This document shows, in pieces, positions 1-64,000 of a DNA stretch of 64,000 nucleotides. Numbering within the stretch: the first letter of the stretch is position 1; each line of letters starts with the position of its first letter. Under the pieces are notes generated by a model. It made no database searches. It was not told the origin of the DNA and worked only from the letters and a program-made list of their open reading frames with translations. The DNA is from Phycisphaeraceae bacterium (GTDB lineage: Bacteria; Planctomycetota; Phycisphaerae; Phycisphaerales; Phycisphaeraceae). The stretch lies in NCBI GenBank assembly GCA_020851735.1, contig JADZCD010000020.1, positions 1 through 64,000 on the forward strand, written 5' to 3'. A program made the translations under genes and the position numbers.

Positions 1-415
1 CCCCGGACCCCGAGGTTTCTTCCCTCTGACATTGGTGCTCGTGTGTCTACTGGAAGCGAACGGCAGGACACCTGCCACTGTCGCCTGGGCCAAGCCCAAT
101 AGGCCGCTTCTCAGTGGCCCTTGCCCCGTCGTCTGTATTCGCGGGAGCGGACAGCCGACGGTCGGGCCGAGGACGCCGTGGCGCACCGTACGTGCAACTT
201 TTTTTCTTGTCTCGCGCACGTACTAGGCAAGACCCGATGACCGCTCCCATCCGCGGCCTGCTGACCCTGCGCCCAATTCCGGCACAAGCACCAAAGACAG
301 TTCAAGCGTTCGCTGGCAAGCTCGCCCCCGGAAGAAATATCCGGTCAGCGAGCTTGTCCCGCGCGCCCTGCCTCAGAAGCCCACGGATTGCATCCGTGGG
401 TTGCCTTGGATTGTT
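1..415. other. Intergenic region, no recognisable gene
   Basis: No reading frame here resembles a known protein. It holds three hairpin-forming stretches: an 8-bp inverted repeat GTACGTGC/GCACGTAC at 188-195 and 216-223 around a T-rich loop, an inverted repeat of CAAGCTCGC near 319-327 with its complement near 342-350, and a CCCACGGAT hairpin at 380-400 described separately. The left end is cut by the window edge, so a gene lying further left could have its regulatory region here. Confidence 0.5.
380..400 (-). repeat. Hairpin repeat A, CCCACGG stem variant, inverted copy
   Basis: A perfect hairpin, CCCACGGAT-tgc-ATCCGTGGG. Together with its flanks (AGAAG on the left, TTGCC on the right) it is the reverse complement of the hairpin at 2605-2626, so the two copies face each other across the glycoside hydrolase gene between them. 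It ends 15 bases after the stop codon side of that gene and could act as its transcription terminator. Confidence 0.75.
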
Positions 416-2446
416 TCACTTCCGGGGGCGGGGGAAGCGTGCATCTAACTGTTTGTGATACTCGCCCCACGTCCGGCGGAGGAGTTCGAAGTCGCTTTCG
501 ACGAATTCCTCGTGGGTGGTTTCGATGCCGGAGACGTAGTAGAGGCAGGGATTGCCGATCGAGGGCTGGAATTCGGCGAATTTGCGCCAGGCGGCGAGGC
601 TGGGCATGGGGTGCTGGTCGGTGTGGATCGGGGCGCCGGGGCAGACGGCGTTGCCGACGATGGCGCGGTGGTGCATCTGCGGGACGATGTCCGCCCGGTC
701 GGTGTAGATGTCCTGGAGGCGGAGCATGTCGACGATGTCGTCAAAGTAGGGATTGAAAGTGTGGGTGATGACCAGGGCGTCCTTCTTGGCAGCCTTGGCG
801 GCGTGATAGAAGAGGCCTAAGAGTTTGTGGAGCAGTTCCACGCCGCAGTGGGGCTTGCCGCCGTCCTCGCAGCCTTGCGGGTCGCCGACGGTGATGCCGC
901 GGTGCCCGCCCCAATAGTGGGTGTAATCGAACTCAAACCCGTCGGCGTTTAAGCCTTCGGGAGAGAGCAGGTATTGCACTTTTTCGAAGACGCGCTTCTG
1001 GTAGCCCTTGTGGAAGGGATTGGGATAGCAGGTCCAGTAGTAATCGCGGCTGCCCCAGGGATATTCCTTGCGGACTTTCTTGGGGTCGCGTTTGCATGAG
1101 GGGTAGAAGACGTCGGTGTCGATTTCCAGGGTGTAGCGGCCGTCGCGGGGACTGAAGAGGTGTTCTTCCCAGCGGACGTCGTCGCCGCGTCGGGCCTGGC
1201 AGTATTCCCAGGGGCTGACCCAGAGAATGACCTTGCGCCCGGCTTTGTGCTGGTCGGCGATGAATTGCTTCATGTCGGGCCAGAGCTTGTTGTCGACTTC
1301 AAGCTGGTTGCCGACGCGGAACCAGCGGTTGTCGACGATCAGGAGCGTGGGGAAGACTTTCTTTTCCTCAAGGGTGCGCAGCATCCACTCGTAGCGCGGC
1401 TGGGAGCACTCCATGTCCGACCCGCCGGACCAGCCGGTGCTCTTGGCGCCGAAGTAGTGGGACCAGTGGTCGGAGCGGAAGACCTGTTCGCCCCACCCGC
1501 CGAAGATGGGTTCAAACCACCAGCGCGGAGCGGCGGCACGGTGGGCGTTGGGGCGGACGAGTTTCTGGTCGCGCAGATAACGGCAATAGGAATCCAGGCC
1601 CTGGTAGACGCCGGGGGCGGCTTCGAACATGAGCTTTGGGCTTTCCCATGAGCCGACCACTTGGGTGTACCCGTCGAAGGTGAGGTTAAAGCCCACGCCT
1701 TCGCCGCCGAGGTATTCGAACTGTTCGAACTCGTTTTTGTCCGCGGGGCAGAGGAGGCCCACATTGACCCAAGCGCCGTCCTTCTGGGCTTGGATTTCGG
1801 CAGGGTAGGCGGAGGTCAAGCCGGGCTTGCGCCCGAGCTGGTAGAGGAACGGAGGAGGAGTGACGAGCCAGTCGCCGCCCAAGTTGACGCGGTTGCCGCA
1901 GACGCGGACTTCGATGTTTTCGTAGTACATCACCTGGCGGGTGTCGGAGCTGTTGATCGAGAAGCAGTGGACCAGATCAAACTTGGGCTTGGAGCTGTGG
2001 GCGAACCACTTCCAGGGCCGGTGATGGGCGACGTGGCGGCCCCACCCGGCGAAGTAAGGGTAGTAGCGGTCGGCCAGCTTGGGGTTGTCTTTAAGGAAGC
2101 CCTCAAAATAGCGGGCGTTGTCCAACGAACCCTGGCCGTGGACGGTGTAGCTGTAGAACACGCGCTGGGGCGTGCAGGTGAAGGTGTAGACGACCTTCTC
2201 CCAGAGAGTGGATTGCCCGGTGAAGGCGAGGGTGACGGAGTCGGCGGCTTCTTTAAGCTCGGGAAGCTGGAGGGTTTCGATCTGGTCGATCAGCTCGTCG
2301 CGATCGCACCCGGAGGCGACGAAGAGTTCAGCCCCCAGGCCGTTGGCGAAGGTCAGGTCGACGTAGAGGGGATTGGAGGGATCAAAGCGCAGGGAGTACG
2401 TGTCGCCTTGGATGGTGAGGGCGGGGCCTTGGCGGCTGACCTTCAT
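416..2446 (-). CDS. Glycoside hydrolase, GH31/GH36-like (clan D type) TIM barrel
   Basis: A 676-residue protein with an N-terminal beta-rich domain (about residues 1-290) followed by a (beta/alpha)8 barrel. The barrel carries GGWGEQVF, KVILWVSPWEY and, late on, LNADGFEFDYTHYWGG, whose Asp residues sit where clan GH-D enzymes keep the nucleophile. The overall plan resembles alpha-galactosidases and related retaining exo-glycosidases; the exact substrate is not determined. No signal peptide is evident, so it is probably cytoplasmic. An upstream in-frame ATG at 2659 would add 71 residues, but that extension is translated hairpin repeat, so I start at the ATG at 2446 (MKVSRQGP). Two GH4 genes follow on the other strand, which suggests a shared alpha-galactoside pathway. 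Confidence 0.75.
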   Translation of the reverse strand: MKVSRQGPALTIQGDTYSLRFDPSNPLYVDLTFANGLGAELFVASGCDRDELIDQIETLQLPELKEAADSVTLAFTGQSTLWEKVVYTFTCTPQRVFYSYTVHGQGSLDNARYFEGFLKDNPKLADRYYPYFAGWGRHVAHHRPWKWFAHSSKPKFDLVHCFSINSSDTRQVMYYENIEVRVCGNRVNLGGDWLVTPPPFLYQLGRKPGLTSAYPAEIQAQKDGAWVNVGLLCPADKNEFEQFEYLGGEGVGFNLTFDGYTQVVGSWESPKLMFEAAPGVYQGLDSYCRYLRDQKLVRPNAHRAAAPRWWFEPIFGGWGEQVFRSDHWSHYFGAKSTGWSGGSDMECSQPRYEWMLRTLEEKKVFPTLLIVDNRWFRVGNQLEVDNKLWPDMKQFIADQHKAGRKVILWVSPWEYCQARRGDDVRWEEHLFSPRDGRYTLEIDTDVFYPSCKRDPKKVRKEYPWGSRDYYWTCYPNPFHKGYQKRVFEKVQYLLSPEGLNADGFEFDYTHYWGGHRGITVGDPQGCEDGGKPHCGVELLHKLLGLFYHAAKAAKKDALVITHTFNPYFDDIVDMLRLQDIYTDRADIVPQMHHRAIVGNAVCPGAPIHTDQHPMPSLAAWRKFAEFQPSIGNPCLYYVSGIETTHEEFVESDFELLRRTWGEYHKQLDARFPRPRK

Positions 2447-2838
2447 GACGGGCTCCAGAAAATCACGGCGGGGCGAGGCGGTCGGATGAGCAGCCAAAAA
2501 TCGCCCCAAGGGGGCTAGGAATTTACGCTGCGGAGGTATTTTTCTCAAACGGGGAAATGCCCAGGGAAGGAATCCCTGGGGTTTAATTAAGACAGTTAAG
2601 GCAACCCACGGAAGGCATTCCGTGGGCTTCTTATTAGGGCAGGCGCGGGGCTGGGGCATCAGTTCCGGGTGTGCCGTGGCTGGGGTTGGACAGTGGATGT
2701 TGCCAAGGGGGGGAGGTGGCGGTAAGGTGCGGCGGAGTGGGGAAAGCTCGAATATTCAAAAATGATGTAGCATTTTGCTTAACGAGTGATGGACATCACC
2801 ACAGGCCTGTGCGGCTAGAGGCCTAGAGAGGTTTTTCC
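2447..2838. repeat. Divergent intergenic region with two hairpin repeats
   Basis: This 392-base gap separates two divergent genes. It contains a type A hairpin (CCCAGGGA...TCCCTGGG, 2560-2580, followed by GTTTAAT) and the compensated variant CCCACGGA...TCCGTGGG at 2605-2626 followed by CTTCTTA. The base changes in the second stem preserve pairing. The rest (2640-2838) must hold the promoters for both neighbours; an AT-richer stretch lies at 2750-2790, but I cannot fix a -35/-10 pair. Confidence 0.7.
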
Positions 2839-4344
2839 ATGGCAACCACGACGGTCGAGTCTAAGGGTCACGCGGAACATACGAAGGCGGCGGATCAGCA
2901 GATGGGATTGCCGGGCAAGGTGTTGCGGCCGATTAAGGTGACGCTGCTGGGGGCGGGGTCGGGTTTTACGCCGCAGCTGGTGAAGGACATTTTGAAGATC
3001 AGCACGGCGGATCAGGGGCAGATCGCGCTGGTGGACGTGGACACCAACCGGCTGTACACGATGCAGAAGATCGTGCAGATGCTCATCGATAAGCTGGGCC
3101 GATCCGACGGCTGGACGGTGACGGCGACGCCGGAGCGGAGGCAAGCCCTGCCGGGATCGGATTACGTGACCAATTGCATTGAGGTTTCGGGCTTGCAGTG
3201 CGTGGCATTTGATAACGACATACCGCTGAAGTACGGCATTGACCAGTGCATCGGCGACACGATCGGTCCGGGGGGATTGTTCAAGGCTCTGCGCACGGTG
3301 CCGGTGTTTCTGGGGGTGCTTAAGGACATGGAAGAGCTGTGCCCCAAGGCGATCATGCTCAACTACACCAACCCAATGAACATCATGTGTCTGGCCGGCG
3401 GGCGGACGAGCTGGATTCCGATCGTGGGGCTGTGCCACTCGGTGCAGGGGACCAGCCACCTGTTGGCGCGATATGCCGAGGTGCCTTACGAGGAGATGGA
3501 GTGGGACTGCGCGGGGATCAATCACCTGGCGTGGTTTACCAGGCTCAGCCACAAGGGCCAGGACTTGTATCCGAAGCTGTATGAGAAGTTCGCCCGGGAA
3601 GTGGCGGAAGGGTATCGGGAGGCGGAGGCGGGGCTGGCGCGGCATGATTCGCCGGACCCCAAGGCGATCAAGGATGAGATCAAGTGGAAGATGGGGGACC
3701 TGATCCGCAAGGACATGTGCCTGCATTTTGGGGCGTTTATCACCGAGAGCAGCGGGCATTTAAGCGAATATCTGCCTTACTATCGCAAGTCGGAGCAGGG
3801 CCAAAAGCTGTTGCGGATGGGGTACGAGGGCGGGTCGCGGTTCTACGCGACGAACTGGCCGAACTGGCGGAAGTGGACGGACGGCGAACGCGAGAAGCTG
3901 GTGAAGGGCGAAAAGCCGCTGCCCGAGCAGCGGTCGTGGGAGTATGCGTCGTGGATCATCGAGGCGCGGGAGAAGGACACGCCATTCCGCATTCACGGGA
4001 ACGTGATGAACAAGGGGCTGCAGCGGAACGGCGGCGTGGGCGGGGAGCTGATCACGAATCTGCCGGGGGACGGGTGCGTGGAAGTGGCGTGCATGATCGA
4101 CCGCAACGGCATTAATCCGACGCGTTACGGGGCGCTGCCGGCGCAGATGGCGCACATCTGTGCGAGCAACATGGCGATGTTCGATCTAGCGGCCAAGGCG
4201 TGCATCGAAAAGAGCAAGGAAGCGGCGGTGCACGCGCTCCTGCTGGACCCGCTGTGCGCGGCCGTGTGCACGCCGGGGCAGATCAAGCAGATGACGATGG
4301 AAATGTTCGAGGCGGAGAAGGAATTTTTGCCGGGGTACAGGTAG
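2839..4344 (+). CDS. Family 4 glycosidase (GH4), NAD-dependent, alpha-galactosidase/galacturonidase type
   Basis: A 501-residue GH4 enzyme. This family cleaves glycosides by an NAD+ and Mn2+-dependent oxidation-elimination mechanism. The dinucleotide-binding strand VTLLGAGSGFTP is at residues 34-45, LNYTNPM at 174-180, the metal-binding GLCHS (Cys199, His200) at 197-201 and INHLAW (His229) at 227-232. The first 30 residues before the Rossmann fold are an extension not present in the second GH4 protein of this window (5822-7162), and the protein is longer overall (501 against 446). A purine-rich GAGAGG lies just before the ATG. The substrate could be an alpha-galactoside or alpha-galacturonide; the sequence does not separate these. 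Confidence 0.85.
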   Translation: MATTTVESKGHAEHTKAADQQMGLPGKVLRPIKVTLLGAGSGFTPQLVKDILKISTADQGQIALVDVDTNRLYTMQKIVQMLIDKLGRSDGWTVTATPERRQALPGSDYVTNCIEVSGLQCVAFDNDIPLKYGIDQCIGDTIGPGGLFKALRTVPVFLGVLKDMEELCPKAIMLNYTNPMNIMCLAGGRTSWIPIVGLCHSVQGTSHLLARYAEVPYEEMEWDCAGINHLAWFTRLSHKGQDLYPKLYEKFAREVAEGYREAEAGLARHDSPDPKAIKDEIKWKMGDLIRKDMCLHFGAFITESSGHLSEYLPYYRKSEQGQKLLRMGYEGGSRFYATNWPNWRKWTDGEREKLVKGEKPLPEQRSWEYASWIIEAREKDTPFRIHGNVMNKGLQRNGGVGGELITNLPGDGCVEVACMIDRNGINPTRYGALPAQMAHICASNMAMFDLAAKACIEKSKEAAVHALLLDPLCAAVCTPGQIKQMTMEMFEAEKEFLPGYR

Positions 4345-4535
4345 GACATTCACCGCCGAGAACACGGAGATTAAGAAGGATAATTGGCGGGTGATGGGCG
4401 GTCAGGTTGGGTGAGGGATGAATTGGTGCCCGAAGCCCACGCCCTCAGCGTTCGGCTGAGCCCACACCCTCACCCTACCCTCTCCCTCCGGGAGGGAGAG
4501 GGGAACCGAAAAAATTCTCCGCAGAGAACCCTGTA
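4345..4535. repeat. Repeats between convergent genes (types F and G)
   Basis: Between two convergent stop codons lie a type F start (TTCACCGCCGAG at about 4349), a variable middle, the type G palindrome (CCCTCACCCTACCC...GGGAGGGAGAGGGG, about 4464-4503) and a closing CTCCGCAGAG. The nested arrangement can fold into a long hairpin and may terminate transcription from both sides. Confidence 0.65.
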
Positions 4536-5495
4536 TTACGAACTGCCGATGACGATGCCGGTGATGAAGACCAGGACGCCGCCCAAGATGACTTGGAAGG
4601 CGGCGGAGAGGAATGGGGTGTCCATGTAGCGGTAGCGGATATAGCTGATGGCCCAGAGCTCGATGGCGACGATGGCGACGGCGATGGCGGTGGCCCAGTA
4701 GAAATTGGAAATCAGGTAGGGCAAGGTGTGGCCGATGCCGCCGGCGGTGGTCATCACGCCGCAGGTCCACCCGCGGAGCCAGGGGCGCCCGCGCCCGGTC
4801 ATGGAGCCGTCGTCGGAGAGAGCTTCGGCAAAGCCCATGGAGATGCCGGCGCCGATGGAGGCGGCCATGCCGACGAGAAAAGCGTCCCAGGAATTCCTGG
4901 TGGCGAAGGCGGCGGCGAACAGAGGGGCGAGGGTGGAGACCGAGCCATCCATCAGGCCGGCGAGTCCGGGCTGGATGATCTGCAGGACAAACAGGCGGCG
5001 GTTGGCGGCGGCTTCCTCGGACTTGGTGTCGGAGGTGAGGTGTTTTTCCATCAAGGCGGCGGCGGTGTCGGTGTGCTGGCGTTCGATGTCGGCCAAGTCG
5101 CCCAGGAGTTTGCGGGTGCCGGCGTCGGTGACGCGGGTCATGGCTTGTTCGTAATAGCGGCGGGTTTCGAGTTCCATCAGCTCGGCCTGCTTGCGGACGG
5201 CGTCCAGGCCCAGGGGGCGGACGAGCCAGACGGGTTTGTGGGTGACAAAGCCCTTGACATCCTGGCGGCGGATGAGGGGGATGTGCTCGCCGAAGCGCTG
5301 GCGGTGGATTTCGATGAGCCGGCGGCGGTGCTCGGTTTCTTCCTGGGCCATGTCCTCGAAGATTTTGGCGGAGGCGGGGTAATTTTGGCGCAGGCCCTGG
5401 GCGAATTCGCTGTAGATGCGGGAATCTTCTTCCTCGGCGGAGATGGCGACGGCGAGGATTTCCTGTTCGGAGAGGTCCTTAAAGTTCTTGGCCAT
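4536..5495 (-). CDS. mbfA: Membrane-bound ferritin-like iron exporter MbfA (ferritin + VIT1/CCC1 domain)
   Basis: A 319-residue fusion. Residues 1-155 form a ferritin-like four-helix domain with metal-ligand candidates Glu22, Glu52/Glu53 and His56 (EETEH), Glu108/110 and Glu138/His141 (DIERQH), plus the conserved block HIPLIRRQDVKGFV. Residues from about 170 to the end form a VIT1/CCC1-type membrane domain with roughly five hydrophobic segments. MbfA proteins of rhizobia export iron and protect against iron or peroxide stress; the same role is inferred here. The ORF opens upstream at 5570, but homology begins at MAKNFKDLSE, so I use the ATG at 5495. It stands alone between two GH4 genes. Confidence 0.88.
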   Translation of the reverse strand: MAKNFKDLSEQEILAVAISAEEEDSRIYSEFAQGLRQNYPASAKIFEDMAQEETEHRRRLIEIHRQRFGEHIPLIRRQDVKGFVTHKPVWLVRPLGLDAVRKQAELMELETRRYYEQAMTRVTDAGTRKLLGDLADIERQHTDTAAALMEKHLTSDTKSEEAAANRRLFVLQIIQPGLAGLMDGSVSTLAPLFAAAFATRNSWDAFLVGMAASIGAGISMGFAEALSDDGSMTGRGRPWLRGWTCGVMTTAGGIGHTLPYLISNFYWATAIAVAIVAIELWAISYIRYRYMDTPFLSAAFQVILGGVLVFITGIVIGSS

Positions 5496-5821
5496 GGGGA
5501 GGTTCCGGGGGGGGATTCCGGGGGTTCCGGGGGGAGAAAGGGGAAGGAATGCAGAGAGTTTAGCCCGCAAGAGGGGGAAAGTCGCGGGGCGCGGGGGGCG
5601 GCGGGAGCGGGAGATGCCCAGGGAAGGAATCCCTGGGCTTTAGGCGAGGCAACGGAGGAAAGCACACAGCACGCTGCGCGATGCTGTGTGGCACCCGATG
5701 GGAAGCGCTCAGGATGGTGAAAAAAACGCAGCGAAAAACACGCGGCTTGGCGGAGGATTTGACGGGAGAGGGAAAATCACAAAACTTTTGCCTTTTACCC
5801 TAAGCAAATAAGGATTGCGCT
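5496..5821. repeat. Repeat-rich divergent intergenic region
   Basis: The gap between mbfA and the next gene carries a type A hairpin (5617-5637, followed by CTTTAG) and a type H hairpin (5661-5697) built on CACAGCA...TGCTGTG and ending GGCACCCG. The last 120 bases, ending with the AT-rich stretch just before 5822, should contain the promoter of the downstream GH4 gene. Confidence 0.75.
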
Positions 5822-7162
5822 ATGGCCAAGATTACTTTTCTCGGGGCGGGCAGCACGGTGTTTGCCAAGAACGTGCTGGGGGATTGCCTGCTGTCGCCGG
5901 CGCTGCATGACGCGCACCTGGCGCTGTATGACATTGACGCCCAGCGGCTGGACGATTCGCGGCTGATGATGGAAACGCTTAACCGCAACATCAACCAGGG
6001 GCGGGCGACGATCACGACGCATCTGGGGGTGGCCCATCGGAAAGAGGCGCTGCGCGGGGCGGGGTATGTGGTCAACGCCATCCAGGTCGGCGGGTATGAG
6101 CCATCGACGGTGATCGACTTTGAGATTCCCAAGAAATACGGGCTGCGGCAGACGATCGCGGACACGCTGGGGATCGGGGGGATTTTTCGGGCGCTGCGGA
6201 CGATTCCGGTGCTGGCGGATTTCGCACGGGACATGGAAGAGGTGTGCCCGGAGGCGCTGTTCTTAAATTACGTCAACCCTATGGCGATGCTGACGGGGTA
6301 CATGCTGCGGTACACGCCGATCAAGACGGTGGGGCTGTGCCACTCGGTGCAGGCGTGCGTGCACTGGCTGTTTAAGTTTTTGGAGCTGCCCAGCGAGGAG
6401 AAGCGGAAGATTCAGTGGAAGATCGCGGGGATCAACCACATGGCGTGGCTCTTGGAGATCACCGAGGACGGCAAGGACCTGTACCCGCTGATCCGGGAAA
6501 AGGCGGCGGCCATGAATGCGGCGGCGCGCCAGCCGGGGGCGAAGAAGAATCACGACATGGTGCGGTTCGAGGTGCTTAAGCACTTTGGCTACTACGTCAC
6601 GGAATCCAGCGAGCACAACGCGGAATACACGCCGTATTGGATCAAGCGCCACTATCCGGAGCTGATCGAGGAATTCAATATTCCGCTGGATGAGTATCCG
6701 CGGCGGTGCATCAAGCAGATGGAGGGGTGGAAGAAGCAGCGCGACGAGATCGTGGCGGACCCCAAGCTCAGCCATACCCGGACGCACGAGTATGGGTCTT
6801 ACATCATCGAGGCGATGGAGACGGACGTGCCGTTCCGCATCGGGGGCAACGTGCTGAACACGGGGCTGATCACGAATCTGCCGGGCAAGGCGTGCGTGGA
6901 AGTGGCGTGCCTGGTCGATCGCAACGGGGTGCAGCCGACGTACGTCGGGGAGCTGCCCGAGCAGTTGGCGGCTTTAAATCGGACGAACATCAACGTGCAG
7001 CTATTGGCCATCGAGGCGGCGGTGACGCGGAAGCGCGAGGCGATTTATCACGCGGCGTATCTGGACCCGCACACGGCTGGCGAATTGACGCTGGAGCAGA
7101 TCCGCGGCTTGTGCGATGACTTGATCGCGGCGCATGGGGGGATGCTGCCGGAATACAGATAA
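5822..7162 (+). CDS. Family 4 glycosidase (GH4), MelA-like alpha-galactosidase
   Basis: A 446-residue GH4 enzyme of normal family length, cytoplasmic. ITFLGAGSTVF (residues 4-14) is the NAD-binding loop, LNYVNPM (148-154) lies by the active site, GLCHSVQ (171-177, Cys173 and His174) and INHMAW (204-209, His206) bind the metal. The C-terminal GGNVLNTGLITNLPGKACVE block is typical of MelA-type alpha-galactosidases. It is a paralogue of the protein at 2839-4344, without its N-terminal extension. The start ATG follows an AT-rich leader; no strong ribosome binding site is seen. Confidence 0.87.
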   Translation: MAKITFLGAGSTVFAKNVLGDCLLSPALHDAHLALYDIDAQRLDDSRLMMETLNRNINQGRATITTHLGVAHRKEALRGAGYVVNAIQVGGYEPSTVIDFEIPKKYGLRQTIADTLGIGGIFRALRTIPVLADFARDMEEVCPEALFLNYVNPMAMLTGYMLRYTPIKTVGLCHSVQACVHWLFKFLELPSEEKRKIQWKIAGINHMAWLLEITEDGKDLYPLIREKAAAMNAAARQPGAKKNHDMVRFEVLKHFGYYVTESSEHNAEYTPYWIKRHYPELIEEFNIPLDEYPRRCIKQMEGWKKQRDEIVADPKLSHTRTHEYGSYIIEAMETDVPFRIGGNVLNTGLITNLPGKACVEVACLVDRNGVQPTYVGELPEQLAALNRTNINVQLLAIEAAVTRKREAIYHAAYLDPHTAGELTLEQIRGLCDDLIAAHGGMLPEYR

Positions 7163-7167
7163 GGCCG

Positions 7168-7300
7168 TTCACCGCAGAGGACGCAGAGATCGCAGAGATT
7201 CGGACGGAGAAGGCGATCCATTGTGAAATAACAGAGGACGCGGAGCTGGCCATGATTCCTCATGGTTTGGCTCTGCGTCCTCTGCGCTCTCTGCGGTAAA
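7168..7300. repeat. Type F long inverted-repeat element
   Basis: The element starts TTCACCGCAGAGGACGCAG and ends CTCTGCGCTCTCTGCGGT, its approximate reverse complement, with about 70 bases between the arms. It fills the gap between the convergent GH4 and pckG genes and would form a long hairpin in either transcript, so a terminator role is plausible. Confidence 0.75.
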
Positions 7301-7325
7301 ACTGTCCTGGTCTTGTTCCTTGGTC

Positions 7326-9149
7326 TTACTTCGCCGCCGCGAGGCGTTTTTGCAGGGCGCCGAGTTCGTCGCGCAGGGCTGAGGGCAGCTTGTTGCCGAA
7401 CTGGGCGAAGTGTTCCTCAATCGAGGGAATTTCGGCCAGCCAGCCGTCGACGTCGACTTTCAGGAGTTCGTCCAAGTCGGCGGCGGGGACGTTCAGGCCG
7501 GAGAGGTCCAGGGCGTCCTTGGTCGGCAGGTAGCCGATGGGGGTTTCCTGGGCTGGGGCGGCGCCTTGGCAGCGTTCAAAGATCCACTTGAGCACGCGGG
7601 AGTTTTCGCCGTAGCCGGGCCAGAGCCACTTGCCGGCGTCGCTCTTGCGGAACCAGTTGACGTAGAAAATCTTGGGCATTTTGGCTCCGCCCTTAGCGCC
7701 CAGGGCCAGCCAATGCTTGAAGTAGTCGCCCATGTGGTAGCCGCAGAAGGGGAGCATGGCCATGGGATCGCGGCGGAGCTCGCCGACCTTACCGGCAGCG
7801 GCGGCGGTTTTTTCGCTGCTCATGATCGAGCCCATGAAGGTGCCGTGCTGCCAGGAGAAGGCTTCGTGGATGAGGGGGACGTTGGTGGCGCGGCGCCCGC
7901 CGAAGAGGATGGCGTCGATGGGCACACCGGCGGGGTCCTGCCAGTTGGGGGCGATGACCGGGCACTGGTGGGCGGGGGAGGTAAAGCGGGCGTTGGGATT
8001 CGCGGCTTTGGAGCTGGAGGTTGGGGTCCAGTCCTTGCCGAGCCAGTCTTTGAGGTGAGCGGGGGGAGTCTTGGTCATTTCCTCCCACCAGACGTCGCCG
8101 TCGTCGGTGAGGGCGCAGTTGGTGAAGATGGAGTTGGCCTTTAGGGACTCCATGGCGTTGGGATTCGAGTCGTAGTTGGTGCCGGGGGCGACGCCGAAGA
8201 ACCCGGCTTCGGGATTGATCGCGTGCAGGCGGCCATCCGGGGCGAACTTCATCCAGGCGATGTCGTCGCCGACGGTTTCGACCTTCCAGCCTTTGATGGT
8301 CGGCTGCATCATGGCCAGGTTGGTCTTGCCGCAGGCGGAGGGGAAGGCGGCGGCGACGTATTTGACCACGCCCTGGGGGTTGGTGAGTTTGAGGATGAGC
8401 ATGTGCTCAGCCATCCAGCCCTGATCGCGAGCCATGACCGAGGCGATGCGGAGGGCGAAGCACTTTTTGCCCAGGAGGGCGTTGCCGCCGTAGCCGGAGC
8501 CATAGGACCAGATTTCGCGCGTCTCGGGATAGTGGGTGATGTATTTATTCTGGGCGTTACAGGGCCAGGGGACGTCCTTCTGGCCGGGGGCCAGGGGAGC
8601 GCCGACGGAGTGGAGGCAGGGGACGAACTCGCCATGTTCGCCTAAGACGTCGAGGACTTTCTTACCCACGCGGGTCATGATGTGCATGTTGGCCACGACG
8701 TAGGCGCTGTCGGTCAGTTCCACGCCGACGTGGGCGATGGGTGAGCCGACGGGGCCCATGCTGAAGGGAATGACGTACATGGTCCGGCCCTTCATGGAGC
8801 CGGTGTAGAGCTTGGTGAGGGTGGCCTTCATCTCGGCGGGGTCGGCCCAGTTGTTGGTCGGGCCGGCGTCGTCTTTATTTTTCGAGCAGATGAAGGTGCG
8901 GTCCTCGACGCGGGCGACGTCGCCCTGGTCGGACCAGACGAGCACGCTGTTGGGCTTCTTGTCCTGGTTGAGCCACTTGGCGGTGCCGGACTGGACCATC
9001 AGGTCGAGCATGTTCTGATACTCGGCTTGGGAGCCGTCGCACCAGACGATGTTTTCCGGCTGGCACATGCGGGAGATCTTCTCTACCCAGGCTAGGAGTT
9101 TCTTGTTTTTGGTCGCAGTCGTACTTGTGGCAGTTGCGGCTTGCGGCAT
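7326..9149 (-). CDS. pckG: Phosphoenolpyruvate carboxykinase (GTP)
   Basis: A 607-residue GTP-dependent PEPCK, interconverting oxaloacetate and phosphoenolpyruvate with GTP/GDP in the cytosol. The P-loop region [12 protein letters not shown] is at residues 269-280 with the family's reactive Cys273, the metal-binding GDDIAWM at 294-300, and [21 protein letters not shown] near 128-148. Length matches the GTP family (about 600), not the shorter ATP form. The N-terminal Ala/Thr-rich 15 residues are variable. It lies downstream of the unidentified gene at 9280-10290 on the same strand with a 130-base gap. Confidence 0.96.
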
Positions 9150-9279
9150 CTTCGGGCCCTCGTGGTTGGGGGTTGACAGTGAACAGCGGAGTAGAAAAGA
9201 ACGGGTTTCCCATCACCCCAGAGCTATATCATAAGGGTAGCGGGGGAGAGTGCAAAATTCCCGTGATTCTCCGCAGTTT

Positions 9280-10290
9280 TCATCGACGCAACCGGGCGAC
9301 CACATCAGTCAACAACAGAGCAGATGGTCCAGAAGGGTCGCCTTGGGCGAGGCAATTGTGCAACTGGCGGCCGGCGAATTCGGCGGTATGGGCCGATAGT
9401 AAGAAGGCTCCCAAGGCCCAGGGCTGGGTGGTGACGTTGTCCGGCTCGGTGTTTTCCAGGTGATAGAGACAGGCGGATTCGATGCGGTTGAGCCAGGCGG
9501 CGTTTTGATCGATTGCCCAGAGGTTGAAAAGGGCGTGGAGGCTAAGTAACTCCCGATAACACCAGGCGTCCAACGATTCGACGCCCCCGCCCCCGGAAGT
9601 GAGCCCACCCCCGGAAGTGGTCGCGGCCCCGGAAGTGGCCAAACTGGCGGGAGTGATCGAGTCGGCCCCGCATTTCCATGCGGGGCTGAGCGGGGCGGGG
9701 CCAAGGGGGAGTAAGCCCCCATGGCGCGAGGCTGGGGAGGATTGGGGAAGAGGGCGCTTAAGGACGGCGTCCACAGCTTGGCGGCAAAGCTCCAGGCGAT
9801 CGGGCAATCCGAAAAGGAGGGCGTGTTCGTAGACGCACAGGGCGGACCAGAGCGCGTCGGCTGGGTTGGGCGCGCCCGTGGCCGGCGGGACCAGGCGGGC
9901 GAGCATGGGGGCAAGGGCCTGGGTGAGGAGGTCGGCGAAGGTTTGGTCCAGGGGCAGATGACATTCGCGAGAGGCGGAGAGCGTCAGGTGCAGGACCAGG
10001 GCGTAGTATTCGGGGCGGCGGTGGGTGGAGGCGTCGGTGAGGAAAGTGGAAGGGGGATCGCTTTGCGCGCAGGCGGCTAAGTGTACGACGGCAGAGCGCA
10101 GGGCCCCCACTTCCGCGGGGTCGATGGATTGGCCGGCGACATGGCGGAGGAGGAGGCGCGCGGCGGGCAGGCCCAAGTCGATGGTGGGGGTGGAAAGCGG
10201 AGGGAGCTGGGCGAAGGCGGGGGAGAGGATTAGGCGGGCTAAACTTTCCGCCAGTTGGTGGTATACGGTAAGCTGAGCCGAGGAATTCAT
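9280..10290 (-). CDS. Unidentified protein with an in-frame repeat insertion
   Basis: A 336-residue, mostly helical, Leu/Ala-rich protein that I do not recognise. Residues about 190-238 are of different character (Gly, Ser, Pro, Thr) and are encoded by repeat DNA: a type D hairpin gives SPAWKCGA at residues 202-209 and type E repeats give SGGG and TSGGGGVE up to residue 238. Removing this block joins two helical segments, the second starting at LDAWCYRELLSLHALFNLW. The reading frame stays open throughout. The same peptide SPAWKCGA and the same right-hand boundary occur in sthA (28682-30214). Confidence 0.6.
   Translation of the reverse strand: MNSSAQLTVYHQLAESLARLILSPAFAQLPPLSTPTIDLGLPAARLLLRHVAGQSIDPAEVGALRSAVVHLAACAQSDPPSTFLTDASTHRRPEYYALVLHLTLSASRECHLPLDQTFADLLTQALAPMLARLVPPATGAPNPADALWSALCVYEHALLFGLPDRLELCRQAVDAVLKRPLPQSSPASRHGGLLPLGPAPLSPAWKCGADSITPASLATSGAATTSGGGLTSGGGGVESLDAWCYRELLSLHALFNLWAIDQNAAWLNRIESACLYHLENTEPDNVTTQPWALGAFLLSAHTAEFAGRQLHNCLAQGDPSGPSALLLTDVVARLRR
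9577..9735 (+). repeat. Type E/D repeat cluster inside a coding region
   Basis: Several CCCCGGAAG units at 9588-9640, then the type D palindrome CCCCGCAT-ttcc-ATGCGGGG at 9666-9685, then a GGGGGAGTAAGCCCCC hairpin near 9715. The left 23 bases (9577-9599) are identical to 29327-29349 in sthA. All lie inside the 9280-10290 gene without breaking its frame. Confidence 0.85.
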
Positions 10291-10317
10291 GACCTTATTC
10301 TATGAAACCTGAATCAA

Positions 10318-10455
10318 AAGAACCGCCCAGTCGCCAAGAGCGCCAAGAAGACAGCCAAGATGAGTGTTTAAGAGAAGAAACCATTGCTTCATGACGGTTT
10401 GAAACTTGGCGGCATTGGCGGCGTGGCGGTTTAATGTATTTTGTCGGCGGTTTTA
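10318..10455. repeat. Inverted-repeat element K (about 135 bp), copy 1
   Basis: The arm AACCGCC..AGTCGCCAAG is answered by CTTGGCGGCATTGGCG and TGGCGGTT, with TAATGTATTTTGTCGG at the right end. A homologous copy lies at 36144-36278, sharing the arms, the middle block CAAGATGA.TGTTT, TTCATGAC and the right end TATTTTGT..GCGGTT. It looks like a small non-coding mobile or hairpin element; both copies sit directly upstream of a plus-strand gene. Confidence 0.75.
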
Positions 10456-10460
10456 AAGTG

Positions 10461-10466
10461 GAAGGA
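10461..10466 (+). promoter_or_regulatory. Ribosome binding site deciding the Rieske start
   Basis: GAAGGA lies 7 bases before the TTG at 10474. The more distal TTG at 10441 falls inside repeat element K and has no such site, so translation more likely begins at 10474. Confidence 0.55.
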
Positions 10467-10473
10467 ACGATCG

Positions 10474-10803
10474 TTGGCTGAGCGTTGGGTGGACATCGCG
10501 GCGGCGGAGGATTTCCCGCCGGGGACGCAGGCGGCGGTGGAGGTGGGCGGGCGATCGCTGGTATTGATGAATCTGGACGAACGGTATTTCGCGGTGGCGA
10601 ATATCTGTCCGCACGCGGGGCGGCCGCTGGCGGAGGGCGAGGTGGCGAACTTCAAGCTGACGTGCCCGTTTCACGGGTATACGTATGACCTGCGGACGGG
10701 GAAAAACGTGGACTTTCCGCATGAAGAGCTGCCGGTGCGCACGTTCGCGGTGCGGGTGGAAAATGGCAGGGTGCAGGTTTTGATGGAAGATAGAGGCGGA
10801 TAG
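10474..10803 (+). CDS. Rieske [2Fe-2S] ferredoxin-like protein
   Basis: A small 109-residue protein made of one Rieske domain. The cluster ligands are in ICPHAGRPL (Cys45, His47) and TCPFHGYTYDL (Cys64, His67), spaced as in ferredoxin components of nitrite reductase or aromatic dioxygenase systems. There is no membrane anchor, so it is a soluble electron carrier. I use the TTG at 10474, because the longer ORF start at 10441 lies in repeat DNA. The partner enzyme is not evident: neighbours are an unknown gene and a peptidase. Confidence 0.88.
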   Translation: MAERWVDIAAAEDFPPGTQAAVEVGGRSLVLMNLDERYFAVANICPHAGRPLAEGEVANFKLTCPFHGYTYDLRTGKNVDFPHEELPVRTFAVRVENGRVQVLMEDRGG

Positions 10804-10850
10804 GAAAAACCGCCAAGTCGCCAAGAGCGCCAGGAAGGCAGCAAATAACA
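10804..10850. repeat. Element K, partial copy (left arm only)
   Basis: AAAACCGCCAAGTCGCCAAG followed by AGCGCCAGGAAGGCAG matches the left arm of the elements at 10318 and 36144; the right arm is missing. It sits between the Rieske and peptidase genes. Confidence 0.6.
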
Positions 10851-10894
10851 ATCGCGCGGCTGATCGGCGGAAGTTCGAGGAAGGGAACCATCAC

Positions 10895-12289
10895 ATGCTC
10901 AGTCAAGTACTGGAACATTTAAAGCAGGATCAGGCGGCGGCGCTAGAGCGGTTTGAAAAGCTGCTGTCGATACCGAGTGTGAGCACGGACCCGGCGTATG
11001 GGTCACACGTGAACCAGGCGGCCCAGTGGCTGGTCGATGAGCTTAACGGCTTGGGCTTGCAGGCGCGGGTGATGCCGACGGGGGGTCACCCGGTGGTGGT
11101 GGCGGAAACGCCGGGGCCGCTGGCGGCGACGACGGAGCGCAAGATGCTGTTTTATGGGCATTACGACGTGCAGCCGCCGGACCCGCTGGAGAAGTGGACC
11201 AGCCCGCCGTTTACGCCGACGCGGCGGGCGGGGGCGATCTATGCGCGCGGGGCGAGCGATGACAAGGGCCCGGTGTGCTGCTTTATCGAGGCGCTGCGGG
11301 CGTGGCTTAAGACGACGGGAAAGCTGCCGCTGCCGGTGACGCTGATGATCGAGGGCGAAGAGGAATGCGGCGGGGAAGAGCACTTAATTGAGTTTATTAA
11401 GAAGAACAAGAAGCTGCTGCAGGCGGACCTGGCGCTGGTCAGCGACACGGGCGTGTGGGAGGCGGACGGCCAGACGATACCGGCGATCACGTATGGGCTG
11501 CGCGGGCTGGTTTATTTTGATATTCAACTGCACGGGCCCAAGCGCGATCTGCACAGCGGAGCGTATGGGGGGATTTTGGCTAATCCGGCGACGATGCTGA
11601 TGCGGGTGATCGCCAAGCTGTTTGATGAGAATAATCGCCTTACGATTCCGGGTTTTTACGACGACGTGCAGCCGGTGAGCGCGGAGGAAAAGGCTTGCTG
11701 GGCGAAGCTGCCGTTTGATGAGGTGGAGCAATTTAAATCGCTGGGGGTGAGTCGGCCGTTCGGGGAGAAGGGGTTTGATTTGTTCGGCCGAATGTGGGCG
11801 CGCCCGTGCTGCGACGTGAATGGGATGTACGGAGGCTACGAAGGCGAAGGGGCGAAGACGATTATCCCGGCGTTCGCGGGGGCGAAGATCAGTTTTCGCC
11901 TGCCGGCCAAGCAGGACCCGCGACGTATCGTGGAGCTGGTGGAGAACTGGCTGCGGGCGCAGGACACGGGCGGCTGCACGTGGAAGATTCAGCGGCTGGG
12001 GGCGGCGCACCCGGTGCTCGTGCCGATGGATTCGCCGTACATGCGGGCGGCGGCGCGGGGGTTGCGGACGGCGTTCGGCAGAGACCCGGTGCTGATCCGC
12101 GAGGGGGCGACGATTCCGGTGGTGGCGGATATCCAGCAACTGCTGGGGCTGGACGCAATCCTGATCGGGTTCGGCAAGGACGACGACTGCATCCATTCGC
12201 CGAATGAGAAGTTCGATCTGGAGATGTTCGCGCAGGGCTGCCGGGCGCATGCGTGTCTGTTGGAGGAGTTGGCGAAGGGGGGGGAGTGA
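10895..12289 (+). CDS. M20 family metallopeptidase (dipeptidase)
   Basis: A 464-residue di-zinc peptidase of the M20 dipeptidase/Cys-Gly dipeptidase type. FYGHYDVQPPD (His89 ligand, Asp91) is at residues 86-96, GASDDKGP (bridging Asp) at 119-126 and MIEGEEECGGEEH with the catalytic Glu at 151-163. The dimerisation/lid domain, roughly 200-340, contains DLHSGAYGGILANP; the last zinc His is expected in DDCIHSPNEKF near the C-terminus. No signal peptide is seen, so it is probably cytoplasmic. GGAAGGGAA precedes the ATG. It likely hydrolyses short peptides from protein or glutathione turnover. Confidence 0.92.
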   Translation: MLSQVLEHLKQDQAAALERFEKLLSIPSVSTDPAYGSHVNQAAQWLVDELNGLGLQARVMPTGGHPVVVAETPGPLAATTERKMLFYGHYDVQPPDPLEKWTSPPFTPTRRAGAIYARGASDDKGPVCCFIEALRAWLKTTGKLPLPVTLMIEGEEECGGEEHLIEFIKKNKKLLQADLALVSDTGVWEADGQTIPAITYGLRGLVYFDIQLHGPKRDLHSGAYGGILANPATMLMRVIAKLFDENNRLTIPGFYDDVQPVSAEEKACWAKLPFDEVEQFKSLGVSRPFGEKGFDLFGRMWARPCCDVNGMYGGYEGEGAKTIIPAFAGAKISFRLPAKQDPRRIVELVENWLRAQDTGGCTWKIQRLGAAHPVLVPMDSPYMRAAARGLRTAFGRDPVLIREGATIPVVADIQQLLGLDAILIGFGKDDDCIHSPNEKFDLEMFAQGCRAHACLLEELAKGGE

Positions 12290-12748
12290 AGAGATTCACC
12301 GCCGAGGACGCCGAGGACGCAGAGAAAGACAAGGAATTAGGCCGGGGATGAATGCAGATGGACGCGGATGAATGCGAAGAAATTGATTGTTTGAGGATAT
12401 TCGCCGCGGAGGGCGCGGGAGATGTCCAGGCGTGCTTTGTTCAAGACAGGTAAGACGACCCAGGCATGGCCCCCGGAAATGCCTGGGCTTGGACAAGGCA
12501 GAGAAGGCAGGCACACAGCAGGCTTCGCGATGCTGGGTGGCACCCGAGCGAAGGCAGGGCTTTATACCCTCACCGTTCGGCAGAGCTCACGGCCGAGGAC
12601 CTGCCCTCTCCGTGACAGGGAGAGGGGGGACAGGAACGCGGCGATCTGCGATCGCCCGCTAAACGGGCAGATGCCCAGGGAAGGAATCCCTGGGCTTTAT
12701 ATTGGCAATGATGGCAGGCGCACGGCGGTGGAGTCGAGGTTGTGCTAT
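12290..12748. repeat. Composite repeat cluster between convergent genes
   Basis: This 459-base gap is nearly all repeat: type F (TTCACCGCCGAGGACGCC, from 12295), ATGAATGCAGATGGACGC units, an A variant CCCAGGCAT...ATGCCTGGG (12459-12487), type H (12511-12545), type G carrying insert J (about 12566-12630), type B (GGCGATC-tgc-GATCGCC then CGCTAAACG, 12640-12666) and type A (12674-12694). All asymmetric modules lie in the plus orientation. Open frames across it are artefacts of repeat DNA. Confidence 0.85.
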
Positions 12749-13987
12749 CTAGGCCCCGAAGAGGTTGGGGGGTTGGAACATGTTTTTTTGGCGGAAGTAG
12801 TCGAGGGCTTCGTCGGTGGTTTTGAAGACCTTGGTGGCGGTTTCGGTGACGAAGGGTGAGGGGCTGCGGCGGGGACGCCAGACGACGTAGACTTCCTTGC
12901 CGTGCTCGTGGGCGTGCTGGAGTTCGCGTTCGACGCCGCTGGACAGGCCGGGGATGCCGAAGGATTCGGGGGAGGAGGCGGAGGCAGGCACGGCGATCTG
13001 CGATCGCCCGCTAAACGAGGAGGATGGTGATTCACCGCTTACTGACGTGCGCGGCTCGTTGATGCAGGCGATTGCGGGGGCGGGGAGTTCGGGGACGTAG
13101 CTGACGATCATGTCGGACTGGTCGATGAGTTTGAAGTCGCGGGCGTAGATCTGGCCGTCGATGTCGCCGGCGATGTCCAGGACTTGTTTGACGGAGACGG
13201 GGAAAGACTGGGGCGTGTCGTCGCCTAGGAGGCCGTGGCCCTGGATGAAGTCGCGGCTCTGCGTGGCGGCGGCGATGGCGGAATCCAGGAGGAGTTTTTC
13301 ATCCACGTCGCCGGGGTCGAAGGTGATGAATTGTTCGGCCAGGCGGCGGCGGAAGTCGTTGATCTCGGCCAGGACGGCGGGCATGCCGACGACGTGGGTC
13401 ATGGGGAAGGAGGGGTAGACCTTGCGCATGGTGGGGCGACAGACCAGGCGGAAGACGGTTTCGACGGTCGGCTCGTGGCGCCCGCGGGCGAGGATGTAAA
13501 AGCGCTGGGCGCAACCCAGAGCCTGGGCGAGCAGCTCGGTGGCCATGATCTCTTCCTCACGCCAGACCATCAGGTCCTTGAGGGAAACGTCCAGGGTGTG
13601 CTCGCCGTGCAGGCGGCGGTGGACGACTTCGATGTTGTCCACCAGGCAGATGAGCATGTCGGGGGCCAGGGCGCGGGCCTGGTCGAAATCAAAGGCGCTA
13701 AAGAGGCCGTGCCGCCAGCGGAAGGTGGCGTGGGTGTTGACGAGGATGTGCTTGTATTTGGCGGATTCGGTGATGATGTCCTTAAAGGCGGAGCGGCGGA
13801 GGGAGGAAAGGCGGGAGAGGGGCAGGTCGAGGATGCGCCCGGGCGAGAGGTCGGGGGCTTCGGCGTACATCATCTGCCCGACGTTGTAGAGGGCGACGGA
13901 CTCGCCGCGCTCGGAAGCTAACTGCACGACGCGCTGCAGATAGGGCCTTTTGTCCATTCCGACCTGGCCGGTGACGATGGCGCGCAT
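12749..13987 (-). CDS. P-loop nucleotide-kinase-like protein with deoxyribosyltransferase-like C-terminus and repeat insertion
   Basis: A 412-residue protein from the ATG at 13987 (MRAIVTGQVG). The N-terminal half looks like a divergent P-loop/adenylate-kinase fold (IVTGQVGMDKRPYL, then HILVNTHATFRW and DMLICLVDNI). The C-terminal part, from about residue 280, resembles nucleoside 2-deoxyribosyltransferase-like domains: QIYARDFKLIDQSDMIVSYVPELP followed, after an interruption, by IPGLSSGVERELQHAHEHGKEVYVVW. Residues about 308-344 between these two pieces are encoded by repeat types C and B (NEPRTSVSG and FSGRSQIAV) in frame. Substrate and reaction are not known; a nucleotide-handling role is inferred. 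Confidence 0.6.
   Translation of the reverse strand: MRAIVTGQVGMDKRPYLQRVVQLASERGESVALYNVGQMMYAEAPDLSPGRILDLPLSRLSSLRRSAFKDIITESAKYKHILVNTHATFRWRHGLFSAFDFDQARALAPDMLICLVDNIEVVHRRLHGEHTLDVSLKDLMVWREEEIMATELLAQALGCAQRFYILARGRHEPTVETVFRLVCRPTMRKVYPSFPMTHVVGMPAVLAEINDFRRRLAEQFITFDPGDVDEKLLLDSAIAAATQSRDFIQGHGLLGDDTPQSFPVSVKQVLDIAGDIDGQIYARDFKLIDQSDMIVSYVPELPAPAIACINEPRTSVSGESPSSSFSGRSQIAVPASASSPESFGIPGLSSGVERELQHAHEHGKEVYVVWRPRRSPSPFVTETATKVFKTTDEALDYFRQKNMFQPPNLFGA
12956..13066 (+). repeat. B + C repeat modules inside a coding region
   Basis: Type B (GGCGATC-tgc-GATCGCC, CGCTAAACG) at 12992-13017 is followed by type C (GCTTACTGACGTGCGCGGC TCGTT) at about 13038-13061. The A hairpin that separates B and C in the intergenic copies at 24681 and 26414 is absent. 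On the minus strand the block is translated in frame in the surrounding gene. Confidence 0.85.
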
Positions 13988-14393
13988 GAGTGTTCCTTGT
14001 CTGTCAGCCAACCACCTCTGGGGCACGCTACGCTTAGCCCCAGCCACCCTCCGGCACCGGACGCAATGCCGGCCCCACCTTTCCAGGTGGGGCTATATCG
14101 AATCCCAATACGGGCCCCGCATTTCCATGCGGGGCTACCCCCGGAAGCAGTCTCGCCCCCGGAAGTCGTGTCGCCCCCGGAAGTGCCCACGGAAGTAATT
14201 GCCGCGGCGGAGACTTAGCGGGGGAGCGCACGTGGGCGGGGGCGATTATATCGGCTGGGCGGGGGCGGGCCCGGTTGTGTTCGGTGGGGGGATGGTGCAT
14301 CATATGGTTTGGACCCGTTCACGAGTTCTTGCCGGGAACGGGGAGGTAGGAGTCCGGTCACCGCGTCCCAACACCTTTCTGGGAGCCAGCGTC
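13988..14393. repeat. Repeat-rich divergent intergenic region
   Basis: From left to right: type I hairpin CTGGGGC...GCCCCAG (14018-14043), two D-like palindromes (CCCCACCT-ttcc-AGGTGGGG, 14073-14092, and CCCCGCAT-ttcc-ATGCGGGG, 14115-14134) and a run of CCCCCGGAAG units (about 14143-14195). The two D stems differ by paired changes that keep complementarity. The last 190 bases, up to 14393, are repeat-free and should carry the floA promoter. Confidence 0.8.
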
Positions 14394-15410
14394 ATGGATA
14401 TGAATACGATTCTCGGAATTGTTCTGGTCATCGCCCTGCTGTTTCTGGTTTTTTTAATTGTGCTGGTGGGCAGCTATATCTCGCTATGGTTCCAGGCGTG
14501 GCTGAGCGACGCGCCGGTGGGTTTGGGCGAACTGATCGGGATGCGGTTTAGAAAGGTGGACACGCGGGTGATTGTGTACGCCCGCATTCAGTCGGTGAAG
14601 GCGGGGTTGACCATCAGCACGGCGCAGCTGGAGACGCATTATCTGGCTGGCGGACACGTGCGCAGCGTGGTGAACGCGATGATCGCGGCGTACCGGGCGA
14701 AGATTAATCTTTCGTGGGATACGGCCTGCGCCATTGACCTGGCGGGGCGGGATATTCTGGACGCGGTGCAGACGTCGGTGAATCCGAAGGTGATTGACTG
14801 CCCGAATCCCGCCAAGGGGGCGGACACGATCGCGGCGGTGGCGGCGGACGGGATTCAATTAAAGGCCAAGGCGCGGGTGACGGTGCGGACGAACATCGCC
14901 CGGTTGATCGGCGGGGCGACGGAAGAAACGGTGATCGCCCGCGTGGGGCAGGGGATTGTGTCGGCCATCGGGTCGGCGGCCAGCTACAAGAGCGTGCTGG
15001 AAAACCCCTCGAAGATTTCCAAGGTGGTGCTGGAAGAAGGATTGGCGGCGGGGACGGCGTTTGAGATTGTGTCGATCGACATCGCGGACGTGGAAGTGGC
15101 GGAGAACGTGGGGGCCCGGTTGCAGGCGGATCAGGCGGAGGCGGACAAGCGGCGGTTCCAGGCGGAGGCGGAAAAGCGGCGGGCCATGGCCATCGCCCAG
15201 GAACAGGAATTTAAGGCGGAAATCCAGAAGAATCAGGCGTTGGTGGTGCTGGCTGAATCCGAGGTGCCCAAGGCGATGGCGGAGGCCTTCCGCAACGGGA
15301 ACATGGGCATCATGGACTACTACCGGCTGCGCAACGTGCAGGCGGATACGGCGATGCGCTCGAGCATCGCCGGTGAGCCACAGAACAAGCCGGGGCAGCC
15401 CAACGCGTAG
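14394..15410 (+). CDS. floA: Flotillin-like protein FloA (SPFH/band-7 family)
   Basis: A 338-residue membrane scaffold. A hydrophobic N-terminal stretch (about residues 5-30) anchors it, followed by the conserved FloA block [26 protein letters not shown], the SPFH domain (about 60-230) and an Ala/Glu-rich helical C-terminus ([18 protein letters not shown]) that oligomerises. FloA marks bacterial membrane microdomains in Gram-positives and planctomycetes. An open frame extends back to 14199, but [10 protein letters not shown] at 14394 is the homologous start. It is transcribed alone and followed by a strong terminator-like hairpin. Confidence 0.93.
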
Positions 15411-15445
15411 GGGCGGGGCGATGCAAATGGTGTTGATAAGGAAGA

Positions 15446-15476
15446 CCCAGGGCCCGGTGGCCCTGGGCTTTTTTTT
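15446..15476 (+). terminator. Rho-independent terminator of floA
   Basis: A 9-bp stem CCCAGGGCC/GGCCCTGGG with loop CGGT is followed by CTTTTTTTT, 36 bases past the floA stop codon. The stem belongs to the type A repeat class, so a repeat copy seems to serve as the terminator. Confidence 0.85.
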
Positions 15477-15617
15477 GCGCGCAGGAGGGGAAGCGTGACG
15501 GGAGGTGTAAAACGGCGGCAGGCGGGCAGACCATGGAGGGCAGGCAAAGCGCTGAGGCACCCAGGGATGGCAATCCCTGGGCTTGTAAGACAGGACGTGC
15601 GGAATAGGAAGGCGGCG

Positions 15618-15644
15618 CCCAGGGTTTTTTTCCTGGGTTTTTTT
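15618..15644 (+). terminator. Terminator-like hairpin of A type
   Basis: CCCAGG, a T-rich loop, CCTGGG and then seven T residues. Being T-rich in loop and tail it differs from the usual A consensus but would terminate transcription reading rightwards. Confidence 0.55.
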
Positions 15645-15818
15645 CAGGCGTTTTTCCGGGCGGGGGCTTCGAGAGAGGGGACCTTCGGTCCGCCCGCTAA
15701 ACGGGAAGGTGCCCAGGGATTTCTTCCCTGGGCTTTATTGATGCCAGGCACAAGGCAACCCGCGGATGCCCCCCGGAAGTGCTGTGTGGCACCCTGCGGA
15801 GGGGGAAAGCGCGGAAAG

Positions 15819-17477
15819 CTATACGGCGAAGGTGTGGGGCCAGGCGAGTTCGACGCCTTGGTAGGTCAGCCAGTTCTGGAGTTCGGCGAGCTGGTCGCGG
15901 TTTTCGCGGACGGCGCGGGGGATGGTGTTGTGCTCGAGGCAGTAAGCGGCGGTCATGGCGGCGGATTCGCCGATGTTCCACTCGGTGGGGTGCAGGCGAT
16001 AGCAGCCGTTGGAGATGTGGGTGGACCCGATGTTCTTGCAGGCGGCTAGAAGATTGTTCACACGCTGGGGGATGAGGGCGCCGAGGGGAATCTGGTAGGG
16101 CAGGGAGGAGATGTCGATGTAATTATCGCCGCCGGTGGAGGGGTGGAGGTCGATGCGATAGCAGCCCAGGCCGACGGAGTCGAAGAAGGGCTCGGCGTGG
16201 ATGTCTTGCGCGGAAGGGCTGGCGGAGGAGGGGTCCTGCCCGCCGCGGGCGAGGAGTCCGACGTGGTTTTCGGTGACGGTGAAGACGGCGCGGATGCGGC
16301 GGGACTCGCGGATGTAGGGGGCTTTGGCCAGGCCGTTGGAGGTGCCGACGAGGTCGGGGCGCAGGTGCAGGCCGGGGTAACCCTGCCCGCCTTTAGGACG
16401 CGGGGCATCCGTCTGCATCCAGTAAAAGAGGCTGAGGGAAAGTTGTTTGGCGTCGTGTAGGTAGCGTTGGGCGTCTTCGGGGCGGGCGTCGATGAGGTTG
16501 CCTTCGAGGTAGTCGTTTTGGGGCCAATTGACCAAGGTGACTTCGAAGGGTCTGGCGTGGGGTTCGTAATGGTCGGCACAGACGATGCGGCGATAGAGCC
16601 AGAGGCGAGACTCATCGCCCTGGACACGGTCTTCGGTCAAGAGGACGTTGCGGCGAATGACGGAGACGTCACGCGGGGAGCAGGTGTTCCATATTAGGAG
16701 GGGCCCGCACCAGGGGGGAGTCATGGCGGGGAGCTGGTCGCGCCATTTTTCGTATTGGGCGGGTTTTTCGATCAGATAGCGTGAGCCGATGACTTCCGGG
16801 GGGCGGGGGTCAAAGGCCATGGGGAAGCACCAGGTCAGAGCCTGGACGTTGCCGGGGCCGGCGAGACGGCCGTCGTTGTCCTGCACGGCGTGGGGTTCGC
16901 TGGTGTCGCGCTGGGATTCGGCGCCGCTTACGTACTCCACGCCGGCGAGGGGAAGGACATCGCCAAGCTCGGTGGCGTCCAGGAAATATTTAGCTTCGAT
17001 GGTGACGGGCTGACCGGTGTCGAGGTTCAGGAGGGTGACGCCGTTGATGCGGTCGCGGTCGACGTCGGCGGCGGAGATTTTGTGGTTGAGCAGGACGATC
17101 AATTGGCCGCGGGAGCGATAGGCGGCCAGCATCTGATCGAGGACAGCCAAGGCGACGCGCGGCTCATGGCAGAGGCGTGAGACGTGGCCGTTGCCGGGGT
17201 TGAGGTGCGAATCGCGCAGGGCTTGGCTGGTCAGCGGATAGTGCTGCTTGTAGTAGGCGCGGACGGCTTGGCGGAACTGGCGGTAGCGGCGGGTGCAGCC
17301 GAATTGCTCGATCCAGGGGTGCTCGTCGGGCGGGACGGCTTGGGAGGTCAATTGCCCACCGAGCCAGTCGGTTTCCTCGGTGAGAACGACCCGCTTGCCT
17401 AAGGCACAGGCGCCCAGAGCGGCGGCACAACCGCCCAGGCTGCCGCCGATGACAAGAATGTCGGTGTGGAGTTGCAT
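15819..17477 (-). CDS. FAD-dependent oxidoreductase (FAD_oxidored type)
   Basis: A 552-residue flavoprotein. The N-terminal DILVIGGSLGGCAAALGACALGKRV (residues 5-30) is an FAD-binding Rossmann motif and GGQLTSQAV near residue 41-49 follows it. AKYFLDATELGDVLPLAGVEYVSG (about 160-185) and the C-terminal NNLLAACKNIGSTHISNGCYRLHPTEWNIGESA are diagnostic of the PF12831-like family, often annotated as xanthan-lyase-associated or glucose-inhibited-division-like oxidoreductases. The substrate is unknown; family members in this phylum are often near polysaccharide genes. It stands alone, flanked by repeat-filled gaps. Confidence 0.85.
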   Translation of the reverse strand: MQLHTDILVIGGSLGGCAAALGACALGKRVVLTEETDWLGGQLTSQAVPPDEHPWIEQFGCTRRYRQFRQAVRAYYKQHYPLTSQALRDSHLNPGNGHVSRLCHEPRVALAVLDQMLAAYRSRGQLIVLLNHKISAADVDRDRINGVTLLNLDTGQPVTIEAKYFLDATELGDVLPLAGVEYVSGAESQRDTSEPHAVQDNDGRLAGPGNVQALTWCFPMAFDPRPPEVIGSRYLIEKPAQYEKWRDQLPAMTPPWCGPLLIWNTCSPRDVSVIRRNVLLTEDRVQGDESRLWLYRRIVCADHYEPHARPFEVTLVNWPQNDYLEGNLIDARPEDAQRYLHDAKQLSLSLFYWMQTDAPRPKGGQGYPGLHLRPDLVGTSNGLAKAPYIRESRRIRAVFTVTENHVGLLARGGQDPSSASPSAQDIHAEPFFDSVGLGCYRIDLHPSTGGDNYIDISSLPYQIPLGALIPQRVNNLLAACKNIGSTHISNGCYRLHPTEWNIGESAAMTAAYCLEHNTIPRAVRENRDQLAELQNWLTYQGVELAWPHTFAV

Positions 17478-18012
17478 GATGAAGGCAGGATACGCAGGCG
17501 GGAGGGAAATCGCACGCGCCCCGGCCCCCGGAAGGGGAAGGTGGGGTAGAGGGTAGGGGGTAGAGGGTATGGGGTAGGGGGTATGGGGTAGGGGGAGGAA
17601 GAGAGAAAGGGGATGGCGGGAGAATACACCCTCACCCTGCCCTCTCCCTCAGCGAGGGAGAGGGGAAAGACAAGACGCTGGGGCACGGCTGCGCCTTAGC
17701 CCCAGGCACGCGGCGACAGGCAAGGGGAAATGATTCGGTTCGGCGAGTGATTTACGGTATGGGGGATTGACAGGGGACGCGGCGATGTGTGAGGGACCGC
17801 CAATTAAGACGGAGCCCAGGGAAGGAATCCCTGGGCTTTATTTAAGGCAGCTACGACAACCCAGGCACCCAGGCATGGCCCCCGGAAATGCCTGGGCTTT
17901 GGAAAGACAGTTTTGATAAGCACGCAGCACGCTGCGCGATGCTGTGTGGCACCCGGCAAAAAGCCGCGGTAAATGGAAATAGTTAACGAGTGATTTGTGG
18001 CGAGCTAGCCAC
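17478..18012. repeat. Repeat-rich intergenic region
   Basis: A 535-base gap between two minus-strand genes. It holds a G-rich tandem array (17541-17598), type G (17627-17665), type I hairpin CTGGGGC...GCCCCAG (17678-17705), type A (17815-17835), the A variant CCCAGGCAT...ATGCCTGGG (17868-17896) and type H (17920-17955). The region must also hold the promoter for the oxidoreductase at its left side. No gene is seen. Confidence 0.85.
17541..17598 (+). repeat. G-rich tandem array
   Basis: Imperfect repeats of GGGGTAGAGGGTA and GGGGTAGGGGGTAT. Runs of three to five G at short spacing give strong G-quadruplex potential on the plus strand. Confidence 0.75.
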
Positions 18013-19941
18013 TTATCGGCCGGCGGGTTGGGCGGCGGAGTCGTGGGGCAAGGGGTTGCCGGTCGATGGACTGGCGGGTGAACCGGCTTCTAAGAGCCAG
18101 CGGGGGCTGATCTGGTCGGCGGGGACGTCGGGGTGGGCGTGGCGGATGGCGGCGGCGACTAAGCCCATGAACATGGGCTGGGGGCGCAAGGGGTGGCTGG
18201 TCAGCTCGGGGTGGAACTGGGCGCCGATGAAATAAGGGTGCTGATGGATGGGCAGTTCGAGGATCTGCATGATCGGGTGCTGGGGGTGGCGGCCCGAAAA
18301 AACCATGCCATGCTGTTCCAGGGTGGGGATGTAGCGGGGGTCGACTTCATAGCGGTGGCGGAAGCGCTGGCGGATGATGCCGGGCTGATCCAGACCAAAG
18401 AGTGACGCGGCGAGAGTGCCGGCGGAGACGGCCACGTCCTTGCCGCCTAAGCGCATGTTGCCGCCTAAGCCTTCGATTTTTTTCTGTTCGGGGAGGATGT
18501 CGATCACCGGGTCCGGGCAGCGGGGGTCGAACTCGGTGCTGCCGGCGCCTTTGAGTCCGCAGACGTGGCGGGCGAATTCGATGACGGCCATCTGGAAGCC
18601 TAAGCAGATGCCCAGATAAGGAAGGGCGTTTTCGCGGCAATAGCGGACGCAGGCGATTTTGGATTCCGTGCCGCGGAACCCGAACCCGCCGGGGACGATG
18701 ACGGCGTCCAGGCCCTCGAGCATGCCGGCGGCCTGGGCGGGCTGGATTTCGGTGGTGTCCACCCAGCGGGTTTCGATATCGCAGGACAGGTGCGCGCCGC
18801 AGTGTTCCAAGGCTTTGTCGATCGAGGCGTAGGCGTCGCGGAGGGCGGCGTACTTGCCGGTGATGCCGATCTTGGCGGCAAAACGTTTGCGGGAGGTCAG
18901 GTGGCTGACGAAGACGCGCCAATCCTCGCGGGCCTGATCCTCGTGGGATTGATCGACGCGTTCGTGGATGTCCAGGAAGGAAAGGACGGCCCGATCCAGC
19001 CCGGCCTGGCGCATGGATTCGGGAATGGTGTAGATCGAATCGCGATCGTGCATGGAAAAGACGCGCCCGATGGGCACGTTGCTGAACATGGCGATTTTCT
19101 GGAGGACGGACCCGCCGACGGGTTTCTGGGCGCGGCAGGCGACGATGTGCGGCTGAATGCCCAGCTCCATGAGTTTTTTTAAGCCGATCTGGGCGGCTTT
19201 GGATTTCTGCTCGCCGAGGGCCTGGGGTTCGATGATGTAGGTTAAGGCGACAAAGCAGACGCTCTGCTCGCCCTCTTCGAAGGCCAGCTGGCGGAGGGCT
19301 TCGATGTAGAAGCCGTTTTCAAAGTCGCCGGCGGTCCCGCCGACCTCGACGAAGACGACGTCGGCGTTCTGTTTCAGGGCCAGGTCGCGGAGGAGGTATT
19401 TCACCTCGCCGGTGACGTGGGGGATCATCTGCACGTCGCGGCCGAGGTAACCGCCGTGGCGTTCTTTTTCCAGCACGCGGGAGTAGATTTGCCCGGAGGT
19501 GGTGAAGTTGTCGCGGGTGAGGTCCTGGTCGAGCATGCGCTCGTAGGTGCCCAGGTCCATGTCGGTTTCCATGCCGTCGTCCAGGACGAACACTTCACCG
19601 TGGCGATAGGGGTTGAGGGTGCCGGAGTCGATATTCAGGTAGCCTTCCATTTTGATGGGGGCGACCTTTAAGCCTTTGTCTTTGAGAAGTTTGGCCAGGG
19701 AGCTGGAGAAGATGCCCTTGCCCAGGCCGCTCATAACCGTGCCCAGCACAGCGACATAGCGATGCCGGCCCTTCTGGTAGCCTTCGGGGACGGGGCTGAA
19801 GAACTCGGATTCCTGGGTCTTGTGCCCAGCCTGGGCTAAGAGGTCCTGGATGTCTTCGACTTTATGGTTGGGAGAATGGGCAAGCTTCCCCGAGGGTTCG
19901 TGGCCCGTGGGGTTGCGGGATGGGTTATGTTTGGAGGGCAT
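18013..19941 (-). CDS. pyrG: CTP synthase (glutamine-hydrolysing), divergent
   Basis: A 642-residue enzyme making CTP from UTP, ATP and glutamine. The synthase half has GTVMSGLGKG (residues 67-76), DNFTTSGQIYSRVLEKER and FVEVGGTAGDFEN; the glutaminase half has the nucleophile in GICLGFQ (Cys446) and the partner residues in QFHPEL (His577, Glu579). Departures from the usual enzyme: KMEGYLN (97-103) where KLDPYIN is normal, and KSKAAQ (246-251) where the UTP-binding KTKPTQ is normal. There is an N-terminal extension of about 60 residues with no alternative start codon before the conserved core, and a C-terminal tail of about 30. It is the only pyrG in the window. Confidence 0.92.
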   Translation of the reverse strand: MPSKHNPSRNPTGHEPSGKLAHSPNHKVEDIQDLLAQAGHKTQESEFFSPVPEGYQKGRHRYVAVLGTVMSGLGKGIFSSSLAKLLKDKGLKVAPIKMEGYLNIDSGTLNPYRHGEVFVLDDGMETDMDLGTYERMLDQDLTRDNFTTSGQIYSRVLEKERHGGYLGRDVQMIPHVTGEVKYLLRDLALKQNADVVFVEVGGTAGDFENGFYIEALRQLAFEEGEQSVCFVALTYIIEPQALGEQKSKAAQIGLKKLMELGIQPHIVACRAQKPVGGSVLQKIAMFSNVPIGRVFSMHDRDSIYTIPESMRQAGLDRAVLSFLDIHERVDQSHEDQAREDWRVFVSHLTSRKRFAAKIGITGKYAALRDAYASIDKALEHCGAHLSCDIETRWVDTTEIQPAQAAGMLEGLDAVIVPGGFGFRGTESKIACVRYCRENALPYLGICLGFQMAVIEFARHVCGLKGAGSTEFDPRCPDPVIDILPEQKKIEGLGGNMRLGGKDVAVSAGTLAASLFGLDQPGIIRQRFRHRYEVDPRYIPTLEQHGMVFSGRHPQHPIMQILELPIHQHPYFIGAQFHPELTSHPLRPQPMFMGLVAAAIRHAHPDVPADQISPRWLLEAGSPASPSTGNPLPHDSAAQPAGR

Positions 19942-20247
19942 ATCTGACCGTACCGCGCCGGGGGGAGAAGTTCAAGCGGGGGTGGGGGATTTGGCGATTT
20001 GGCGATTTGGTGATTTGGTGATTTGGTGATTTGGTGATTTGGTGATGTGACACGATGCGGGGGATGAGGGTGATAAGACAAGCCTCTGACGTAAGATGAC
20101 GGAAACGACTCTTCAAAACGCTGACGCGTGCACAATCCATCGCCAAATCGCCACACCGCCAGATTCTCACGCCTTCTTGCCTGTGGAGCGAGGGCAGACC
20201 ATACTCTTGACCGCACTTACACCCAACTAACGGGAAAGCTCAGGCTG
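19942..20247. other. Divergent intergenic region with an 8-bp tandem repeat
   Basis: Seven head-to-tail copies of GATTTGG(C/T) occupy 19988-20043, 47 bases upstream of the pyrG start. The remaining 200 bases up to gmhA hold no recognisable gene and must include promoters for both pyrG and gmhA. An ORF running into gmhA from 20128 has no homology before residue 41 and is not used. Confidence 0.7.
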
Positions 20248-20817
20248 ATGTCGATACTGCAAGACAACATTCGTCAGGCGCAGGCGGTGCTGGGAGACTT
20301 GGCCACGCTGGAAGGGCCACTGCAGAAGGCGGTGCGGCTGGTGGCGGAGGGTTTGTGCGGCGGGCATAAATTGCTGCTGGCGGGCAACGGGGGCAGCGCG
20401 TCGGACGCGGACCACGTGGCGACGGAGTTTCTGGTGCGGTTTAATCGCGATCGGCGGCCCTATCCGGCCATCGCGCTGACGGAAAGCGGCGGGACGCTGA
20501 CGGCCACGGGCAATGATTATGACTTTGCGGATATTTTCGCCCGGCAGGTGCAGGCGCTGGGGCAGAAGGGCGACGTGCTGGTGGTTTTTTCCACCAGCGG
20601 GGGATCGGAGAACATCGTGCGGGCGCTGAAGGCGGGCAAGGAGCGGGGGCTGACGTCGATCGCGTTTCTCGGTAAGCAAGGCGGGAAGACGGCGGGCTTG
20701 GCGACGGTGGATTTGATCGTGCCGGGCACGGCGGTGACGGCTCGCATTCAGGAAGCTCATAAATTGCTGTATCACACGCTGTGCGAGATGGTCGAACTGG
20801 AATTACCTGCAAAATGA
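20248..20817 (+). CDS. gmhA: Phosphoheptose isomerase-like SIS-domain protein
   Basis: A 189-residue single SIS domain. AGNGGSASDADHVATEF (residues 45-61) and VVFSTSGGSENIVRAL contain the sugar-phosphate binding loops of GmhA, which converts sedoheptulose 7-phosphate to D-glycero-D-manno-heptose 7-phosphate for lipopolysaccharide or S-layer glycans. The longer frame from 20128 is rejected; the ATG at 20248 gives the normal family length. Its last codon overlaps the next gene (ATGA), so the two are cotranscribed and probably translationally coupled. Confidence 0.88.
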   Translation: MSILQDNIRQAQAVLGDLATLEGPLQKAVRLVAEGLCGGHKLLLAGNGGSASDADHVATEFLVRFNRDRRPYPAIALTESGGTLTATGNDYDFADIFARQVQALGQKGDVLVVFSTSGGSENIVRALKAGKERGLTSIAFLGKQGGKTAGLATVDLIVPGTAVTARIQEAHKLLYHTLCEMVELELPAK

Positions 20818-21722
20818 CGCTCTACCTGGGACTGGACATCGGCGGCACGAAGTGCGCGGCCGTGGTGGGCGACGAGGAGGGGCGGGTGGTGGCGCGCACG
20901 GCCTGGGCGTCGGAGGCGGCGCGCGGGCCGGGGGCGATGACGGCGGATTTGATCGGGCAGGGGCAAGCACTCATGGCGAAGCATCCGGGGGTGGCGGCGG
21001 TGGGCGTGGCGATCGGCGGGCCACTGGACAGCGCGAAGGGGATTATCTATTCGCCGCCGAATCTGCCGGGGTGGGACGCGGTGCCGCTGAAGGAAAGGCT
21101 GGCGACGGCGCTGGGCTTGCCGGTGCGGGTGGAGCATGACGCGGCGGCGTGCGCGCTGGCGGAATACCGCTGGGGCGCGGGGCGCGGGGCGGAACGGCTG
21201 GCGTACTTAACGTGCGGGACGGGGTTCGGCGTGGGGTTGATCTTCGGGGGCAAGATTTATCGGGGGGCGCAAGGCAGGCCTTCGGATATCGGGCACATTC
21301 GCTATCGGGTGGACGGCCCGACGGCGTACGGCAAGGCGGGGTCGTGGGAGGCGTTCGCGGCGGGGTCGGCCTTGCCGAAGCTGGCGGGGTGGAAGTTTCC
21401 GCGGCGCTTTGGGGACCAACTGCCGACGGGCCAGGAGCTGGCGCAGATGGCGGCGGCGGGCGATGAAGACGCCAAGCAGGTGATCCGGATCAATGCCCAG
21501 GCGGTGGGCGATGCGTGCGCGCTGCTGGCGGATCTGCTGTATCTGGATGGCATTGTGCTGGGCAGTCTGGCCCGGTATCTGGGGGCGGCGTGGCTGCAGA
21601 TGGTCCAGGAGGAGTTTGCGAAAGAGGCGTATCCGCAGGCGAAGGAGATTTGCCGGATCATGCCGGCGGGCTTGGGGGAATCGCTGCAGGATCGGGCGGC
21701 GCTGGTGGTGGCGATGCCGTAG
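20814..21722 (+). CDS. ROK family sugar kinase
   Basis: A 302-residue ROK protein starting with YLGLDIGGTKCAAVVGDEEG (ATP phosphate-binding loop). GVAIGGPLDSAKGIIYSPPNL and VEHDAAACALAEYRWGAGRG carry the sugar-binding Asp; TCGTGFGVGLIFGGKIYRGAQG is the second phosphate loop. The usual zinc-binding CxCGxxGC motif after the GH pair is not present (the segment reads PSDIGHIRYRVDGPTAYGKAG). It overlaps gmhA by 4 bases, so a role in activating the heptose or a related sugar is an attractive inference, although heptokinases usually belong to the PfkB family. Confidence 0.85.
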   Translation: MTLYLGLDIGGTKCAAVVGDEEGRVVARTAWASEAARGPGAMTADLIGQGQALMAKHPGVAAVGVAIGGPLDSAKGIIYSPPNLPGWDAVPLKERLATALGLPVRVEHDAAACALAEYRWGAGRGAERLAYLTCGTGFGVGLIFGGKIYRGAQGRPSDIGHIRYRVDGPTAYGKAGSWEAFAAGSALPKLAGWKFPRRFGDQLPTGQELAQMAAAGDEDAKQVIRINAQAVGDACALLADLLYLDGIVLGSLARYLGAAWLQMVQEEFAKEAYPQAKEICRIMPAGLGESLQDRAALVVAMP

Positions 21723-22273
21723 GGGAGGGAGAGAAGACAGTTCACCGCAGAGATCGCAGAGGACGCAGAGGAAGGCAGAAGAAGCAGCTGCGGATGAATG
21801 CGAGAAAAAGGCTGCACCCTCACCCTACCCTCTCCCTCTGAGAGGGAGAGGGGGTCCAAACAGTTCACCGCAGAGAGCGCAGAGGACACAGAGGAAGGCA
21901 GAAGAAGCAGCTGCGGATGAATGCGAGAAAAAGGCTGCACCCTCACCGTTCGGCCGAGCTCACGGCCGATGCCCTACCCTCTCCCTCTGAGAGGGAGAGG
22001 GGGTCCAAACATTTCACCGCAGAGGTCGCTGAGGACGCAGAGAAGAGGCTGAGAAATTGGCCGCAGATGAACGCGGATGAACGCGGATAAAACCCGGACT
22101 CATAATACCTAATTGCTGATGGCAGCGGGGCCTCTTGGAATTGCGTCTATCTGCGTTAATCTGCGGCCTAATTATCTGAATTTTCTCTGCGATCTCCCTT
22201 CGGGTCTGAGCCCAAGACTCAGCCTCAGGGTCGAAGACGGCGTTCTCGGCGGTGAATGGACTTGGTGTGTCGG
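21723..22273. repeat. Tandem F-G repeat units between convergent genes
   Basis: Three successive units each begin TTCACCGCAGAG (21741, 21864, 22013). Units 1 and 2 share the sequence GGAAGGCAGAAGAAGCAGC, a GCGGATGAATGCGAG block and a type G palindrome ending GAGGGAGAGGGGGTCC. Unit 2 contains a 26-base insert (21948-21973, GTTCGGCCGAGCTCACGGCC onward) absent from unit 1. Unit 3 has nested inverted arms: CCGCAGATGAACGCGG (22060s) answered by ATCTGCGTTAATCTGCGG (about 22147-22165), and closing TCTCTGCGATC and GGCGGTGAAT near 22250. No gene is seen. Confidence 0.85.
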
Positions 22274-23293
22274 TTATTTTTTCTCAGGGGGAGGGGCGAG
22301 GGGTTGGGTGGGGTCGGGGCGGTAGAGGCGGGTGTCCAGGGCCCAGACTTTGTCGGTGAAGTTGCCGCCGAAACCGGAGTCTTGGCGGCGCTGGCCGTCC
22401 TCGCCGGCGGTGGCGACGATGGCCATTTCCATTTTGGCGTCCAGGTTGTCGACTAAGCTGACGAAGATCGCTTCGGGCGTGGCGGGGACCTTGGCGGCGC
22501 CGAACTCGGGCTTGCCGTGATGGGCGAGGATGATGTGATGGAGGACGGTTAAGAGGGCGGGATCGAGGGGCGAGCCGGCGGAGGCCAGGGCCTGGGCTTT
22601 TTCCTGGAGCCAGAGCATGCCGCGGGCGGTGTGCCCGAGGAGCTGGCCTTCATCGCTGTAGGCAAACCCGCGGTCCCAGACCAGTTCGGCGCACTTGCCT
22701 AAGTCGTGCAGGAAGAAGCCGACGAGGACCAGGTCGCGGTTAAGCTGGGGATAGCGGGGCAGGAGCAGTTCGGCGATTTTCATGAGGTTGAGGGTGTGTT
22801 CGAGCAGGCCACCTAAGCAGGCGTGGTGAAGGGCGACGGCGGCGGGCGCTTGTTTAAAGCGAGCCATCAGTTCCTGGTCGGCCAGGTAGGCATCGACGAG
22901 GGATTTGAGCCCGGGGTGGGCGACGGAGTTCAGCAGGGCGACCACTTCGGCGAACATCTGCTGGGGATCGCCCTTGGAGGTGGGCAGAAGCCAGACGAGG
23001 TCCTCGGGGCGAGGCTCGGCGCCGTAGATGGACTGGATGATGATCTGGATTTCGCCCTGGTAAGGTTGCGTCTGGCCCTCGATGTGGACGAAGCCGTCGG
23101 TGGGCAGGCCCTGGAAGAGATCTTCGGGGACGTTCCACATGCGTCCGGGGGTGCGTCCGGAGCGATCGGAGAGCAGGCACTTGATGTAGGGCTTGCCGGT
23201 CTTGGTCTGCCCGAGCTGGCAATTATGGATGGCGAAAATGCCTTCGACGTACTGATTGCCCTGCAAATCACGGATCAAAATGCGTTCTGGCAC
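22274..23293 (-). CDS. YhaM-like 3'-5' exoribonuclease (OB fold + HD domain)
   Basis: A 339-residue protein. The N-terminal OB-fold (about residues 1-90, EGIFAIHNCQLGQTKTGKPYIKCLLSDRSG) resembles nucleic-acid-binding domains, and an HD domain follows with GGLLEHTLNLMKIAELLL and VGFFLHDLGKCAELVW as metal-binding motifs and HHIILAHHG further on. B. subtilis YhaM has the same order and degrades RNA and DNA from the 3' end. The frame is open to 23623, but homology starts at PERILIRDLQ; the GTG at 23293 is 6 bases after AAGGAG and is taken as start. Confidence 0.85.
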   Translation of the reverse strand: MPERILIRDLQGNQYVEGIFAIHNCQLGQTKTGKPYIKCLLSDRSGRTPGRMWNVPEDLFQGLPTDGFVHIEGQTQPYQGEIQIIIQSIYGAEPRPEDLVWLLPTSKGDPQQMFAEVVALLNSVAHPGLKSLVDAYLADQELMARFKQAPAAVALHHACLGGLLEHTLNLMKIAELLLPRYPQLNRDLVLVGFFLHDLGKCAELVWDRGFAYSDEGQLLGHTARGMLWLQEKAQALASAGSPLDPALLTVLHHIILAHHGKPEFGAAKVPATPEAIFVSLVDNLDAKMEMAIVATAGEDGQRRQDSGFGGNFTDKVWALDTRLYRPDPTQPLAPPPEKK

Positions 23294-23299
23294 CACTGG

Positions 23300-23305
23300 C
23301 TCCTT
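23300..23305 (-). promoter_or_regulatory. Ribosome binding site deciding the YhaM-like start
   Basis: AAGGAG on the minus strand lies 6 bases before the GTG at 23293 and only 3 before a second GTG at 23296, so the former is the better start. Confidence 0.6.
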
Positions 23306-23398
23306 GGCTATAGCTGTCAACGGATCGGTGCATCGTAACGCACGAGGCGGGACATCACCACAGAGCGGGGCAGGGCGTGGGGGGCGCGGCGGCGTGAT

Positions 23399-24127
23399 AT
23401 GATGCCCCGGCGCATGGACAACGTGCAGACCACAGTCAAACCGGCGACGGGCGGCCCGGCAACCAAGGGCGGGGGGCGGGGGTGCGTTTATCTGGCGCTG
23501 GGGGGCGTGGCGGTGGCGGCGATTGTCGGGGCGGTGCCGGGGCTGGACCTGAAAGTGGCGAATTGGTTTTTCGATCCTAAGGCGATTAAGCCTTGGGCGG
23601 GAGGATGGGAGCAGCCGTGGCAATGGCTGTACGAGTATGGGTACACGCCCGGATGGGTGTTGGCGATCGGCGCGGCGGCGGCGCTTGTTTATAGTCTGGT
23701 CCGGCGGACGTGGATCAGCCGTCGGGCGGTGCTGGTGGTGATTGTGCTGGCTACGGCGCTGGGTCCGGGGTTGCTGGTCAACGGCGTGCTAAAGCCCAAC
23801 TGGGGTCGGCCGCGCCCGGCACAGTTGGAGGTGTTTGGCGGGACGGAATCCTTCCGGGGGTGGTGGCAGCCGGGGGGACGGGGAGCGGGGGGAAGTTTTG
23901 CGTCCGGCCACGTGTCCATGACGGCGGTGCTGATTTCGGGGGTGCTTTTAATTCCCAAAGGACGCAGGAAAACGAGGCTGGCGGTGGCGGCGGGATGCGT
24001 GACGCTGACGGGGATGGTGGCGTATGCCCGGATGGCGCAGGGGGGGCATTTTCTGTCGGACGTGCTGTTCGCGGTGACGCTGACGTATCTGGTGATCGCG
24101 GGGTTGAGGCGGTGGGTGAAGGGGTGA
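23399..24127 (+). CDS. PAP2 superfamily membrane phosphatase
   Basis: A 242-residue integral membrane protein with about five hydrophobic segments. It carries the three phosphatase motifs: KPNWGRPRP, SFASGHVSM (the usual PSGH) and ARMAQGGHFLSDV (the usual SRxxxxxHxxSD). Such enzymes dephosphorylate lipid phosphates, for example lipid A 1-phosphate, undecaprenyl diphosphate or phosphatidylglycerophosphate; the substrate here cannot be told. The start could be the ATG at 23399 or the one at 23414, as the first residues are not conserved. It is divergent from the YhaM-like gene. Confidence 0.88.
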   Translation: MMPRRMDNVQTTVKPATGGPATKGGGRGCVYLALGGVAVAAIVGAVPGLDLKVANWFFDPKAIKPWAGGWEQPWQWLYEYGYTPGWVLAIGAAAALVYSLVRRTWISRRAVLVVIVLATALGPGLLVNGVLKPNWGRPRPAQLEVFGGTESFRGWWQPGGRGAGGSFASGHVSMTAVLISGVLLIPKGRRKTRLAVAAGCVTLTGMVAYARMAQGGHFLSDVLFAVTLTYLVIAGLRRWVKG

Positions 24128-24129
24128 CG

Positions 24130-24322
24130 CGGAAATCACCGCGAAGATCACAAAAAAAATAAGCCGCAGATGAACGCAGATAAACGCGGATTTAAGAAAT
24201 CAGGCCGCCCCTAAGAATTAGAGGTCAGATGCTTGGGTTCTATCTGCGTTCATCTGCGTTTATCTGTGGCTGATTTTCTGCGCTCTCTGCGATGATTCTG
24301 TTGGGGAAAGAGCGGTCGGGTA
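24130..24322. repeat. Nested inverted-repeat element between convergent genes
   Basis: AAATCACCGCGAAGATCAC and GCCGCAGATGAACGCAGAT on the left are answered by ATCTGCGTTCATCTGCG and CTCTGCGATGATTC on the right. The layout matches the F-type elements at 7168 and 22013 and again fills a convergent junction. Confidence 0.7.
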
Positions 24323-24556
24323 CTACTTGGGGATGTGGGCGGCGAATTTCTGGCGGAAGTCATCGAGGGTGTTGATGCCGGCGGGGAGTTTGGCTTCCTC
24401 GATGAGCATGATGGGGATGCCGTCGCGGATGGGGTAGCGCAGGCCCCCCACTTCTGCGATCAGTTCGTCGCCTTCCTGGCGCAGGCGGGAGCGGGTCAGG
24501 GGGCAGACCAGTACGTCCAGCAGTTCCGGGTCGAGTTTGGCGGCGGTGGGTGTCAT
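24323..24556 (-). CDS. Trm112 family protein (UPF0434/YcaR-like)
   Basis: A 77-residue protein of the bacterial Trm112-like family: [48 protein letters not shown] is the complete conserved core (residues 8-55). Only one Cys (Cys18) is present, so a full zinc ribbon is unlikely. Eukaryotic Trm112 activates methyltransferases; bacterial members commonly lie near kdsB or lpxK, but here the neighbours are a phosphatase gene and murA. Confidence 0.9.
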
Positions 24557-24796
24557 GTTTGTTGATCCTAAGAGGCGGGGGGACGTGGGGGAAATAACTG
24601 CTATTTCTCTGGGGCACGCGGCCCCCGGAAGATACTAAGTGGCATCTGACAGCAGGCACCCGGCAAGTCACTGGCAAGACGGCGATCTGCGATCGCCCGC
24701 TAAACGGCGTGGAGTGCCCAGGGATTTCTTCCCTGGGCTTTAATCCCCCGCTTGCTGACGCGCGCGGCTCGTTGGGAGGGCGCTTCCGGGGGGGGG
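24557..24796. repeat. Intergenic region with composite B-A-C repeat
   Basis: The composite occupies 24681-24773: B hairpin (GGCGATC-tgc-GATCGCC, CGCTAAACG), then A hairpin (CCCAGGGA...TCCCTGGG, 24717-24737, CTTTAAT), then C (ending GCGCGCGGCTCGTT). It differs at only 3 of 93 positions from the copy at 26414-26506. Degenerate I/E/H fragments (CTGGGGCACGCGGCCCCCGG) lie at about 24609-24660. Confidence 0.88.
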
Positions 24797-26179
24797 TTAG
24801 ACGGCGGGGCGGTCGACACGTTCGATGTCGGCGCCTAATTCGCGCAGGGTTTCCTCCATGCGGTAGTAGCCGCGATCCAAGTGATAGACGCGATTGACGG
24901 TGGTGGTGCCGCTGGCGGCCAGACCGGCTAGGACCAGGCCGGCGGAGGCGCGCAGGTCGCTGGCCATGACGGGGGCGCCTTCCAGTTCGCGCACGCCGCT
25001 GACGAGCACCGACGCGCCGCTGCGCACCAGGTTGGCGCCCATGCGGAGCAGCTCAGCGACGTGCAGGAAGCGGTCGGGGAATATTTTTTCGGTGATGATC
25101 GAGTTGCCGTCGGCTAAGCACAACAGGGCCATGATCTGGGCTTGGAGGTCGGTGGGGAACCCGGGGTGGGGCTGGGTGGTGACCTGAATGGGTTCCAGGC
25201 GGCGGCTGCTGGAGACGCGGACGGTGTGCCCGGCGCACATCTCGCTTAGTTGGCCTTGGGAAACGGGCTTGGGTTGGCCGTCCGGGACGACGACTTCGGT
25301 GTGGACGCCCACGGCGTGGAGGCGGTCGAGGGCGGCGCCCATGGCTTCAAGGGGGCAATTTTCCAGGGTGACGTCGCCGTTGGTCATGGCGGCGGCCATG
25401 ATGAAGGTGCCGGCCTCGATGCGGTCGGGAATGATGGCGTGTTCGACGCCGTGGAGTTTTTCGACGCCGTCGATGACCAGGCGGGGGGACCCGGCGCCTT
25501 CGATGTGGGCGCCCATGGCGATGAGCATGCGGGCTAAGTCGACGACCTCCGGCTCGCAGGCGGCGGATTCGATGATGGTGCGGCCCTCGGCCAGGGCGGC
25601 GGCGCACATGACGTTGTCGGTGCCTAAGACGGTGGACCCGAAGGGACCGCCTAGGAAAATTCGCGTGCCCTTTAAGCGTCCGGGCTTGCCGCGTTCGTAA
25701 CCGGGGGCCTGGGCGACGATGTACCCGCCGTCAAGGGTGATCTGGGCGCCTAAGGCGCGCAGGCCCTGGAGGTGCAGGTCGACGGGGCGGTCGCCGATGT
25801 TGCACCCGCCGGGCATGGAAACGCGGGCGAACCCGCGTTTGGCGAGCATGGGGCCCAGGACGCAGATGCTGGCCCGCATGGTGCGGACGATGTCGTAGGG
25901 GGCTTCGGACTTCTGGTCGTCCTTGGTGTGCAGGCGGACTTTCATTTCGCCGCGCTGGGTTGACCCGGCGTCGGCGGATTCCACGTTCGCGTCGACGCCC
26001 AGTTCATTGAGCAGGCGAATCATGTTGCGGATGTCGGCTAAGTCCGGCACGCTGGAAAGGTTGACCGGCTGGTCGGTCAAAAGGGCGGCCGCCATGAGGG
26101 GCAGGGCGGCGTTTTTAGCGCCGTGGACCCGTAAACGACCGCGTAAGTGTTTGCCGCCTTTAATGACAAATGCATCCAT
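24797..26179 (-). CDS. murA: UDP-N-acetylglucosamine 1-carboxyvinyltransferase
   Basis: A 460-residue MurA, first committed step of peptidoglycan synthesis (PEP plus UDP-GlcNAc), cytosolic. GAKNAALPLMAAALL (Lys22, Asn23) and the fosfomycin-target loop SMPGGCNIGDRPVDLHLQGL with Cys126 are intact. It is about 40 residues longer than E. coli MurA, partly through loops around residues 70-95 and near VPDGQPKPVSQ. The reading frame stays open for another 300 codons upstream, but that part is intergenic repeat DNA; MDAFVIKGG at 26179 is the real start. Presence of murA argues for a peptidoglycan-containing wall. Confidence 0.95.
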   Translation of the reverse strand: MDAFVIKGGKHLRGRLRVHGAKNAALPLMAAALLTDQPVNLSSVPDLADIRNMIRLLNELGVDANVESADAGSTQRGEMKVRLHTKDDQKSEAPYDIVRTMRASICVLGPMLAKRGFARVSMPGGCNIGDRPVDLHLQGLRALGAQITLDGGYIVAQAPGYERGKPGRLKGTRIFLGGPFGSTVLGTDNVMCAAALAEGRTIIESAACEPEVVDLARMLIAMGAHIEGAGSPRLVIDGVEKLHGVEHAIIPDRIEAGTFIMAAAMTNGDVTLENCPLEAMGAALDRLHAVGVHTEVVVPDGQPKPVSQGQLSEMCAGHTVRVSSSRRLEPIQVTTQPHPGFPTDLQAQIMALLCLADGNSIITEKIFPDRFLHVAELLRMGANLVRSGASVLVSGVRELEGAPVMASDLRASAGLVLAGLAASGTTTVNRVYHLDRGYYRMEETLRELGADIERVDRPAV

Positions 26180-26587
26180 AGCCTTATGTTCTCCCAAAAC
26201 GGGGCCCGGCTCGCAAATAGAGGGGCGGGCGATCAGGAATGAGCCTGGTGGTTTATCGGGAGATTGGGGGGAGGTGGATTGGGCGAAGGGGTGATGGGGT
26301 GAGTAATAAGAGGTTGGGGAAAAAGCTGGAAGACTGAAATGTGACCCCCCGGCAGAGCCGGGGGCTGAATCCAATGTGACGTGATGCCCTGTGGAAATCG
26401 TGGCGGCAGATACGGCGATCTGCGATCGCCCGCTAAACGGCGTGGAGTGCCCAGGGATTTTTTCCCTGGGCTTTAATCCCCCGCTTACTGACGTGCGCGG
26501 CTCGTTAAGGCAAGCGCTGGCGGGGGGTGGGGGGAAACATCCGGGCGAACATGGTAAAACAACCAACCCTATCTGAGGAGTTCTGCG
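26180..26587. repeat. Divergent intergenic region with composite B-A-C repeat
   Basis: The composite B-A-C lies at 26414-26506, a near-identical partner of 24681-24773, so two copies flank murA in direct orientation. The stretch 26340-26370 (CCCCCCGGCAGAGCCGGGGG) is a further hairpin. The promoter of murA should be in 26180-26330; the region just before apt (26540-26587) ends with GAGGAG. Confidence 0.85.
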
Positions 26588-27103
26588 ATGGACCTGCTGG
26601 CACTGGTTCGTGACATTCCGGATTGGCCTAAGCCGGGCATTGTTTTTAAGGACATTACGCCGCTGCTGCGGAATCCGGCGGGGCTGGCGATGGCGGTGGA
26701 GCTGATGGCTAATCCGTTCCGCGGCAAGGGGGTGGAGGTGGTGGTGGGCACGGAAAGCCGGGGGTTTATCTTTGGGGTGGCGGTGGCGCAGGCGCTGTCG
26801 GCGGGATTTGTGCCCATCCGCAAGCCCAAGAAGCTGCCTTACAAGACGGTAGGGATCGATTACGCCCTGGAATACGGGACGGATCGGCTGGAGGTACACA
26901 CGGACGCGGTGACCAAAGGCCAGCGGGTGCTGATGGTGGATGACCTTTTGGCCACGGGGGGGACGATGAAGGCGTCGTGTCAGCTGATCGCGGGATTGGG
27001 GGCCAAGCTCATGGGCATTTCGGTGCTTATTGAGCTGGCTTTCCTCAACGGCAAGGCCCAGTTGACCCCCTTCGCTGACGTGCATGCCGTTCTGAAAGTA
27101 TGA
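26588..27103 (+). CDS. apt: Adenine phosphoribosyltransferase
   Basis: A 171-residue purine salvage enzyme making AMP from adenine and PRPP. VVVGTESRGFIFGVAVAQAL (residues 51-70), KPKKLPYKTVGIDYALEYGTDRLE and the PRPP loop VLMVDDLLATGGTMKA (114-129) are all canonical. TGAGGAG sits 8 bases before the ATG. The stop codon overlaps the start of the CPBP gene (ATGA), so the two are coupled. Confidence 0.96.
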   Translation: MDLLALVRDIPDWPKPGIVFKDITPLLRNPAGLAMAVELMANPFRGKGVEVVVGTESRGFIFGVAVAQALSAGFVPIRKPKKLPYKTVGIDYALEYGTDRLEVHTDAVTKGQRVLMVDDLLATGGTMKASCQLIAGLGAKLMGISVLIELAFLNGKAQLTPFADVHAVLKV

Positions 27104-27912
27104 TGCCGGGGGTTATGACCCTGCCGCCCCGCTCACCTTCACGCAAGAAACAACAGCCGCCGCTGCAAAGCTATTGGCTGTTGGCGCAGCAGCCGCTGCA
27201 GTCGTTGTTTTTTTTATTGCCGCTGGTGCTGCTGTATGAAGTGGGGACGATTGTCTACATCCGTCACGCCACGGGCACGCCGACGCCGCACATTCTGGCG
27301 TACTCGATGCTGCAGCATTTTTTCGAGGCGGTGGGCGTGGGGCACGGGGCGTATTACCTGCCGGGGTTGATCGTGATCGTGGTGCTGCTTTGCCTGCACG
27401 TGGTGCGGCGGGATCGCTGGCAATTTGAAACGCACATTTATCTGTGGATGGGCATTGAATCGGTGCTGCTGGCCCTGCCGCTGTTCGTGCTGATGCTCAT
27501 AGGCTGGGGGGCGGCGACGCCGCAATGGCATCTGCTCCAGGCTCTGGATTCGACGCCGGCGACGCCGTGGCAGCCGATGCTGATTTACAGCGTGGGGGCG
27601 GGGATCTATGAGGAATTGCTGTTTCGCTTGATCGCCATCGCGCTGGTGCACATGTTCTTAGTCGATCTGTTGTCGCTGCCGGAGCACATCGGGGCGATCG
27701 GGGCGGTGGCGGTGTCGGCGTTGCTCTTTGCCCTGTATCACTTCGGCCCGGACAACCCGTTTAACGTGCGCAAGCTGGCGTTTTATTCCCTGGCGGGGAT
27801 TTACTTCGCGGTGGTGTATCTGCTGCGCGGGTTCGGCATCGTGGCGGGCACGCACGCGATGTACGACATTCTGGTGGTGCTGCTGCAGATTGCCCAGCAT
27901 CAAAACACTTGA
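27100..27912 (+). CDS. CPBP family intramembrane metalloprotease
   Basis: A 270-residue membrane protein with about seven hydrophobic segments. The three CPBP (CAAX protease and bacteriocin-processing) motifs are visible: YEELLFR (Glu171, Glu172, Arg176), ALYHFGPDN and GTHAMYDI, each with a conserved Glu or His of the catalytic centre. The substrate is unknown. It overlaps apt by 4 bases and is followed by cysC after 92 bases. A peptidase in this spot may simply be cotranscribed housekeeping. Confidence 0.87.
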
Positions 27913-28004
27913 TAGTCCTGCTTTTACCGGGCGGTTTGGACTTAGGTGGTAATTCCGCTACCATCCCCGCCTTCACCCTATATTTGAGGCAGGAGTTGAT
28001 TCCC

Positions 28005-28622
28005 ATGGCCCAGCAGAAAGCAACGAACATCACCTGGCACGACGGCGCGGTTACGGCGCAGGAGAGGCGGAAAAACCTGGGCCAAAAGGGCGTGACGGTG
28101 TGGATGACGGGCCTGTCGGCCAGCGGGAAGAGCACGATCGCGGTGGCGCTGGAGCAGGTGCTGCTGCAGCGCGGCAAGCACGCGTATCGTCTGGACGGGG
28201 ACAACATCCGGCACGGGCTGAATAAGAACCTGGGCTTCTCGGCCGAGGACCGGGCGGAGAACATCCGGCGGATCGGCGAGGTGGCCAAGCTGTTTGCCGA
28301 CGCGGGGCTGATCGCCATCACCAGCTTCATCAGCCCCTACGCGGCTGACCGCGAGGCGGCCCGCAAGCTGCACGCGGACGCGGGGCTGCCTTATATCGAG
28401 GTTTACGTGGATTGCCCGATCGCGGAGGCGGAAAAGCGCGACCCCAAGGGCCTGTACAAAAAGGCGCGGGCGGGGCAACTCAAAGGCTTCACGGGCATCG
28501 ACGATCCGTACGAAGCGCCGACGAACCCGGAATTGCACTTGCGCACGGATCAGCTTTCCATCGAACAGTCGGTGGAAAAGCTGCTGGAGTTGCTGGAGCA
28601 AAAAGGGTTGCTTAAGGCCTAA
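28005..28622 (+). CDS. cysC: Adenylyl-sulfate kinase
   Basis: A 205-residue APS kinase that makes PAPS from adenosine 5'-phosphosulfate and ATP. Walker [10 protein letters not shown] is at residues 36-44, [18 protein letters not shown] and the lid/APS motif [14 protein letters not shown] follow, then [30 protein letters not shown] precedes the ATG at 28005 by 9 bases; the frame is open from 27909 but the extra part is unconserved. No ATP sulfurylase (cysN/D or sat) is in the window. Confidence 0.95.
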
Positions 28623-28681
28623 GGCCAGGCGAGAGCGCAGGCTGCGGAATTTCCGGGGATTCGCCGCGGCGGACGGCGCGC

Positions 28682-30214
28682 TCAGGCGGCTTGGCGCATG
28701 CGGTTGAGGGCGTTGAAGGCGGCCACGCGATAGCACTCGGCGAGGGTGGGGAAGTTAAAGACGTTCTCCACGAAGAACCGCACGTCGCCGCCGAAGGACA
28801 TCACGGCCTGGCCGATGTGGATCAGCTCGGTGGCGCCGGTGCCGATGATGTGCACGCCCAGAATCTTGCGGGTTTCCTGGTGGACTAACAGTTTCAGCAG
28901 GCCTTCATGGTCGCCGAGCAACTGCCCGCGGGCGATCTCCTGATAAAGAGCTGTGCCCGACTCAAAGGGAATGCCCTCGGCGGTGAGCTGCTGCTCGGTC
29001 TTGCCGATCATGGAGATTTCCGGCACGGCGTAGATGCCGTAGGGCAAAAGCTCGGTCATGCCGCCGGTGTCGGCGCCGCAGGCGTGGCAGGAAGCTTGCC
29101 GGCCCTGCTCCATGGCGGTGCTGGCCAGGGCGGGGAACCCGATCACGTCGCCGACGGCGTAGATGTGGGGCGCGGCGGTCTGGAAGTGCTCGTTGACTTT
29201 CAAGCGGCCGCGTTCGTCGGCGGCTAAGCCCACGTTTTCCAGGGCTAATTCGCGGGCGTTGCCCTCACGGCCCACGGCGTATAAAAGCGTCTGGGCCCGC
29301 AAGCGTTTGCCGGATTCCAGCACGGCTTCGACGCCCCCGCCCCCGGAAGAAGTGCCCCCGGAAGGTACCGAGCCGGCCCCGCATTTCCATGCGGGGCTAT
29401 CACCGGCCCCGGAAGTCTCGGAAACTTCGGAAGCTTCGGAGGGAGTGCTCTTTGACGCTTCGTCTGAGGATGGCATCGGTTCGGACAGGCGCTGGATGCT
29501 GGCGACTTTTTCGCCCAGGCGCAGGGAGATGCCGGCGCGGCGCATGTGGTAGTGAAAGGCTTCGCAGATTTCCTGGTCGAGGAAGCCGAGCACCTGATTC
29601 TTGGCGTCGATGAGGGTAACGCTCACGCCGAGGGTGGCCATGATGCAGGCGTATTCGGTGCCGATGACGCCGCCGCCGACGACGATCATGCTGCGGGGGA
29701 GGGTCTTAATCTGCAGCACGCCGTCGGAACAGACCACGGTGTGATCGTCAAAAGGAACCTGGGCAGGACGGGCGGGGCGGGTGCCGGTGGCGATGATGAA
29801 TTTGTCGGCCATCACCAGTTGGGTGTCGTTGGCGCAGGTGACCTGCAAAAGGTTGGGGCCTTCAAAATGAGCGGTGCCCCAGACGACGTCGATGCCGTTG
29901 CGCTCGAACTGCTCCTGGAGCATTTCCAATTCGGTGTGGATGACCTGCTGGCTGACGTAGATCAGGTCGGTGATGGTGATGTCGCGTTTGACGCGGTGGC
30001 TGCGTCCAAAGAGTCCGCGGCGGCTGGCGCCGGTGAGGTGCATGGCGGCTTCGCGCAGGGCTTTGCTGGGGATGGTGCCGGTGTTGACGGCGGCCCCGCC
30101 GAGCTTCTCGTGCTTTTCAATGATGACCACGCTCTTGCCGAGCTTGGCGGCCTGGATGGCGGCCTTCTGTCCGGCCGGTCCGGTACCGATCACCGCGATG
30201 TCATAATGACGCAT
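28682..30214 (-). CDS. sthA: Soluble pyridine nucleotide transhydrogenase, with in-frame repeat insertion
   Basis: A 510-residue flavoprotein, about 45 residues longer than E. coli SthA. It binds FAD (AVIGTGPAGQKAAIQAA, residues 7-23) and NAD(P) (IVVGGGVIGTEYACIMA, 177-193) and has NTGTIPSKALREA in place of the disulfide of related dehydrogenases, as in SthA. C-terminal GVHIIGTGATELIHIGQA and NFPTLAECYRVAAFNALNR are intact. Residues about 243-294 are an insertion rich in Ser, Glu, Pro and Gly, carrying SPAWKCGA (273-280) and SGGGGVE (290-296), placed in the loop between two beta strands where E. coli SthA has a short turn (DDGV). The enzyme could still fold around it. Confidence 0.9.
   Translation of the reverse strand: MRHYDIAVIGTGPAGQKAAIQAAKLGKSVVIIEKHEKLGGAAVNTGTIPSKALREAAMHLTGASRRGLFGRSHRVKRDITITDLIYVSQQVIHTELEMLQEQFERNGIDVVWGTAHFEGPNLLQVTCANDTQLVMADKFIIATGTRPARPAQVPFDDHTVVCSDGVLQIKTLPRSMIVVGGGVIGTEYACIMATLGVSVTLIDAKNQVLGFLDQEICEAFHYHMRRAGISLRLGEKVASIQRLSEPMPSSDEASKSTPSEASEVSETSGAGDSPAWKCGAGSVPSGGTSSGGGGVEAVLESGKRLRAQTLLYAVGREGNARELALENVGLAADERGRLKVNEHFQTAAPHIYAVGDVIGFPALASTAMEQGRQASCHACGADTGGMTELLPYGIYAVPEISMIGKTEQQLTAEGIPFESGTALYQEIARGQLLGDHEGLLKLLVHQETRKILGVHIIGTGATELIHIGQAVMSFGGDVRFFVENVFNFPTLAECYRVAAFNALNRMRQAA
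29327..29480 (+). repeat. Type E/D repeat cluster inside sthA
   Basis: CCCCGGAAG units at 29334-29365, the D palindrome CCCCGCAT-ttcc-ATGCGGGG at 29377-29396 and a CGGAAG-type run (GGAAGTCTCGGAAACTTCGG) at 29405-29440. The left 23 bases (29327-29349) are the same as at 9577-9599. The minus-strand frame of sthA runs through without a stop. Confidence 0.88.
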
Positions 30215-30535
30215 ATCCCACCCGCTTTTTGGCGCACCGGCGGGCTGGAAACGGACTGAGCCGGCGCTGGACCCATAACCCCATCATCGGCTGGGCGGCG
30301 AGGGAGGCTTAATGCTTAATGAGCAGGCTGAGCGATCAAAGCACGAGTTGCGGGCCTGACATCGCTCTGCGGACGAATAGCCAATAATAAACAGTAGGGC
30401 GGCACAGGGAGCGGACCAATGGGGAGTGCCTCATGCCAACATTGGAATGAAAACGTCAGGCGAGGGTGAAACAACGCCGCCACGGCGTCATTCTGGCGGA
30501 ACTAGGCGCGGGCCAATGCACCATGCGCCCAAAGA
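30215..30535. other. Intergenic region, nothing recognised
   Basis: No gene, tRNA or known repeat family is visible in these 321 bases. They lie upstream of sthA (minus strand) and downstream of the next minus-strand gene, so the sthA promoter should be near the left end. Confidence 0.5.
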
Positions 30536-31018
30536 TTACTGAGGGGAAGGATGGGTATGGCTTATACCGGCCCACTTCTGAAGCTGGGCTCGGGTCAGCC
30601 TTGGTCCTCGATATGGATTGGGTGGTGACCATTTCTTGACGAACTCGCTGTCGTCTCCAACATCAGCCGACCAATCGACGAATTGGCCGGTCGCGTCAAA
30701 TACATAGACGGCAGGACCGGAGGGAAAAAAAGGGCCCGTCAGCAGGATTACCCACGGCGATTCCTTTTTGTAGGCGATGACGTATTCGGCGCCATCGTGC
30801 TGAAACCACACATAAGTATCCAACGACGGCTGCCACTTCATAAAGGCTGCCAAGGACTGCATACTCGGCGGCGGCGTAAGGAAAACCCCGCTGCCTATTT
30901 TACAGACACAGGAGATAGGCAACCCCAACAATAGAACAACCATTGTCCAGCCGAACCATCCCAACCGTCGCTGGCGAGTATTGCGCACAACCCCCTTCGT
31001 CATCGTGCTTGTGGGCAT
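30536..31018 (-). CDS. Hypothetical protein with one membrane segment
   Basis: A 160-residue protein starting at MPTSTMTKGV. A basic N-terminus (RNTRQRRLGW) is followed by a single hydrophobic segment (WFGWTMVVLLLGLPISCVC, about residues 22-42) and a polar region of about 115 residues, rich in aromatic residues and ending PRLTRAQLQKWAG. It is probably anchored with the C-terminal domain outside. An earlier ATG at 31060 is possible. Base composition is less GC-rich than its neighbours, so it may be a recent arrival. Function unknown. Confidence 0.55.
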   Translation of the reverse strand: MPTSTMTKGVVRNTRQRRLGWFGWTMVVLLLGLPISCVCKIGSGVFLTPPPSMQSLAAFMKWQPSLDTYVWFQHDGAEYVIAYKKESPWVILLTGPFFPSGPAVYVFDATGQFVDWSADVGDDSEFVKKWSPPNPYRGPRLTRAQLQKWAGISHTHPSPQ

Positions 31019-31100
31019 ATTTAAATTATAACCGTCAGTCTTTTCGCCCGTAAGCTGCAATCAAACTTGAGAGTCTCAGTTTGCTCTCTCCAGCACATGG

Positions 31101-31169
31101 TTAATCCGGCGGGAGGGTTTCAAAGCGGTAGCCGACTTCGCGCAGGGTGAGCAGGTAGCGGGGGCGATC
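31101..31169 (-). pseudogene. Remnant: C-terminus of an OmpR/PhoB-type response regulator
   Basis: Minus-strand translation reads DRPRYLLTLREVGYRFETLP and ends two residues later at TAA (31101-31103). PRYLLTVRGVGYRF is the hallmark end of the winged-helix DNA-binding domain of OmpR-family regulators. Nothing upstream in this frame continues the domain: the sequence instead runs into the end of the URO-D-like gene (stop at 31177). It is therefore a 20-codon leftover of a deleted regulator gene. Confidence 0.6.
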
Positions 31170-31176
31170 CAACACG

Positions 31177-32292
31177 CTAGCGGTGCGCAGCGCACCATTT
31201 TTGGATCATTTTGACGCGGGTGATGGCTTCTTCGCCGATGCCTTCGGGGACTTCGTCGGAAACGCCCAGGACCAGGCGCGGGTGGAAGAGCTGGACGACC
31301 TTTTCAACGCAGGCCATCAGGTCGTCGCGCGAATATTGGTCCATGAAAAGCACGGCGGGGATGCCGTCGAGCACGATTTTGTCGCCGATGTGGGCCTTGA
31401 TTTCCTCCAGCGTGACGTCGCCCTGGGGCACGGGGGTGAGGGCTTCAATGCCGTCGAAGGCCATGTCCTTAAGGTAGCGCAGAAGAATCTTGCAGAAGCC
31501 GTCGATGTGGACGTGGGTGTAAAGGCCGGCCTTGCGGAGTTGCCCGGAGCGCTTGGCGTACCAGGGCAGGAGGTATTTTTCGATGTATTCCGGGCCTAAA
31601 AGTTGATCGTGGAGGTTTTCGCCGAAGTTGACGATTTTGACCAGGTCCGTGTGCTGGGGAATCTGTTCGTAGAGGGCGTCGTAGGAATCGTCGATCAGGC
31701 GCATGGCGTCCTCGACTTCGTCGGGGTAATCAGCCAGGGCGTAGATGAGGCACTCGATGGGCATCCACCATTGGGCCAAGTGCTGGTAGGGGCTTTTGGG
31801 GACCCAGAATTGCGGGCTGCCGCGCGGGCCGATGAATTGATCGCCGATTTCAAAACGCTGGCGATCGAACCCGTGGGTGACGTGCTGGTACATCCAGCGC
31901 AGGCATTTGAGATCGTCGCGCGTCTGCACGGGATAGCGGACGGTGCGCCAGACCTGGTCCTCGTTTTTTAAGTGTTCGCGGACGAGCTGGCCATGGGGCG
32001 TGTGGTAGTAGGTCCAGGAACGGTCGCCTTCCTCGCGCTTGGTGATTTTGACCTCGGGGCCGAAGAATTGGCGGACGGGGTCGGGCTGATCGGTGTAGTA
32101 GTGCAGGTAGCGCATGGAGACGCCCAGATCGTCCATGAAGCCGCGCACATCGGTGCGCTCATAAGCGGCGGGCAACTGGTTCATGACCTTGTGCCAGGCA
32201 AACCACGGCTCAACGCGCGGCTGAAAGAACACCGGACCGCCGGCCGGATGGGTGCGGTCAAACACCGCCAGGTTCATCTGTCGATGGTTCAT
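31177..32292 (-). CDS. Uroporphyrinogen decarboxylase-like (URO-D superfamily) protein
   Basis: A 371-residue TIM-barrel protein of the URO-D/corrinoid methyltransferase superfamily, as seen from the late barrel strands ENLHDQLLGPEYIEKYLLPWY, GLYTHVHIDGFCKILLRYLKDMAFDGIEALTPVPQGDVTLEEIK and IVLDGIPAVLF. True HemE motifs (FAGAPFTLA, RQAGR) are absent, so haem synthesis is unlikely; many such proteins accompany glycan-degradation or methyl-transfer genes. I use MNHRQMNLAVF at 32292, which has AAAGG 7 bases upstream. Its 3' end abuts a response regulator remnant, which marks a past rearrangement. Confidence 0.75.
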   Translation of the reverse strand: MNHRQMNLAVFDRTHPAGGPVFFQPRVEPWFAWHKVMNQLPAAYERTDVRGFMDDLGVSMRYLHYYTDQPDPVRQFFGPEVKITKREEGDRSWTYYHTPHGQLVREHLKNEDQVWRTVRYPVQTRDDLKCLRWMYQHVTHGFDRQRFEIGDQFIGPRGSPQFWVPKSPYQHLAQWWMPIECLIYALADYPDEVEDAMRLIDDSYDALYEQIPQHTDLVKIVNFGENLHDQLLGPEYIEKYLLPWYAKRSGQLRKAGLYTHVHIDGFCKILLRYLKDMAFDGIEALTPVPQGDVTLEEIKAHIGDKIVLDGIPAVLFMDQYSRDDLMACVEKVVQLFHPRLVLGVSDEVPEGIGEEAITRVKMIQKWCAAHR

Positions 32293-32310
32293 CGAAAAGC
32301 CTTTGTCCAA

Positions 32311-32536
32311 AAAAGAAACGATGAGTCGGAAGGAAAATGATGCTCGGCTGATCTTGAATATGCAAATGGGTATAGGAAGTTAAGAACAAGAACAAGATCA
32401 ATGGCTGGGGCGCGAAGAAGGATGGATCGACGGGAGCGATTGGCGCAATAGATGCAGTGCCCAGGGAAGGAATCCCTGGGCTTTAGCCCCGGAAGTTCCC
32501 CGAGAATGCAACGTTTCCTGGCGAAGTCGGCGGCGG
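32311..32536. repeat. Intergenic region with a type A hairpin
   Basis: A type A hairpin at 32460-32480 (CCCAGGGA...TCCCTGGG, then CTTTAG) is followed by CCCCGGAAG (type E unit) at 32486. The right part carries the end of the beta-mannosidase gene's downstream region; the left part should hold the promoter of the URO-D-like gene. Confidence 0.75.
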
Positions 32537-34876
32537 TCAGGGGCGATGGACGGAGCCGATGTCCGCCGGGATTTCCAGCTTGCTCAGCCAGCGGCGGTAG
32601 TCGGTCAGCTTAAAGGGGCGCGGGCCGGCGAGGTAGTGATTAAGGTGCGAACCCTGGGCGTCGGTCCAGCGCAACAGATACATGGCCGGCAGGGGGGAGG
32701 GGGGAATGTGCCCGGCGGTGGATTTGTCGTTGGCGGGGACGTGATAGTCGGTTTCCAGCAGGGTGCGCCCGGTGTCGACGTCTTGGATGGAGAGGTGGCC
32801 GGCGGCGGGCGCGAAGGTGTCGTTGACGACGACGATTTCGTGGCGATTATCGCTCGGCTCGCAGCAGATGGCGCAAATGTCCGTCTGGACGCGCTGGATG
32901 TAGGTGTAGGCCAGTTTTTTGCGGTTGTAATAGTCGACGATGGCGTCGGAAAAGATCGGCCAGCCGTCGCGCAGGTTCCACCAGAGGATGCCGGTGCGGC
33001 GCCACTTGGCGTGGCGGAACCATTCGATGAAAAACTTTTTGGCCTCGGCCTGGCTGATCTGCGAGGCCAGGACGTAGTCGTCGAGGTTGTCGGGAATGGA
33101 GGCAAAGAGCACGGCGATCTGTTTGCCCATGAGGTTGACGCGGTAGTTCCACCCGGTGAAGTTGCGGTGCGGGCGGGTGCAGTGCGTCAGCCACTGATCG
33201 TTGTCCTGCCAAGGCCAGACGAATTGGGGATCGAGCATTTCCTCGATGGATCTGCGGTCCGGGCAGCCGTGGTAGCCGATCTCGCTGGCAAAGTGGGCCA
33301 GGGAACCGGTGTAGAACGGGCCTTTGAAATCATCGCGCGGGCCCCAGAGGTGGCGCTCGGGCTGATTCTGCACGTCGGCGCCCATGCGGACCATTTCCGG
33401 CGAGCTGTAGGGCGAACTGGGCAGGTATTCGCGGTAAGGATCGAGCCGGCGCACCACGGCCGGAAGGGTGCCGCGGGAGTGGCGGTCGGTGTTGGGGTCT
33501 ACGCCGGGGAGCATGCGGTGATAGAAGATGTCGATTTCGTTGTCACCGGCCCAGAGGGCCAGGCTGGGGTGATTGCGCAGTTTGCGGACGATGGCCTCGG
33601 CTTCGGCGGTCAGGCGGGCGGCGAATTCGTCGGTCTGCGGGTAGATGGCGCAGGCGAGGGCGAAATCCTGCCAGATCATGAGGCCGGCTTGGTCGCAGAG
33701 ATCGAAAAAGTCGTGGTCTTCGTACACGCTGCCGCCCCAGCAGCGGATCATGTTGCAGTTGAGGTCCGCAGCCATGGCGATGGTGGTTTGCAGGTGCTGG
33801 CTGTCGCGGCTGTGCAGGGCGTCGAGCGGGACCCAGTTGGTGCCCTTGCAGAAAACCTTCCGCCCGTTGACACGGAACACAAACTCGCCGGGCTGGGCGG
33901 CGGTGGTGACAGGGGTGCGCTGGAGCTTGATGGTGCGAACGCCCACGCGGCAGCGGTGTGTGGCAAGCGTGCGGCCATCGGCGTCGAGCAATTCGACCAC
34001 GGCGTCGTACAGGGCGGGTTCGCCGTAGCCGCGCGGCCACCAGAGATCGACTTGGGTTAAGTCGAGGGTGTAGCGTCCGTGGGTGTCGATGACGGGCAAC
34101 TCGGTGCGATGAACTTCGCGCCCGCGGCGATGCAGAGTCGCCCGCACCTTCAGGGCGTCGATGTCCAGGCGGTCGGTCACAAAGTCCCAGTGGACAAAAA
34201 CGCGGGCGGAGCGCTGGTCGGGGTCGGCGGCGATGGTCGACCAGTAAATAGCGCGGAAGCGCGTGGGGTTAAGAACTTCCAGGCACACCGGGCGCCACAA
34301 GCCGGCGCTGACCAAGCGCGGGACGATGTCCCACCCGTACATGTGGGGAGCTTTGCGGATGGAAATGGACTCGTAATGCATCCGGTCGGCCCACTCGATG
34401 GGCTCGTTTTCGTAATCGCGCCCGGCGAGGATGGGCGAGTCGATGCGGACCACCAGATCGTTGGGGCTGTCGGAGCGCAGGTGGTCGGTGACGTCCAGGC
34501 GGTGAGGGATGAGCATGTTGTCGGTGCGGGCGATTTCCCGGCCGTTGAGGAAGATAACCGCCAGGCAATCAAGGCCCTCAAACACCAGTTCCACGCGTTG
34601 GCCGACGGCCAGCGTGGGGGAATCAAAGCTGCGCCGATACCACCAGCGGTGCGTCTCAAACGGGCGCAGAAGATGAATGTTGTTTCCCTTGGTTACGTCG
34701 GGCAGCAGGCCGGCCGCCATCAGGTCCAGTTCGACGTTGCCGGGCACGGCGGCGGGAATAGCGGGCAGATGGGCGGCGTCCAGTTGCGCGGGCGTCGCGG
34801 GGGCGGAGGGGGGGGATTGATCCTGCGGGCCAAAGGACAGTTGCCAGGAGCCGTTAAGGGAGATTTTTTGGGTCAT
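32537..34876 (-). CDS. Beta-mannosidase-like glycoside hydrolase, family GH2
   Basis: A 779-residue GH2 enzyme. Its N-terminal jelly roll begins SLNGSWQLSF and contains NNIHLLRPFETHRWWYRRSF, then an Ig-like domain and the TIM barrel with GTNWVPLDAL, WGGSVYEDHDFFDLCDQAGLMIWQDF and the acid/base region NHPSLALWAGDNEID. The family usually has GNNE; here it is GDNE. The nucleophile is probably in FASEIGYHG. This layout fits intracellular beta-mannosidases, which take terminal mannose from mannan fragments. Together with the GH130 phosphorylase at 42007-42981 it suggests mannan oligosaccharide use. Confidence 0.88.
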   Translation of the reverse strand: MTQKISLNGSWQLSFGPQDQSPPSAPATPAQLDAAHLPAIPAAVPGNVELDLMAAGLLPDVTKGNNIHLLRPFETHRWWYRRSFDSPTLAVGQRVELVFEGLDCLAVIFLNGREIARTDNMLIPHRLDVTDHLRSDSPNDLVVRIDSPILAGRDYENEPIEWADRMHYESISIRKAPHMYGWDIVPRLVSAGLWRPVCLEVLNPTRFRAIYWSTIAADPDQRSARVFVHWDFVTDRLDIDALKVRATLHRRGREVHRTELPVIDTHGRYTLDLTQVDLWWPRGYGEPALYDAVVELLDADGRTLATHRCRVGVRTIKLQRTPVTTAAQPGEFVFRVNGRKVFCKGTNWVPLDALHSRDSQHLQTTIAMAADLNCNMIRCWGGSVYEDHDFFDLCDQAGLMIWQDFALACAIYPQTDEFAARLTAEAEAIVRKLRNHPSLALWAGDNEIDIFYHRMLPGVDPNTDRHSRGTLPAVVRRLDPYREYLPSSPYSSPEMVRMGADVQNQPERHLWGPRDDFKGPFYTGSLAHFASEIGYHGCPDRRSIEEMLDPQFVWPWQDNDQWLTHCTRPHRNFTGWNYRVNLMGKQIAVLFASIPDNLDDYVLASQISQAEAKKFFIEWFRHAKWRRTGILWWNLRDGWPIFSDAIVDYYNRKKLAYTYIQRVQTDICAICCEPSDNRHEIVVVNDTFAPAAGHLSIQDVDTGRTLLETDYHVPANDKSTAGHIPPSPLPAMYLLRWTDAQGSHLNHYLAGPRPFKLTDYRRWLSKLEIPADIGSVHRP

Positions 34877-35123
34877 GGTGGTTCTGCCTGAATCGCGAGA
34901 TTGTACGTTAAGCGCGCGACAAACATGAATCCCCGGCGCGGACGGTGGAAACAGAGGAAGGCGAGGGCAGAGGCCCAGGGATTTCTTCCCTGGGCTTTAG
35001 AGCAATTTTCGCAAGGCACGGACAGCTGCGCGGCAGGGTGGAATGCGGGGGCGATTCATTTTTGCCGCGACGGTATGATGCTGGGGCTGTTGGATGTATT
35101 TTTTTCCGACGGATTGCCTCGGC
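34877..35123. repeat. Intergenic region with the last type A hairpin
   Basis: A type A hairpin at 34974-34994 (CCCAGGGA...TCCCTGGG, then CTTTAG). It is the rightmost A copy in the window; none occurs from here to 64000. The rest lies between divergent genes and should hold both promoters. Confidence 0.75.
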
Positions 35124-36014
35124 ATGCCCACCAACAATCCCATGACTTATTGCGACCTGCACATTCACTCAAGCGCCTCGGACGGCACGGTGCCGCCGGA
35201 GGAATTAGCGCCCCTGGCGGTGAAGGCGGGGCTGGCGGCCATCGCGCTGACGGACCACGACACCACCGTGGGCGTGCCGGCGGCGCAGGCGGCTTGCCAG
35301 AAAGTCAAGCTGAATTTCGTGCCGGGCATTGAATTGTCCGTGCGGGCGCCGGCGCTTGATGAGAACGACCCGGGCTCGCGCTTAGGCACGCTGCACATCC
35401 TGGGCTACTTTATCCAGCACGACCATCCGGATCTGCTGACGCTCCAGCAGCAGGTTCAGCAGGCCCGCCATGAACGCAATCCGCGCATGATTGACCGGCT
35501 GCGCGAGCTGGGCGTGGCCATCGAATACGAGGACGTGCTGGAGCTGGCGCGCAGCGAAGGAGCCTTGATCGTCGGTCGTCCGCACATCGCCCAGGTGCTG
35601 GTGCAGAAGGGGTACGTCAAATCGCTGCACGAAGCCTTCCGCCGGTACATCGGGCAGGGCGCGCCGGCCTATATCCGCAAGGATCTGCTGCCGCCGGAGG
35701 AAGCCATCCGGGCCATTCACGCCGCCAAGGGTTTGGCGATCCTAGCGCACCCCTTGCAGCTTCGCCTGCCGGATTTCACCAGCCTGCACCGGGAGATTCA
35801 GAATCTTAAGGCTGCGGGCCTGGACGGCATTGAGGCCCGCCACACCGATCACACGCCGGCCCACGTCCGCCAGTTCGAGCAGATGGCTAAGCAGCTGAAT
35901 CTTCTGACCACGGGCGGATCGGACTTCCACGGCGCGCGCAAGGCGATCCCGCTGGGCAGCCAGAAGGTGCCTTACGAATATTACGAGCGGCTGCGCCAGG
36001 CGGCGGGGCAGTAA
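35124..36014 (+). CDS. PHP domain phosphoesterase (RNase AM/YciV-like)
   Basis: A 296-residue PHP-family protein. YCDLHIHSSASDGTVPPEEL (residues 9-28), ALTDHDTTVGVPAA, PGIELSV, AILAHPLQLRL and the final GGSDFHG give the full set of metal-binding His and Asp residues of the three-metal PHP site. The family acts on nucleotide or nucleic-acid phosphates; E. coli YciV trims 5' ends of rRNA. The start may be the ATG at 35124 or the one at 35142. It is a single gene, upstream of the nuoH leader. Confidence 0.88.
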   Translation: MPTNNPMTYCDLHIHSSASDGTVPPEELAPLAVKAGLAAIALTDHDTTVGVPAAQAACQKVKLNFVPGIELSVRAPALDENDPGSRLGTLHILGYFIQHDHPDLLTLQQQVQQARHERNPRMIDRLRELGVAIEYEDVLELARSEGALIVGRPHIAQVLVQKGYVKSLHEAFRRYIGQGAPAYIRKDLLPPEEAIRAIHAAKGLAILAHPLQLRLPDFTSLHREIQNLKAAGLDGIEARHTDHTPAHVRQFEQMAKQLNLLTTGGSDFHGARKAIPLGSQKVPYEYYERLRQAAGQ

Positions 36015-36301
36015 CCCCCCCCACTTCCCTTTCGGCCGATGCGGAAAGAACAGGCGATTGAAGTCGGACAAGGGTTCTTAGCGCCCGTCGCCACAGGGGG
36101 TTTGGATCGTTACAATTTTGCCCAGATTAAGAGCCCTCAACAAAATGAACCGCCAAGTCGCCAAGAAAACCACCAAGATGAATGTTTGGATCAAAAAAAA
36201 CGTTGATTCATGACTTTTCGGAGCTTGGCGTCATGGCGGTTAATCGTATTTTGTTAGCGGTTCTAAGTTCCAAGCCGGGCAGCCCTCACCGAGGTCTAGA
36301 C
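36015..36301. repeat. Leader of nuoH containing inverted-repeat element K, copy 2
   Basis: Element K (36144-36278) has left arm AACCGCCAAGTCGCCAAG and right arm CTTGGCGTCATGGCGGTT, 15 of 18 positions complementary, and a right end TAATCGTATTTTGTTAGCGG resembling that of the copy at 10318. It ends about 25 bases before the nuoH start, so it either brings or disturbs regulation of nuoH. No gene is seen. Confidence 0.75.
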
Positions 36302-37726
36302 ATGATCCAATATTGGGCCCAGGAAAACATCTGGCTGATCATCGCCATCAAGGCGACGCTGGTGCTGGCGGCGTTTATTCCCCTGATCAGCGTGGTGGTG
36401 ATGTTCAGCATCTGGTGGGAGCGGAAAGTGGCGGGGCACATCCAATCGCGGGTGGGTCCGATGCACGTGGGCGGGTGGCACGGCTGGGCGCAGTCGCTCG
36501 CGGACGGGGTGAAGTTGATTTTGAAGGAAGACTTAATGCCGGCGGGGGCGGACGCGTTCATGTTCCGGCTGGCGCCGTATCTGGCGTTTGCGCCGGTGTT
36601 CGCAGCCCTGTTGGCGCTGCCGTTTAGCCCGCAATGGGTGTTTGAGCCGGGGCTGAACATCGGGGTGCTGTATCTGTTGGCGTTTCTGGCGGTGGAGGTG
36701 ATGGGCACGATCCTGGCGGGGTGGGGGTCAAACTCCAAGTGGGCGGTTTACGGGGCAATGCGCGAGGCCTGCCAGATGGTGTCGTATGAAATTCCACTGG
36801 GGCTGGCGATTCTGGCGGGGGTCATCACGGCGGGCACGCTGCATTTGGTGGAATTGGGGTATCTGCAGGCGGGCGGGCTGCACGAGTGGTTTGTGTTCCA
36901 CAATCCGTTTATTTTCTTAGGATTTTTCGTCTATTACATCGCGTCCTTGGCGTCCAACAAGCGGGCGCCGTTTGACCTGCCGGAATCCGAATCGGAACTG
37001 GTGGCGGGGTTCCACACGGAGTATTCGGGCATCCGCTGGTCGTTTTTCTTTTTCGCCGAGTACGGGGCGATGTTCGTGGTCGGGTGTATTCAGGCGGCGT
37101 TGTTTTTAGGGGCGTGGAACAGTCCGCTGGGGGCGCTGGATCCGGTGTATCGTTGGGTGGGATACGAGCCGCTGCGGGCGGCGGAGGCTTATTTCTCAGG
37201 GCAGTTGGCGCAGAGCTCCGCGGCGGGCGGGTGGTCGGGCACGGCGGCGGCGCTGGGCGTGAGCGTGGGGGGCTTGCTGGCGGTGAATCTGTGGGGCGCG
37301 TTCTGGTTCATGCTCAAGGCGATGACGATTATTTTCATTCAGATCTGGATCCGCTGGACGTTGCCGCGCATCCGCATTGACCAGGTGCTTTACGCCTGCG
37401 TGAAGGTGCTGTTGCCGGCGAGTCTGATCGTGTTGTGCGGCACGGCGGGGTGGGTGTGGCTGGTGCCGCAGCCCGCGGCGGTGGCACTGGCGAGCGGGCC
37501 GGCGGTGGCGCGATTAGGGCACCTGTTCAGCCCGACGCCGATGGTCCAACTTGTCACGCAGATTACACTGACTATCCTAGGCTTGCTTTTGTGCCTGGGT
37601 GTACTTGGCGTCGTTCTAAGAGCGTTTCTGCTCCGCGACCGCCAACCCCGCAAGAGTATTTTCCCCGGCGTGATGCCCGTCGGAAGGGAAATCGCTTTTA
37701 CGCGCACCGACCAACCATCCCCCTAG
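36302..37726 (+). CDS. nuoH: NADH-quinone oxidoreductase subunit H
   Basis: A 474-residue membrane subunit that joins the hydrophilic and membrane arms of complex I. WERKVAGHIQSRVGPMHVG, GWAQSLADGVKLILKED, MREACQMVSYEIPLGLAIL and NKRAPFDLPESESELVAGFHTEYSG are canonical. About eight membrane segments form the core. It is longer than E. coli NuoH (325 residues): there is an insert after FLGAWNSP (about residues 275-335) and a C-terminal part beyond the core ending RKSIFPGVMPVGREI. The ATG at 36302 starts the conserved domain; the preceding open frame is repeat element K. No other nuo gene lies in the window. Confidence 0.93.
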   Translation: MIQYWAQENIWLIIAIKATLVLAAFIPLISVVVMFSIWWERKVAGHIQSRVGPMHVGGWHGWAQSLADGVKLILKEDLMPAGADAFMFRLAPYLAFAPVFAALLALPFSPQWVFEPGLNIGVLYLLAFLAVEVMGTILAGWGSNSKWAVYGAMREACQMVSYEIPLGLAILAGVITAGTLHLVELGYLQAGGLHEWFVFHNPFIFLGFFVYYIASLASNKRAPFDLPESESELVAGFHTEYSGIRWSFFFFAEYGAMFVVGCIQAALFLGAWNSPLGALDPVYRWVGYEPLRAAEAYFSGQLAQSSAAGGWSGTAAALGVSVGGLLAVNLWGAFWFMLKAMTIIFIQIWIRWTLPRIRIDQVLYACVKVLLPASLIVLCGTAGWVWLVPQPAAVALASGPAVARLGHLFSPTPMVQLVTQITLTILGLLLCLGVLGVVLRAFLLRDRQPRKSIFPGVMPVGREIAFTRTDQPSP

Positions 37727-37782
37727 GCGACGGCTGCCTTTGAGGGTGGAGTCAAGCCCAAACGGCATCGAAGGATAAAACC

Positions 37783-38607
37783 ATGAAACTATCTTTCACC
37801 ACCCTCGGCTGCCCGGCCTGGAAACCAGAGGAAATTCCCCAACAGGTCAAGACCTTCGGATTTGACGGCGTGGAGTTGCGCGTGCATCCGGAGGGGCTGC
37901 ACCTCTCGCCCGAAGCCACCGACGACCAGGCCCGGCAACTGGCGGAGTCGTATCGCCAGGGGGGCTTGCCGGTGATCAGCCTGATGGGGTATTCGAGCTT
38001 TGCCCATCTGGAAGCGGGGCCGATGGAGGACAACCGCAAGCTGTTGGCTAAATTAATTCACTTAGCGGGCGTCATGAAGGTGCCGTACATCCGCACCTTC
38101 GCTGGCATGGTGCCCAAAGGGGCCACGCATCAGAGCGTCATTCAAAGGGCCGCGGAGGTTCTTAAACCCCTGGCGGAGCTGGCGGGCAAGAACGGCGTGA
38201 AGATCGGGCTGGAGACGCACGACGACTGGACGAATCCGCAGCACACGCTGGCGCTGGCCAAGGCGGTGAACTCGCCGAACTTCGGCATTGTCTACGACAT
38301 CTTAAATGTGTGTGACGCCACGCAAGGCGACTGGAAGACGGCGTATCAGTTGTTTAAGGATTTGATCCTGTATTGCCACGTCAAGGACAATTTCCCCTTG
38401 CCGGGCCCGGAAAAGAAGCGTTCGTATGTGGCGGTGGGCGCGGGGGATCTGCCCTTGAAGGAAATCCTGGCGCAATTCAAGAAGGACGGCTACGACGGCA
38501 TTTTCAGCTTCGAGTGGGAAAAACGCTGGCACGAGGAACTCGAAGCGCCCGAGCGGGTATTCCCGCAATTCACGCACAAGATGCGTTCGGTCTGGAACAG
38601 CCTGTAG
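37783..38607 (+). CDS. Sugar phosphate isomerase/epimerase (xylose isomerase-like TIM barrel)
   Basis: A 274-residue AP endonuclease 2/xylose isomerase-like barrel. MKLSFTTLGCPAWKPEEIPQ, FDGVELRV, GVKIGLETHDDW, NFGIVYDILNV, LYCHVKDNF and GYDGIFSFEWEKRW carry the Glu, Asp and His residues that bind the metal. Members interconvert or degrade ketoses and inositols; the substrate is unknown. It lies 12 bases upstream of the MarC gene and probably shares a transcript. A second barrel of this type lies at 40826-41716. Confidence 0.85.
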   Translation: MKLSFTTLGCPAWKPEEIPQQVKTFGFDGVELRVHPEGLHLSPEATDDQARQLAESYRQGGLPVISLMGYSSFAHLEAGPMEDNRKLLAKLIHLAGVMKVPYIRTFAGMVPKGATHQSVIQRAAEVLKPLAELAGKNGVKIGLETHDDWTNPQHTLALAKAVNSPNFGIVYDILNVCDATQGDWKTAYQLFKDLILYCHVKDNFPLPGPEKKRSYVAVGAGDLPLKEILAQFKKDGYDGIFSFEWEKRWHEELEAPERVFPQFTHKMRSVWNSL

Positions 38608-38619
38608 AGGTAAGCCAAT

Positions 38620-39264
38620 TTGGATTGGGCGTTTGCCATCCAGTGCATCGTCGGCATCATCGCCATCACCGACCCGTTGGGCGTGGTGCCGATTTTTCTG
38701 TCGGTCGTGGACCGCCAGGATCAGGCCCAGATGCGCCGGGTGGCCCGGCACACGACGCTGACGGTCTGCTGCACGCTGATACTCTTTGCCTTTCTGGGCC
38801 AGGGGATTCTGCGTTTCTTCGGCGTCACCCTGCCGGCCTTCCGCGTGGGCGGGGGGATATTGCTGTCCATCATGGCTCTGCCGATGCTGCAGGGCCAGCT
38901 TAGTCCCGCCAAACAGAATCGCGACGAGGCGGAGGAAATCGCCGCCCGCAGTTCGGTGGCGATCGTGCCCCTGGGCATTCCCCTGCTGGCCGGGCCGGGC
39001 GCCATCAGCCTGGTGATGCTGCTTTCCCAGCAAGCCCAGGACACCGGACGTCTGCTGGGCTTAGGCGCGGGCATCGGGATCACGACGTTGGCCACGTTCC
39101 TGGCCTTGCGCGCGGCGGTGAGCATCCAGAAATATTTTGGGCGCACGGAAATCGCCATCACCACCCGCGTGATGGGGCTGATCATGATCGCGGTGGGCGT
39201 GCAATTCGCCGCGGATGGTTTAAAGGAATTGTTCCCCCTGCTGGCCCAGACGCATTTTCCCTAG
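38620..39264 (+). CDS. MarC family integral membrane protein
   Basis: A 214-residue membrane protein with six hydrophobic segments. FAIQCIVGIIAITDPLGVVPIFLSV and SIMALPMLQGQ, with IVPLGIPLLAGPGAI, are the MarC signature. Its role is unresolved; the family was once wrongly linked to multidrug resistance. It starts with TTG at 38620, preceded by AGAGGT, and its stop overlaps that of the FkbM gene on the other strand by 3 bases. Confidence 0.85.
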   Translation: MDWAFAIQCIVGIIAITDPLGVVPIFLSVVDRQDQAQMRRVARHTTLTVCCTLILFAFLGQGILRFFGVTLPAFRVGGGILLSIMALPMLQGQLSPAKQNRDEAEEIAARSSVAIVPLGIPLLAGPGAISLVMLLSQQAQDTGRLLGLGAGIGITTLATFLALRAAVSIQKYFGRTEIAITTRVMGLIMIAVGVQFAADGLKELFPLLAQTHFP

Positions 39265-40019
39265 CCGGCCGCTTTGGACTGCCGATACACGAGCTTTTCG
39301 CCCTTGGCTTCCCGGACAAAGCCGTGATCGGCCATGACCTTTTCCACCACCTGCCTGATGGCCGGTCCATGGGTTTCCACCACCATCACCCGCAGCTTGT
39401 TCAACCAGGCAAGATCGCCTTCGGTCAGCAGCTGCTGTTCAGCGCCTTCCACGTCCAGCTTCAAGAGATCGAGCGCGTCGGCTCCCGATTCATTGAGCAG
39501 CTCGCTGATGGTCGCACCGCGCATGCCCTGGCCCACCTGGCCATCCCTGGTCGGGTCCAGCTCGCGCACACGGAACGCCCAACTGTCGGCAGTGGGGTTA
39601 TCAATTGCCAACAGGGCCGGGCGCGGCCAGAGGGCCCCTTCCACGAGCTGGATATTGGAGTAGGAGACAATCTGCCGACGGATTAAGGCGCAATTCTTCG
39701 GATCGGGCTCGACGGCGATGATCCGGGCGTTGGGGTACTTGTTGGCCAGGAGAATGCTGGCATAGCCCACGTTGGCGCCGCCGTCGATGATCAGGCGCGG
39801 GGGGCGGGATAATTCCACGTCGCAGTCCCGGTGTCCAAAGACGTGCCAGAAAGCGTACATGTCGCTGTGGCGCGGCCGGCAGAGGATCGGCTGGCGAATC
39901 CCCGGCAGGCGCAACGAGATTTCCTGGACGCCCAGCAAGCGACAAAAGACATATTTAAGGGCCTGCCAGAGGCCCAGCAGGTCGACAAACCATCGGAATC
40001 TGGACAGGAAAAAGAACAT
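39261..40019 (-). CDS. FkbM family methyltransferase
   Basis: A 252-residue SAM-dependent methyltransferase. LIIDGGANVGYASILLA (residues about 77-93) is motif I, IIAVEPDPKNCALIRRQI the SAM-ribose strand and LLKLDVEGAEQQLLTEGD a hallmark of FkbM proteins, which O-methylate sugars or polyketides. Its first 40 residues are hydrophobic-aromatic and may bind a glycan carrier. The stop codon overlaps that of the MarC gene. A role in methylating a cell-surface glycan is inferred. Confidence 0.87.
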   Translation of the reverse strand: MFFFLSRFRWFVDLLGLWQALKYVFCRLLGVQEISLRLPGIRQPILCRPRHSDMYAFWHVFGHRDCDVELSRPPRLIIDGGANVGYASILLANKYPNARIIAVEPDPKNCALIRRQIVSYSNIQLVEGALWPRPALLAIDNPTADSWAFRVRELDPTRDGQVGQGMRGATISELLNESGADALDLLKLDVEGAEQQLLTEGDLAWLNKLRVMVVETHGPAIRQVVEKVMADHGFVREAKGEKLVYRQSKAAG

Positions 40020-40116
40020 AGGTCCTCACCACCCCCCCACCCCTCCTGCGCCCCTGCGCTGCCGGTTTTCATTCCTGGGCCCTCGGCCATCCCCGGACGC
40101 GCTCGGCCGGTCGCGT

Positions 40117-40680
40117 TTAGGCGCCGTGGCCTGTTTCGTCGGTCACGTGGGCAACCGAGCTGGCCCCGGGTCCGCCCATGGCCCACTCCTTGTCCGGATC
40201 AGGAATGACCAACTGGCGGACGCCGCCGGTCAGGTTGGCCTGCAGGCGTTCGTATTCCTGGCGCACTTCCGCGTCGCCCGGCAGCCACTCGTGCAGGTAG
40301 ACGACCTCACGCACCTTGGCCTGCAAGAGTTCCTTGGTGCAGCCGAAGCAGGGACGGAGCGTTGAGTAGATGGTGCTGCCTTCCACGGCGATGCCGAAGC
40401 GGGCCGCGGACAAGAGGGCGTTCTGCTCGGCATGCACGCAGATGCACAGGTCGTAGCCGCTGCCGGAGGGGTATTGCTCGCGGTGGGCGCAGCGATGGCA
40501 CCCGCCATCCAAGCAATTGGGCATGCCGGCCGGGGTGCCGTTGTAGCCAGTGGAGATGATGCGGTCGTTAAGCACGATGATCGCGCCCACGCGCCGGCCC
40601 AGGCAATTGGCCCGCTGGCGGACCGCCAAGGCGATGCCCATGTAGTATTCTTCCCGACTCGGCCGCGTGTGTTTGGTCAT
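40117..40680 (-). CDS. Deoxycytidylate deaminase (ComEB-like)
   Basis: A 187-residue zinc deaminase converting dCMP to dUMP. VHAEQNALL (His83, Glu85) and RPCFGCTKELLQ (Cys111, Cys114) are the catalytic zinc site; NCLDGGCHRCAHREQYPSG is the second Cys/His cluster of dCMP deaminases. The ATG at 40680 begins the conserved protein; the longer frame from 40836 crosses type E repeats (ACTTCCGGGG units). It provides dUMP for thymidylate synthesis. Confidence 0.92.
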   Translation of the reverse strand: MTKHTRPSREEYYMGIALAVRQRANCLGRRVGAIIVLNDRIISTGYNGTPAGMPNCLDGGCHRCAHREQYPSGSGYDLCICVHAEQNALLSAARFGIAVEGSTIYSTLRPCFGCTKELLQAKVREVVYLHEWLPGDAEVRQEYERLQANLTGGVRQLVIPDPDKEWAMGGPGASSVAHVTDETGHGA

Positions 40681-40735
40681 AGTCTGGCCTCCCTGGCAAT
40701 GATGTCCCGTCACTTTACCAGCGATCCTCCGGGGG

Positions 40736-40770
40736 CGACTTCCGGGGACAACTTCCGGGGGCGATCGCCC
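40736..40770 (-). repeat. Type E units in reverse orientation
   Basis: GACTTCCGGGG and AACTTCCGGGGGCGATCGCC, that is CCCCGGAAG units read on the minus strand, upstream of the dCMP deaminase gene. The units at 9588, 14143 and 29334 are in the opposite orientation. Confidence 0.65.
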
Positions 40771-40825
40771 GCGAAACTGCCGCCGCGTTGACTTTCCCCA
40801 ATCCCTAACCCCTAATCTCCAATCC

Positions 40826-41716
40826 CTAATTCCCAACCCCCAACGTCTTAAGCTGTTCTCTTAGGTATTTAAGGCCCAGGTCCACGGCCAGGCCCGGCTC
40901 TTCCATGCCTTCGAATTCCAGGGACAGGTAGCCGTCGTAGCCGGCCTTCTTAAGCAGCTTAAGCTCGGCGGGGATGTCGATCACGCCGTGCCCGGCAATC
41001 GCGCCGCGCAGGGCGATGGCGGTCGGCGTGGCGAACCAGCCGGTGGGGGGCATCTGCTTCTTGGGCTTAACGTGGAAGTCCTTCACGTGGGCCATGATGG
41101 CGTATTTGGCCAGGCGTTTGACGGCGTCGACCGGCTCTTCGTTGACGCACAAAAAGTTGCCCATGTCGATGGTCAACCCGTAATTGGGATGCCCCACCGC
41201 CTGGATCAGCTTTTCCACGCGCTCGGAAGCCTGCATGTAGAAGCCGTGATTTTCCAGGGAAGTTTTCAGGCCCTTGCCGGCAGCGTATTCCGTCACTTCA
41301 CGGATGGCCGGGGCCATGTACTTAAGCACCTGGGGGAAGGTCTTGGCGTCCACGGGCGGTTTGTTCTTCCCGTTGGTCGGACCCCAAGTCACGTCGTGGC
41401 GCATGGTCTTGGCGCCTAAGGCCACGGCGATGTCGACGTCCTGTTTTAGGCGGGCTACTTCCTGCTTCTGCGTCTGCGGGGGGCAGAGAAACTCGCCGCC
41501 CACGCAGTAGCCGGCCACTTCCATGCCCAGCTTGGCGACGTAGGCCCGGACTTCCTGGGCCCGGGCGATGGGGTTGTCCTTGGCCCGTTCGTCGAGCCCG
41601 CAGAACTCGGCAGCCTTTACGTCGTGCTGGGCCATCCAATCCAGCGTCTGCTCGAGCGTCTTATTATTCTCGCGCATCCACCGGCTTAAGCTGTAGGTGC
41701 TCACGGCCAGAATCAT
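40826..41716 (-). CDS. Sugar phosphate isomerase/epimerase (xylose isomerase-like TIM barrel)
   Basis: A 296-residue barrel from MILAVSTYSLSRWM (ATG at 41716). Metal-binding motifs are visible in KGLKTSLENHGFYMQ, NYGLTIDMGNFLCV, MAHVKDFHVKP and GYDGYLSLEFEGMEEP. It is of the same superfamily as 37783-38607 but clearly a separate subfamily. A cytoplasmic role in sugar catabolism is likely; the substrate is unknown. The neighbours (GH130 phosphorylase, beta-mannosidase) make hexose metabolism plausible. Confidence 0.83.
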   Translation of the reverse strand: MILAVSTYSLSRWMRENNKTLEQTLDWMAQHDVKAAEFCGLDERAKDNPIARAQEVRAYVAKLGMEVAGYCVGGEFLCPPQTQKQEVARLKQDVDIAVALGAKTMRHDVTWGPTNGKNKPPVDAKTFPQVLKYMAPAIREVTEYAAGKGLKTSLENHGFYMQASERVEKLIQAVGHPNYGLTIDMGNFLCVNEEPVDAVKRLAKYAIMAHVKDFHVKPKKQMPPTGWFATPTAIALRGAIAGHGVIDIPAELKLLKKAGYDGYLSLEFEGMEEPGLAVDLGLKYLREQLKTLGVGN

Positions 41717-42006
41717 CGCCCATCTCCTTATCCCCCACTTCCCGGTCCGCGCTGCCAACCACGACTTGATCTCCACGCGGACCTGCCTAACAGACTATCC
41801 CAAATCTTCCCCGGTGCGAGTCGGCCCTTCTTGGGCGGCGCGGGAAAACACTTAAGCGATCATCTTCATGTTAATTGCCGACCTGACAGAAAACATCCCG
41901 ATCTCCGACGTGTTATCCTGTTTTAAATGCCTGGGGCTGGTTCCCACACTTGTTGATTCGCCAGTTGCCGACAACCTCGTGCCTCCCTTCCGGGGGCGGG
42001 ATCGAC

Positions 42007-42981
42007 ATGATGCCGCAGCCAAACATCACCCGTTGTCCGAACAATCCCATCCTCACCGCCAAAGAGGTGCCGTATCCGTCCACGCTGGTGTTCAATGCCG
42101 GCGTGACCCGCTATCGCGGGCAGTATGTGATGGTCTTTCGCAATGACTACGGCAACTATCGCGGCACGTATCACTTTGACGGCACGAACCTGGGGCTGGC
42201 CACCTCCGGCGACGGCATCCACTGGCGGGTGGCGCCGCAACCCTGCTGGGAATGGCAGGATGAGGAAGTCCAGCGCGTTTACGATCCGCGGCTGACGGTT
42301 CTGGACGATCGCTGCTACCTGAGTTTCGCCGTCGACACCCGCCACGGCATCCGCGCGGGGCTGGCGATTACCGAGGATTTCAAGCATTTTGAGGTGCTTT
42401 CCCTCTCGGCGCCGGACAATCGCAACACGGTGCTGTTTCCCCAGAAAATCAACGGGCAATTCGTCCGCTTGGAACGCCCGTTTCCGGTGTATTCCTTGGG
42501 CGCGGGCGAACATTTTGACATTTGGCTGTCCACCTCACCGGACGGCCGACACTGGGGCAACACGCGCCTGGTGCTGCCGCATGAGCGCGTGCCGTTTGCC
42601 AACGCCAAGATAGGTCCGGGCGCTCCGCCCCTGCGCACCAAGCGTGGCTGGCTGACCCTTTTCCACGCCGTGGACATCAACCCCAATCGCCCGCTGAACG
42701 GCTGGGAGCCTTCGCCCTGGACCAAGCGCTACACCATCGGGCTGATGCTGCTGGACCTTAACGAGCCCTGGCGGGTCATCGGCCTGTGTCCGCAGCCTTT
42801 GATGGTGCCCGAAGCCCCCTACGAACTGGACGGATTCCGCGGCGGCGTGCTTTTTCCCGGCGGATTCCTTGACGAACCCGACGGCACGGTAAAGATCTAT
42901 TACGGGGCGGCCGACACGGTTCAGGCTCTGGCGACGGCGGACCTTCATGAGCTGCTGAATCTTTGCCAGCCGGTGGGGTAA
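42007..42981 (+). CDS. Family GH130 glycosidase (beta-mannoside phosphorylase type)
   Basis: A 324-residue five-bladed propeller of family GH130. NPILTAKEVPYPSTLVFNAG (residues about 9-28), VYDPRLTVLDDRCYLSFAVD and AKIGPGAPPLRTKRGWLTLFHAVD are the family blocks holding the catalytic Asp and phosphate-binding Arg/His; GGVLFPGGFL..VKIYYGAADT closes it. These enzymes phosphorolyse or hydrolyse beta-mannosides. Two ATG codons (42007, 42010) are possible; an ORF start at 41950 adds unconserved residues. With the GH2 beta-mannosidase this makes mannan-fragment use likely. Confidence 0.85.
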   Translation: MMPQPNITRCPNNPILTAKEVPYPSTLVFNAGVTRYRGQYVMVFRNDYGNYRGTYHFDGTNLGLATSGDGIHWRVAPQPCWEWQDEEVQRVYDPRLTVLDDRCYLSFAVDTRHGIRAGLAITEDFKHFEVLSLSAPDNRNTVLFPQKINGQFVRLERPFPVYSLGAGEHFDIWLSTSPDGRHWGNTRLVLPHERVPFANAKIGPGAPPLRTKRGWLTLFHAVDINPNRPLNGWEPSPWTKRYTIGLMLLDLNEPWRVIGLCPQPLMVPEAPYELDGFRGGVLFPGGFLDEPDGTVKIYYGAADTVQALATADLHELLNLCQPVG

Positions 42982-43276
42982 AGCGCCAAATTACGTCACT
43001 TAACTTAATGGGATATGCCCTACATCCCTCGTGAAGAGAGCGTATCGCGACGTCCAAAGCTTGCGGTGGGTTGCTTTGAAATGTTCATTTCAAGCAGGTG
43101 CTGATTATTCCCCACCACGCTACCTAGAACCAATACGACTCTTTCCCTTTTTTGAACGTAGTGCCGGACCTATGTCACTGGCCGCATCGACATCGTCGGA
43201 TCTTCCACCGTAATTTGGCGGCCCAAAGGCGCTGGACCGGTTTCCTCAGCGGCGCCCTTTTAACCGGAGGATTGCC
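42982..43276. other. Intergenic region with a short palindrome
   Basis: A perfect inverted repeat TTGAAATG-ttc-ATTTCAA lies near 43076-43093. It has the size of an operator or short hairpin. No gene is recognised. GGAGG near 43265-43270 is the ribosome binding site of the next gene. Confidence 0.5.
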
Positions 43277-43948
43277 ATGTCCGACACGCTGAGCGACAGT
43301 TCGATAGCGGTCACCCTGACTCGACTGTGTCTGCCTAAACGTTACGAAGACGTCGTGGACGGCGATTTTGAGCAGCCGTATCTGGTCTGCATGGCCATGG
43401 ACCAGGCTTCCCGGCGCAACCTATGCCTCTATTACAGCTTTCTGCCGTTTCCTAAGCTGGCCGGCGGCGGCGCGGTGCGTCTGTTGGACCAAGGGTATCC
43501 CCTATACGGCCCATCCACCCCGGGCGATTTCGTGCTGCTGACCCTGATGGTCATGGAAAGCGAACGGAATCTGCAGACCCTCAATGCCCAATTGGCGGAC
43601 CTGATCGGCAGCCAATCCGCAGCCCTGGGGCTGCCCTCAGCCCTGGCGGATTCTGAGTACCGGCCCTCGGACCTGTTGACCATGCTCAAGGAACTGACGG
43701 ATTTCCTGACCGGCACGCTCACGGCCACAAGCGACAACGAGCTCTTTCGCCTGCAGATCTCGTTTTTCCGCGATGATCCGATCCCGTATCAGTTAAACCG
43801 CGAATACGACCTGGGCAACGACTATGTGGACCTGACGCTGCGGATATGCCCCATGGCCAACAACATCACGCTCTTCCCCAGGCTGCGCACGATCAACCTG
43901 GACAAAAAGAACTTCATGCCGGGGAATTCAACGCTTTCCCCAAGCTGA
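43277..43948 (+). CDS. Hypothetical protein
   Basis: A 223-residue acidic soluble protein that I do not recognise. It begins with MSDTLSDSSIAVTLTRLCLPKRYEDVV, has an internal VLLTLMVMESERNLQTLNAQLADLIG helical stretch (about residues 92-117), and ends with DYVDLTLRICPMANNITLFPRLRTINLDKKNF. There is no signal peptide or membrane segment. A strong CCGGAGG precedes the ATG by 6 bases, so it is likely expressed. It lies convergent to the SGNH protein gene with only 16 bases between the stops. Confidence 0.55.
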   Translation: MSDTLSDSSIAVTLTRLCLPKRYEDVVDGDFEQPYLVCMAMDQASRRNLCLYYSFLPFPKLAGGGAVRLLDQGYPLYGPSTPGDFVLLTLMVMESERNLQTLNAQLADLIGSQSAALGLPSALADSEYRPSDLLTMLKELTDFLTGTLTATSDNELFRLQISFFRDDPIPYQLNREYDLGNDYVDLTLRICPMANNITLFPRLRTINLDKKNFMPGNSTLSPS

Positions 43949-43964
43949 GCGCGGGAACCTGGTT

Positions 43965-45350
43965 TTAGGCGCTTAAACCGCCGTGCCGACGACGGTGGAA
44001 AATAGCTGCGAACCCCAGAGCCAACAGCCCGACGGCGCCCGGCTCGGGGATCATGGCCCCGCCGGCGCCGGCCAGCAGACGAGTCTTGAACGGGTCGATG
44101 TCGCTTAAGGTGATCAGCCCGTCCTCATTGACGTCGCCGTAATGCGCGGTCAATCCTTGGCCCGCCAGAGCCTTGCGGAATCCGTCCACATCCGAAAGCG
44201 TCATCAGCCCATCTTCGTTAAAGTCCCCCAGCATCCCTGCCTGCAGGTTGACGCCCTCTTCCATAAAGACCTTCTGAAACATCAGCTGGCCTATGTACTC
44301 GCCGCCGGTAGAAGAAAAGTGGACTTTGTCCGCCTGTAAATAGCCCTGGGCCTGGTAAAACGCCGCGTCGCCGGCCGTGTGATAAAGGTCGACAAAACCA
44401 AGCCCCCGGGCTAAGGCCACGTCTTCCATCGCCCCGACCATGTTGGGCAGCCAGGTGTTGCCTTTCTTGGTGCCCACCAGCACGATCTCGGCGGTCGGAG
44501 CCGTGGCCTGCAGGCGATCCACCAGCAGGTTCAGGCGGGCGGCGTAGGTGGTGCGGTTGTAAGCCTGGTCGTTCTGCCCGATCCAGACGAAAATCAGGTC
44601 CGGGTCGACGTTCTGCAACTGGGCGTCGAACGTCCAATCACGCTGGATGTAGTTGTTGACCCCCCACCCGCCGTCGGCCACGCGATGCACCCGCGCGCCG
44701 GGCGTCTGGTTGATGTTGTTCATGCCCAGAATGGTGGCCGGCTTGTCATCCAGAGTCTTGATCCAGAGCCTGCTTTGCCCGGTGGGGAACTGGTACTGCC
44801 AGGTTCCTAGGCTCTCCTGGGTGTTGTTGGTGTCGATGATCGTTAGGACATTGTGGGCTGCGTCGGCCACTTCGATGCGCCCGTACCCGGGCCCGGTCAT
44901 GTATTGGAGCTCGACTGTGGCGCCCGCGCCGGCCAGGGAATCAAACGTAGCGGATTGATTGGCCGTCGTCGCGCCGTTCCACAAGCCGTCCAGACTATGA
45001 TGCGGCGAGGGATCGGTGTTGACCTTAGGCCCGATCCAGCCTGAGCTATAAACAAAATTACCCCCCGACCACTGGCTGAAACCCTGGTACCCCCTGCCCG
45101 CGTTTCCGTAGAGCGCCTGCATCTCCCGGCGGAACACCGGTACCCAGCTGGTGTTTTCCAGCGTCAAGCTGTCGCCGATGGCCACGATATTGGCTTGCCC
45201 GCCGGAGGCCAGGACAGCTTTGGTGTCCGCCAAGGCCTGATGAAGGTTCAATTGCACGGCCGCCCCGGCTTGCCCGGTCAGCCCAGACGATAGCGCCCCC
45301 ACTGCCCACACTACCGCCTTAAATACGACCCTGAGGCGGTTAGACCGCAT
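43965..45350 (-). CDS. Secreted SGNH-type hydrolase with dockerin-like repeats and PEP-CTERM tail
   Basis: A 461-residue exported protein. A signal peptide (about residues 1-31, ending GQAGA) is followed by a carbohydrate-esterase-like SGNH domain: VAIGDSL (57-63), VWIGQNDQA and the late DKVHFSSTG hold the catalytic Ser, Asn/Asp and His. The C-terminal 88 residues contain two calcium-loop repeats GDFNEDGLMTLSDVD and GDVNEDGLITLSDID, of the type I dockerin kind, then IPEPGAVGLLALGFAAIFHRRRH, a PEP-CTERM sorting signal. It is probably delivered across the inner membrane and held on or released from the surface, deacetylating a polysaccharide. Confidence 0.85.
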   Translation of the reverse strand: MRSNRLRVVFKAVVWAVGALSSGLTGQAGAAVQLNLHQALADTKAVLASGGQANIVAIGDSLTLENTSWVPVFRREMQALYGNAGRGYQGFSQWSGGNFVYSSGWIGPKVNTDPSPHHSLDGLWNGATTANQSATFDSLAGAGATVELQYMTGPGYGRIEVADAAHNVLTIIDTNNTQESLGTWQYQFPTGQSRLWIKTLDDKPATILGMNNINQTPGARVHRVADGGWGVNNYIQRDWTFDAQLQNVDPDLIFVWIGQNDQAYNRTTYAARLNLLVDRLQATAPTAEIVLVGTKKGNTWLPNMVGAMEDVALARGLGFVDLYHTAGDAAFYQAQGYLQADKVHFSSTGGEYIGQLMFQKVFMEEGVNLQAGMLGDFNEDGLMTLSDVDGFRKALAGQGLTAHYGDVNEDGLITLSDIDPFKTRLLAGAGGAMIPEPGAVGLLALGFAAIFHRRRHGGLSA

Positions 45351-45468
45351 CCGCTCTTCTCCCTTCCCGGCAAGGCCTCCTTCTTTTTTACCACTCCAAC
45401 GCCCTGGATCAAGCTTTTTCCGTGTTTTTCAGGCATCTTGGCCTGACTTGCCAGGGCGAAGCGTGGCC

Positions 45469-45810
45469 TTAGATGGCCTTGCCGCCCCGTTCTTCGGTGC
45501 GGATGCGGATGCATTCCTCTAAGTGAGTTATGAATATCTTGCCGTCCCCCACTTCGCCGCCGGCGTGCTTGGCAGCCTTGAGGATCGCCTTGACGGTGAT
45601 CTCCACGAATTCATCATTGCAGGCCACGTCCAGCCTTACCTTCGGGTGCAGGTTGGGCACCACTTTTTGCCCGCGGTACACCTCCTCGCCTTCCTGCCGG
45701 CCGTGGCCGGTGCAGCGGCTGACGGTGATACGGGTGATTTCCGCCTTGATCAGCGCATCGCGCACGTCGTCGAGCTTGTCGGGTTGAATGATCGCGGTAA
45801 TGAGTTTCAT
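45469..45810 (-). CDS. glnB: Nitrogen regulatory protein P-II
   Basis: A 113-residue PII signal protein, sensing 2-oxoglutarate and ATP/ADP. DKLDDVRDALIKAEITRITVSRCTGHGRQ (residues 11-39), T-loop EEVYRGQKVVPNLHPK (42-57), B-loop VGDGKIF and C-loop EERGGKAI are clear. At the site of the uridylylated Tyr51 of E. coli GlnB stands Val50 (YRGQKV, not YRGAEY), so control by GlnD-type uridylylation is not expected; the preceding Tyr45 is kept. AGGAG is 5 bases before the ATG. It follows amtB at a distance of 105 bases, and the two are probably one unit. Confidence 0.92.
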   Translation of the reverse strand: MKLITAIIQPDKLDDVRDALIKAEITRITVSRCTGHGRQEGEEVYRGQKVVPNLHPKVRLDVACNDEFVEITVKAILKAAKHAGGEVGDGKIFITHLEECIRIRTEERGGKAI

Positions 45811-45915
45811 GGCTCTCCTGGTCCATTGCTGATTTTTTGCGTCGGCTCGTGTCCGCTGGGCGTTTTTGGCAGCCTTCGCCCAGCCTTCCTCTGCTTCTTG
45901 GCCTTGCGGTCGGGA

Positions 45916-47250
45916 TCAGTTCAAGTTGAGCAGGCCATAGCCCTGCTCGCCGTGCAGGCTGTGGTCCATGCCCGCCATCTCGCGTTTTTCATCCAGGCGA
46001 ATGCCCAGGGTCTTGTCCACCAGCACGATCAGCACGTAGGACAACACCGCGGCGTAAGCGATGGCGATGCCCACCGCGGTCGCCTGGACCTTGAATTGTC
46101 CCAGCACCGTCCAGGCGGCGTCGTTTTTAAGAAAGTCCGCCACGGTTCCCGGGCGCAGGAAGAAACTTAAGCCCACCGCCCCGATGATGCCGGCCACGCC
46201 GTGGATGCCGAACACGTCCAGGCTGTCGTCGTAGCCCAGTTTGCTCTTGAGGATGATCGCGAAGTAGCACACCAGCGCCGCCAAGGCGCCTAAAGCGATG
46301 GCCCCGTGCACATTCACCACGCCGGCGGCGGGGGTGATGGCCACCAGACCGGCCAGAATGCCCGAGCACAGGCCCAGGCTGGTGGCTTTGCGATAGTGCA
46401 GGCCTTCCAGCAGCATCCAGGCCAGCGCCCCCGTGGCGGCAGCCATCTGGGTGACGGTCAGGGCCCGGGCGGTGACGTCGTTACTGTTCACCGAGCTGCC
46501 GGCATTGAACCCGAACCAACCGACCCACAGCAGGCCCGCGCCCATCATGGTCATCACCAGGTTGTTGGGCTGCATGGCCGTGGCGGGATACCCCCGGCGG
46601 GCGCCAAGATAAAGCGCGCCCACCAGAGCGCTGATGCCCGCACTGATGTGCACCACCGTCCCGCCGGCGAAATCCAAGGCGCCCATCTTGAACAGAAATC
46701 CGTCGCTGGCCCATACCCAGTGACAGAGCGGGTTATAGACCAATAGGCTCCAGAGGGCGATGAAAACGCAATAACCCCTAAAGCGCACGCGCTCGGCGAA
46801 GGCTCCAGCGATCAGGGCGGGGGTGATAATGGCGAACTTGCCCTGGAACATGGCATACACCCATTCCGGAATGGTGTAACCGTTCATGGGCGTGGGGGTA
46901 TCCAATCGGTCCAGGAACAACAGCGTGGAATCCCACCCTGTCCATCCGCCGAGAACACTCGGGCCAAAAGACATCGCATATCCGACCACGCCCCACAAGA
47001 CGCCGACGATGGCCATGGCGGCGTAGCTGTGCATCATCGTGCCCAGCACGTTCTTGGTGCGCACCAGCCCGCCATAGAACATGGCCAGGCCCGGCACCAT
47101 CAGAAGCACCAGGGCGGTGGACGTGAGCATCCACGCGGTGATGCCGGGGTTCACGCCATTTTCCTGTCCCCAGGCTGGGCTGGCGCCAAAAACAAAAACC
47201 GCCGCCGCTCCAAGACACGACCAAAACCTTGACCTTTGGGCCTTGCGCAT
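45916..47250 (-). CDS. amtB: Ammonium transporter
   Basis: A 444-residue Amt/Rh channel with 11 expected membrane segments and an N-terminal signal peptide (MRKAQRSRFWSCLGAAAVFVFGASPAWG). Key blocks: GLAMFYGGLVRTKNVLGTM, FAIITPALIAGAFAERVRF, DFAGGTVVHISAGISALVGALYLG with the first pore His, VGWFGFNAGS and DVFGIHGVAGIIGAVG with the second. The start ATG at 47250 has AGGAGG upstream; the ORF runs 16 codons further. With glnB it forms the normal ammonium uptake/PII pair, though here amtB is upstream of the PII gene. Confidence 0.95.
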   Translation of the reverse strand: MRKAQRSRFWSCLGAAAVFVFGASPAWGQENGVNPGITAWMLTSTALVLLMVPGLAMFYGGLVRTKNVLGTMMHSYAAMAIVGVLWGVVGYAMSFGPSVLGGWTGWDSTLLFLDRLDTPTPMNGYTIPEWVYAMFQGKFAIITPALIAGAFAERVRFRGYCVFIALWSLLVYNPLCHWVWASDGFLFKMGALDFAGGTVVHISAGISALVGALYLGARRGYPATAMQPNNLVMTMMGAGLLWVGWFGFNAGSSVNSNDVTARALTVTQMAAATGALAWMLLEGLHYRKATSLGLCSGILAGLVAITPAAGVVNVHGAIALGALAALVCYFAIILKSKLGYDDSLDVFGIHGVAGIIGAVGLSFFLRPGTVADFLKNDAAWTVLGQFKVQATAVGIAIAYAAVLSYVLIVLVDKTLGIRLDEKREMAGMDHSLHGEQGYGLLNLN

Positions 47251-47593
47251 CACGACTTGCCTCCTGTGTTGTCGACGCCTGATCCACAGCCGCGACATTG
47301 AAATGGGGCACCCATTTCCGCGACCGATTTGTTCATCTCATCACGCTGCGGCGCAACCATCGCGCCGGGGAACTAACAAAAATGTCTTTATCCAAATGGC
47401 GTGCCAAGGAGCATAGAAATCCTAAGTCCATTTTTGCAAATAAGTTACGTATAACAGCATCAAAAACTGATTGCCTAATAATTCATCGCGCCGCCATAGG
47501 AAATAAGCTCGCTGCTTAGAAAGTCACCAGCCGAAGTGGTTCCCAGCCAGTGCCGGGACGCACGACAAGCCCGCCTTATGCAGCGCCAATCTG
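47251..47593. other. Regulatory gap upstream of amtB
   Basis: This 343-base gap between kdsB and amtB (both on the minus strand) has the sigma-54-like promoter at 47391-47407. The part 47420-47520 is relatively AT-rich (GCAAATAAGTTACGTATAAC, TTGCCTAATAATTCATCGC). No gene or named repeat is seen. Confidence 0.5.
47391..47407 (-). promoter_or_regulatory. Sigma-54-type promoter of amtB-glnB
   Basis: On the minus strand the sequence is TTGGCACG-CCAT-TTGGA, against the consensus TTGGCACG-N4-TTGCA: the -24 box is complete and the -12 box has one mismatch. It lies about 140 bases upstream of the amtB start, in a 343-base gap that is AT-richer than its surroundings. Nitrogen regulation through an NtrC-like activator would fit, but I did not find a clear activator site. 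Confidence 0.6.
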
Positions 47594-48385
47594 TCACGGT
47601 TGGTTCTTGATCCAGCGCCCGACAAACTCTTCGTATTGCTCGGGTGTGTCGATGCCGTGGTGGCGGACGATGGTCTTGACCACCGCGATGGCGAATCCGT
47701 GCTCCAGCGCCCGCAGCTGCTCGAGCTGCTCAGCTTGTTCTAAGGGAGTAGCGGGCAATTGCACGTAGTGAGGCAGAAACTGCCGCCGATAGGCGTAGAG
47801 CCCCGGGTGCTTGAGCGCTGCCGCGCCCTTGCGATCCCGGTCAAAGGGAATCAAGGAGCGTGAAAAATACATGGCCTCGCCGCGCTGATTGACCACCAGC
47901 TTGACGATGTTGGGGTCGGCGGGGTTTTCATCGGCGGTGAAATCAGCCGCCAAGGTCGCCATGGGGGCTTGGGGGTGAGCCTCTAAGCCTGCCACTAATT
48001 CGTCAATCACGCCCGGCTCGATCTCCGGCTCATCGCCCTGCACGTTGACCACGATGGCGGGCAGATCTTGCGGAGCCGATTCCCCTTCCAACTGCGCCAG
48101 CACCTCGGCGATGCGGCTGGTGCCGTTGGGGTGATCGGTGCGGGTCATGCGCACCTGCCCGCCGAATTTTTCGACGGTTTGAAAAATCCGCTGGTCGTCG
48201 GTGGCCACGATCACCCGCCCGACCCGCCGGGCTTTATAGACCTGCTCCACCACGTGCTGGATCAAGGGCTTGCCGGTCTTGTCCGCCAGGGGCTTGCCGG
48301 GGAAACGCGTGGAGCCGAAGCGGGCGGGAATGACCGCCAAGGCGGCATTCGATCGGGCTGGATCGTTTGGGGATTGTCCAGTCAC
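47594..48385 (-). CDS. kdsB: 3-deoxy-manno-octulosonate cytidylyltransferase
   Basis: A 263-residue CMP-KDO synthetase, activating KDO for lipopolysaccharide synthesis. VIPARFGSTRFPGKPLADKTGKPLIQHVVEQ (residues 18-48) is the CTP-binding motif, HPNGTSRIAEVL and VVNVQGDEPEIEPGVIDEL follow, and ARSLIPFDRD-like SRSLIPFDRD lies later. It starts with GTG. KDO synthesis supports a Gram-negative outer membrane. It is downstream of the TPR-protein gene, with a 62-base gap. Confidence 0.95.
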   Translation of the reverse strand: MTGQSPNDPARSNAALAVIPARFGSTRFPGKPLADKTGKPLIQHVVEQVYKARRVGRVIVATDDQRIFQTVEKFGGQVRMTRTDHPNGTSRIAEVLAQLEGESAPQDLPAIVVNVQGDEPEIEPGVIDELVAGLEAHPQAPMATLAADFTADENPADPNIVKLVVNQRGEAMYFSRSLIPFDRDRKGAAALKHPGLYAYRRQFLPHYVQLPATPLEQAEQLEQLRALEHGFAIAVVKTIVRHHGIDTPEQYEEFVGRWIKNQP

Positions 48386-48447
48386 TTCCGGGTCCAGAAA
48401 TAAGGGCTAGTCATCAGGAGAAAACCGCAGTCCAGGGCCGGGGCTTC

Positions 48448-49977
48448 TTAAGGATTCTGGGCGGCGGACAACTCGTCGACCAGCTTGCGGATGGCGTCCA
48501 GGCGGTCCTTGATGTCGCGGTATTTGATGTCCGTCTGGAGAATCTTGGAGGCGATTTTCTGAGCCTCGCGGGCTTGCTCGAGCTGTTTGTTCTTGCGGGC
48601 GCTTTTTTCCAGGGCGTCCATCAGCTGGTAGCGCAAGTCCATACCCACCGCGTCGTCCTCGATGGGGTGAATGCTGATCCCTTCGCGCAGGGTGTCGGTG
48701 GCCTCCTCCGGCCAACCCTTGGCGGCGTAGCACATGCCCAGATAAAGCAGCGATTGCACGCGCACCTTGGCGTCGCCCCGGGCGTCCTGCAGGGCGGCGA
48801 TGGCTTCGTCGAATTTCTGGAACTGCATCAGCCGCCGGCCCAGCTGGAATTTCAGCGCCAGGTCGGTGGGATAGTTCTTCGCCCTCTCGGTGTATTCCTG
48901 CAGCTCAAATTTGAGCAATTTGACCGACAAATCCCGCAATTTGGCAGCCGCCTCGGCATCCTGGGGGTTGTCCTTGGCCGCCTGCCGCAGCACGCGGATC
49001 TTACGATTGATCTGCCGGATGGCGATGTCCCCGTGCCGCACTTTAAAGCGATATTGCTCGGTCCGTTCCCAGGCTTCCTTTAAGCGGGTCATGGCCTCGG
49101 CTTCCGAAGCGTCGTCGCCCTTCTGCAACAGGGCTCCCACCAGTTTCTCGAGCAGGTCGACGTCCTGGTTGGCCTCGTATTCCTTGCGGTACCGGGCGAT
49201 CACTTCGTCCAGAACCGATTCGGTCCGGTCCACCGCCTGTTCCTGCTCCAGGGCCCGCTGCTTGTCCATGTCCTTGACGAAAGACTTGAAGCCCCCCTCT
49301 TTGCCCGCCTCGGCATAGGCCCCCTGCTTGAGGGTCATTTCCGTTTCCAGGTCTTTGAGGTCATCCAGCAGCTTCGCGTCGTCGGGCCGCAGGCTCAAAG
49401 CCAGGCGACAGGCCTCCACCGCCTTGTCGAACGAGCCGATGCGGGCGAATAGATCGCGGGACTTGATGAAGACCTTATCCGGCGTCTTACGGCTCTTGCG
49501 TCCGAACTCCAGCACCAGCGTGCCCACCCAGTAAGCGACTTCCCCCAAGTGCAGCTCCGGCTCAGCCTCGGCGGCCTCCACCGCTTTTTCCATCATGTCC
49601 AGCATCAAGCTCATGTTCAGCGGGTCTTTGCTCCAGATCCGCTCGGCATCGAGCATCTTGCTGACCGGGTCTTTGCCCTGCGACTTGAATTTCTCGGACA
49701 AACCAGCCGTCTTGCCCCCGCCCACCTTGTATTTAAGGGCTACGTCCCGCAGGGCCTCGTGCTGGGCCATGTTGTCCGGGTCATGACGCAGGCCGTCGAT
49801 AAAAAGCTGGATCGCGTATTCGTAATTGCGGGTGTCGGCGTTGGTTTGGGCGTGCTCAAAAAACCGCTTGGCCTTGCGCGGATCGCGTGCCAGCCCCGGC
49901 TCCGCGGGCGTATCAGCGGAGGGGTTCTGTTTTTTGTCTTCTGGCTTATTGCCGCGTCTAAAAAAGTTCAGGGCCAT
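48448..49977 (-). CDS. Tetratricopeptide-repeat protein
   Basis: A 509-residue soluble protein. ARDPRKAKRFFEHAQTNADTRNYEYAIQLFIDGLRHDPDN (residues about 30-70), SFDKAVEACRLALSLRPDD and the C-terminal KFDEAIAALQDARGDAKVRVQSLLYLGMCYAAKGWPEEATDTLREGI are TPR-like helix pairs. The middle (about 200-380) is charged and helical, possibly coiled coil. No enzymatic motif or signal peptide is seen. It is most likely a scaffold for a protein complex. It lies upstream of kdsB on the same strand. Confidence 0.75.
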   Translation of the reverse strand: MALNFFRRGNKPEDKKQNPSADTPAEPGLARDPRKAKRFFEHAQTNADTRNYEYAIQLFIDGLRHDPDNMAQHEALRDVALKYKVGGGKTAGLSEKFKSQGKDPVSKMLDAERIWSKDPLNMSLMLDMMEKAVEAAEAEPELHLGEVAYWVGTLVLEFGRKSRKTPDKVFIKSRDLFARIGSFDKAVEACRLALSLRPDDAKLLDDLKDLETEMTLKQGAYAEAGKEGGFKSFVKDMDKQRALEQEQAVDRTESVLDEVIARYRKEYEANQDVDLLEKLVGALLQKGDDASEAEAMTRLKEAWERTEQYRFKVRHGDIAIRQINRKIRVLRQAAKDNPQDAEAAAKLRDLSVKLLKFELQEYTERAKNYPTDLALKFQLGRRLMQFQKFDEAIAALQDARGDAKVRVQSLLYLGMCYAAKGWPEEATDTLREGISIHPIEDDAVGMDLRYQLMDALEKSARKNKQLEQAREAQKIASKILQTDIKYRDIKDRLDAIRKLVDELSAAQNP

Positions 49978-50306
49978 CCATTAGTCACCCCGCCCGGTCA
50001 GCCACAAGCCCTCCGGCACTTGTTCGGCAGAACCAGGCAGCATCCTTCGCCCGATCCGGTTAGGTTTCGTCAATCCAGCGCTCGCAGACGACAGCGATTC
50101 ACCCACCTCAACCCTGTTAATCTAGGCCCGCAGCGGGACTTGTCAAATCACCAGCGATCCCCCGGAAGTCCCCCGGAACTCCCCCGGGATCCCCTCGTGG
50201 ATTCCGCGCTTGCCGCCCGGCCCTGGGGGACTTATCGTCCTGACTTAAGGGCTGGCGGACCGTTTTTTCCGCTCGTCCTCTAACCGCTTTCCCCTGGAGA
50301 TCGACG
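49978..50306. other. Divergent intergenic region with E-type units
   Basis: The 329 bases between the TPR-protein and dapB genes contain several CCCCCGGAA units at 50159-50192 (CCCCCGGAAGTCCCCCGGAA and so on), of the same kind as in the left half of the window. Nothing else is recognised; both promoters should be here. Confidence 0.55.
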
Positions 50307-51098
50307 ATGCCCTCATTGGCTATTCATGGCGCTGCCGGCAGGATGGGCCGGCGCTTAATCGCTCTGGCGACGGAAAACTCGAATCTTAAGCTGGTGGCGG
50401 CGGTCGAATTTCCCGGACACCCGGACCTGGGCAAAGATGCCGGCTCCTTGGCGGGCGTGGGGTCCCTGGGGCTGGGGTTATCGTCGACGCTGGACGTTGA
50501 GCCCGACGTGATCATCGACTTTTCCTCGCCTCAGGGCACGCGCAAGATCATTCCTCTCTGCGCCCAGCGGAAGATTCCTCTGGTCGTCGGCACCACGGGC
50601 TTAACGGGCGAGGACCACCAGGCCATTGCCCAGGCGGCCGGGCAGACAGCCATCCTGCAGGCAGCGAACATGAGCCTGGGAGTTAATCTCTTGATCGCCC
50701 TGGCGGCGAAGGTCGCGCGCCAGCTCGGCGACGACTACGACATTGAAATCACCGAGGCGCATCATCGCTTCAAAAAGGACTCGCCTTCGGGAACCGCCCT
50801 GGCCATCGCCGGGGCCATCTGCCAGGCCACCGGCAAGTCCGTCGACCGCGACCTGGTCCACGGCCGCCAGGGCGCGGACACCGAGCGCCGCCGCGGGCAG
50901 ATCGGCATGCACGCCTTGCGCTTAGGCGACATCGTCGGCAAGCACGACATCCACTTTGCCAGCTTAGGCGAGGAAATCGTCCTGGCGCATACCGCCACCA
51001 CCCGCGACGTCTTTGCCCGCGGCGCCCTGCGGGCTGCCCAATGGCTGGCGGATAAACCGGCGGGCCGATACAGCATGGCCGACGTGCTGGGGCTGTGA
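50307..51098 (+). CDS. dapB: 4-hydroxy-tetrahydrodipicolinate reductase
   Basis: A 263-residue enzyme of the lysine/diaminopimelate pathway. IHGAAGRMGRRLI (residues 5-17) binds NAD(P)H, DVIIDFSSPQGTRKI and VGTTGLTGEDH follow, and EAHHRFKKDSPSGTALAIA carries the catalytic His and Lys and the substrate-binding SGTA. DAP is needed for the cross-links of peptidoglycan, in keeping with murA. CTGGAG lies 7 bases before the ATG. A terminator-like hairpin follows 37 bases after the stop. Confidence 0.95.
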   Translation: MPSLAIHGAAGRMGRRLIALATENSNLKLVAAVEFPGHPDLGKDAGSLAGVGSLGLGLSSTLDVEPDVIIDFSSPQGTRKIIPLCAQRKIPLVVGTTGLTGEDHQAIAQAAGQTAILQAANMSLGVNLLIALAAKVARQLGDDYDIEITEAHHRFKKDSPSGTALAIAGAICQATGKSVDRDLVHGRQGADTERRRGQIGMHALRLGDIVGKHDIHFASLGEEIVLAHTATTRDVFARGALRAAQWLADKPAGRYSMADVLGL

Positions 51099-51135
51099 CA
51101 GGTGGGGATAGGGCAATAGGGATTGGGGACCAGCG

Positions 51136-51170
51136 AAAAAAAAGCCCACCCGGCTAAGGTGGGCTTTATT
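51136..51170. terminator. Bidirectional rho-independent terminator
   Basis: A 10-bp stem AAAGCCCACC/GGTGGGCTTT with loop CGGCTAA, an A run on the left and a short T-rich right side, lies between the convergent dapB and secretin genes. It can serve both. Confidence 0.85.
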
Positions 51171-51196
51171 AATTCAGTTTTTCCCGACGTTTTCTC

Positions 51197-54100
51197 TTAG
51201 AACGTCTTGCCCGTGTTGTACTGCTGGGGGTTGCTCAGCAGGCCGGGGTAGAGTTCCTCTTCCATCTCGTTCTGGATGATGATCGAGGGTGTGATCAGGA
51301 TCAGCAACGTCCGTTCGTCTTTAACGTCCACGGTGTTGGTAAAGAGCCGGTTGAGCACGGGAATCTTCGAGAGAATCGGCACGCCGGCCTGAACCTGCAC
51401 GTCGGCCACCAGGCGCTGGCCGCCTAAGAGCAGGGTGCCGCGATCCGGCACGCTGACGGTGGTCTTGACCTGCGTGACCTCCAACTCCGGCTGATCCAGG
51501 GGGAACGAATTGGAGGACACGACGTCGCCGTTGTCGTTCACCACCGTGTTGGTGATGCTCAGGGTACGGAACCGCTTGAGCGTGGCCAGGCTGGGCCGCA
51601 GAGTCAACGTGACATAGCGGCGATCCGCACTGACCGTGCCTTCCACGTCCATGACCACGCCGGTGTTGATCACGTCCAGCGTGACGTCAAACCCGCCGGT
51701 GTCTTCCACCGGTTCCAAGTCGCTGATGAAGGACGTCTGCGTGGCCACCAGCACGTAAGCCCGTTGGCCGTTGAAGAAGGTCAACCGCGGCGCGGTCAGC
51801 GACACCGCCTGGCGGCTGGCCTGGGTGGCGTTGAGCAGCACGGACAGGTTGAGCTGATCCAGATATCCGAAGCTGACGTCCATGGAGCGGCCCAGGGTCA
51901 GGTCCTGGCTGGTAAACGACCCGCCCACGCCGGTGGGGCCGACGGTGCTGCGACTGGCAATATTGGCTGAGTCTTGTTCGACCTCGATGCCCGTCCAAGG
52001 GCCGGGCAGGTCGTAAGCGACGTCCATGTCCACGCCCACCTCTTCGAGGAAGTTGTGGTCCACCAGCAGGAAGCGGCCTTCCACGTGGATCTGCACCGCG
52101 CGGGATTCGCGGATCTGTCCCAACAGGTCCATGATCTCCCGATGGTTCTTGGGGGTGGTCTTGACGATCAGGTTGCCATTAAGCTCCTGCACGCTGCTCT
52201 GGTCGCCGCCGTACAGAGCCCATTCGTCCTGCCGGCCGACGGTGTCCTGGAGCAGGGTGGTGATCTCCGTCACCTGCTCCTCGCGGGTGGGCAGTTCTTC
52301 TTCATCGCCCTCCTCGAACGAAGCGCCGCCGCCGCCTTCGCCGGACTCGAGCACGGAGGCTAAGTCAAAATTAGGAGCGTCGGTAAAGTGCGGCACCTGC
52401 ACCAACAGGTCGCGGATGTCGTAGACCCGGATCTCCGTGACCCGCGTCAGATTCGATTGGGTGGAAATATGAATGTAACCATCCACGATGGTGTAGATCA
52501 CCGGGTCCAGCGGATTGAGCACCGAGGCTTGATCAAGCACCAGTTGCAGGGCTCGTTCCACGGTGACGTTGTCCAATTGGACCGTCACCGGCATGCCCGG
52601 CTCGATGCCCGCCTCGCTTAAGGCTGCCCAGTTGATGTACAAGCTGACGCCCGTGGTGCTGCGGATGTAGCTGAGTACTTCGTCCAGGCGGGCGCCCTCG
52701 AAATTCATCGGAATCGGCTCACGCAGCTTGGCGGCCACCTTCCGATTCACTTCCGAGTCCATGCTGTCCCCCGCCAGCGCGCCCAGACGCCGGGCCGTGA
52801 TGGCCGGCCAATCCGACGGATACGTCACCAGCTGGCTGTCGGGTATGGAATCCACCACCGAATCCACCCGCATCTGGGCTAAGGCCAGGCCGCGATCCCG
52901 GATGGCCTTGCCGTATTGCACGGCGATCCGGCTGTCCTCGATCATCATTTTCACCGCCTGCGTCGCGGCGTTGTTCGGATCCAGGAATAAAGCCTGATCC
53001 ACCACCTGCAGGGCTTCGTCGTATTTCAATTCCCGCCGCAGCTCCGCGGCCCGCATCAGCAGCCGCTGCACTTCGCGATCGGTCTGATCAATCGCCTCGC
53101 GGCGGCGCTTGTCCGAGTCCTCCGCGCGTTGCTGGATGATCTGCTGTTCCTGTTGGGCCCGGGAGGCCTGTTCCTGATCAGCGATCTTCGAGCCCAGCAA
53201 CACCGCTTGTTCACGCAACTGGGAATACTGGCTGACCGGCAGGAACCGCTGATTGCGGTCCAGCATCACCTTGGCCTGGGCCACCAGTTCCTGGGCGGCG
53301 GTGAAATTCCGCGCCTGCAGGCTCTGGTCAGCCTGATTGAGCAGTTGCTGGAATTCGGCCACGGTCATGTTCTCGCCGAGCGTGCGGTTCAGGCGCTGCT
53401 CGTCGAGCAGATTGGTGGGCACAAATTGCTCACTGAGTTTGCTCTGCACCGCGGTCTGACCTTGCCGGGCTTCCTGATTACCGGGGTCCAGTTCCAGGGC
53501 CTTGGCGTAGGCCTCCGCGGCCAGGCGATATTGGCTTTGTTTCTCCGCTTCCCGGGCTTCGGCGACCTTCTGCTGCGCGTAGACCTTGCGCATCTTGCCC
53601 AACAGGTCGCTGGATGCCGCCGCGGGCGCAGCGGCCGCCGGCGCGGTTCCTTCGGCTGCGGGCGCAGCGGGAGACACGGCGGTTTCACTGGCCAGCGGGA
53701 CCGGCTCAAGCGTCGGGGCCGGCGTGGGCTGGGGTTCACCCTCCACGGCAACTTCCGCAGACGCCGCGGGGGGCGCCACGGGGGGTTCGACCACCACGTC
53801 CTCAACCGCCGCCTCGCCGGCCTGCGAGCTGGCGATGGCTGCCGCTTCCGCGGAGGCCATGTCGGCAGAGCCGGGCGTCGCCGAGGCCAGCACCTGCCGG
53901 GTCGCTTTCCGCTCGGAGATCAATTGCAGTTGCTGCTTGATGCGTTCCTGTTCAAACCAGCCCAAGTCAATGCCGCTGGCCTGGACGGCCTGGAGCTTCT
54001 TCTCGGCGGCATCCAGGCGATCGGCTTCCAGGTCGGCCTGGGCTTCGCTGATGGCCGCCCGCGCGGCTGCCTCATCAGGGAACAGGCTGCGGCGGGTTTC

Positions 54101-54502
54101 CGCCAGGCGCGCCTGGGCCAGGTTGCGGGTGGCTTGATCGGAAGCGGTGTTATTCACCACCGCCTCATAAAGCGTCACCGCCCGAGGCAGCTGGCCGGAC
54201 CGGCGGGCTTGATCCGCCTGGGCCAACAGCTCCTTGGGGTCGCCGCTGGTCCGGGTGCGCCGGTCCAGGTCCTGGAGGGTTTGATAGTACAGAAGCCTTT
54301 GTTCGCTATTGGCCAATCCGACCGGGTCTACTTTCCGCAGCACCCCACGGGCTGCGTCGTAGTCCCCTTGTCGGTATTGCTCCAATCCCTTCTGGAGCAG
54401 TTCAGCGGCGCTCGGGGCGCTCTGCTCCGCCCAGACAGGGTGGGATGCCATGGTGAATAAGGCGACGATGACCAACAGGCGCTTGAGCTTGCCACCAGAC
54501 AA
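51197..54502 (-). CDS. Secretin (type II/IV outer-membrane pore) with long TPR-rich N-terminus
   Basis: A 1101-residue outer-membrane secretin. From the TTG at 54502 a clear signal peptide results (MSGGKLKRLLVIVALFTMASHPVWA). Then come helical TPR-like repeats (about 20-217), an Ala/Pro-rich linker (about 224-304), more helical repeats (to about 570), an STN/N0-like domain (from PMNFEGARLDEVLSYIRSTTGVSLY, about 590) and the secretin domain with RRYVTLTLRPSL (about 961) and VPDRGTLLLGGQRLVADVQVQAGVPILSKIPVLNRLF (about 1020). The C-terminal half is standard for GspD/PilQ; the large TPR part is unusual. It is a lone gene. Confidence 0.88.
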   Translation of the reverse strand: MSGGKLKRLLVIVALFTMASHPVWAEQSAPSAAELLQKGLEQYRQGDYDAARGVLRKVDPVGLANSEQRLLYYQTLQDLDRRTRTSGDPKELLAQADQARRSGQLPRAVTLYEAVVNNTASDQATRNLAQARLAETRRSLFPDEAAARAAISEAQADLEADRLDAAEKKLQAVQASGIDLGWFEQERIKQQLQLISERKATRQVLASATPGSADMASAEAAAIASSQAGEAAVEDVVVEPPVAPPAASAEVAVEGEPQPTPAPTLEPVPLASETAVSPAAPAAEGTAPAAAAPAAASSDLLGKMRKVYAQQKVAEAREAEKQSQYRLAAEAYAKALELDPGNQEARQGQTAVQSKLSEQFVPTNLLDEQRLNRTLGENMTVAEFQQLLNQADQSLQARNFTAAQELVAQAKVMLDRNQRFLPVSQYSQLREQAVLLGSKIADQEQASRAQQEQQIIQQRAEDSDKRRREAIDQTDREVQRLLMRAAELRRELKYDEALQVVDQALFLDPNNAATQAVKMMIEDSRIAVQYGKAIRDRGLALAQMRVDSVVDSIPDSQLVTYPSDWPAITARRLGALAGDSMDSEVNRKVAAKLREPIPMNFEGARLDEVLSYIRSTTGVSLYINWAALSEAGIEPGMPVTVQLDNVTVERALQLVLDQASVLNPLDPVIYTIVDGYIHISTQSNLTRVTEIRVYDIRDLLVQVPHFTDAPNFDLASVLESGEGGGGASFEEGDEEELPTREEQVTEITTLLQDTVGRQDEWALYGGDQSSVQELNGNLIVKTTPKNHREIMDLLGQIRESRAVQIHVEGRFLLVDHNFLEEVGVDMDVAYDLPGPWTGIEVEQDSANIASRSTVGPTGVGGSFTSQDLTLGRSMDVSFGYLDQLNLSVLLNATQASRQAVSLTAPRLTFFNGQRAYVLVATQTSFISDLEPVEDTGGFDVTLDVINTGVVMDVEGTVSADRRYVTLTLRPSLATLKRFRTLSITNTVVNDNGDVVSSNSFPLDQPELEVTQVKTTVSVPDRGTLLLGGQRLVADVQVQAGVPILSKIPVLNRLFTNTVDVKDERTLLILITPSIIIQNEMEEELYPGLLSNPQQYNTGKTF

Positions 54503-54509
54503 CGCAAAG

Positions 54510-54516
54510 CCTCCTT
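54510..54516 (-). promoter_or_regulatory. Ribosome binding site deciding the secretin start
   Basis: AAGGAGG lies 7 bases upstream of the TTG at 54502. The ATG codons at 54535 and 54631 have no such site, and only the TTG gives a normal signal peptide. Confidence 0.75.
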
Positions 54517-54535
54517 CGCTGCGGGTATGAGCCAT

Positions 54536-54903
54536 CCGTCGTTCAATCAGTTTGGGGCGACCTCGGCTCGCTTCGGTCCAAGCGAACACATTCGGCAGGG
54601 GATGCCACAGGGTTACACCCGTGAGCAGCACTCCTCAGGGTGAGGCTAGTCTAAAAGTCCAACGGGTCCGCTGCAAGTGACGAAAATTCATTCCGTGACT
54701 TTTTTTTAGTCCCACCCAAGCGTTATCCCCCGCTGCCGGCCTCAGCGGCCGGTGGTTATTCCACCCCTTAAGCTGATATCCCCAAACACCCGGTCTCTGG
54801 ATATTCCCGCTGTTCTGCCGTAAAAGGAAGGGGTAAAGTCAATCCCCACCCTCTTGGCCCCCGCCTGAAAACGGTCGGCAAAGGATCCCCCGAAGGAATC
54901 CCC
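54536..54903. other. Divergent intergenic region
   Basis: A gap of 368 bases, or about 400 when counted from the chosen secretin start at 54502. It carries a run of T (54699-54706) and a hairpin-forming stretch CTGCCGGCCTCAGCGGCCGG at about 54733-54752. GAAGGAATCCCC precedes the epimerase ATG. Nothing else is recognised. Confidence 0.5.
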
Positions 54904-55821
54904 ATGTCCTCGCTTATTACCGTCACCGGGGCCGCAGGCCGGCTTGGACAAACTCTCTGCCGGGAGCTGCGGGCCCAGAATATGGAAGTTTTGGGGATAG
55001 ATCGCCAGCCTTGCCCGCAAGCATCCTGGCCCATGATCCAGGCGGATCTGACCAACCCCAGGGATCTGGCCGGCCCCATGAAGGGCACGGGCGTCGTCGT
55101 CCACCTGGCCAACTTCCCCGGCGAAGACCCCGGCCGAAGCATGGCCCGTTTTCTGGAAAACGTGTCCATCAACACCCATGTTTTCGACGCCGCGCAGAAG
55201 GCGGGGGCCAAAAAGATCGTTTTCGCCAGCTCCATTCAGGTTGTCGGCGGCGATCGCACTCTTTCCCAGTTGGCGCAGCCCAGCCTACTGCCTTACCTGC
55301 CCCTGGACAGCCAGACCCCCGCCTGCTTGCGTAACGGCTACGCCCTAAGCAAATATCTGGGCGAGCAGATGCTGCGCTATTTCGCCGACCGGTTCCAGAT
55401 CTCCGGCATCGCCATGCGGCTGCCTTGGCTGGTCGACAGCGACGGCCTTAAGAATCTGCGGCAGGACCGCCCCACAAAACCCGTTTCCTGGATGCCCCTG
55501 GACCAGGCGTTCTCTTTTCTGACCTATGCCGACGCCGCCCGCCTGATCGCCCGGATCATCCAAACCGACCTGCCGGGCATGCGAACCTATCTGCCGGCCG
55601 CCAATCGGCCCTATCTGGACCTGCCTCTGCCGCAGATCGTCCGGACCTATTTCCCCACCGTGCCTTTACGCCAGCCCGTAGACCAGCTCCAGGGACTGGT
55701 GGATACCGGCCAAATCCAGCAAGAGACGGGCTGGTCACCCCAGGATCTGCTTTTTTATCCCGACCCGCCCTGCCCCGCTTGCTCTCACCCGGCCGGCCCC
55801 CCGGCCAAACCCGTCGCTTAA
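54904..55821 (+). CDS. NAD-dependent epimerase/dehydratase (extended SDR)
   Basis: A 305-residue extended short-chain dehydrogenase. VTGAAGRLGQTLCREL (residues 6-21) is the NAD-binding loop, VVHLANFPGED the beta-4 motif, VFASSIQVVGG the Ser of the catalytic triad, and YALSKYLGEQM (YxxxK) supplies Tyr and Lys. The substrate is probably a nucleotide sugar or similar. It is upstream of rpmA with 118 bases between, and is likely a separate unit. Confidence 0.83.
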   Translation: MSSLITVTGAAGRLGQTLCRELRAQNMEVLGIDRQPCPQASWPMIQADLTNPRDLAGPMKGTGVVVHLANFPGEDPGRSMARFLENVSINTHVFDAAQKAGAKKIVFASSIQVVGGDRTLSQLAQPSLLPYLPLDSQTPACLRNGYALSKYLGEQMLRYFADRFQISGIAMRLPWLVDSDGLKNLRQDRPTKPVSWMPLDQAFSFLTYADAARLIARIIQTDLPGMRTYLPAANRPYLDLPLPQIVRTYFPTVPLRQPVDQLQGLVDTGQIQQETGWSPQDLLFYPDPPCPACSHPAGPPAKPVA

Positions 55822-55939
55822 AGGGCTTGCTCTAAGGGTGGGACGCTGGTTATAGTATGGGGCTCCCGTCGGCTTGGCCGATAGGCGTAGCGGGGGGTTG
55901 ATTCCCGCCTAAACGACGTCTGCATAAGGTTTGAATGTC

Positions 55940-56185
55940 ATGGCACATAAGAAGGGTCAAGGCAGCACCAAGAACGGGCGCGACTCCAATCCGCAGTACC
56001 GGGGCATCAAGCTCTACGGCGGGCAGCAGGCGGTGGCGGGCAACATTATCGTCCGCCAGTGCGGCACGCCGTTTAAGCCCGGTCACGCCGTGGGCATCGG
56101 CCGGGACCACACCCTGTACGCCTTGATCGACGGCGTGGTGGAGTACCAAGGCCGGCGGGTGCACATCCGCCCCGCACAGGGTTGA
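55940..56185 (+). CDS. rpmA: 50S ribosomal protein L27
   Basis: An 81-residue L27. [29 protein letters not shown] is typical; the cleavable N-terminal extension of Firmicutes L27 is absent. [30 protein letters not shown] completes it. An ATG 9 bases upstream (55931) is less likely. The usual partner rplU (L21) is missing upstream; the preceding gene is an epimerase. A terminator follows before obg. Confidence 0.96.
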
Positions 56186-56225
56186 AGTTTTTTTCAGCCC
56201 ACCGCTTTTACCAAGACACTGTGAT

Positions 56226-56249
56226 GGGGCGCTTCGTGGCGCCCTTTTT
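56226..56249 (+). terminator. Terminator after rpmA
   Basis: GGGCGC-ttcgtg-GCGCCC followed by TTTTTC, 40 bases after the rpmA stop and 33 before the obg start. It may attenuate rather than fully separate the two genes. Confidence 0.75.
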
Positions 56250-56281
56250 CTTTGCTCCAACTTTGAGGTAGACACCACACC

Positions 56282-57307
56282 GTGTTTGTCGATCAGGCGA
56301 TCATCTTGATCCGCAGCGGCCGCGGCGGCGACGGCAAAGCCAGCTTCCGGCGGGAAAAATACATTCCCAAGGGCGGCCCCGACGGCGGCGACGGCGGACG
56401 CGGCGGACACGTGGTGATCCAGGCCAAGGCCGGCCTGGACACGCTCCTGGACTTTGCCGGGCGCCACCACTGGGACGCCGAGGACGGCCAGCCGGGCGGC
56501 AGCCGGCAGATGCACGGCCGCGACGGCCAGGACCTGCTCATCGCCGTCCCGCCGGGCACGCTGGTGTACGACGACCAGACCGGCGAACTGATCGTCGACC
56601 TGGATCATCCGGGCGCGAGCCTGATGCTCGCCGAGGGCGGCAAGGGCGGCTTGGGCAACGAGCACTTTAAGAGCTCCACCAACCAGACGCCCACCGAATT
56701 CACCCCCGGGGAACAGCCCGTCGAACGCCGGCTGCGCCTGGAACTCAAACTCATCGCCGACGTCGGGCTGATCGGCAAACCCAATGCGGGCAAATCGACT
56801 CTCCTAAGCCGAATTTCCCGGGCCCGACCCAAAATCGCTGATTACCCGTTCACCACCCTGGAGCCCAACCTGGGTATCGCCGAGCTTTCGGGCCATCGCC
56901 GGCTGGTAGTGGCCGACATTCCCGGGCTGATCGAAGGCGCGCACCGCGGGCTGGGCCTGGGCACGCGCTTCCTGCGCCACATCGAGCGCACCCGCCTGCT
57001 GGTGCATCTGCTGGAATGGGAGCCGACCGACGGGTCGACGGCCATGGAAAATTATCGCGTGATCCGCACGGAATTGGCCAGCTATTCCCCCGCCCTGGCC
57101 GCCAAGCCCGAGCTGGTGGTGCTGACCAAGATCGACTTGCTGGCCAACGAAACCGATCGGCGCCTGGCCTGCGATATGATTCAGCAGGAGCTGGGCATCC
57201 CCGTGCTGGCGCTCAGCAGCATCTCCGGCCAGGGCTTAACCGAGCTTCTGGAAGCCTGCTGGCAGCAGGTCGGGCAGGATCGGCTCACCCCGACCTGGTC
57301 GGAGTAA
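56282..57307 (+). CDS. obg: GTPase Obg/CgtA, ribosome assembly
   Basis: A 341-residue Obg. The glycine-rich N-terminal OBG fold (FVDQAIILIRSGRGGDGKASFRREKY, residues 2-27) is followed by the G domain: GLIGKPNAGKSTLLSRIS (162-179), DYPFTTLEPNLG, VVADIPGLIEGAHRGLGLG and LTKIDLL. It ends soon after the G domain without the OCT domain of some homologues. It starts with GTG, GAGG being 12 bases ahead. The standard job is 50S maturation and stress control. Confidence 0.95.
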   Translation: MFVDQAIILIRSGRGGDGKASFRREKYIPKGGPDGGDGGRGGHVVIQAKAGLDTLLDFAGRHHWDAEDGQPGGSRQMHGRDGQDLLIAVPPGTLVYDDQTGELIVDLDHPGASLMLAEGGKGGLGNEHFKSSTNQTPTEFTPGEQPVERRLRLELKLIADVGLIGKPNAGKSTLLSRISRARPKIADYPFTTLEPNLGIAELSGHRRLVVADIPGLIEGAHRGLGLGTRFLRHIERTRLLVHLLEWEPTDGSTAMENYRVIRTELASYSPALAAKPELVVLTKIDLLANETDRRLACDMIQQELGIPVLALSSISGQGLTELLEACWQQVGQDRLTPTWSE

Positions 57308-57343
57308 TCCGTTAGACTTTGCAGGCATCCTTCCGAGCCCCCC

Positions 57344-58114
57344 ATGGACGTCAACCTACTGGCTGTGAGCGTCGGCAACACCCGCACCCGCCTGGGCGCC
57401 TTTAGCGCCGGTAAACTGGTGCGCGTCGAAGCGGTCCCCAACGATCAACCCGCCGTGCTGGAAACAGCCTCGGCCGCCCTGCTTGAATCGCTGGCGGATC
57501 TGGACAACCCGCAGGTGCTCTTAGCCTCGGTCAATCCGGCGCAGGAAGAAGTCGTCGAGCGCGTCGTCAGTCAACGCTGGAAGCAGCCGCTGCTGCGGGC
57601 CGAACGCGACGTGCCGATCCCCATCGGCCGCCAACTGGACCCGCACACGCTGGTGGGCGAAGACCGGTTGCTCAACGCCGCGGCCGCGTACGACGTGCTC
57701 AAGCAGGCCTGCGTCATCGTGGATGCCGGCACCGCCATCACCGTCGATTTCGTCGACGGGGCCGGCACGTTCCACGGCGGCGCCATCGGGCCCGGCGCCC
57801 GCATGATGCTGGCCAGCCTCCACCAGCACACGGCCCTCTTGCCGGAGATCGACATGGCCCGCCCGCTGGAGCCGGTGGGCCACAATACCGCCGAAGCCAT
57901 GCGGTCGGCGGTGTTCCATGGTCTGCGCGGCATGGTGCGGGAACTGGTTGAACAATACGCCGAGGCGGCCGGGGCGTATCCGCTGGTGGTGGCCACCGGC
58001 GGCGACGCGGAACTGCTCTTTGCCGATTTTCCTCTCGTCGAACGGCTGGTTCCGGACTTGACGCTCCTGGGCCTGGCGGTGACGTTACGCACTTCCTTAG
58101 CTGACGAATCCTGA
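57344..58114 (+). CDS. coaX: Type III pantothenate kinase-like protein
   Basis: A 256-residue member of the ASKHA fold family CoaX, phosphorylating pantothenate for coenzyme A. HTLVGEDRLLNAAAAYDVL (Asp107) and VIVDAGTAITVDFVD (Asp127) are kept. The first phosphate motif reads AVSVGNTRTRLGAF (7-20): the usual Asp of DxGNT, which is needed for metal/ATP binding in characterised enzymes, is Ser9. It may be inactive, use another residue, or do something else. It lies 36 bases after obg and 58 before the next GTPase gene, so is probably in one unit. Confidence 0.82.
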   Translation: MDVNLLAVSVGNTRTRLGAFSAGKLVRVEAVPNDQPAVLETASAALLESLADLDNPQVLLASVNPAQEEVVERVVSQRWKQPLLRAERDVPIPIGRQLDPHTLVGEDRLLNAAAAYDVLKQACVIVDAGTAITVDFVDGAGTFHGGAIGPGARMMLASLHQHTALLPEIDMARPLEPVGHNTAEAMRSAVFHGLRGMVRELVEQYAEAAGAYPLVVATGGDAELLFADFPLVERLVPDLTLLGLAVTLRTSLADES

Positions 58115-58172
58115 GGGTGCCCAGCCGTCCCGGCGTTTGTCCTTGGCGGCTTAACCCAGAGAATCCACAGCG

Positions 58173-59234
58173 GTGACGCAATTGCCCACCCACAGCGTGC
58201 TGGCTACAGCTCCTAATCCCGGCGCGGTGGCCATCATCCACGTGGTCGGACCCGCCACGCGCCAAGTGATCTCGCAGCTGACCGGCCGCCAGACGTGGAC
58301 GCCCGGCCGCCTTTATCTATCCGACTTCGCGGGCATCGATCAGGGACTGGCGGTGCTGTTCGATGACCAAAGCGCCCAGATCACGCCCCACGGCGGCCCG
58401 CGCGTGGGGCAGAAGATCCTCGCGCAATTGGCCCAATATGGCGCTCCGCCCGCGGGCGATCCGGTCGATGCCGCGCTCTTGTTCCCCGAAGCGGAGAGCG
58501 ATCTGGAAGCGGACATGCTCTGGACCCTCGCCCAGGCCCACAGCCCCGCGGCCGTCGACCTCCTGCTCGCCCAACCTCCGCTTTGGCAGGCGTGGCTTGC
58601 GGAGGATCCCCAGATGCGTCGGGCCCTGCCGGACATTCTTGGGGACAGCGCTGTTTGGGAACGCCTGCTCAACCCCCCCACCGTGGTGGTGGCGGGACTG
58701 CCGAACGTGGGTAAAAGCACCTTGACTAATCGCCTTCTAGGCCGGTCCGCCAGCCTGGTGGCGGATCTGCCGGGCACCACCCGCGACTGGGTGGGCGGAT
58801 TGATCGAGATCCACGGTTTGGCTCTGCACTGGATCGACACCCCCGGCCTGCGCGTCAGTCCCGATCCCTTAGAGCAGGCCGCCATCGCCGCGGCGGGCCA
58901 GGTGCTCAGCCAAGCCGACGTCCTGATCGCTCTGCGCGACCCTTCGGCCGCCTGGCCCGAGCCGGACGCCCTGCCCCGCGTGCCGGATCTATGGGTGCTG
59001 AACAAAATGGACCTGCTGAAAAATCAACCGCCGGGGCGGCAGCGCCTCCATGACCTGGCCATCAGCAGCCTGACCGGTCAAGGCCTGGATTTGCTGGAAG
59101 AGAAAATCGCCGCGGCCTTAGGCTGGCCAGACCAACCCGTCGCCCAGCTCTGGGCCTTTTCGCCGCGTCTGCGGGCAGCCTGTCAAAGCCGCGCCGCCAC
59201 CGAAGTGGAACGTTACGCCCGCCGACGAATCTGA
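58173..59234 (+). CDS. MnmE/TrmE-like GTPase, short form
   Basis: A 353-residue protein laid out like MnmE but 100 residues shorter. An N-terminal domain resembles the tetrahydrofolate-binding part (SVLATAPNPGAVAIIHVVGPA, residues 8-28, then GRLYL and TPHGGP), then a short helical part, then the G domain: VVVAGLPNVGKSTLTNRLLG (171-190), LPGTTRDWVGGLIEIHGLALHWIDTPGL and LWVLNKMDLL. The C-terminal helix bundle with the CIGK motif is absent, so tRNA uridine modification as in MnmE is doubtful. It starts with GTG. It ends the rpmA-obg-coaX group. Confidence 0.8.
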   Translation: MTQLPTHSVLATAPNPGAVAIIHVVGPATRQVISQLTGRQTWTPGRLYLSDFAGIDQGLAVLFDDQSAQITPHGGPRVGQKILAQLAQYGAPPAGDPVDAALLFPEAESDLEADMLWTLAQAHSPAAVDLLLAQPPLWQAWLAEDPQMRRALPDILGDSAVWERLLNPPTVVVAGLPNVGKSTLTNRLLGRSASLVADLPGTTRDWVGGLIEIHGLALHWIDTPGLRVSPDPLEQAAIAAAGQVLSQADVLIALRDPSAAWPEPDALPRVPDLWVLNKMDLLKNQPPGRQRLHDLAISSLTGQGLDLLEEKIAAALGWPDQPVAQLWAFSPRLRAACQSRAATEVERYARRRI

Positions 59235-59362
59235 TCTATGCTTAGCGGATAGACATCCCCGCCCCATGCTTCCGGCCTGCCCCCCCCGGCCCCACCTTGT
59301 TCGCCCCCTCCCCCCTCCGCGCCCACCCGTTCCCCCCCGGCCATCCCAAGGCCATGTGAAAT

Positions 59363-59635
59363 CTACAGCTCCAGGCCGCTCCGCTTGGTCTTTTTCTTGC
59401 GGGCTCCGCTGTTTTCCGCCATCGCCTTAAGAATCACCGGCACGATGTCAGGGAAAAGCTCCTTGGGATAGTGGCCCAGAATCACTCCCTGCACCATCTC
59501 GTTCTGGTGAGCAAACCACTCCACCAGGCGGGACGTCACGGACACCTGGGTCATGCCGCGATTCTCGCTGATGGTCGCCAACCGGTCCTTGGCTTCCGGG
59601 GTCAACTCAATTCTCATGATGACTCGTTTTGCCAT
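59363..59635 (-). CDS. Small ribbon-helix-helix-like DNA-binding protein, paralogue 1
   Basis: A 90-residue protein from MAKRVIMRIEL. VIMRIELTPEAKDRLATISENRGMTQVSVTSRLVEWFAHQNEMVQGVILG (residues about 5-54) has the beta-strand, helix, helix pattern of MetJ/Arc/CopG folds. The C-terminal tail is basic (ARKKKTKRSGLEL). It shares this core with the next gene upstream on the same strand. Probably a dimeric regulator; target unknown. An ATG upstream at 59683 is possible. Confidence 0.65.
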   Translation of the reverse strand: MAKRVIMRIELTPEAKDRLATISENRGMTQVSVTSRLVEWFAHQNEMVQGVILGHYPKELFPDIVPVILKAMAENSGARKKKTKRSGLEL

Positions 59636-59741
59636 GGTCCTCATCCTATGGTCATGCGTCCTGCGTTGGTCTTCCTCGAGCACCTCACGACTTGGAATAT
59701 CGTAGCGCCGCCCCCGCGGGAAAATATGCTAAAAAAGCAGC

Positions 59742-60014
59742 CTATTTTCCGCCTCCCCGACCGGCTTTTTCAATCAGCTTGCGCGCCAGCTCCTTCTGGG
59801 CCGACAGGGTCAACTGCCCTAGAATAGCAGCTTGTATCAAGTCATTTTGATCTACAAACCAATTGACCAATCGGCTCATGGCGGCAATCTGCGTCATGCC
59901 CCGCTTGGCACAGAGGTTGTCCAGCAGCTGCTTGGTGATCGTGTCAAGCTGGACGCGCACCGTGGTTCGGTTCAGGACCATAAAAGGTACCTTCGCATGG
60001 ATGGCCGTAGCCAT
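59742..60014 (-). CDS. Small ribbon-helix-helix-like DNA-binding protein, paralogue 2
   Basis: A 90-residue protein with the core TVRVQLDTITKQLLDNLCAKRGMTQIAAMSRLVNWFVDQNDLIQAAILG (about residues 18-66), aligned without gaps to paralogue 1 (shared RGMTQ, SRLV.WF, Q, ILG). It ends AGRGGGK. The start may be at MATAIHAKV or MVLNRTTVR (residue 12), the latter fitting the length of the fold. The tandem arrangement points to a duplication. Function as a regulator is inferred. Confidence 0.65.
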   Translation of the reverse strand: MATAIHAKVPFMVLNRTTVRVQLDTITKQLLDNLCAKRGMTQIAAMSRLVNWFVDQNDLIQAAILGQLTLSAQKELARKLIEKAGRGGGK

Positions 60015-60495
60015 CTACTGCCCCACAGTAGCCTTTTGGCACTTGTCGCCGCCGGCACCCAAGCCGCGATCTTCAGACAAGCCTTAAGCTTTTCCTGCAG
60101 GAAACCCAAGGGACAAGTATGGCACCAATCAAACGGCAGGCAATAATCATTTTGGATTTGGACGCATTCGAGCGGATCTCCGCACCGAGTAACGCGTCCA
60201 GGAAGGTTGGGCAATCCCCCGTCTTGCGGATGGGCCCCCTGGATCGACATCCCCGATGCGCTGTAGCGGGAGGCAAAAGCATATTGACAGATTCCCGGTG
60301 ATCGTCCAATTAGCTTATGTTACCCACTGCCCCCGTTTGTCCTTCTACGCCGGCTCAACGACACACCCGCGGAAGGACAAAAAGAATTGCGGCAGACGGC
60401 TGGGATGAATACCGCGCTTGCCTTGCCCAAAACCGACCCCCAACCACCCCGACAACTATCCCCCTAACTGCTGCTGGGTGAGGAGGTTTGGCAAA
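60015..60495. other. Intergenic region with two short palindromes
   Basis: Short palindromes: CTACTG-ccccac-AGTAG near 60015-60031 and TTTCCTGCAGGAAA near 60088-60101. The second is a perfect 14-bp palindrome that could be an operator of the neighbouring ribbon-helix-helix genes. A 60-codon plus-strand frame at 60119 has no support from homology. Nothing else is recognised. Confidence 0.5.
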
Positions 60496-60569
60496 CGAGG
60501 GCGACGGGGCTCGAACCCGCAACCTCTGGATCGACAGTCCAGTGCTCTAACCAATTGAGCTACGCCCTC
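60496..60569 (-). tRNA. tRNA-Asp (GTC)
   Basis: A complete cloverleaf: acceptor stem GAGGGCG/CGCCCTC, D arm GCTCAATTGGTTAGAGC, anticodon stem CTGGA/TCCAG with loop CTGTCGA (anticodon GTC), and T arm GCGGGTTCGAGCCCCGT. The discriminator base is G, as usual for tRNA-Asp. CCA is not encoded. Confidence 0.97.
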
Positions 60570-60680
60570 AGCTGACATTGCGTCCGCTTAGGTTTGGGCA
60601 AGGCCGCAATACTCTAAGGTGCCTGCCGTTACTGTCAACTGCACCAAATGAATAGCCAGATCCCTCCCCCCCCACTTGCA

Positions 60681-61727
60681 TCACTTGCCTTGTTTGCCGA
60701 TTCTCCGCACTTTGCCTGAGGCACCGGCCTCCATGGCGGTCAGGATCACGTCCAGCGACTGATAGCCTTCCATGCCGTCAATCTCCGGCTTGCGTTTATC
60801 TAAAAGCGACTTGACGAAAGCGTCCATCACGCCGCTGGCCACCTGCCGGGTGTTCGTAGCCATGTCGCCTAAGCGATACCGTTCTTCCTGGCCGTCCCCG
60901 TAGCGGACGATCACCCCGTATTGCGGATCGGTCCCCATGTACAGCACGCCCTTCTGGCAGTAGACAATCGTGGCGTTGTCCTCCGCGCCGTAGTTGGTCC
61001 AGGACACCTCGATGCTGCCGAGCAGGCCCTTCTGGGTCTTAAGTATCAAAAGGGCGTTGTCGTCCAGAGGAATCAGCTTGCCATCCGGGCCGCGCTTGTC
61101 CAAGGTGCCGATCTGGGCGGAAACTTCCACAAACTCCTGGCCCAACAGCCAGCGCATCAGGTCGGCCTTGTGCACGCCCAGATCGCCGGTGACGCCCATC
61201 ACCGCGGCGTCCTTCTTAAAAAACCAGCTCTTGGCGGCATCGACCGACCAGCCTTCGGGCCCGGGGTGCTTAAACGAACTGCGAAAAGTCAGCGGTTTGC
61301 CCAGCCGGCCGGAGTCGAGGATCTCTTTGGCCTTGCGGTGGGCCGGCATGAGCCTCTGGTTCTGGCCGATCATCAGAAAGCGCTTGGCCTTTTTGGCGGC
61401 CGCGATCATGGCCAGGGCGTCTCGGCGCGTGGTGGCCATGGGCTTTTCGCACAGGACGTGCTTGCCGGCCTTGAGCGCGTCGATGGTCTGGGCCGCGTGC
61501 AATGCGTTGGGACCGCAGACCACCACCGCGTCCACGTCGGCATGTTTGAGCATCTGGCGATAATCAATAAACGGCTCGCCGCCCCACTTGCGGGCCAGTT
61601 CCGTCGCCCGGCCCGGCACCGGATCGACCAGGGCCGTCAACCGACTGTCAGGGTTGGCCACGCACTCGGGAATGTGCCGCCGCTGACCAATGGCGCCGCA
61701 ACCGACGATGGCGATCTTCACAGGCAT
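60681..61727 (-). CDS. Gfo/Idh/MocA family oxidoreductase 1
   Basis: A 348-residue NAD(P)-dependent sugar dehydrogenase-like enzyme. KIAIVGCGAIGQRRHIP (residues 4-20) binds the dinucleotide, AGKHVLCEKPMATTRRDA (about 86-103) has the EKP motif with the catalytic Lys, and MGVTGDLGVHKADLMRWLLG the catalytic His. Members act on inositol, glucose-type sugars or polyketide sugars. A second family member lies 28 bases upstream on the same strand, so the two likely form an operon. Confidence 0.9.
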   Translation of the reverse strand: MPVKIAIVGCGAIGQRRHIPECVANPDSRLTALVDPVPGRATELARKWGGEPFIDYRQMLKHADVDAVVVCGPNALHAAQTIDALKAGKHVLCEKPMATTRRDALAMIAAAKKAKRFLMIGQNQRLMPAHRKAKEILDSGRLGKPLTFRSSFKHPGPEGWSVDAAKSWFFKKDAAVMGVTGDLGVHKADLMRWLLGQEFVEVSAQIGTLDKRGPDGKLIPLDDNALLILKTQKGLLGSIEVSWTNYGAEDNATIVYCQKGVLYMGTDPQYGVIVRYGDGQEERYRLGDMATNTRQVASGVMDAFVKSLLDKRKPEIDGMEGYQSLDVILTAMEAGASGKVRRIGKQGK

Positions 61728-61754
61728 GGATTTTTCCTTCCGGACGAATGGGAT

Positions 61755-62948
61755 TTACTTGATCTGCGCCAGCGGAACCGGGCAACCATTCTTAGCCGAG
61801 GCCACCACGGCCGCCAGCACCCGCTGGGTCTGGTACGCGTCGGCGAAGTCGGGCAATGGCACCACGGGCTTGCGGCCGGCCAGGGCGAACATGATGTCCG
61901 CCGCCATGTTGATAAAACCATGCTCGTAACCGAGCACGTGCGCCACCGGCCACCACGCCCCGGCATACGGATGACCTTCCGACCCGTTGGTGACGTTGAT
62001 CGTCGACCAGCCCTGCACGTTCCCCGGAAGGGTGGCGTCGTACCACTCCAATTCGTTCATGCGTTCAAAGTTGAAACGGATGGCGCCCTTGTCGCCGTGG
62101 ATCTCCATCCGGTTGCGGTTCTTGTCGCCGGTGCTCAGCCGCGTGGCCTCGAAGCTGGCCACCGCGCCGCCGCTGAAACGGGCCAGGAACAGCGTGGCGT
62201 CGTCCACCGTGCTCTTGCCCTTCTTGCGCTTGATGGCCCCGCCCTTGCCGGAGATCTCGCCCCCGCCGGAGGAGATGACGTTGCGCTCCTTGATGAACGT
62301 TTCGGTCATCGCGCCGACAACTTGCGTGATTTCCTGCCCGGTGATGAAGCGGGCCATGTCGATGCTGTGGGCGCACAGATCGCCCAGGGCGCCCGACCCG
62401 GCCACGTCGCCCTGGAAGCGCCAGATCAGCGGCGTGTCCGGGCCGGCCCAGTCCTGCAGATAGGCCGCGCGGACGTGGTAAATTTTTCCCAGCTTGCCTT
62501 GCCGGGCCAACTGGTGGGCAAAAGCCACGGCCGGACAGCGGCGATAGTTGTACCAGACAAACGTCTGGCTCTTCTTGGCCTTCTGGGCCGCCTTGAGCAT
62601 CAGCCGGGCATCGTCCAGCGAGGCCGCCAACGGCTTCTCGCAGGCCACGTGCTTGCCCGCCTCCAGGGCCGCCACCGCCAGTTCACGGTGGGCGTTATTA
62701 GGCGTGGTGATGTCCACCAGATCGATCTGCGGATCGCTTAGCGTCTTCTGCCAATCGGTGGACCAGTTCCGCCAGCCCCAGCGGCGGGCGAAAGCCTCGG
62801 TCTCCTGCGGATGGCGGGCCAGCAGCGTGTGCATCACCAGCTCCACCGGAAGCTGGAAGAACTTGCCCGCTTTCAGATACGCGTTGGAATGAGCCCGCCC
62901 CATGAACTTGGAGCCAATCAATGCGACGTTGATCGTCTTGGGCGCCAT
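61755..62948 (-). CDS. Gfo/Idh/MocA family oxidoreductase 2
   Basis: A 397-residue enzyme from MAPKTINVALIG (ATG at 62948). NVALIGSKFMGRAHSNAYLKA is the dinucleotide-binding segment, AGKHVACEKPLAASLDDARLM holds the EKP motif, and LGDLCAHSIDMARFITG the catalytic His region. The middle region has a Lys/Gly-rich insert (SSGGGEISGKGGAIKRKKGKS) that is unusual for the family. It is followed by oxidoreductase 1. Substrate unknown; probably a sugar or cyclitol. Confidence 0.88.
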   Translation of the reverse strand: MAPKTINVALIGSKFMGRAHSNAYLKAGKFFQLPVELVMHTLLARHPQETEAFARRWGWRNWSTDWQKTLSDPQIDLVDITTPNNAHRELAVAALEAGKHVACEKPLAASLDDARLMLKAAQKAKKSQTFVWYNYRRCPAVAFAHQLARQGKLGKIYHVRAAYLQDWAGPDTPLIWRFQGDVAGSGALGDLCAHSIDMARFITGQEITQVVGAMTETFIKERNVISSGGGEISGKGGAIKRKKGKSTVDDATLFLARFSGGAVASFEATRLSTGDKNRNRMEIHGDKGAIRFNFERMNELEWYDATLPGNVQGWSTINVTNGSEGHPYAGAWWPVAHVLGYEHGFINMAADIMFALAGRKPVVPLPDFADAYQTQRVLAAVVASAKNGCPVPLAQIK

Positions 62949-63066
62949 GACAGCCGTACTCCAGAAATAGGTTGGCACTTAGACCACAACCACTTCCAAC
63001 TTTCTACAACACCGCCGTCTCCGCCACAAGGGGAGCCACCCAGCGACACCGCCCCAAACCCGTGCT

Positions 63067-63492
63067 TTAAGCCACGCTGTACTTGCTGCCGCGCACGTCC
63101 TTGGATTTAAGGCGCTTGAGCTTGCCTTCCTTGACCATGCGGGTGAGCGTGTTATCCGCCTTGCCGCCGCGGCCTTCGGACTTCCAGTGGACGTTGACGT
63201 CCGCGGTGCTGGGCTTGTTGGCGGACTTCACGAAGCGAAGAATCGACTCTTCCGCCGTCATGGTAAAGCGTCCGCGCTTGCGCCGCCGCCCGCCGGCCTT
63301 CTTGCCCGCCCGGGCCACCAATCCGCGCACGCCCGCCCCGCGCCGCCCACGGCCCCGGCCGCCGGCCACCGCGATGCCGTAGCGCGCGAAGACCGCGTCG
63401 ATCTGGGCGATCGCCTGTTCGTGTTCCCGTCGCTCCTGCGCCAAACTGGTGATCAGACTTTCCAATTCCTTGGCGGGCTTTAACCTTGGCAT
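63067..63492 (-). CDS. Basic protein with N-terminal helix and winged-helix-like C-terminus
   Basis: A 141-residue protein. Residues 1-40 (AKELESLITSLAQERREHEQAIAQIDAVFARYG) form a predicted coiled coil, 44-77 are an Arg/Gly/Lys-rich linker (GGRGRGRRGAGVRGLVARAGKKAGGRRRKRG), and 80-141 (MTAEESILRFVKSANKPSTADVNVHWKSEGRGGKADNTLTRMVKEGKLKRL) resemble a small winged helix. The composition suggests a nucleoid-associated or histone-like DNA binder. GAGGA lies just before the ATG. A short inverted repeat ATGAC...GTCAT lies at 63532-63550 in its likely promoter. Confidence 0.7.
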   Translation of the reverse strand: MPRLKPAKELESLITSLAQERREHEQAIAQIDAVFARYGIAVAGGRGRGRRGAGVRGLVARAGKKAGGRRRKRGRFTMTAEESILRFVKSANKPSTADVNVHWKSEGRGGKADNTLTRMVKEGKLKRLKSKDVRGSKYSVA

Positions 63493-63682
63493 GACTGTTC
63501 CTCAAATATGGGTTGACGTGTCAATTCCGAAATGACAGACATTCCGTCATACTTATTGACCGCGAAAATAGCTTGGTGACATTACCCCCGCAGATACCAT
63601 AGCATCACCGCAGCACACTATCAAACCGCGAATGGTCATAGCATCGCCGGAGATGATGAAAAAAACTCTTGCGGAGGTTTGA

Positions 63683-64000
<318 letters not shown>

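Follow-up and report, generated by a model that had tools for sequence, protein, structure and literature searches.

Two genes on the reverse strand of the window, the whole stretch of 64,000 nucleotides analyzed here, carry the same palindromic repeat inside their reading frames. The first gene (9280-10290) encodes a protein of 336 amino acids (AA) that had no match in Pfam or NCBIfam, with homologues in 48 of the 61 genomes searched, most of the family; the second (28682-30214) encodes a protein of 510 AA matching Pyr_redox_2/SthA, the soluble pyridine nucleotide transhydrogenase, of which the genome holds no other close copy. As described in the initial annotation, both open reading frames are present and CCCCGCATTTCCATGCGGGG lies inside each of them in the same frame, reading SPAWKCGA in both. 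The codons for this peptide coincide with the core of the palindrome, at 9664-9687 in the 336-AA protein gene (hairpin 9666-9685) and at 29375-29398 in sthA (hairpin 29377-29396), both on the reverse strand, and the uninterrupted frames suggest that the two inserts would be translated with their hosts. The proteins had been called otherwise unrelated, in agreement with BLASTP, which returned the repeat-encoded block as their sole similarity.

The palindrome occurs three times in the window against a chance expectation of 0.07 when up to three mismatches are allowed. Its third copy (14115-14134, forward strand) is not in a supported gene, and has near it a stem variant, CCGGCCCCACCTTTCCAGGTGGGGCT (14069-14094), and two short GC-rich repeats that we call E units, starting at 14157 and 14175. 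The hairpin folds as single-stranded DNA, with a z of -3.0 for the copy at 9666-9685.

In sthA the insert encompasses about 48 residues (~245-292; 29339-29482, reverse strand) and consists of the hairpin, E units and a flank rich in S, T and E; two of the E units are spaced by 15 nt (29340-29364, forward strand) and a further one lies at 29407-29416. Full-length matches to SthA in more than 30 genomes align with residues 1-244 and 289/295-507 with few residues between them. The solved soluble transhydrogenase 9n4y likewise aligns to residues 3-242 and 293-506, having 2 residues where SthA has about 50, and the AlphaFold model predicts residues 250-291 as disordered (pLDDT below 50) between the strands 237-242 and 295-299, being confident elsewhere except for two short stretches (42-47 and 66-72). 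Alignment and model support the location in a beta-turn that had been proposed for this insert, a turn putatively equated with DDGV of the E. coli protein in the initial annotation. From one relative to another the loop at this site is several residues longer or shorter, which indicates a naturally variable turn.

The insert of the 336-AA protein is shorter, about 40 residues (~197-236; 9583-9702, reverse strand); the ~50 residues given in the initial annotation are right for the insert of sthA. It contains the hairpin and three E units, CCCCGGAAGT, with an 18-nt spacing (9591, 9609 and 9627; 9591-9636, forward strand). Matches to its homologues stop near residue 185 and restart at 234-238, the block being absent, and the alignment shows that a few extra residues also precede the insert. 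In both proteins, then, the relatives lacking the block match on its two sides, and none of the repeat-free relatives has a loop of equal length and sequence. One detail of the initial annotation did not stand, namely SGGGGVE as a boundary peptide shared by the two inserts: SGGGG comes from the E unit, while the V-E looks host-encoded in both proteins (relatives read VEAVLESGKRL and DESLDAW), and we rejected SGGGGVE as a repeat-borne motif. The heptamer TTCGACG precedes 2 of 25 such E arrays, those of the sthA and 336-AA protein genes.

The hairpin, the E units and the transposase genes

About 107 copies of the hairpin, within a few mismatches, were found in this genome. Near copies were present in a single one of 391 other genomes of the phylum (four copies), and three to five of 60 near relatives have one to six copies each. 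The consensus over 100 copies is [H][Y]AG-CCCCGCAT-GGAA-ATGCGGGG-CCGGYT or CCGGYTY, with sharp ends, a stem of 8 bp, a loop of 4 nt and a conserved core of ~27-30 nt. Variants of the stem retain pairing (GCAT/ATGC, ACCT/AGGT, ACGT/ACGT). On the 5' side AG is fixed, the consensus being HYAG, and GTAG occurs in just 12 of the 100 copies; on the 3' side, CCGGCT or CCGGYT adjoins most copies. No stop codon occurs in any of the six frames, either in the hairpin or in the E units.

The E unit CCCCCGGAAGTG occurs 280 times in this genome and is present in 41 of the 61 genomes, mostly without the hairpin. We therefore rejected the idea of a single element composed of hairpin and E units, and from this distribution we regard the latter as a separate tandem repeat that often adjoins the hairpin.

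Six Y1 transposase genes were matched in this genome. One of them (contig C28, 77097-77591), encoding 165 AA with a THLHL motif, is flanked within ~150 bp by five hairpins, split three to two between its sides, and is the only one of the six with this stem on both sides. Its product is 51% identical to a second copy on contig C65, which matches the IS200/IS605 transposase model; the Pfam score of the C28 transposase itself is borderline. Orthologues of the C28 gene in other genomes (~32-43% identical) are, in most of the cases examined, flanked by inverted hairpins of like layout, mostly AG followed by an 8-bp stem with a 4-nt loop, the stem sequence being particular to each. That each transposase goes with a hairpin of its own is the mark of REP/RAYT systems (PMC3116915, PMC6006769). 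TnpA_REP cleaves at CT (PMC8266576), and the CCGGCT or CCGGYT beside the hairpin copies would fit such a cleavage site. The C65 paralogue (17281-17742) is flanked by inverted hairpins of its own, CCGCCGGC-GGAA-GCCGGCGG, indicating several REP families in the genome, with a separate gene for each.

The hairpin is in our view likely to be an element of the REP type. A REP-associated tyrosine (HUH/Y1) transposase resident in this genome would disperse it in trans, single-strand cutting and joining of the hairpin seeding copies at many sites. Against this reading stand the rarity of the GTAG tag, the borderline Pfam score, the flanking of just one of the six Y1 genes by this stem on both sides, and the fact that neither excision nor transposition nor an empty site was observed within the species. 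The copies could also have been made without a transposase, through slippage during replication, gene conversion, or recombination involving hairpins and GC-rich tandem units, an explanation suggested by the E units, which act as tandem arrays and occur family-wide in the absence of the hairpin. We hold this to be improbable, as it does not agree with the sharp ends of the hairpin, with its scattered and unrelated sites, or with its clustering round a transposase gene in the manner of the hairpins of the orthologues.

Copies of the hairpin inside genes

Fourteen copies lie within coding frames for which codon usage, with the window as training set, gives support to either side of the hairpin, and five of the six possible frames occur among them. 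Besides SthA and the 336-AA protein, the hosts are alanine racemase, Tgt, TsaD, Dus, glycerate kinase, a 2-hydroxyacid dehydrogenase, a VKOR protein, a glycosyltransferase, a GH20 protein, a PHP protein, a DHH phosphoesterase with two hairpins and one protein without identification; the weakest cases (L002 and L122) combine codon usage with a one-sided domain match. Solved homologues that lack the block and match on both of its sides were found for alr, tgt, tsaD, dus, glycerate kinase and nrnA. The insert has 61 residues against 7 in the solved homologue for TsaD, 29 against 2 for Dus, 40 against 0 for glycerate kinase, 86 against 8 for NrnA and 46 against 24 for alanine racemase. Tgt (L029:611-2134) has two separate in-frame inserts, one bearing the hairpin and the other made of E units alone (LPGVGALPGVG).

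Copies are nevertheless strongly depleted in genes, in which they resemble other REPs: only 14 of the 85 copies with enough flank fall in coding sequence, as compared with 60% of random window positions (p ~2e-16). The E units within genes are constrained as well, since all 23 of their spacings are divisible by three versus 52 of 80 outside genes (Fisher p 3e-4, with the reservation that spacings from a single array depend on one another), a result that suggests selection to preserve the reading frame across the blocks.

These data bear on the proposal that the hairpin is a selfish protein-coding element, of the kind of the Rickettsia palindromic elements (RPEs), selected for encoding a benign peptide and targeting genes. 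In-frame copies in many unrelated genes would agree with it, as would the SPAWKCGA frame being used in three of them, the alanine racemase insert also reading SPAWKCGA. However, the copies are depleted in genes and most of them are intergenic, and the five frames give five different peptides with none preferred, which makes this explanation unlikely. Given the use of five frames, SPAWKCGA itself is not special; we rejected a particular role for this peptide, which is not conserved, and a literature search for it found no match.

Still less probable, in our opinion, is that the inserts are functional additions (linkers with a regulatory role, for example, or loops for interaction) that selection maintains for their peptide. 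The host genes are intact, the inserts are long and the E arrays keep the frame, all of which could be expected from functional additions, but the hosts are unrelated enzymes, the peptides differ, their predicted order is low and they are absent from every relative. That chimeric joins at repeats created false inserts in the assembly or in the frames is hardly credible, given that each intragenic case checked joins both halves of one protein family in one frame, even if several hairpin copies lie near contig ends.

Insertion of a REP-type element by its transposase would account for the intragenic copies as follows. An insertion with a length that is a multiple of three, placed in a surface loop, would be read through for lack of stops and tolerated as a disordered linker, whereas insertions of other lengths or otherwise placed would be purged from genes; the depletion could also reflect the choice of targets instead of purging. 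E units adjoining the hairpin may then make the insert longer or shorter by frame-preserving steps. The insert peptide itself is most likely without function. A stop-free palindrome would thus be readable in several frames and tolerated in loops, with the tandem units in genes keeping to multiples of three. The genome offers a natural experiment on the conversion of mobile DNA into protein, with a recently multiplied element, many insertions into named enzymes whose homologues have been solved, and relatives free of the repeat. For annotators, it is useful to recognize SPAWKCGA, APHGNAGP, GPAFPCGA and LPGALPGT as repeat-borne peptides and not as domains.

A cassette within valyl-tRNA synthetase and other repeats

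A REP-RAYT-REP cassette was observed in frame inside the valyl-tRNA synthetase gene of this genome (contig C15, 196-3426), within a frame of 1288 AA, the Y1 match being flanked on either side by inverted repeats, CAACGAGCCGCGACCGTGAGGGAGCGG. Six or seven relatives from several families of the order have this cassette at that very site, most relatives being without it, and in one genome (G052) the same site holds a different RAYT with its own repeats (NCBIfam REP_Tyr_transpos, 90 bits, over the cut-off). The motifs of the transposase borne by the synthetase, NHVH / WT / YV..Q, resemble those given for Class 3 in PMC6006769. No account of a valyl-tRNA synthetase containing a transposase came up in a literature search with the terms used, and this cassette may be more novel than the hairpin finding. 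We put forward tentatively, and as something short of an even chance, that loops of host proteins are a regular habitat of REP systems in this lineage, receiving both hairpins and whole in-frame cassettes with two types of transposase; if true, a transposase would be translated together with, or released from, the essential enzyme valyl-tRNA synthetase.

Other repeats were noted in the window. The repeat CCGCTTACTGACGTGCGCGGCTCGTTG, at 13030-13060, 24743-24773 and 26476-26506, resembles the inverted repeats of the synthetase cassette. A second palindrome family, GCCCAGGGAAGGAATCCCTGGGCTTTA together with a variant having a TTTCTT loop, has nine or ten copies (positions 2551, 5608, 12665, 15703, 17806, 24708, 26441, 32451 and 34965), and an 8-nt tandem, GGTGATTT/GGCGATTT, is repeated about nine times at 19977-20048.

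Comparison with known systems

Inteins and self-splicing introns were rejected, the inserts of 40-50 residues being too short for an intein and Rfam giving no match within 9000-30500 of the window. IS200/IS605 single-strand transposition involves the same HUH/Y1 enzyme family recognizing a hairpin, although in this genome the hairpins are scattered, enclose no gene and are only putatively mobile.

The initial annotation compared the repeat to the palindromic elements of Rickettsia genes, a family able to enter genes and be kept as a peptide. This is supported by the homologues that lack the block and by at least 12 further in-frame copies in other genes. As in RPEs, a palindromic repeat occupies the reading frames of many unrelated proteins, is missing from their homologues and is tolerated at surface positions. 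While it works like an RPE, the hairpin is better classed with the RAYT-associated REP elements: the peptide is not conserved, five reading frames are used, a transposase is associated and the core has ~27-30 nt, in contrast to the ~150 bp first reported for RPEs (PMC10969869).

With REP/RAYT systems (REPtrons; PMC3733652, PMC8266576, PMC6006769) the hairpin shares a short perfect palindrome, in the range of 20-40 nt, with a small loop, AG just 5' of the stem, a high copy number, a mostly extragenic location, a Y1/HUH transposase gene flanked by copies in both orientations (the C28 gene) and some copies in frame in genes. It differs in the tag beside the stem, which is HYAG here and GTAG/GTGG or CGTC in REPs, in the conserved CCGGYT on the 3' side, in its joining with E arrays of 12/18 nt and in the fraction of copies inside genes, about one in seven. 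We conclude that the hairpin works like a REP and probably is one, and since so few copies have the strict GTAG tag we do not file it as a canonical tagged REP. In-frame intragenic REPs encoding 20-80 residues have been reported in Opitutus terrae, Thauera and other bacteria, a class to which RPE-4 and RPE-6 of Rickettsia also belong (PMC3733652). Intragenic REPs being already published (PMC3733652), the present case is a new, dense variant of them.

Follow-up and report, generated by a model that had tools for sequence, protein, structure and literature searches.

The host gene and its extra block

Within the window (the 64,000-nucleotide stretch of planctomycete DNA analysed here), a minus-strand open reading frame (ORF) of 432 codons at 12749–14047 encodes a conserved P-loop protein, with a predicted start that is likely at 13987 (MRAIVTGQVG). 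The protein comprises an N-terminal adenylate-kinase-like AAA_17 domain, for which archaeal adenylate kinases are the match, and a C-terminal α/β domain. It appears to be enzyme-like. Orthologues were found in 39 of 40 relatives, whose nameable contigs belong to Phycisphaeraceae and other Phycisphaerae metagenome-assembled genomes (MAGs), and no second full-length copy was found in the gene's own genome, a draft MAG of 3.56 Mb in 69 contigs.

Comparison with these orthologues, which the sequence-only reading had proposed as its check, revealed an extra in-frame block at 12959–13078 (minus strand), comprising 120 bp or 40 codons and corresponding to residues 324–363 of the 432-aa ORF, with edges placed to within about one codon. 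The block was looked for in 39 relatives, 29 of them in a multiple alignment, and was found in none. The relatives' alignments end at query residues 321–325 and nearly always restart at 362–364, with few or no bases in between. In the multiple alignment, PELPG directly abuts GIPGLSS in most of the 29 orthologues, and the 40 residues are extra in this genome's protein; outside the block, the flanks are 66–74% identical to the orthologues. Repeat-derived sequence had been located at 12956–13066 from the letters alone; the location holds, and the extent is slightly wider. Three orthologues (L010, L014 and L021) contain short unrelated insertions at the same site; the loop is therefore permissive.

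An AlphaFold2 model built with 38 sequences (mean pLDDT of 83.9, pTM of 0.83) predicts the block as a disordered loop in an otherwise confident structure. Residues 305–341 of the 412-aa form have a pLDDT of about 30, whereas the rest of the domain is mostly above 90, and the disordered segment sits between a strand (293–298) and a helix (350–361). The earlier suggestion that the insertion splits the C-terminal domain at a loop is thus borne out by both the orthologue alignment and the model.

Nearly all of the 120 bp resembles repeat material, and the block aligns as a whole to other mosaic copies. On the plus strand, a G-rich leader (12959–12991), resembling the leaders of other B copies such as L137, is followed by a B module at 12992–13017 (GGCGATCTGCGATCGCCCGCTAAACG), which consists of the hairpin GGCGATC-TGC-GATCGCC and a CGCTAAACG tail and is read on the minus strand as FSGRSQIA. 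A 17-bp linker (13018–13034), nearly the same as that in L092 on contig C32, leads to a C module at 13035–13060 (CCGCTTACTGACGTGCGCGGCTCGTT), composed of CCGC-TTACTGACGTGC-GCGG and a CTCGTT tail and read on the minus strand as NEPRTSVSG. A degenerate C tail (GATGCAGGCGATTGCGGGGGCGGGG; 13061–13085), similar to the tails of other C copies, runs into host sequence past 13078. The B module matches at 26 of 26 positions a form found 36 times in the genome, and the C module also matches at 26 of 26; both modules lie in frame with the translations first proposed. The closest copy of the block is L092, which has the same B–linker–C order plus a TTCCGGGG-type repeat within the B loop. GCAGGC flanks the insert on either side but is not claimed as a target-site duplication, since it may equally belong to the sequence that normally surrounds the repeats. 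A B–A element (12640–12699) lies downstream of the host gene, about 50 bp past its stop codon, and its hairpins could serve as a terminator.

The B and C repeat families

When up to three mismatches are allowed, the 3.56-Mb genome contains 104 copies of B and 76 of C, and reversed control patterns of both gave no matches in the same sequence. The B and C matches in the host gene are therefore far beyond chance. B forms a hairpin with a 7-bp stem; C pairs weakly and imperfectly. Both are REP-like elements, that is, high-copy hairpins that are mostly extragenic, each linked to a resident HUH/Y1 transposase. By inspection, a terminal GTAG or CGTC tag is absent from the ends of the listed B and C copies. 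An Rfam search of the window returned one tRNA only, and the modules match no known RNA family.

The sequence-only reading held that a third module, the A hairpin, usually separates B from C and is missing from the host gene perhaps because its sequence would not be tolerated. Intergenic B–A–C composites were seen at two sites only, 24679–24773 and 26412–26506 (both on the plus strand; previously given as 24681 and 26414). B–C without A also occurs in L092, L068, L115, L152 and five tandem units at L114. Because of this distribution, A is not the usual middle piece, and composites without it are the commoner form. Nor did the frame check yield a stop-based reason for excluding A. It did reveal open frames in both modules: two per strand in B and, in C, one on the plus strand (PLTDVRGSL) and one or three on the minus strand, depending on an A or G variant. 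The full B–A–C unit is open in the same minus-strand frame as the insert (NEPRTSVSGGLKPREKIPGHSTPFSGRSQIA), and stop codons were rejected as the cause of A's absence.

The L114 array (contig C43:17633–18126) consists of five tandem B–C units of 117 bp each; as a coding repeat it was rejected, its open frames scoring negative for coding potential. A second B type, with another stem (GGGACCTTCGGTCC or GGGGCCTGCGGCCC) and the same CCCGCTAAACG tail, represents compensated hairpin variants and is present in the 15678 region of the window and at L062, L071, L083, L087, L091, L106, L110, L135, L151 and L152. Repeat nesting is seen in L092, L077, L081 and L108, where a TTCCGGGGG-type repeat lies within the B loop. 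Further abundant repeat families are CTTCCGGGGGCGG, CCCCCGGCNGAGCCGGGGGCTGA and TGCTGTGTGGCACCC.

In-frame copies in other genes

A census was performed with a codon-usage classifier on 516 kb, comprising the window and stretches around B and C copies. The classifier placed 29 of 217 B or C copies in genes with an open frame, compared with 290 of 600 random window positions; therefore, like REPs, they are under-represented in genes. For eleven more copies, the flanks are coding on one strand and the frame is not open across the element. Because some of the 29 calls are doubtful (those at window position 42684 and at L101 position 1926 are coincidental weak B matches, and L133 may concern an N-terminal extension only), our estimate is that B or C lies in frame in about 25 ORFs here, most with Pfam support. 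The host gene, introduced as the third gene with such repeats, is thus one of many. The carriers include gatB, queA, cysE, rsmE and priA, as well as genes for DsbD, CcmF, a CapD-type epimerase, an HrpA-type helicase, DUF1015, SCO1, TauE and others, several of these names being Pfam-based only. The peptides encoded by in-gene copies are PLTDVRGSL/PLADARGSL, NEPRTSVSG/DEPRASASG, TSRARQQAV, AICDRPLN, RSPAKR and FSGRSQIA.

Five carrier proteins were aligned to relatives of solved structure, and in each the element lies inside an expansion present only in the query: GatB (query 442–494 versus residues 391–407 of 3al0_B), QueA (120–194 versus 117–153 of 1vky_A), a BioF-like protein (208–243 versus 179–183 of 5jay_A), CysE (164–231 versus 100–121 of 9u39_A) and RsmE (188–280 versus 158–192 of 5o95_A).

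Transposases linked to B and C

Six Y1-transposase matches were found in the genome at the Pfam cut-off. One, a protein of 193 aa encoded on contig C24, has inverted B copies on its flanks; a homologue in the relative G008, 56% identical, is also flanked by B copies. Another, on contig C15, has a C pair on each side in inverted orientation, and inverted C copies surround class 3 TnpA genes both in this genome and in most relatives with a nested copy (described below). Class 3 TnpA_Y1 has been described as a planctomycete-rich group with high-copy REP-like flanks, an NHVH plus Y----Q signature and a 5′ foot CnGA (PMC6006769). The C15 protein contains the motifs TNHVH and YVVDQQ, and its HUH and Y----Q motifs assign it to this class. 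It resembles the described members in these motifs, in its planctomycete host and in its high-copy flanking structures (PMC6006769); for the foot CnGA, the REPs flanking C15 are present but gave no confident match. The HxH motif is kept in all 38 sequences compared, and the Tyr-Gln motif is also retained.

Across 61 genomes, C-type elements accompany class 3 genes (9 of 11 genomes, versus 11 of 50 without them; Fisher p = 3e-4 in a test that ignores kinship). Because 11 genomes have C-type elements and no class 3 match, enzymes other than class 3 may also move C. The C24 and C15 transposases are most likely the candidate movers of B and C, respectively.

Origin of the block

We propose that the block combines two mobile repeats of the REP type, inserted as a mosaic into a permissive β–α loop of a single-copy P-loop gene and tolerated there, and assign this reading a probability of about 0.85. 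B and C would be non-autonomous and would most likely depend on the HUH/Y1 transposases of C24 (B) and C15 (C) for their movement, in the form of single-stranded DNA. The mosaic, perhaps with B and C arriving together, would have entered the loop and survived because its overall length is divisible by three and its minus-strand frame has no stop. The host protein would thereby have gained a polar, disordered loop of 40 residues and presumably still works.

The repeats might instead have spread by recombination or gene conversion among dispersed copies, a route that would suit the observed mosaic composites, nested copies and tandem array of 117-bp units at L114. We consider this unlikely, given that B and C each have an HUH/Y1 transposase gene with copies of that repeat on its flanks and that copy-to-copy conversion is insufficient for entry into the loop of a unique gene. 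It is somewhat less likely still that the host gene is a recently damaged pseudogene with an insert awaiting purge. The undecayed B and C cores do allow a young insertion, but the frame is wholly open, the flanks remain conserved at the 66–74% identity noted above, 39 of 40 relatives keep an orthologue and the genome has no second full-length copy; moreover, gatB and valS are examples of other single genes with the same outcome.

Selection of the block for a useful loop function in regulation or interaction, beyond mere tolerance, would suit an insert that occupies a loop in a protein of nucleotide-binding type. However, the same peptides are present in unrelated proteins and the block is predicted to be disordered, and we regard such a function as very improbable. 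Least credible is an assembly artefact that placed repeats within the gene: although the genome is a repeat-rich draft of 69 contigs, both gene halves lie on one 88-kb contig, ordered and in frame, and an artefact would not preserve the frame in about 25 ORFs.

Relation to known in-frame repeats

In-frame intragenic REPs are an already known kind of element, and the B/C insert in the host gene is a variant of it. De Nocera and co-workers described them in O. terrae, R. conorii, Thauera and other organisms and suggested that they form linkers or loops (PMC3733652). B and C resemble the GTAG/CGTC REPs of, for example, Opitutus terrae in lying inside ORFs and encoding peptides of tens of residues in presumed loops or linkers, but differ from these superfamilies in the absence of the terminal GTAG or CGTC tag (PMC3733652). 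As cited in the same work, Rickettsia palindromic elements (RPEs) are palindromic and in frame within genes, the products of which are likely functional. As far as RPEs are portrayed there, B and C share with them the lifestyle only, that of short palindromic repeats in frame in genes, whereas their phylum is different, their sequences are presumably different, and B and C each have a resident Y1 transposase with repeat copies on its flanks. The present cases show that REP elements can repeatedly add peptides to housekeeping proteins beyond Rickettsia and Opitutus, with a candidate enzyme now named for each repeat. Two questions become testable: by what means selfish single-strand transposons escape purging, and how new loops originate in proteins. 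For annotation, the presence of PLTDVRGSL, NEPRTSVSG, AICDRPLN or PLPHGRGS in these planctomycete proteins marks the footprint of a mobile element.

A transposase nested in tRNA synthetase genes

The C15 transposase itself (L073, contig C15:1–3681) lies within one uninterrupted ORF that has valyl-tRNA synthetase domains on either side. Aligned to the T. thermophilus ValRS (1gax), query residues 466–701 stand in place of residues 365–375. In the first set of relatives, the block is missing from most valS genes, and a class 3 TnpA is present at the same loop in six others. Of 298 genomes from across the taxonomic class, 72 have a class 3 hit at E ≤ 1e-20. Among the fetched loci, class 3 TnpA was in frame at the first ValS site in 11 (L073, L265–L270, L285–L287 and L289), at another ValS site in 1 (L301), in AlaS in 6 (L292–L297) and in a DUF1156 gene in 3 (L288, L290 and L291); AlaS was identified by Pfam for L292, L294, L296 and L297 and by the same flanking sequence for L293 and L295. 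C-type REPs flank the ValS-nested copies, and nearly all nested loci have them on both sides, translated as PLPHGRGS-like and SRDREGA-like peptides. In a tree, nested copies are intermixed with free-standing ones, with 8 label changes against a least possible 5, which gives modest support to the suggestion of several entries into, or exits from, host genes.

Inteins are nuclease-type parasites that sit in essential genes without disrupting the frame, repeatedly at the same sites. The nested transposases resemble them in these respects, a comparison of lifestyle only, but Pfam scans of the nested ORFs detected host domains and Y1_Tnp and no intein or splicing (Hint) domain, and the block apparently stays in the protein. 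We consider it rather more probable than its contrary that class 3 REP transposases of Phycisphaerae persist together with their REPs in frame inside valS (at two sites), alaS and the DUF1156 gene, translated as catalytically intact domain insertions, in a niche that resembles that of inteins but involves no splicing. These nested copies would seed the short REPs that are tolerated in frame in many genes, including that at 12749–14047. A transposase surviving inside essential tRNA synthetases is indicated. In the open-access literature searched, we found no report of a Y1/REP transposase in frame inside tRNA synthetases. Nesting in frame in valS, alaS or a DUF1156 gene, along with a CnGA foot that is not clearly seen, sets the C15-type proteins apart from described class 3 members; the study describing the class set aside proteins of unexpected length, treating them as fusions or as errors of annotation (PMC6006769).

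Two further arrangements were observed. In G142 (L294), two class 3 copies are present in one frame of 1686 aa, and in G028 (L271) and G040 (L280), a different Y1-type protein with a DHVH motif lies in frame at the same valS loop.

Follow-up and report, generated by a model that had tools for sequence, protein, structure and literature searches.

Alternating GC-skew domains bordered by a dispersed repeat suggest many replication starts in a Phycisphaeraceae chromosome

Bacterial chromosomes follow the textbook rule of one origin each, and the natural exceptions to this rule are, to our knowledge, mainly proposed or engineered. Archaeal chromosomes with multiple origins have a handful of them. 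In human skew N-domains, upward skew jumps correspond to origins and the linear fall between them to a gradient of fork polarity (PMC3320577). The domains described here share the sharp upward border jumps and the gradual fall to the opposite sign, but the human ones are megabase-sized and eukaryotic, whereas these are about 100 kb long, bacterial, more strongly skewed and bordered by a common repeat, with origins and fork polarity read from the skew. The skew switches of bacterial oriC and terminus (SkewDB, PMC8941118; dif) are likewise sharp at the start with a G-rich leading strand, but here there are many switches rather than one pair; DnaA-box clusters and dnaA do not accompany them, and no dif-like site was found at the one described below. 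Several starts per prokaryotic genome occur in archaea (e.g., Haloarcula hispanica, PMC3936714), whereas the present genome would have dozens, on a repeat with no known gene. Multiple starts per chromosome have also been claimed in bacteria (PMC4403523; Achromatium, PMC5587575) on the basis of extra oriC-like sequences or engineered strains, in contrast to the genome-wide sawtooth with a repeat found here. Y1 transposases of the IS200/REP type act on the lagging-strand template (PMC6006769), and the short hairpins of our genome resemble REP and IS200-IS605 elements in their conserved flank and strict orientation, but are used in this study to mark strand polarity independently of the skew.

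The DNA analyzed, hereafter the window, comprises the first 64 kb of contig C20 (88,007 bp) of a Phycisphaeraceae draft genome (69 unordered contigs, 3.56 Mb), in which skew was read over 2.2 Mb. Taken in 2-kb steps, the GC skew of the window was +0.12 to +0.28 across 1-26 kb, about +0.09 to +0.20 across 28-38 kb and -0.01 to -0.11 across 40-64 kb, and it dropped further in the remainder of the contig, to -0.33 at its end (88 kb). The cumulative skew reached its maximum at 39,231, where the skew crosses zero (39.2 kb), and the best two-segment changepoint lay at 37,519. When 1-kb blocks were permuted 2000 times, the observed contrast was never reached, which confirms the switch from G-rich to C-rich composition that the initial annotation had placed near 36-42 kb. 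The form of the switch differs from a step: the skew declines gradually, starting at about 26 kb and continuing past 66 kb, with the drop from above +0.1 to below -0.1 extending over 36.8-68.4 kb. The claim that the skew sign does not follow gene direction was borne out at the 4-fold sites of C20, where the genes of both strands agreed in top-strand skew, both in the G-rich part (+0.51 for + genes, +0.58 for - genes) and in the C-rich part (-0.43 and -0.28, respectively). A MITE at 36.13-36.27 kb, first suspected at the switch, had no link to orientation or skew.

Across the 2.2 Mb read, the skew sign alternated repeatedly in a sawtooth. Both signs were present in 20 of the 34 contigs of at least 40 kb, and the stretches read held at least 8 downward transitions. 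The switch in the window is thus local and does not represent the replication terminus of the chromosome, as had been suggested; what stood of that suggestion is the replication-like character of the switch, which we read as a place where forks would meet. The dif site proposed as a check was not found in the window, even when up to 3 mismatches were allowed, and half-site matches were at chance level, the consensus used being derived from other phyla. Transitions were narrow when upward (median 3.2 kb, n=6) and wide when downward (median 12.3 kb, n=8; Mann-Whitney p=0.0018), and steps of at least 0.3 over 8 kb were upward in 5 cases and downward in none, thus combining the sharp upward jump and gradual fall of skew N-domains. 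Changepoints of the six sharp upward jumps, two of them on contig C62, were located to about 60-600 bp (Table 1). All six show the sharp C-to-G change typical of a DnaA-dependent bacterial oriC, with the sign of a bacterial origin, i.e., a G-rich leading strand. The + strand carried a 46-52% share of the coding sequence. As in skew N-domains, transcription does not explain the skew: an effect of gene direction was ruled out by the 4-fold sites, at which the top-strand skew was +0.42 (+ genes) and +0.43 (- genes) in G-rich zones, and -0.42 and -0.45, respectively, in C-rich zones.

Table 1. Features of the window and assembled upward skew jumps of the genome (positions in nucleotides of the window unless a contig is given).
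Feature	Location	Strand	Remarks
Domain flank rich in G, with a leading-like top strand	1..38000	.	skew about +0.2 dropping to +0.1
Origin-associated element, 3' two thirds (model positions 232-599), contig breaks inside	1..368	+	nhmmer E=1.8e-128; proposed left-hand replication start
Hairpin repeat CCCACGGATT...AATCCGTGGG, one of several hairpins adjoining element copies	376..407	+	
Polar hairpin repeat GTGCCACACAG, G-rich-zone orientation	5684..5694	-	
Polar REP-like repeat GCGGCGATC-TGC-GATCGCCCGCTAAAC (CCGCTAAAC core), G-rich-zone orientation	12656..12664	+	
Polar REP-like repeat (CCGCTAAAC core)	13008..13016	+	
Polar REP-like repeat (CCGCTAAAC core)	15694..15702	+	
Polar hairpin repeat GTGCCACACAG	15782..15792	-	
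Polar hairpin repeat GTGCCACACAG	17942..17952	-	
Polar REP-like repeat (CCGCTAAAC core)	24697..24705	+	
Downward skew slope (zero at 39,231), a zone in which forks are proposed to meet (termination)	26000..64000	.	skew profile; goes on outside the window
Polar REP-like repeat (CCGCTAAAC core)	26430..26438	+	
Assembled upward jumps	C10:12.1, C62:61.3, C62:143.1, C3:131.6, C47:8.8, C18:56.4 kb		

The upward jumps are marked by a repeat of about 600 bp with 24-32 copies genome-wide, which keep invariant blocks. In C10, C62 and C3 the distance between this repeat and the changepoint is about 30-350 bp at most. The window opens with a copy, 93% identical to that of C10, and contig C20 is therefore taken as one domain. 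Outward from the element copies, the skew was positive in all flanks considered (28/28 at 5-10 kb, 25/25 at 10-15 kb and 22/22 at 15-20 kb), with a plateau of G excess over 5-30 kb and zero about 55 kb out, compared to 17 of 33 flanks for a control repeat family. Contigs frequently end within the element, and the outward rule also holds for those that merely end at a copy. At three of the six assembled jumps (C47, C18 and C62:143 kb) a full copy is missing; one of these three has a decayed 3' end only, the score of which was matched by 1 of 300 genomic controls. Rfam covariance models gave no family for the element, only a chance-level RsmY match (E=0.88), so a known RNA family was rejected. 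Only 4 of the 81 predicted pairs had two-sided changes and the covariation term was unfavourable, so that the RNA structure of the element is no more than putative. The element was absent from 50 other genomes of the family and from three further genomes. The idea of linear mini-replicons capped by the element as a telomere was dismissed, as C10, C62, C3 and C57 continue through their copies and C62 has two jumps, and so was that of integrated plasmids, most genes adjoining the copies being ordinary chromosomal ones (pantoate ligase, adenylosuccinate lyase, YmdB).

The polar hairpins change with the skew. Orientations of the GTGCCACACAG hairpin were 1:37 in G-rich zones and 42:2 in C-rich zones, agreeing with the zone in 79 of 82 cases (p = 9e-20), while the 9-mer GGTGCCACA, which overlaps it, should be nearly unbiased as judged from dinucleotide composition. 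Both GTGCCACACAG and CCGCTAAAC repeats reverse their orientation across jumps, at 58-64 kb in C62 and at 130.8-132.05 kb in C3. As expected of REP/IS200-type repeats, the genome also holds Y1 transposases of this kind (6 matches). The hairpin-rich part whose end had been said to coincide with the switch is supported insofar as the two REP-like families lie, within C20, only at 5.7-26.4 kb and in a single orientation.

We read the window, with a probability of roughly two in three, as most of one replication domain in a bacterial chromosome copied from many bidirectional starts, and we infer from the sequence that fork direction causes the sawtooth. Forks would leave both ways at or beside the element (window 1-368, the 24-32 copies, and sites where it has been lost or has decayed), would travel outward about 40-55 kb and would meet the oncoming fork of the neighbouring start at a point that varies; the window would hold one such local meeting zone, with its centre near 39 kb. 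Replication-linked, strand-asymmetric mutation or selection may favour G over C on the leading strand, so that sharp upward jumps would lie at the starts and slopes between them. The element could itself be the start site, with hairpins or a structured RNA as possible means, or could be mobile and settle at starts. More tentatively, and at somewhat less than even odds, the main chromosome might be copied from some 25-35 bidirectional starts at a spacing of about 100 kb, each set by the dispersed, structured non-coding repeat and not by DnaA boxes, with comparable local domains in other Phycisphaeraceae.

Several observations were counted against multiple starts. DnaA-box clusters were not found at the jumps, with one TTWTNCACA in six 3-kb stretches around them, and dnaA (C22:21.7 kb) is not at a jump but has a + zone on one side (1-20 kb) and a - zone on the other (58-78 kb). 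Highly expressed genes (RpoB/C, EF-Tu, GroEL, AtpD, S11) showed no co-orientation with the inferred forks. In the closed relative G005 the skew forms two ordinary replichores that start at dnaA and switch near 2.09 Mb, and no more than about a quarter to a third of the sites run against this trend, as judged from motif positions, a coarse substitute for a skew profile. Besides, the skew is lower close to the element (+0.08 in the first 2.5 kb) than at greater distance, and A/T skew scarcely tracks the zones, a behaviour that differs from simple deamination. Starts driven by R-loops through a missing RNase H were discarded since the genome encodes an RNase H domain.

It is unlikely that the element is a mobile, non-coding, structured one that inserts where replication, or forks that depend on recombination, would start anyway, which would leave the skew domains as fork domains. 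The jumps with a missing or decayed copy speak for it, as does the absence of the element from 50 family genomes even though local skew domains are seen in G004 and G005 as well. On the other hand, the element sits only tens to hundreds of bases away from the changepoint and has blocks that do not vary among copies, both of which look like selection for a site function. Rather unlikely, too, is a single-origin, strongly skewed chromosome scrambled by many inversions, e.g., between repeat copies, so that pieces of replichores alternate. Repeats are abundant, G005 has an overall two-replichore pattern with local exceptions, and such inversion traces are known in other bacteria (PMC8941118). Scrambling predicts upward and downward steps of equal sharpness and frequency, but the largest sharp steps are all upward and the widths unequal; inversion between copies would leave about half of the copies G-rich inward, but 0 of 28 flanks were so at 5-10 kb, and the skew values run continuously through zero and not as two classes.

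Another two-sided process centred on the element, for instance long resection or break-induced synthesis at recurrent double-strand breaks, is very improbable as the cause. The asymmetry does begin at a hairpin-rich repeat and extends over tens of kilobases, and the weak A/T skew speaks against plain replication-linked deamination, but the strand exposed by resection would probably yield the opposite sign by deamination, and the reach of about 50 kb with its plateau fits fork travel better than end processing. Hardly credible is an artefact of assembly or binning that joined contigs of different replicons or strands at repeats. Although the genome is a draft whose contigs often end inside the element, the outward rule holds at contig-end copies, where joins do not exist, the slope in the window is gradual across tens of kilobases, some jumps (C47, C18) have no long repeat, and local sign changes occur in G004 and G005 too. 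The initial annotation would have been refuted by a genome-wide skew in which the switch is local, with an inversion or a contig join as examples. The switch did prove local, but neither example would account for upward changes that are sharp, lie at the repeat and are accompanied by a reversal of the independent hairpin repeats.

Overall, GC skew is unsafe for locating the origin or terminus, or for estimating growth rate, in draft genomes of this group. Even under another cause, a silent-site skew of about 0.4 in 100-kb domains around a repeat demands explanation. If the reading of many bidirectional starts is true, this chromosome, from the Planctomycetota, a phylum with unusual cell biology, would be a natural multi-origin case with dozens of origin-like jumps, many tied to one repeat, and would make the single-origin constraint in bacteria testable.

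The window comprises bases 1–64,000 of contig C20 (88,007 bp), part of a genome of 69 contigs and 3.56 Mb that is 95% complete. The GC skew of C20 is about +0.2 over the first 26 kb (1–26 kb), crosses zero at 39.2 kb, lies at about −0.05 between 40 and 66 kb and reaches −0.2 to −0.33 at the contig end, a contrast matched by 0 of 2000 block permutations. The initial annotation had described a terminus-like switch from G-rich to C-rich at 36–42 kb; the permutations bear out its existence, while its form is rather that of a slope. NuoH is encoded at the switch; a search with this protein brought up relatives that for the most part are Phycisphaeraceae MAGs (phylum Planctomycetota). A dispersed inverted repeat (ACCGCCAAG...CTTGGCGGT) occupies window 36130–36270 and has at least 40 further matches in the genome, among which no orientation or skew preference was found. 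Because the longest NuoH ORF (36182) begins within this repeat, nuoH probably has its true start at the ATG near 36302. Adjoining the zero crossing is an ordinary minus-strand gene (40117–40836) for a deaminase of the ComEB/dCMP deaminase kind, under the family cut-off.

Strong skew was found in many contigs in a survey covering 2.2 of the 3.56 Mb. Both signs occur within 20 of the 34 contigs of at least 40 kb, whereas one origin and one terminus could yield two such contigs. Read end to end, the contigs display a sawtooth. Contig C62 has a skew near −0.25 as far as 50 kb, then rises abruptly to +0.25 at 61–64 kb, sinks to −0.2 at 120–140 kb, and jumps once more at 143 kb before a second fall. 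Upward jumps are about 3 kb wide at the resolution used, versus 6–45 kb for the falls (Mann-Whitney p=0.0018), and sharp steps (≥0.3 over 8 kb) are exclusively upward. The 2,589-bp contig C23 (stretch L032) is N throughout.

Genes are spread evenly over both strands. At 4-fold degenerate third positions, plus and minus genes have top-strand skews of +0.42 and +0.43 within G-rich zones and of −0.42 and −0.45 within C-rich ones; in neutral zones the value is near zero. The same sign in both gene directions rules out transcription as the cause; the acting process tells the two DNA strands apart, not sense from antisense. Intergenic DNA follows the same trend more weakly, and A/T skew is nearly unchanged between G-rich and C-rich zones. 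The RpoB/RpoC, EF-Tu, GroEL and S11 genes (contigs C5, C21, C29, C37 and C62) lie in weak-skew stretches (absolute value <0.1), without co-orientation with the inferred forks.

Comparison of jump-flanking sequences with one another revealed a common repeat at three jumps, adjoining the skew changepoint in each.

Copies of the dispersed element and neighbouring skew changepoints
Location	Position (bp)	Changepoint	Remark
C10	11,351-11,896	12,142	
C62	61,560-62,102	61,302	
C3	131,659-132,242	131,566	
Window	1-368		window starts inside copy

The element has sharp ends (CCGCGCGCACAAAACCGAACACTTTGCTCGC... to ...CCCGCGCGCC), and some of its blocks are identical across all copies. We count 24–32 copies genome-wide, a range because halves stand at contig ends, the assembly mostly breaking inside the element. 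A search of 50 other family genomes yielded no copy, two of them giving 25-base matches only; three further genomes had none either, and the element matched no Rfam family. It is predicted to fold extensively, but covariation is too sparse to establish an RNA. A full copy is missing from three jumps. At one of these, an upward jump in C62, a probable decayed 3' end of the element lies exactly at the jump (C62:143,062–143,102; 17063–17103 of stretch L130). In C10, an AT-rich block adjoining the element copy (7386–11214 of stretch L020) has genes for a SIR2-like protein and for a protein of 948 aa with no Pfam match, and might be a defence island.

Skew was also measured by distance on the strand reading away from each copy. 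Every flank has positive outward skew at 5–10 kb (28 of 28; two-sided sign test, 7e-9), at 10–15 kb (25 of 25) and at 15–20 kb (22 of 22; mean +0.18); the value declines to +0.03 at 50–60 kb and is below zero past 60 kb. Within 6 kb, 28 of 33 flanks are positive (p=7e-5); a dispersed repeat unrelated to the element gives 17 of 33. Assembly joins cannot cause this rule, since most flanks are contigs merely ending at a copy. Relative to the jump, the element is seen in either orientation, which would be compatible with a two-way start.

An independent marker of the zones comes from two short hairpin repeats, GTGCCACACAG... and GCGGCGATC-TGC-GATCGCCCGCTAAAC, each of them strictly oriented. The former has an orientation ratio of 1:37 within G-rich zones and of 42:2 within C-rich ones (p=9e-20), although composition predicts nearly no bias; core CCGCTAAAC of the latter stands at 91:4, opposite to its compositional tendency. 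In C62, 15 of 15 repeats before 58 kb share one direction, and the eight at 64–109 kb have the opposite one; the change in C3 lies between 130,775 and 132,052. Those of C20 are confined to 5.7–26.4 kb, all oriented as expected for a G-rich zone, in agreement with the hairpin-rich part noted in the initial annotation. Elements of this kind are characteristic of Y1-transposase (IS200/REP) systems, whose insertions go into the lagging-strand template (PMC6006769), and Y1 transposases have six matches in the genome. The repeats of this genome may move by such insertion.

We put at roughly two in three the probability that this genome is replicated bidirectionally from many starts, spaced about 100 kb, and that forks meet in the zones between. 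Forks would start both ways at the jumps. A G-rich leading strand, the sharpness of the starts, the breadth of the ends, the orientation of the repeats and the lack of dependence on genes together match this reading; the same argument from skew shape to replication starts was made for human N-domains (PMC3320577). The main rival, inversions within a single-origin genome, predicts symmetric steps and random outward skew, but jumps are sharp and upward, falls are gradual, and every flank at 5–10 kb is outward-positive. The main doubts on many starts are that no cluster of DnaA boxes was found at the jumps, that dnaA is not at a jump, that highly expressed genes lack fork co-orientation and that A/T skew is weak. 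If starts are indeed many, the element may either cause them or settle at them, a choice on which the three jumps without a full copy bear. Several origins have been proposed in bacteria (PMC4403523; Achromatium, PMC5587575); the open-licence literature yielded no such proposal with a sawtooth and repeat pattern.

Among Phycisphaeraceae relatives, G004 has a similar rise and fall of skew over 140 kb, and local swings in the closed genome G005 span +0.4 to −0.4 over tens of kilobases; local skew domains are therefore not unique to the present genome. The G005 swings at 1.00, 1.10 and 1.20 Mb (stretches L155–L157) are smooth, reaching +0.44 at most and −0.39 at least, within 12–20 kb, and much shorter than the domains described here. 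Skew is almost absent in G007. A divergent second DnaA-like paralogue accompanies canonical DnaA in 7 of 7 genomes searched (G000, the present genome, and G003, G004, G005, G007, G009 and G012), G007 with its lack of skew among them. In G005, dnaA is at base 25, and the G-rich motif TTGGGGTGG has an orientation ratio of 28:13 up to 2.09 Mb and of 9:28 beyond, as counted from motif positions. Apart from scattered exceptions, G005 thus consists of two ordinary replichores that begin close to dnaA, so that a single dominant start is clearly kept in at least one relative.
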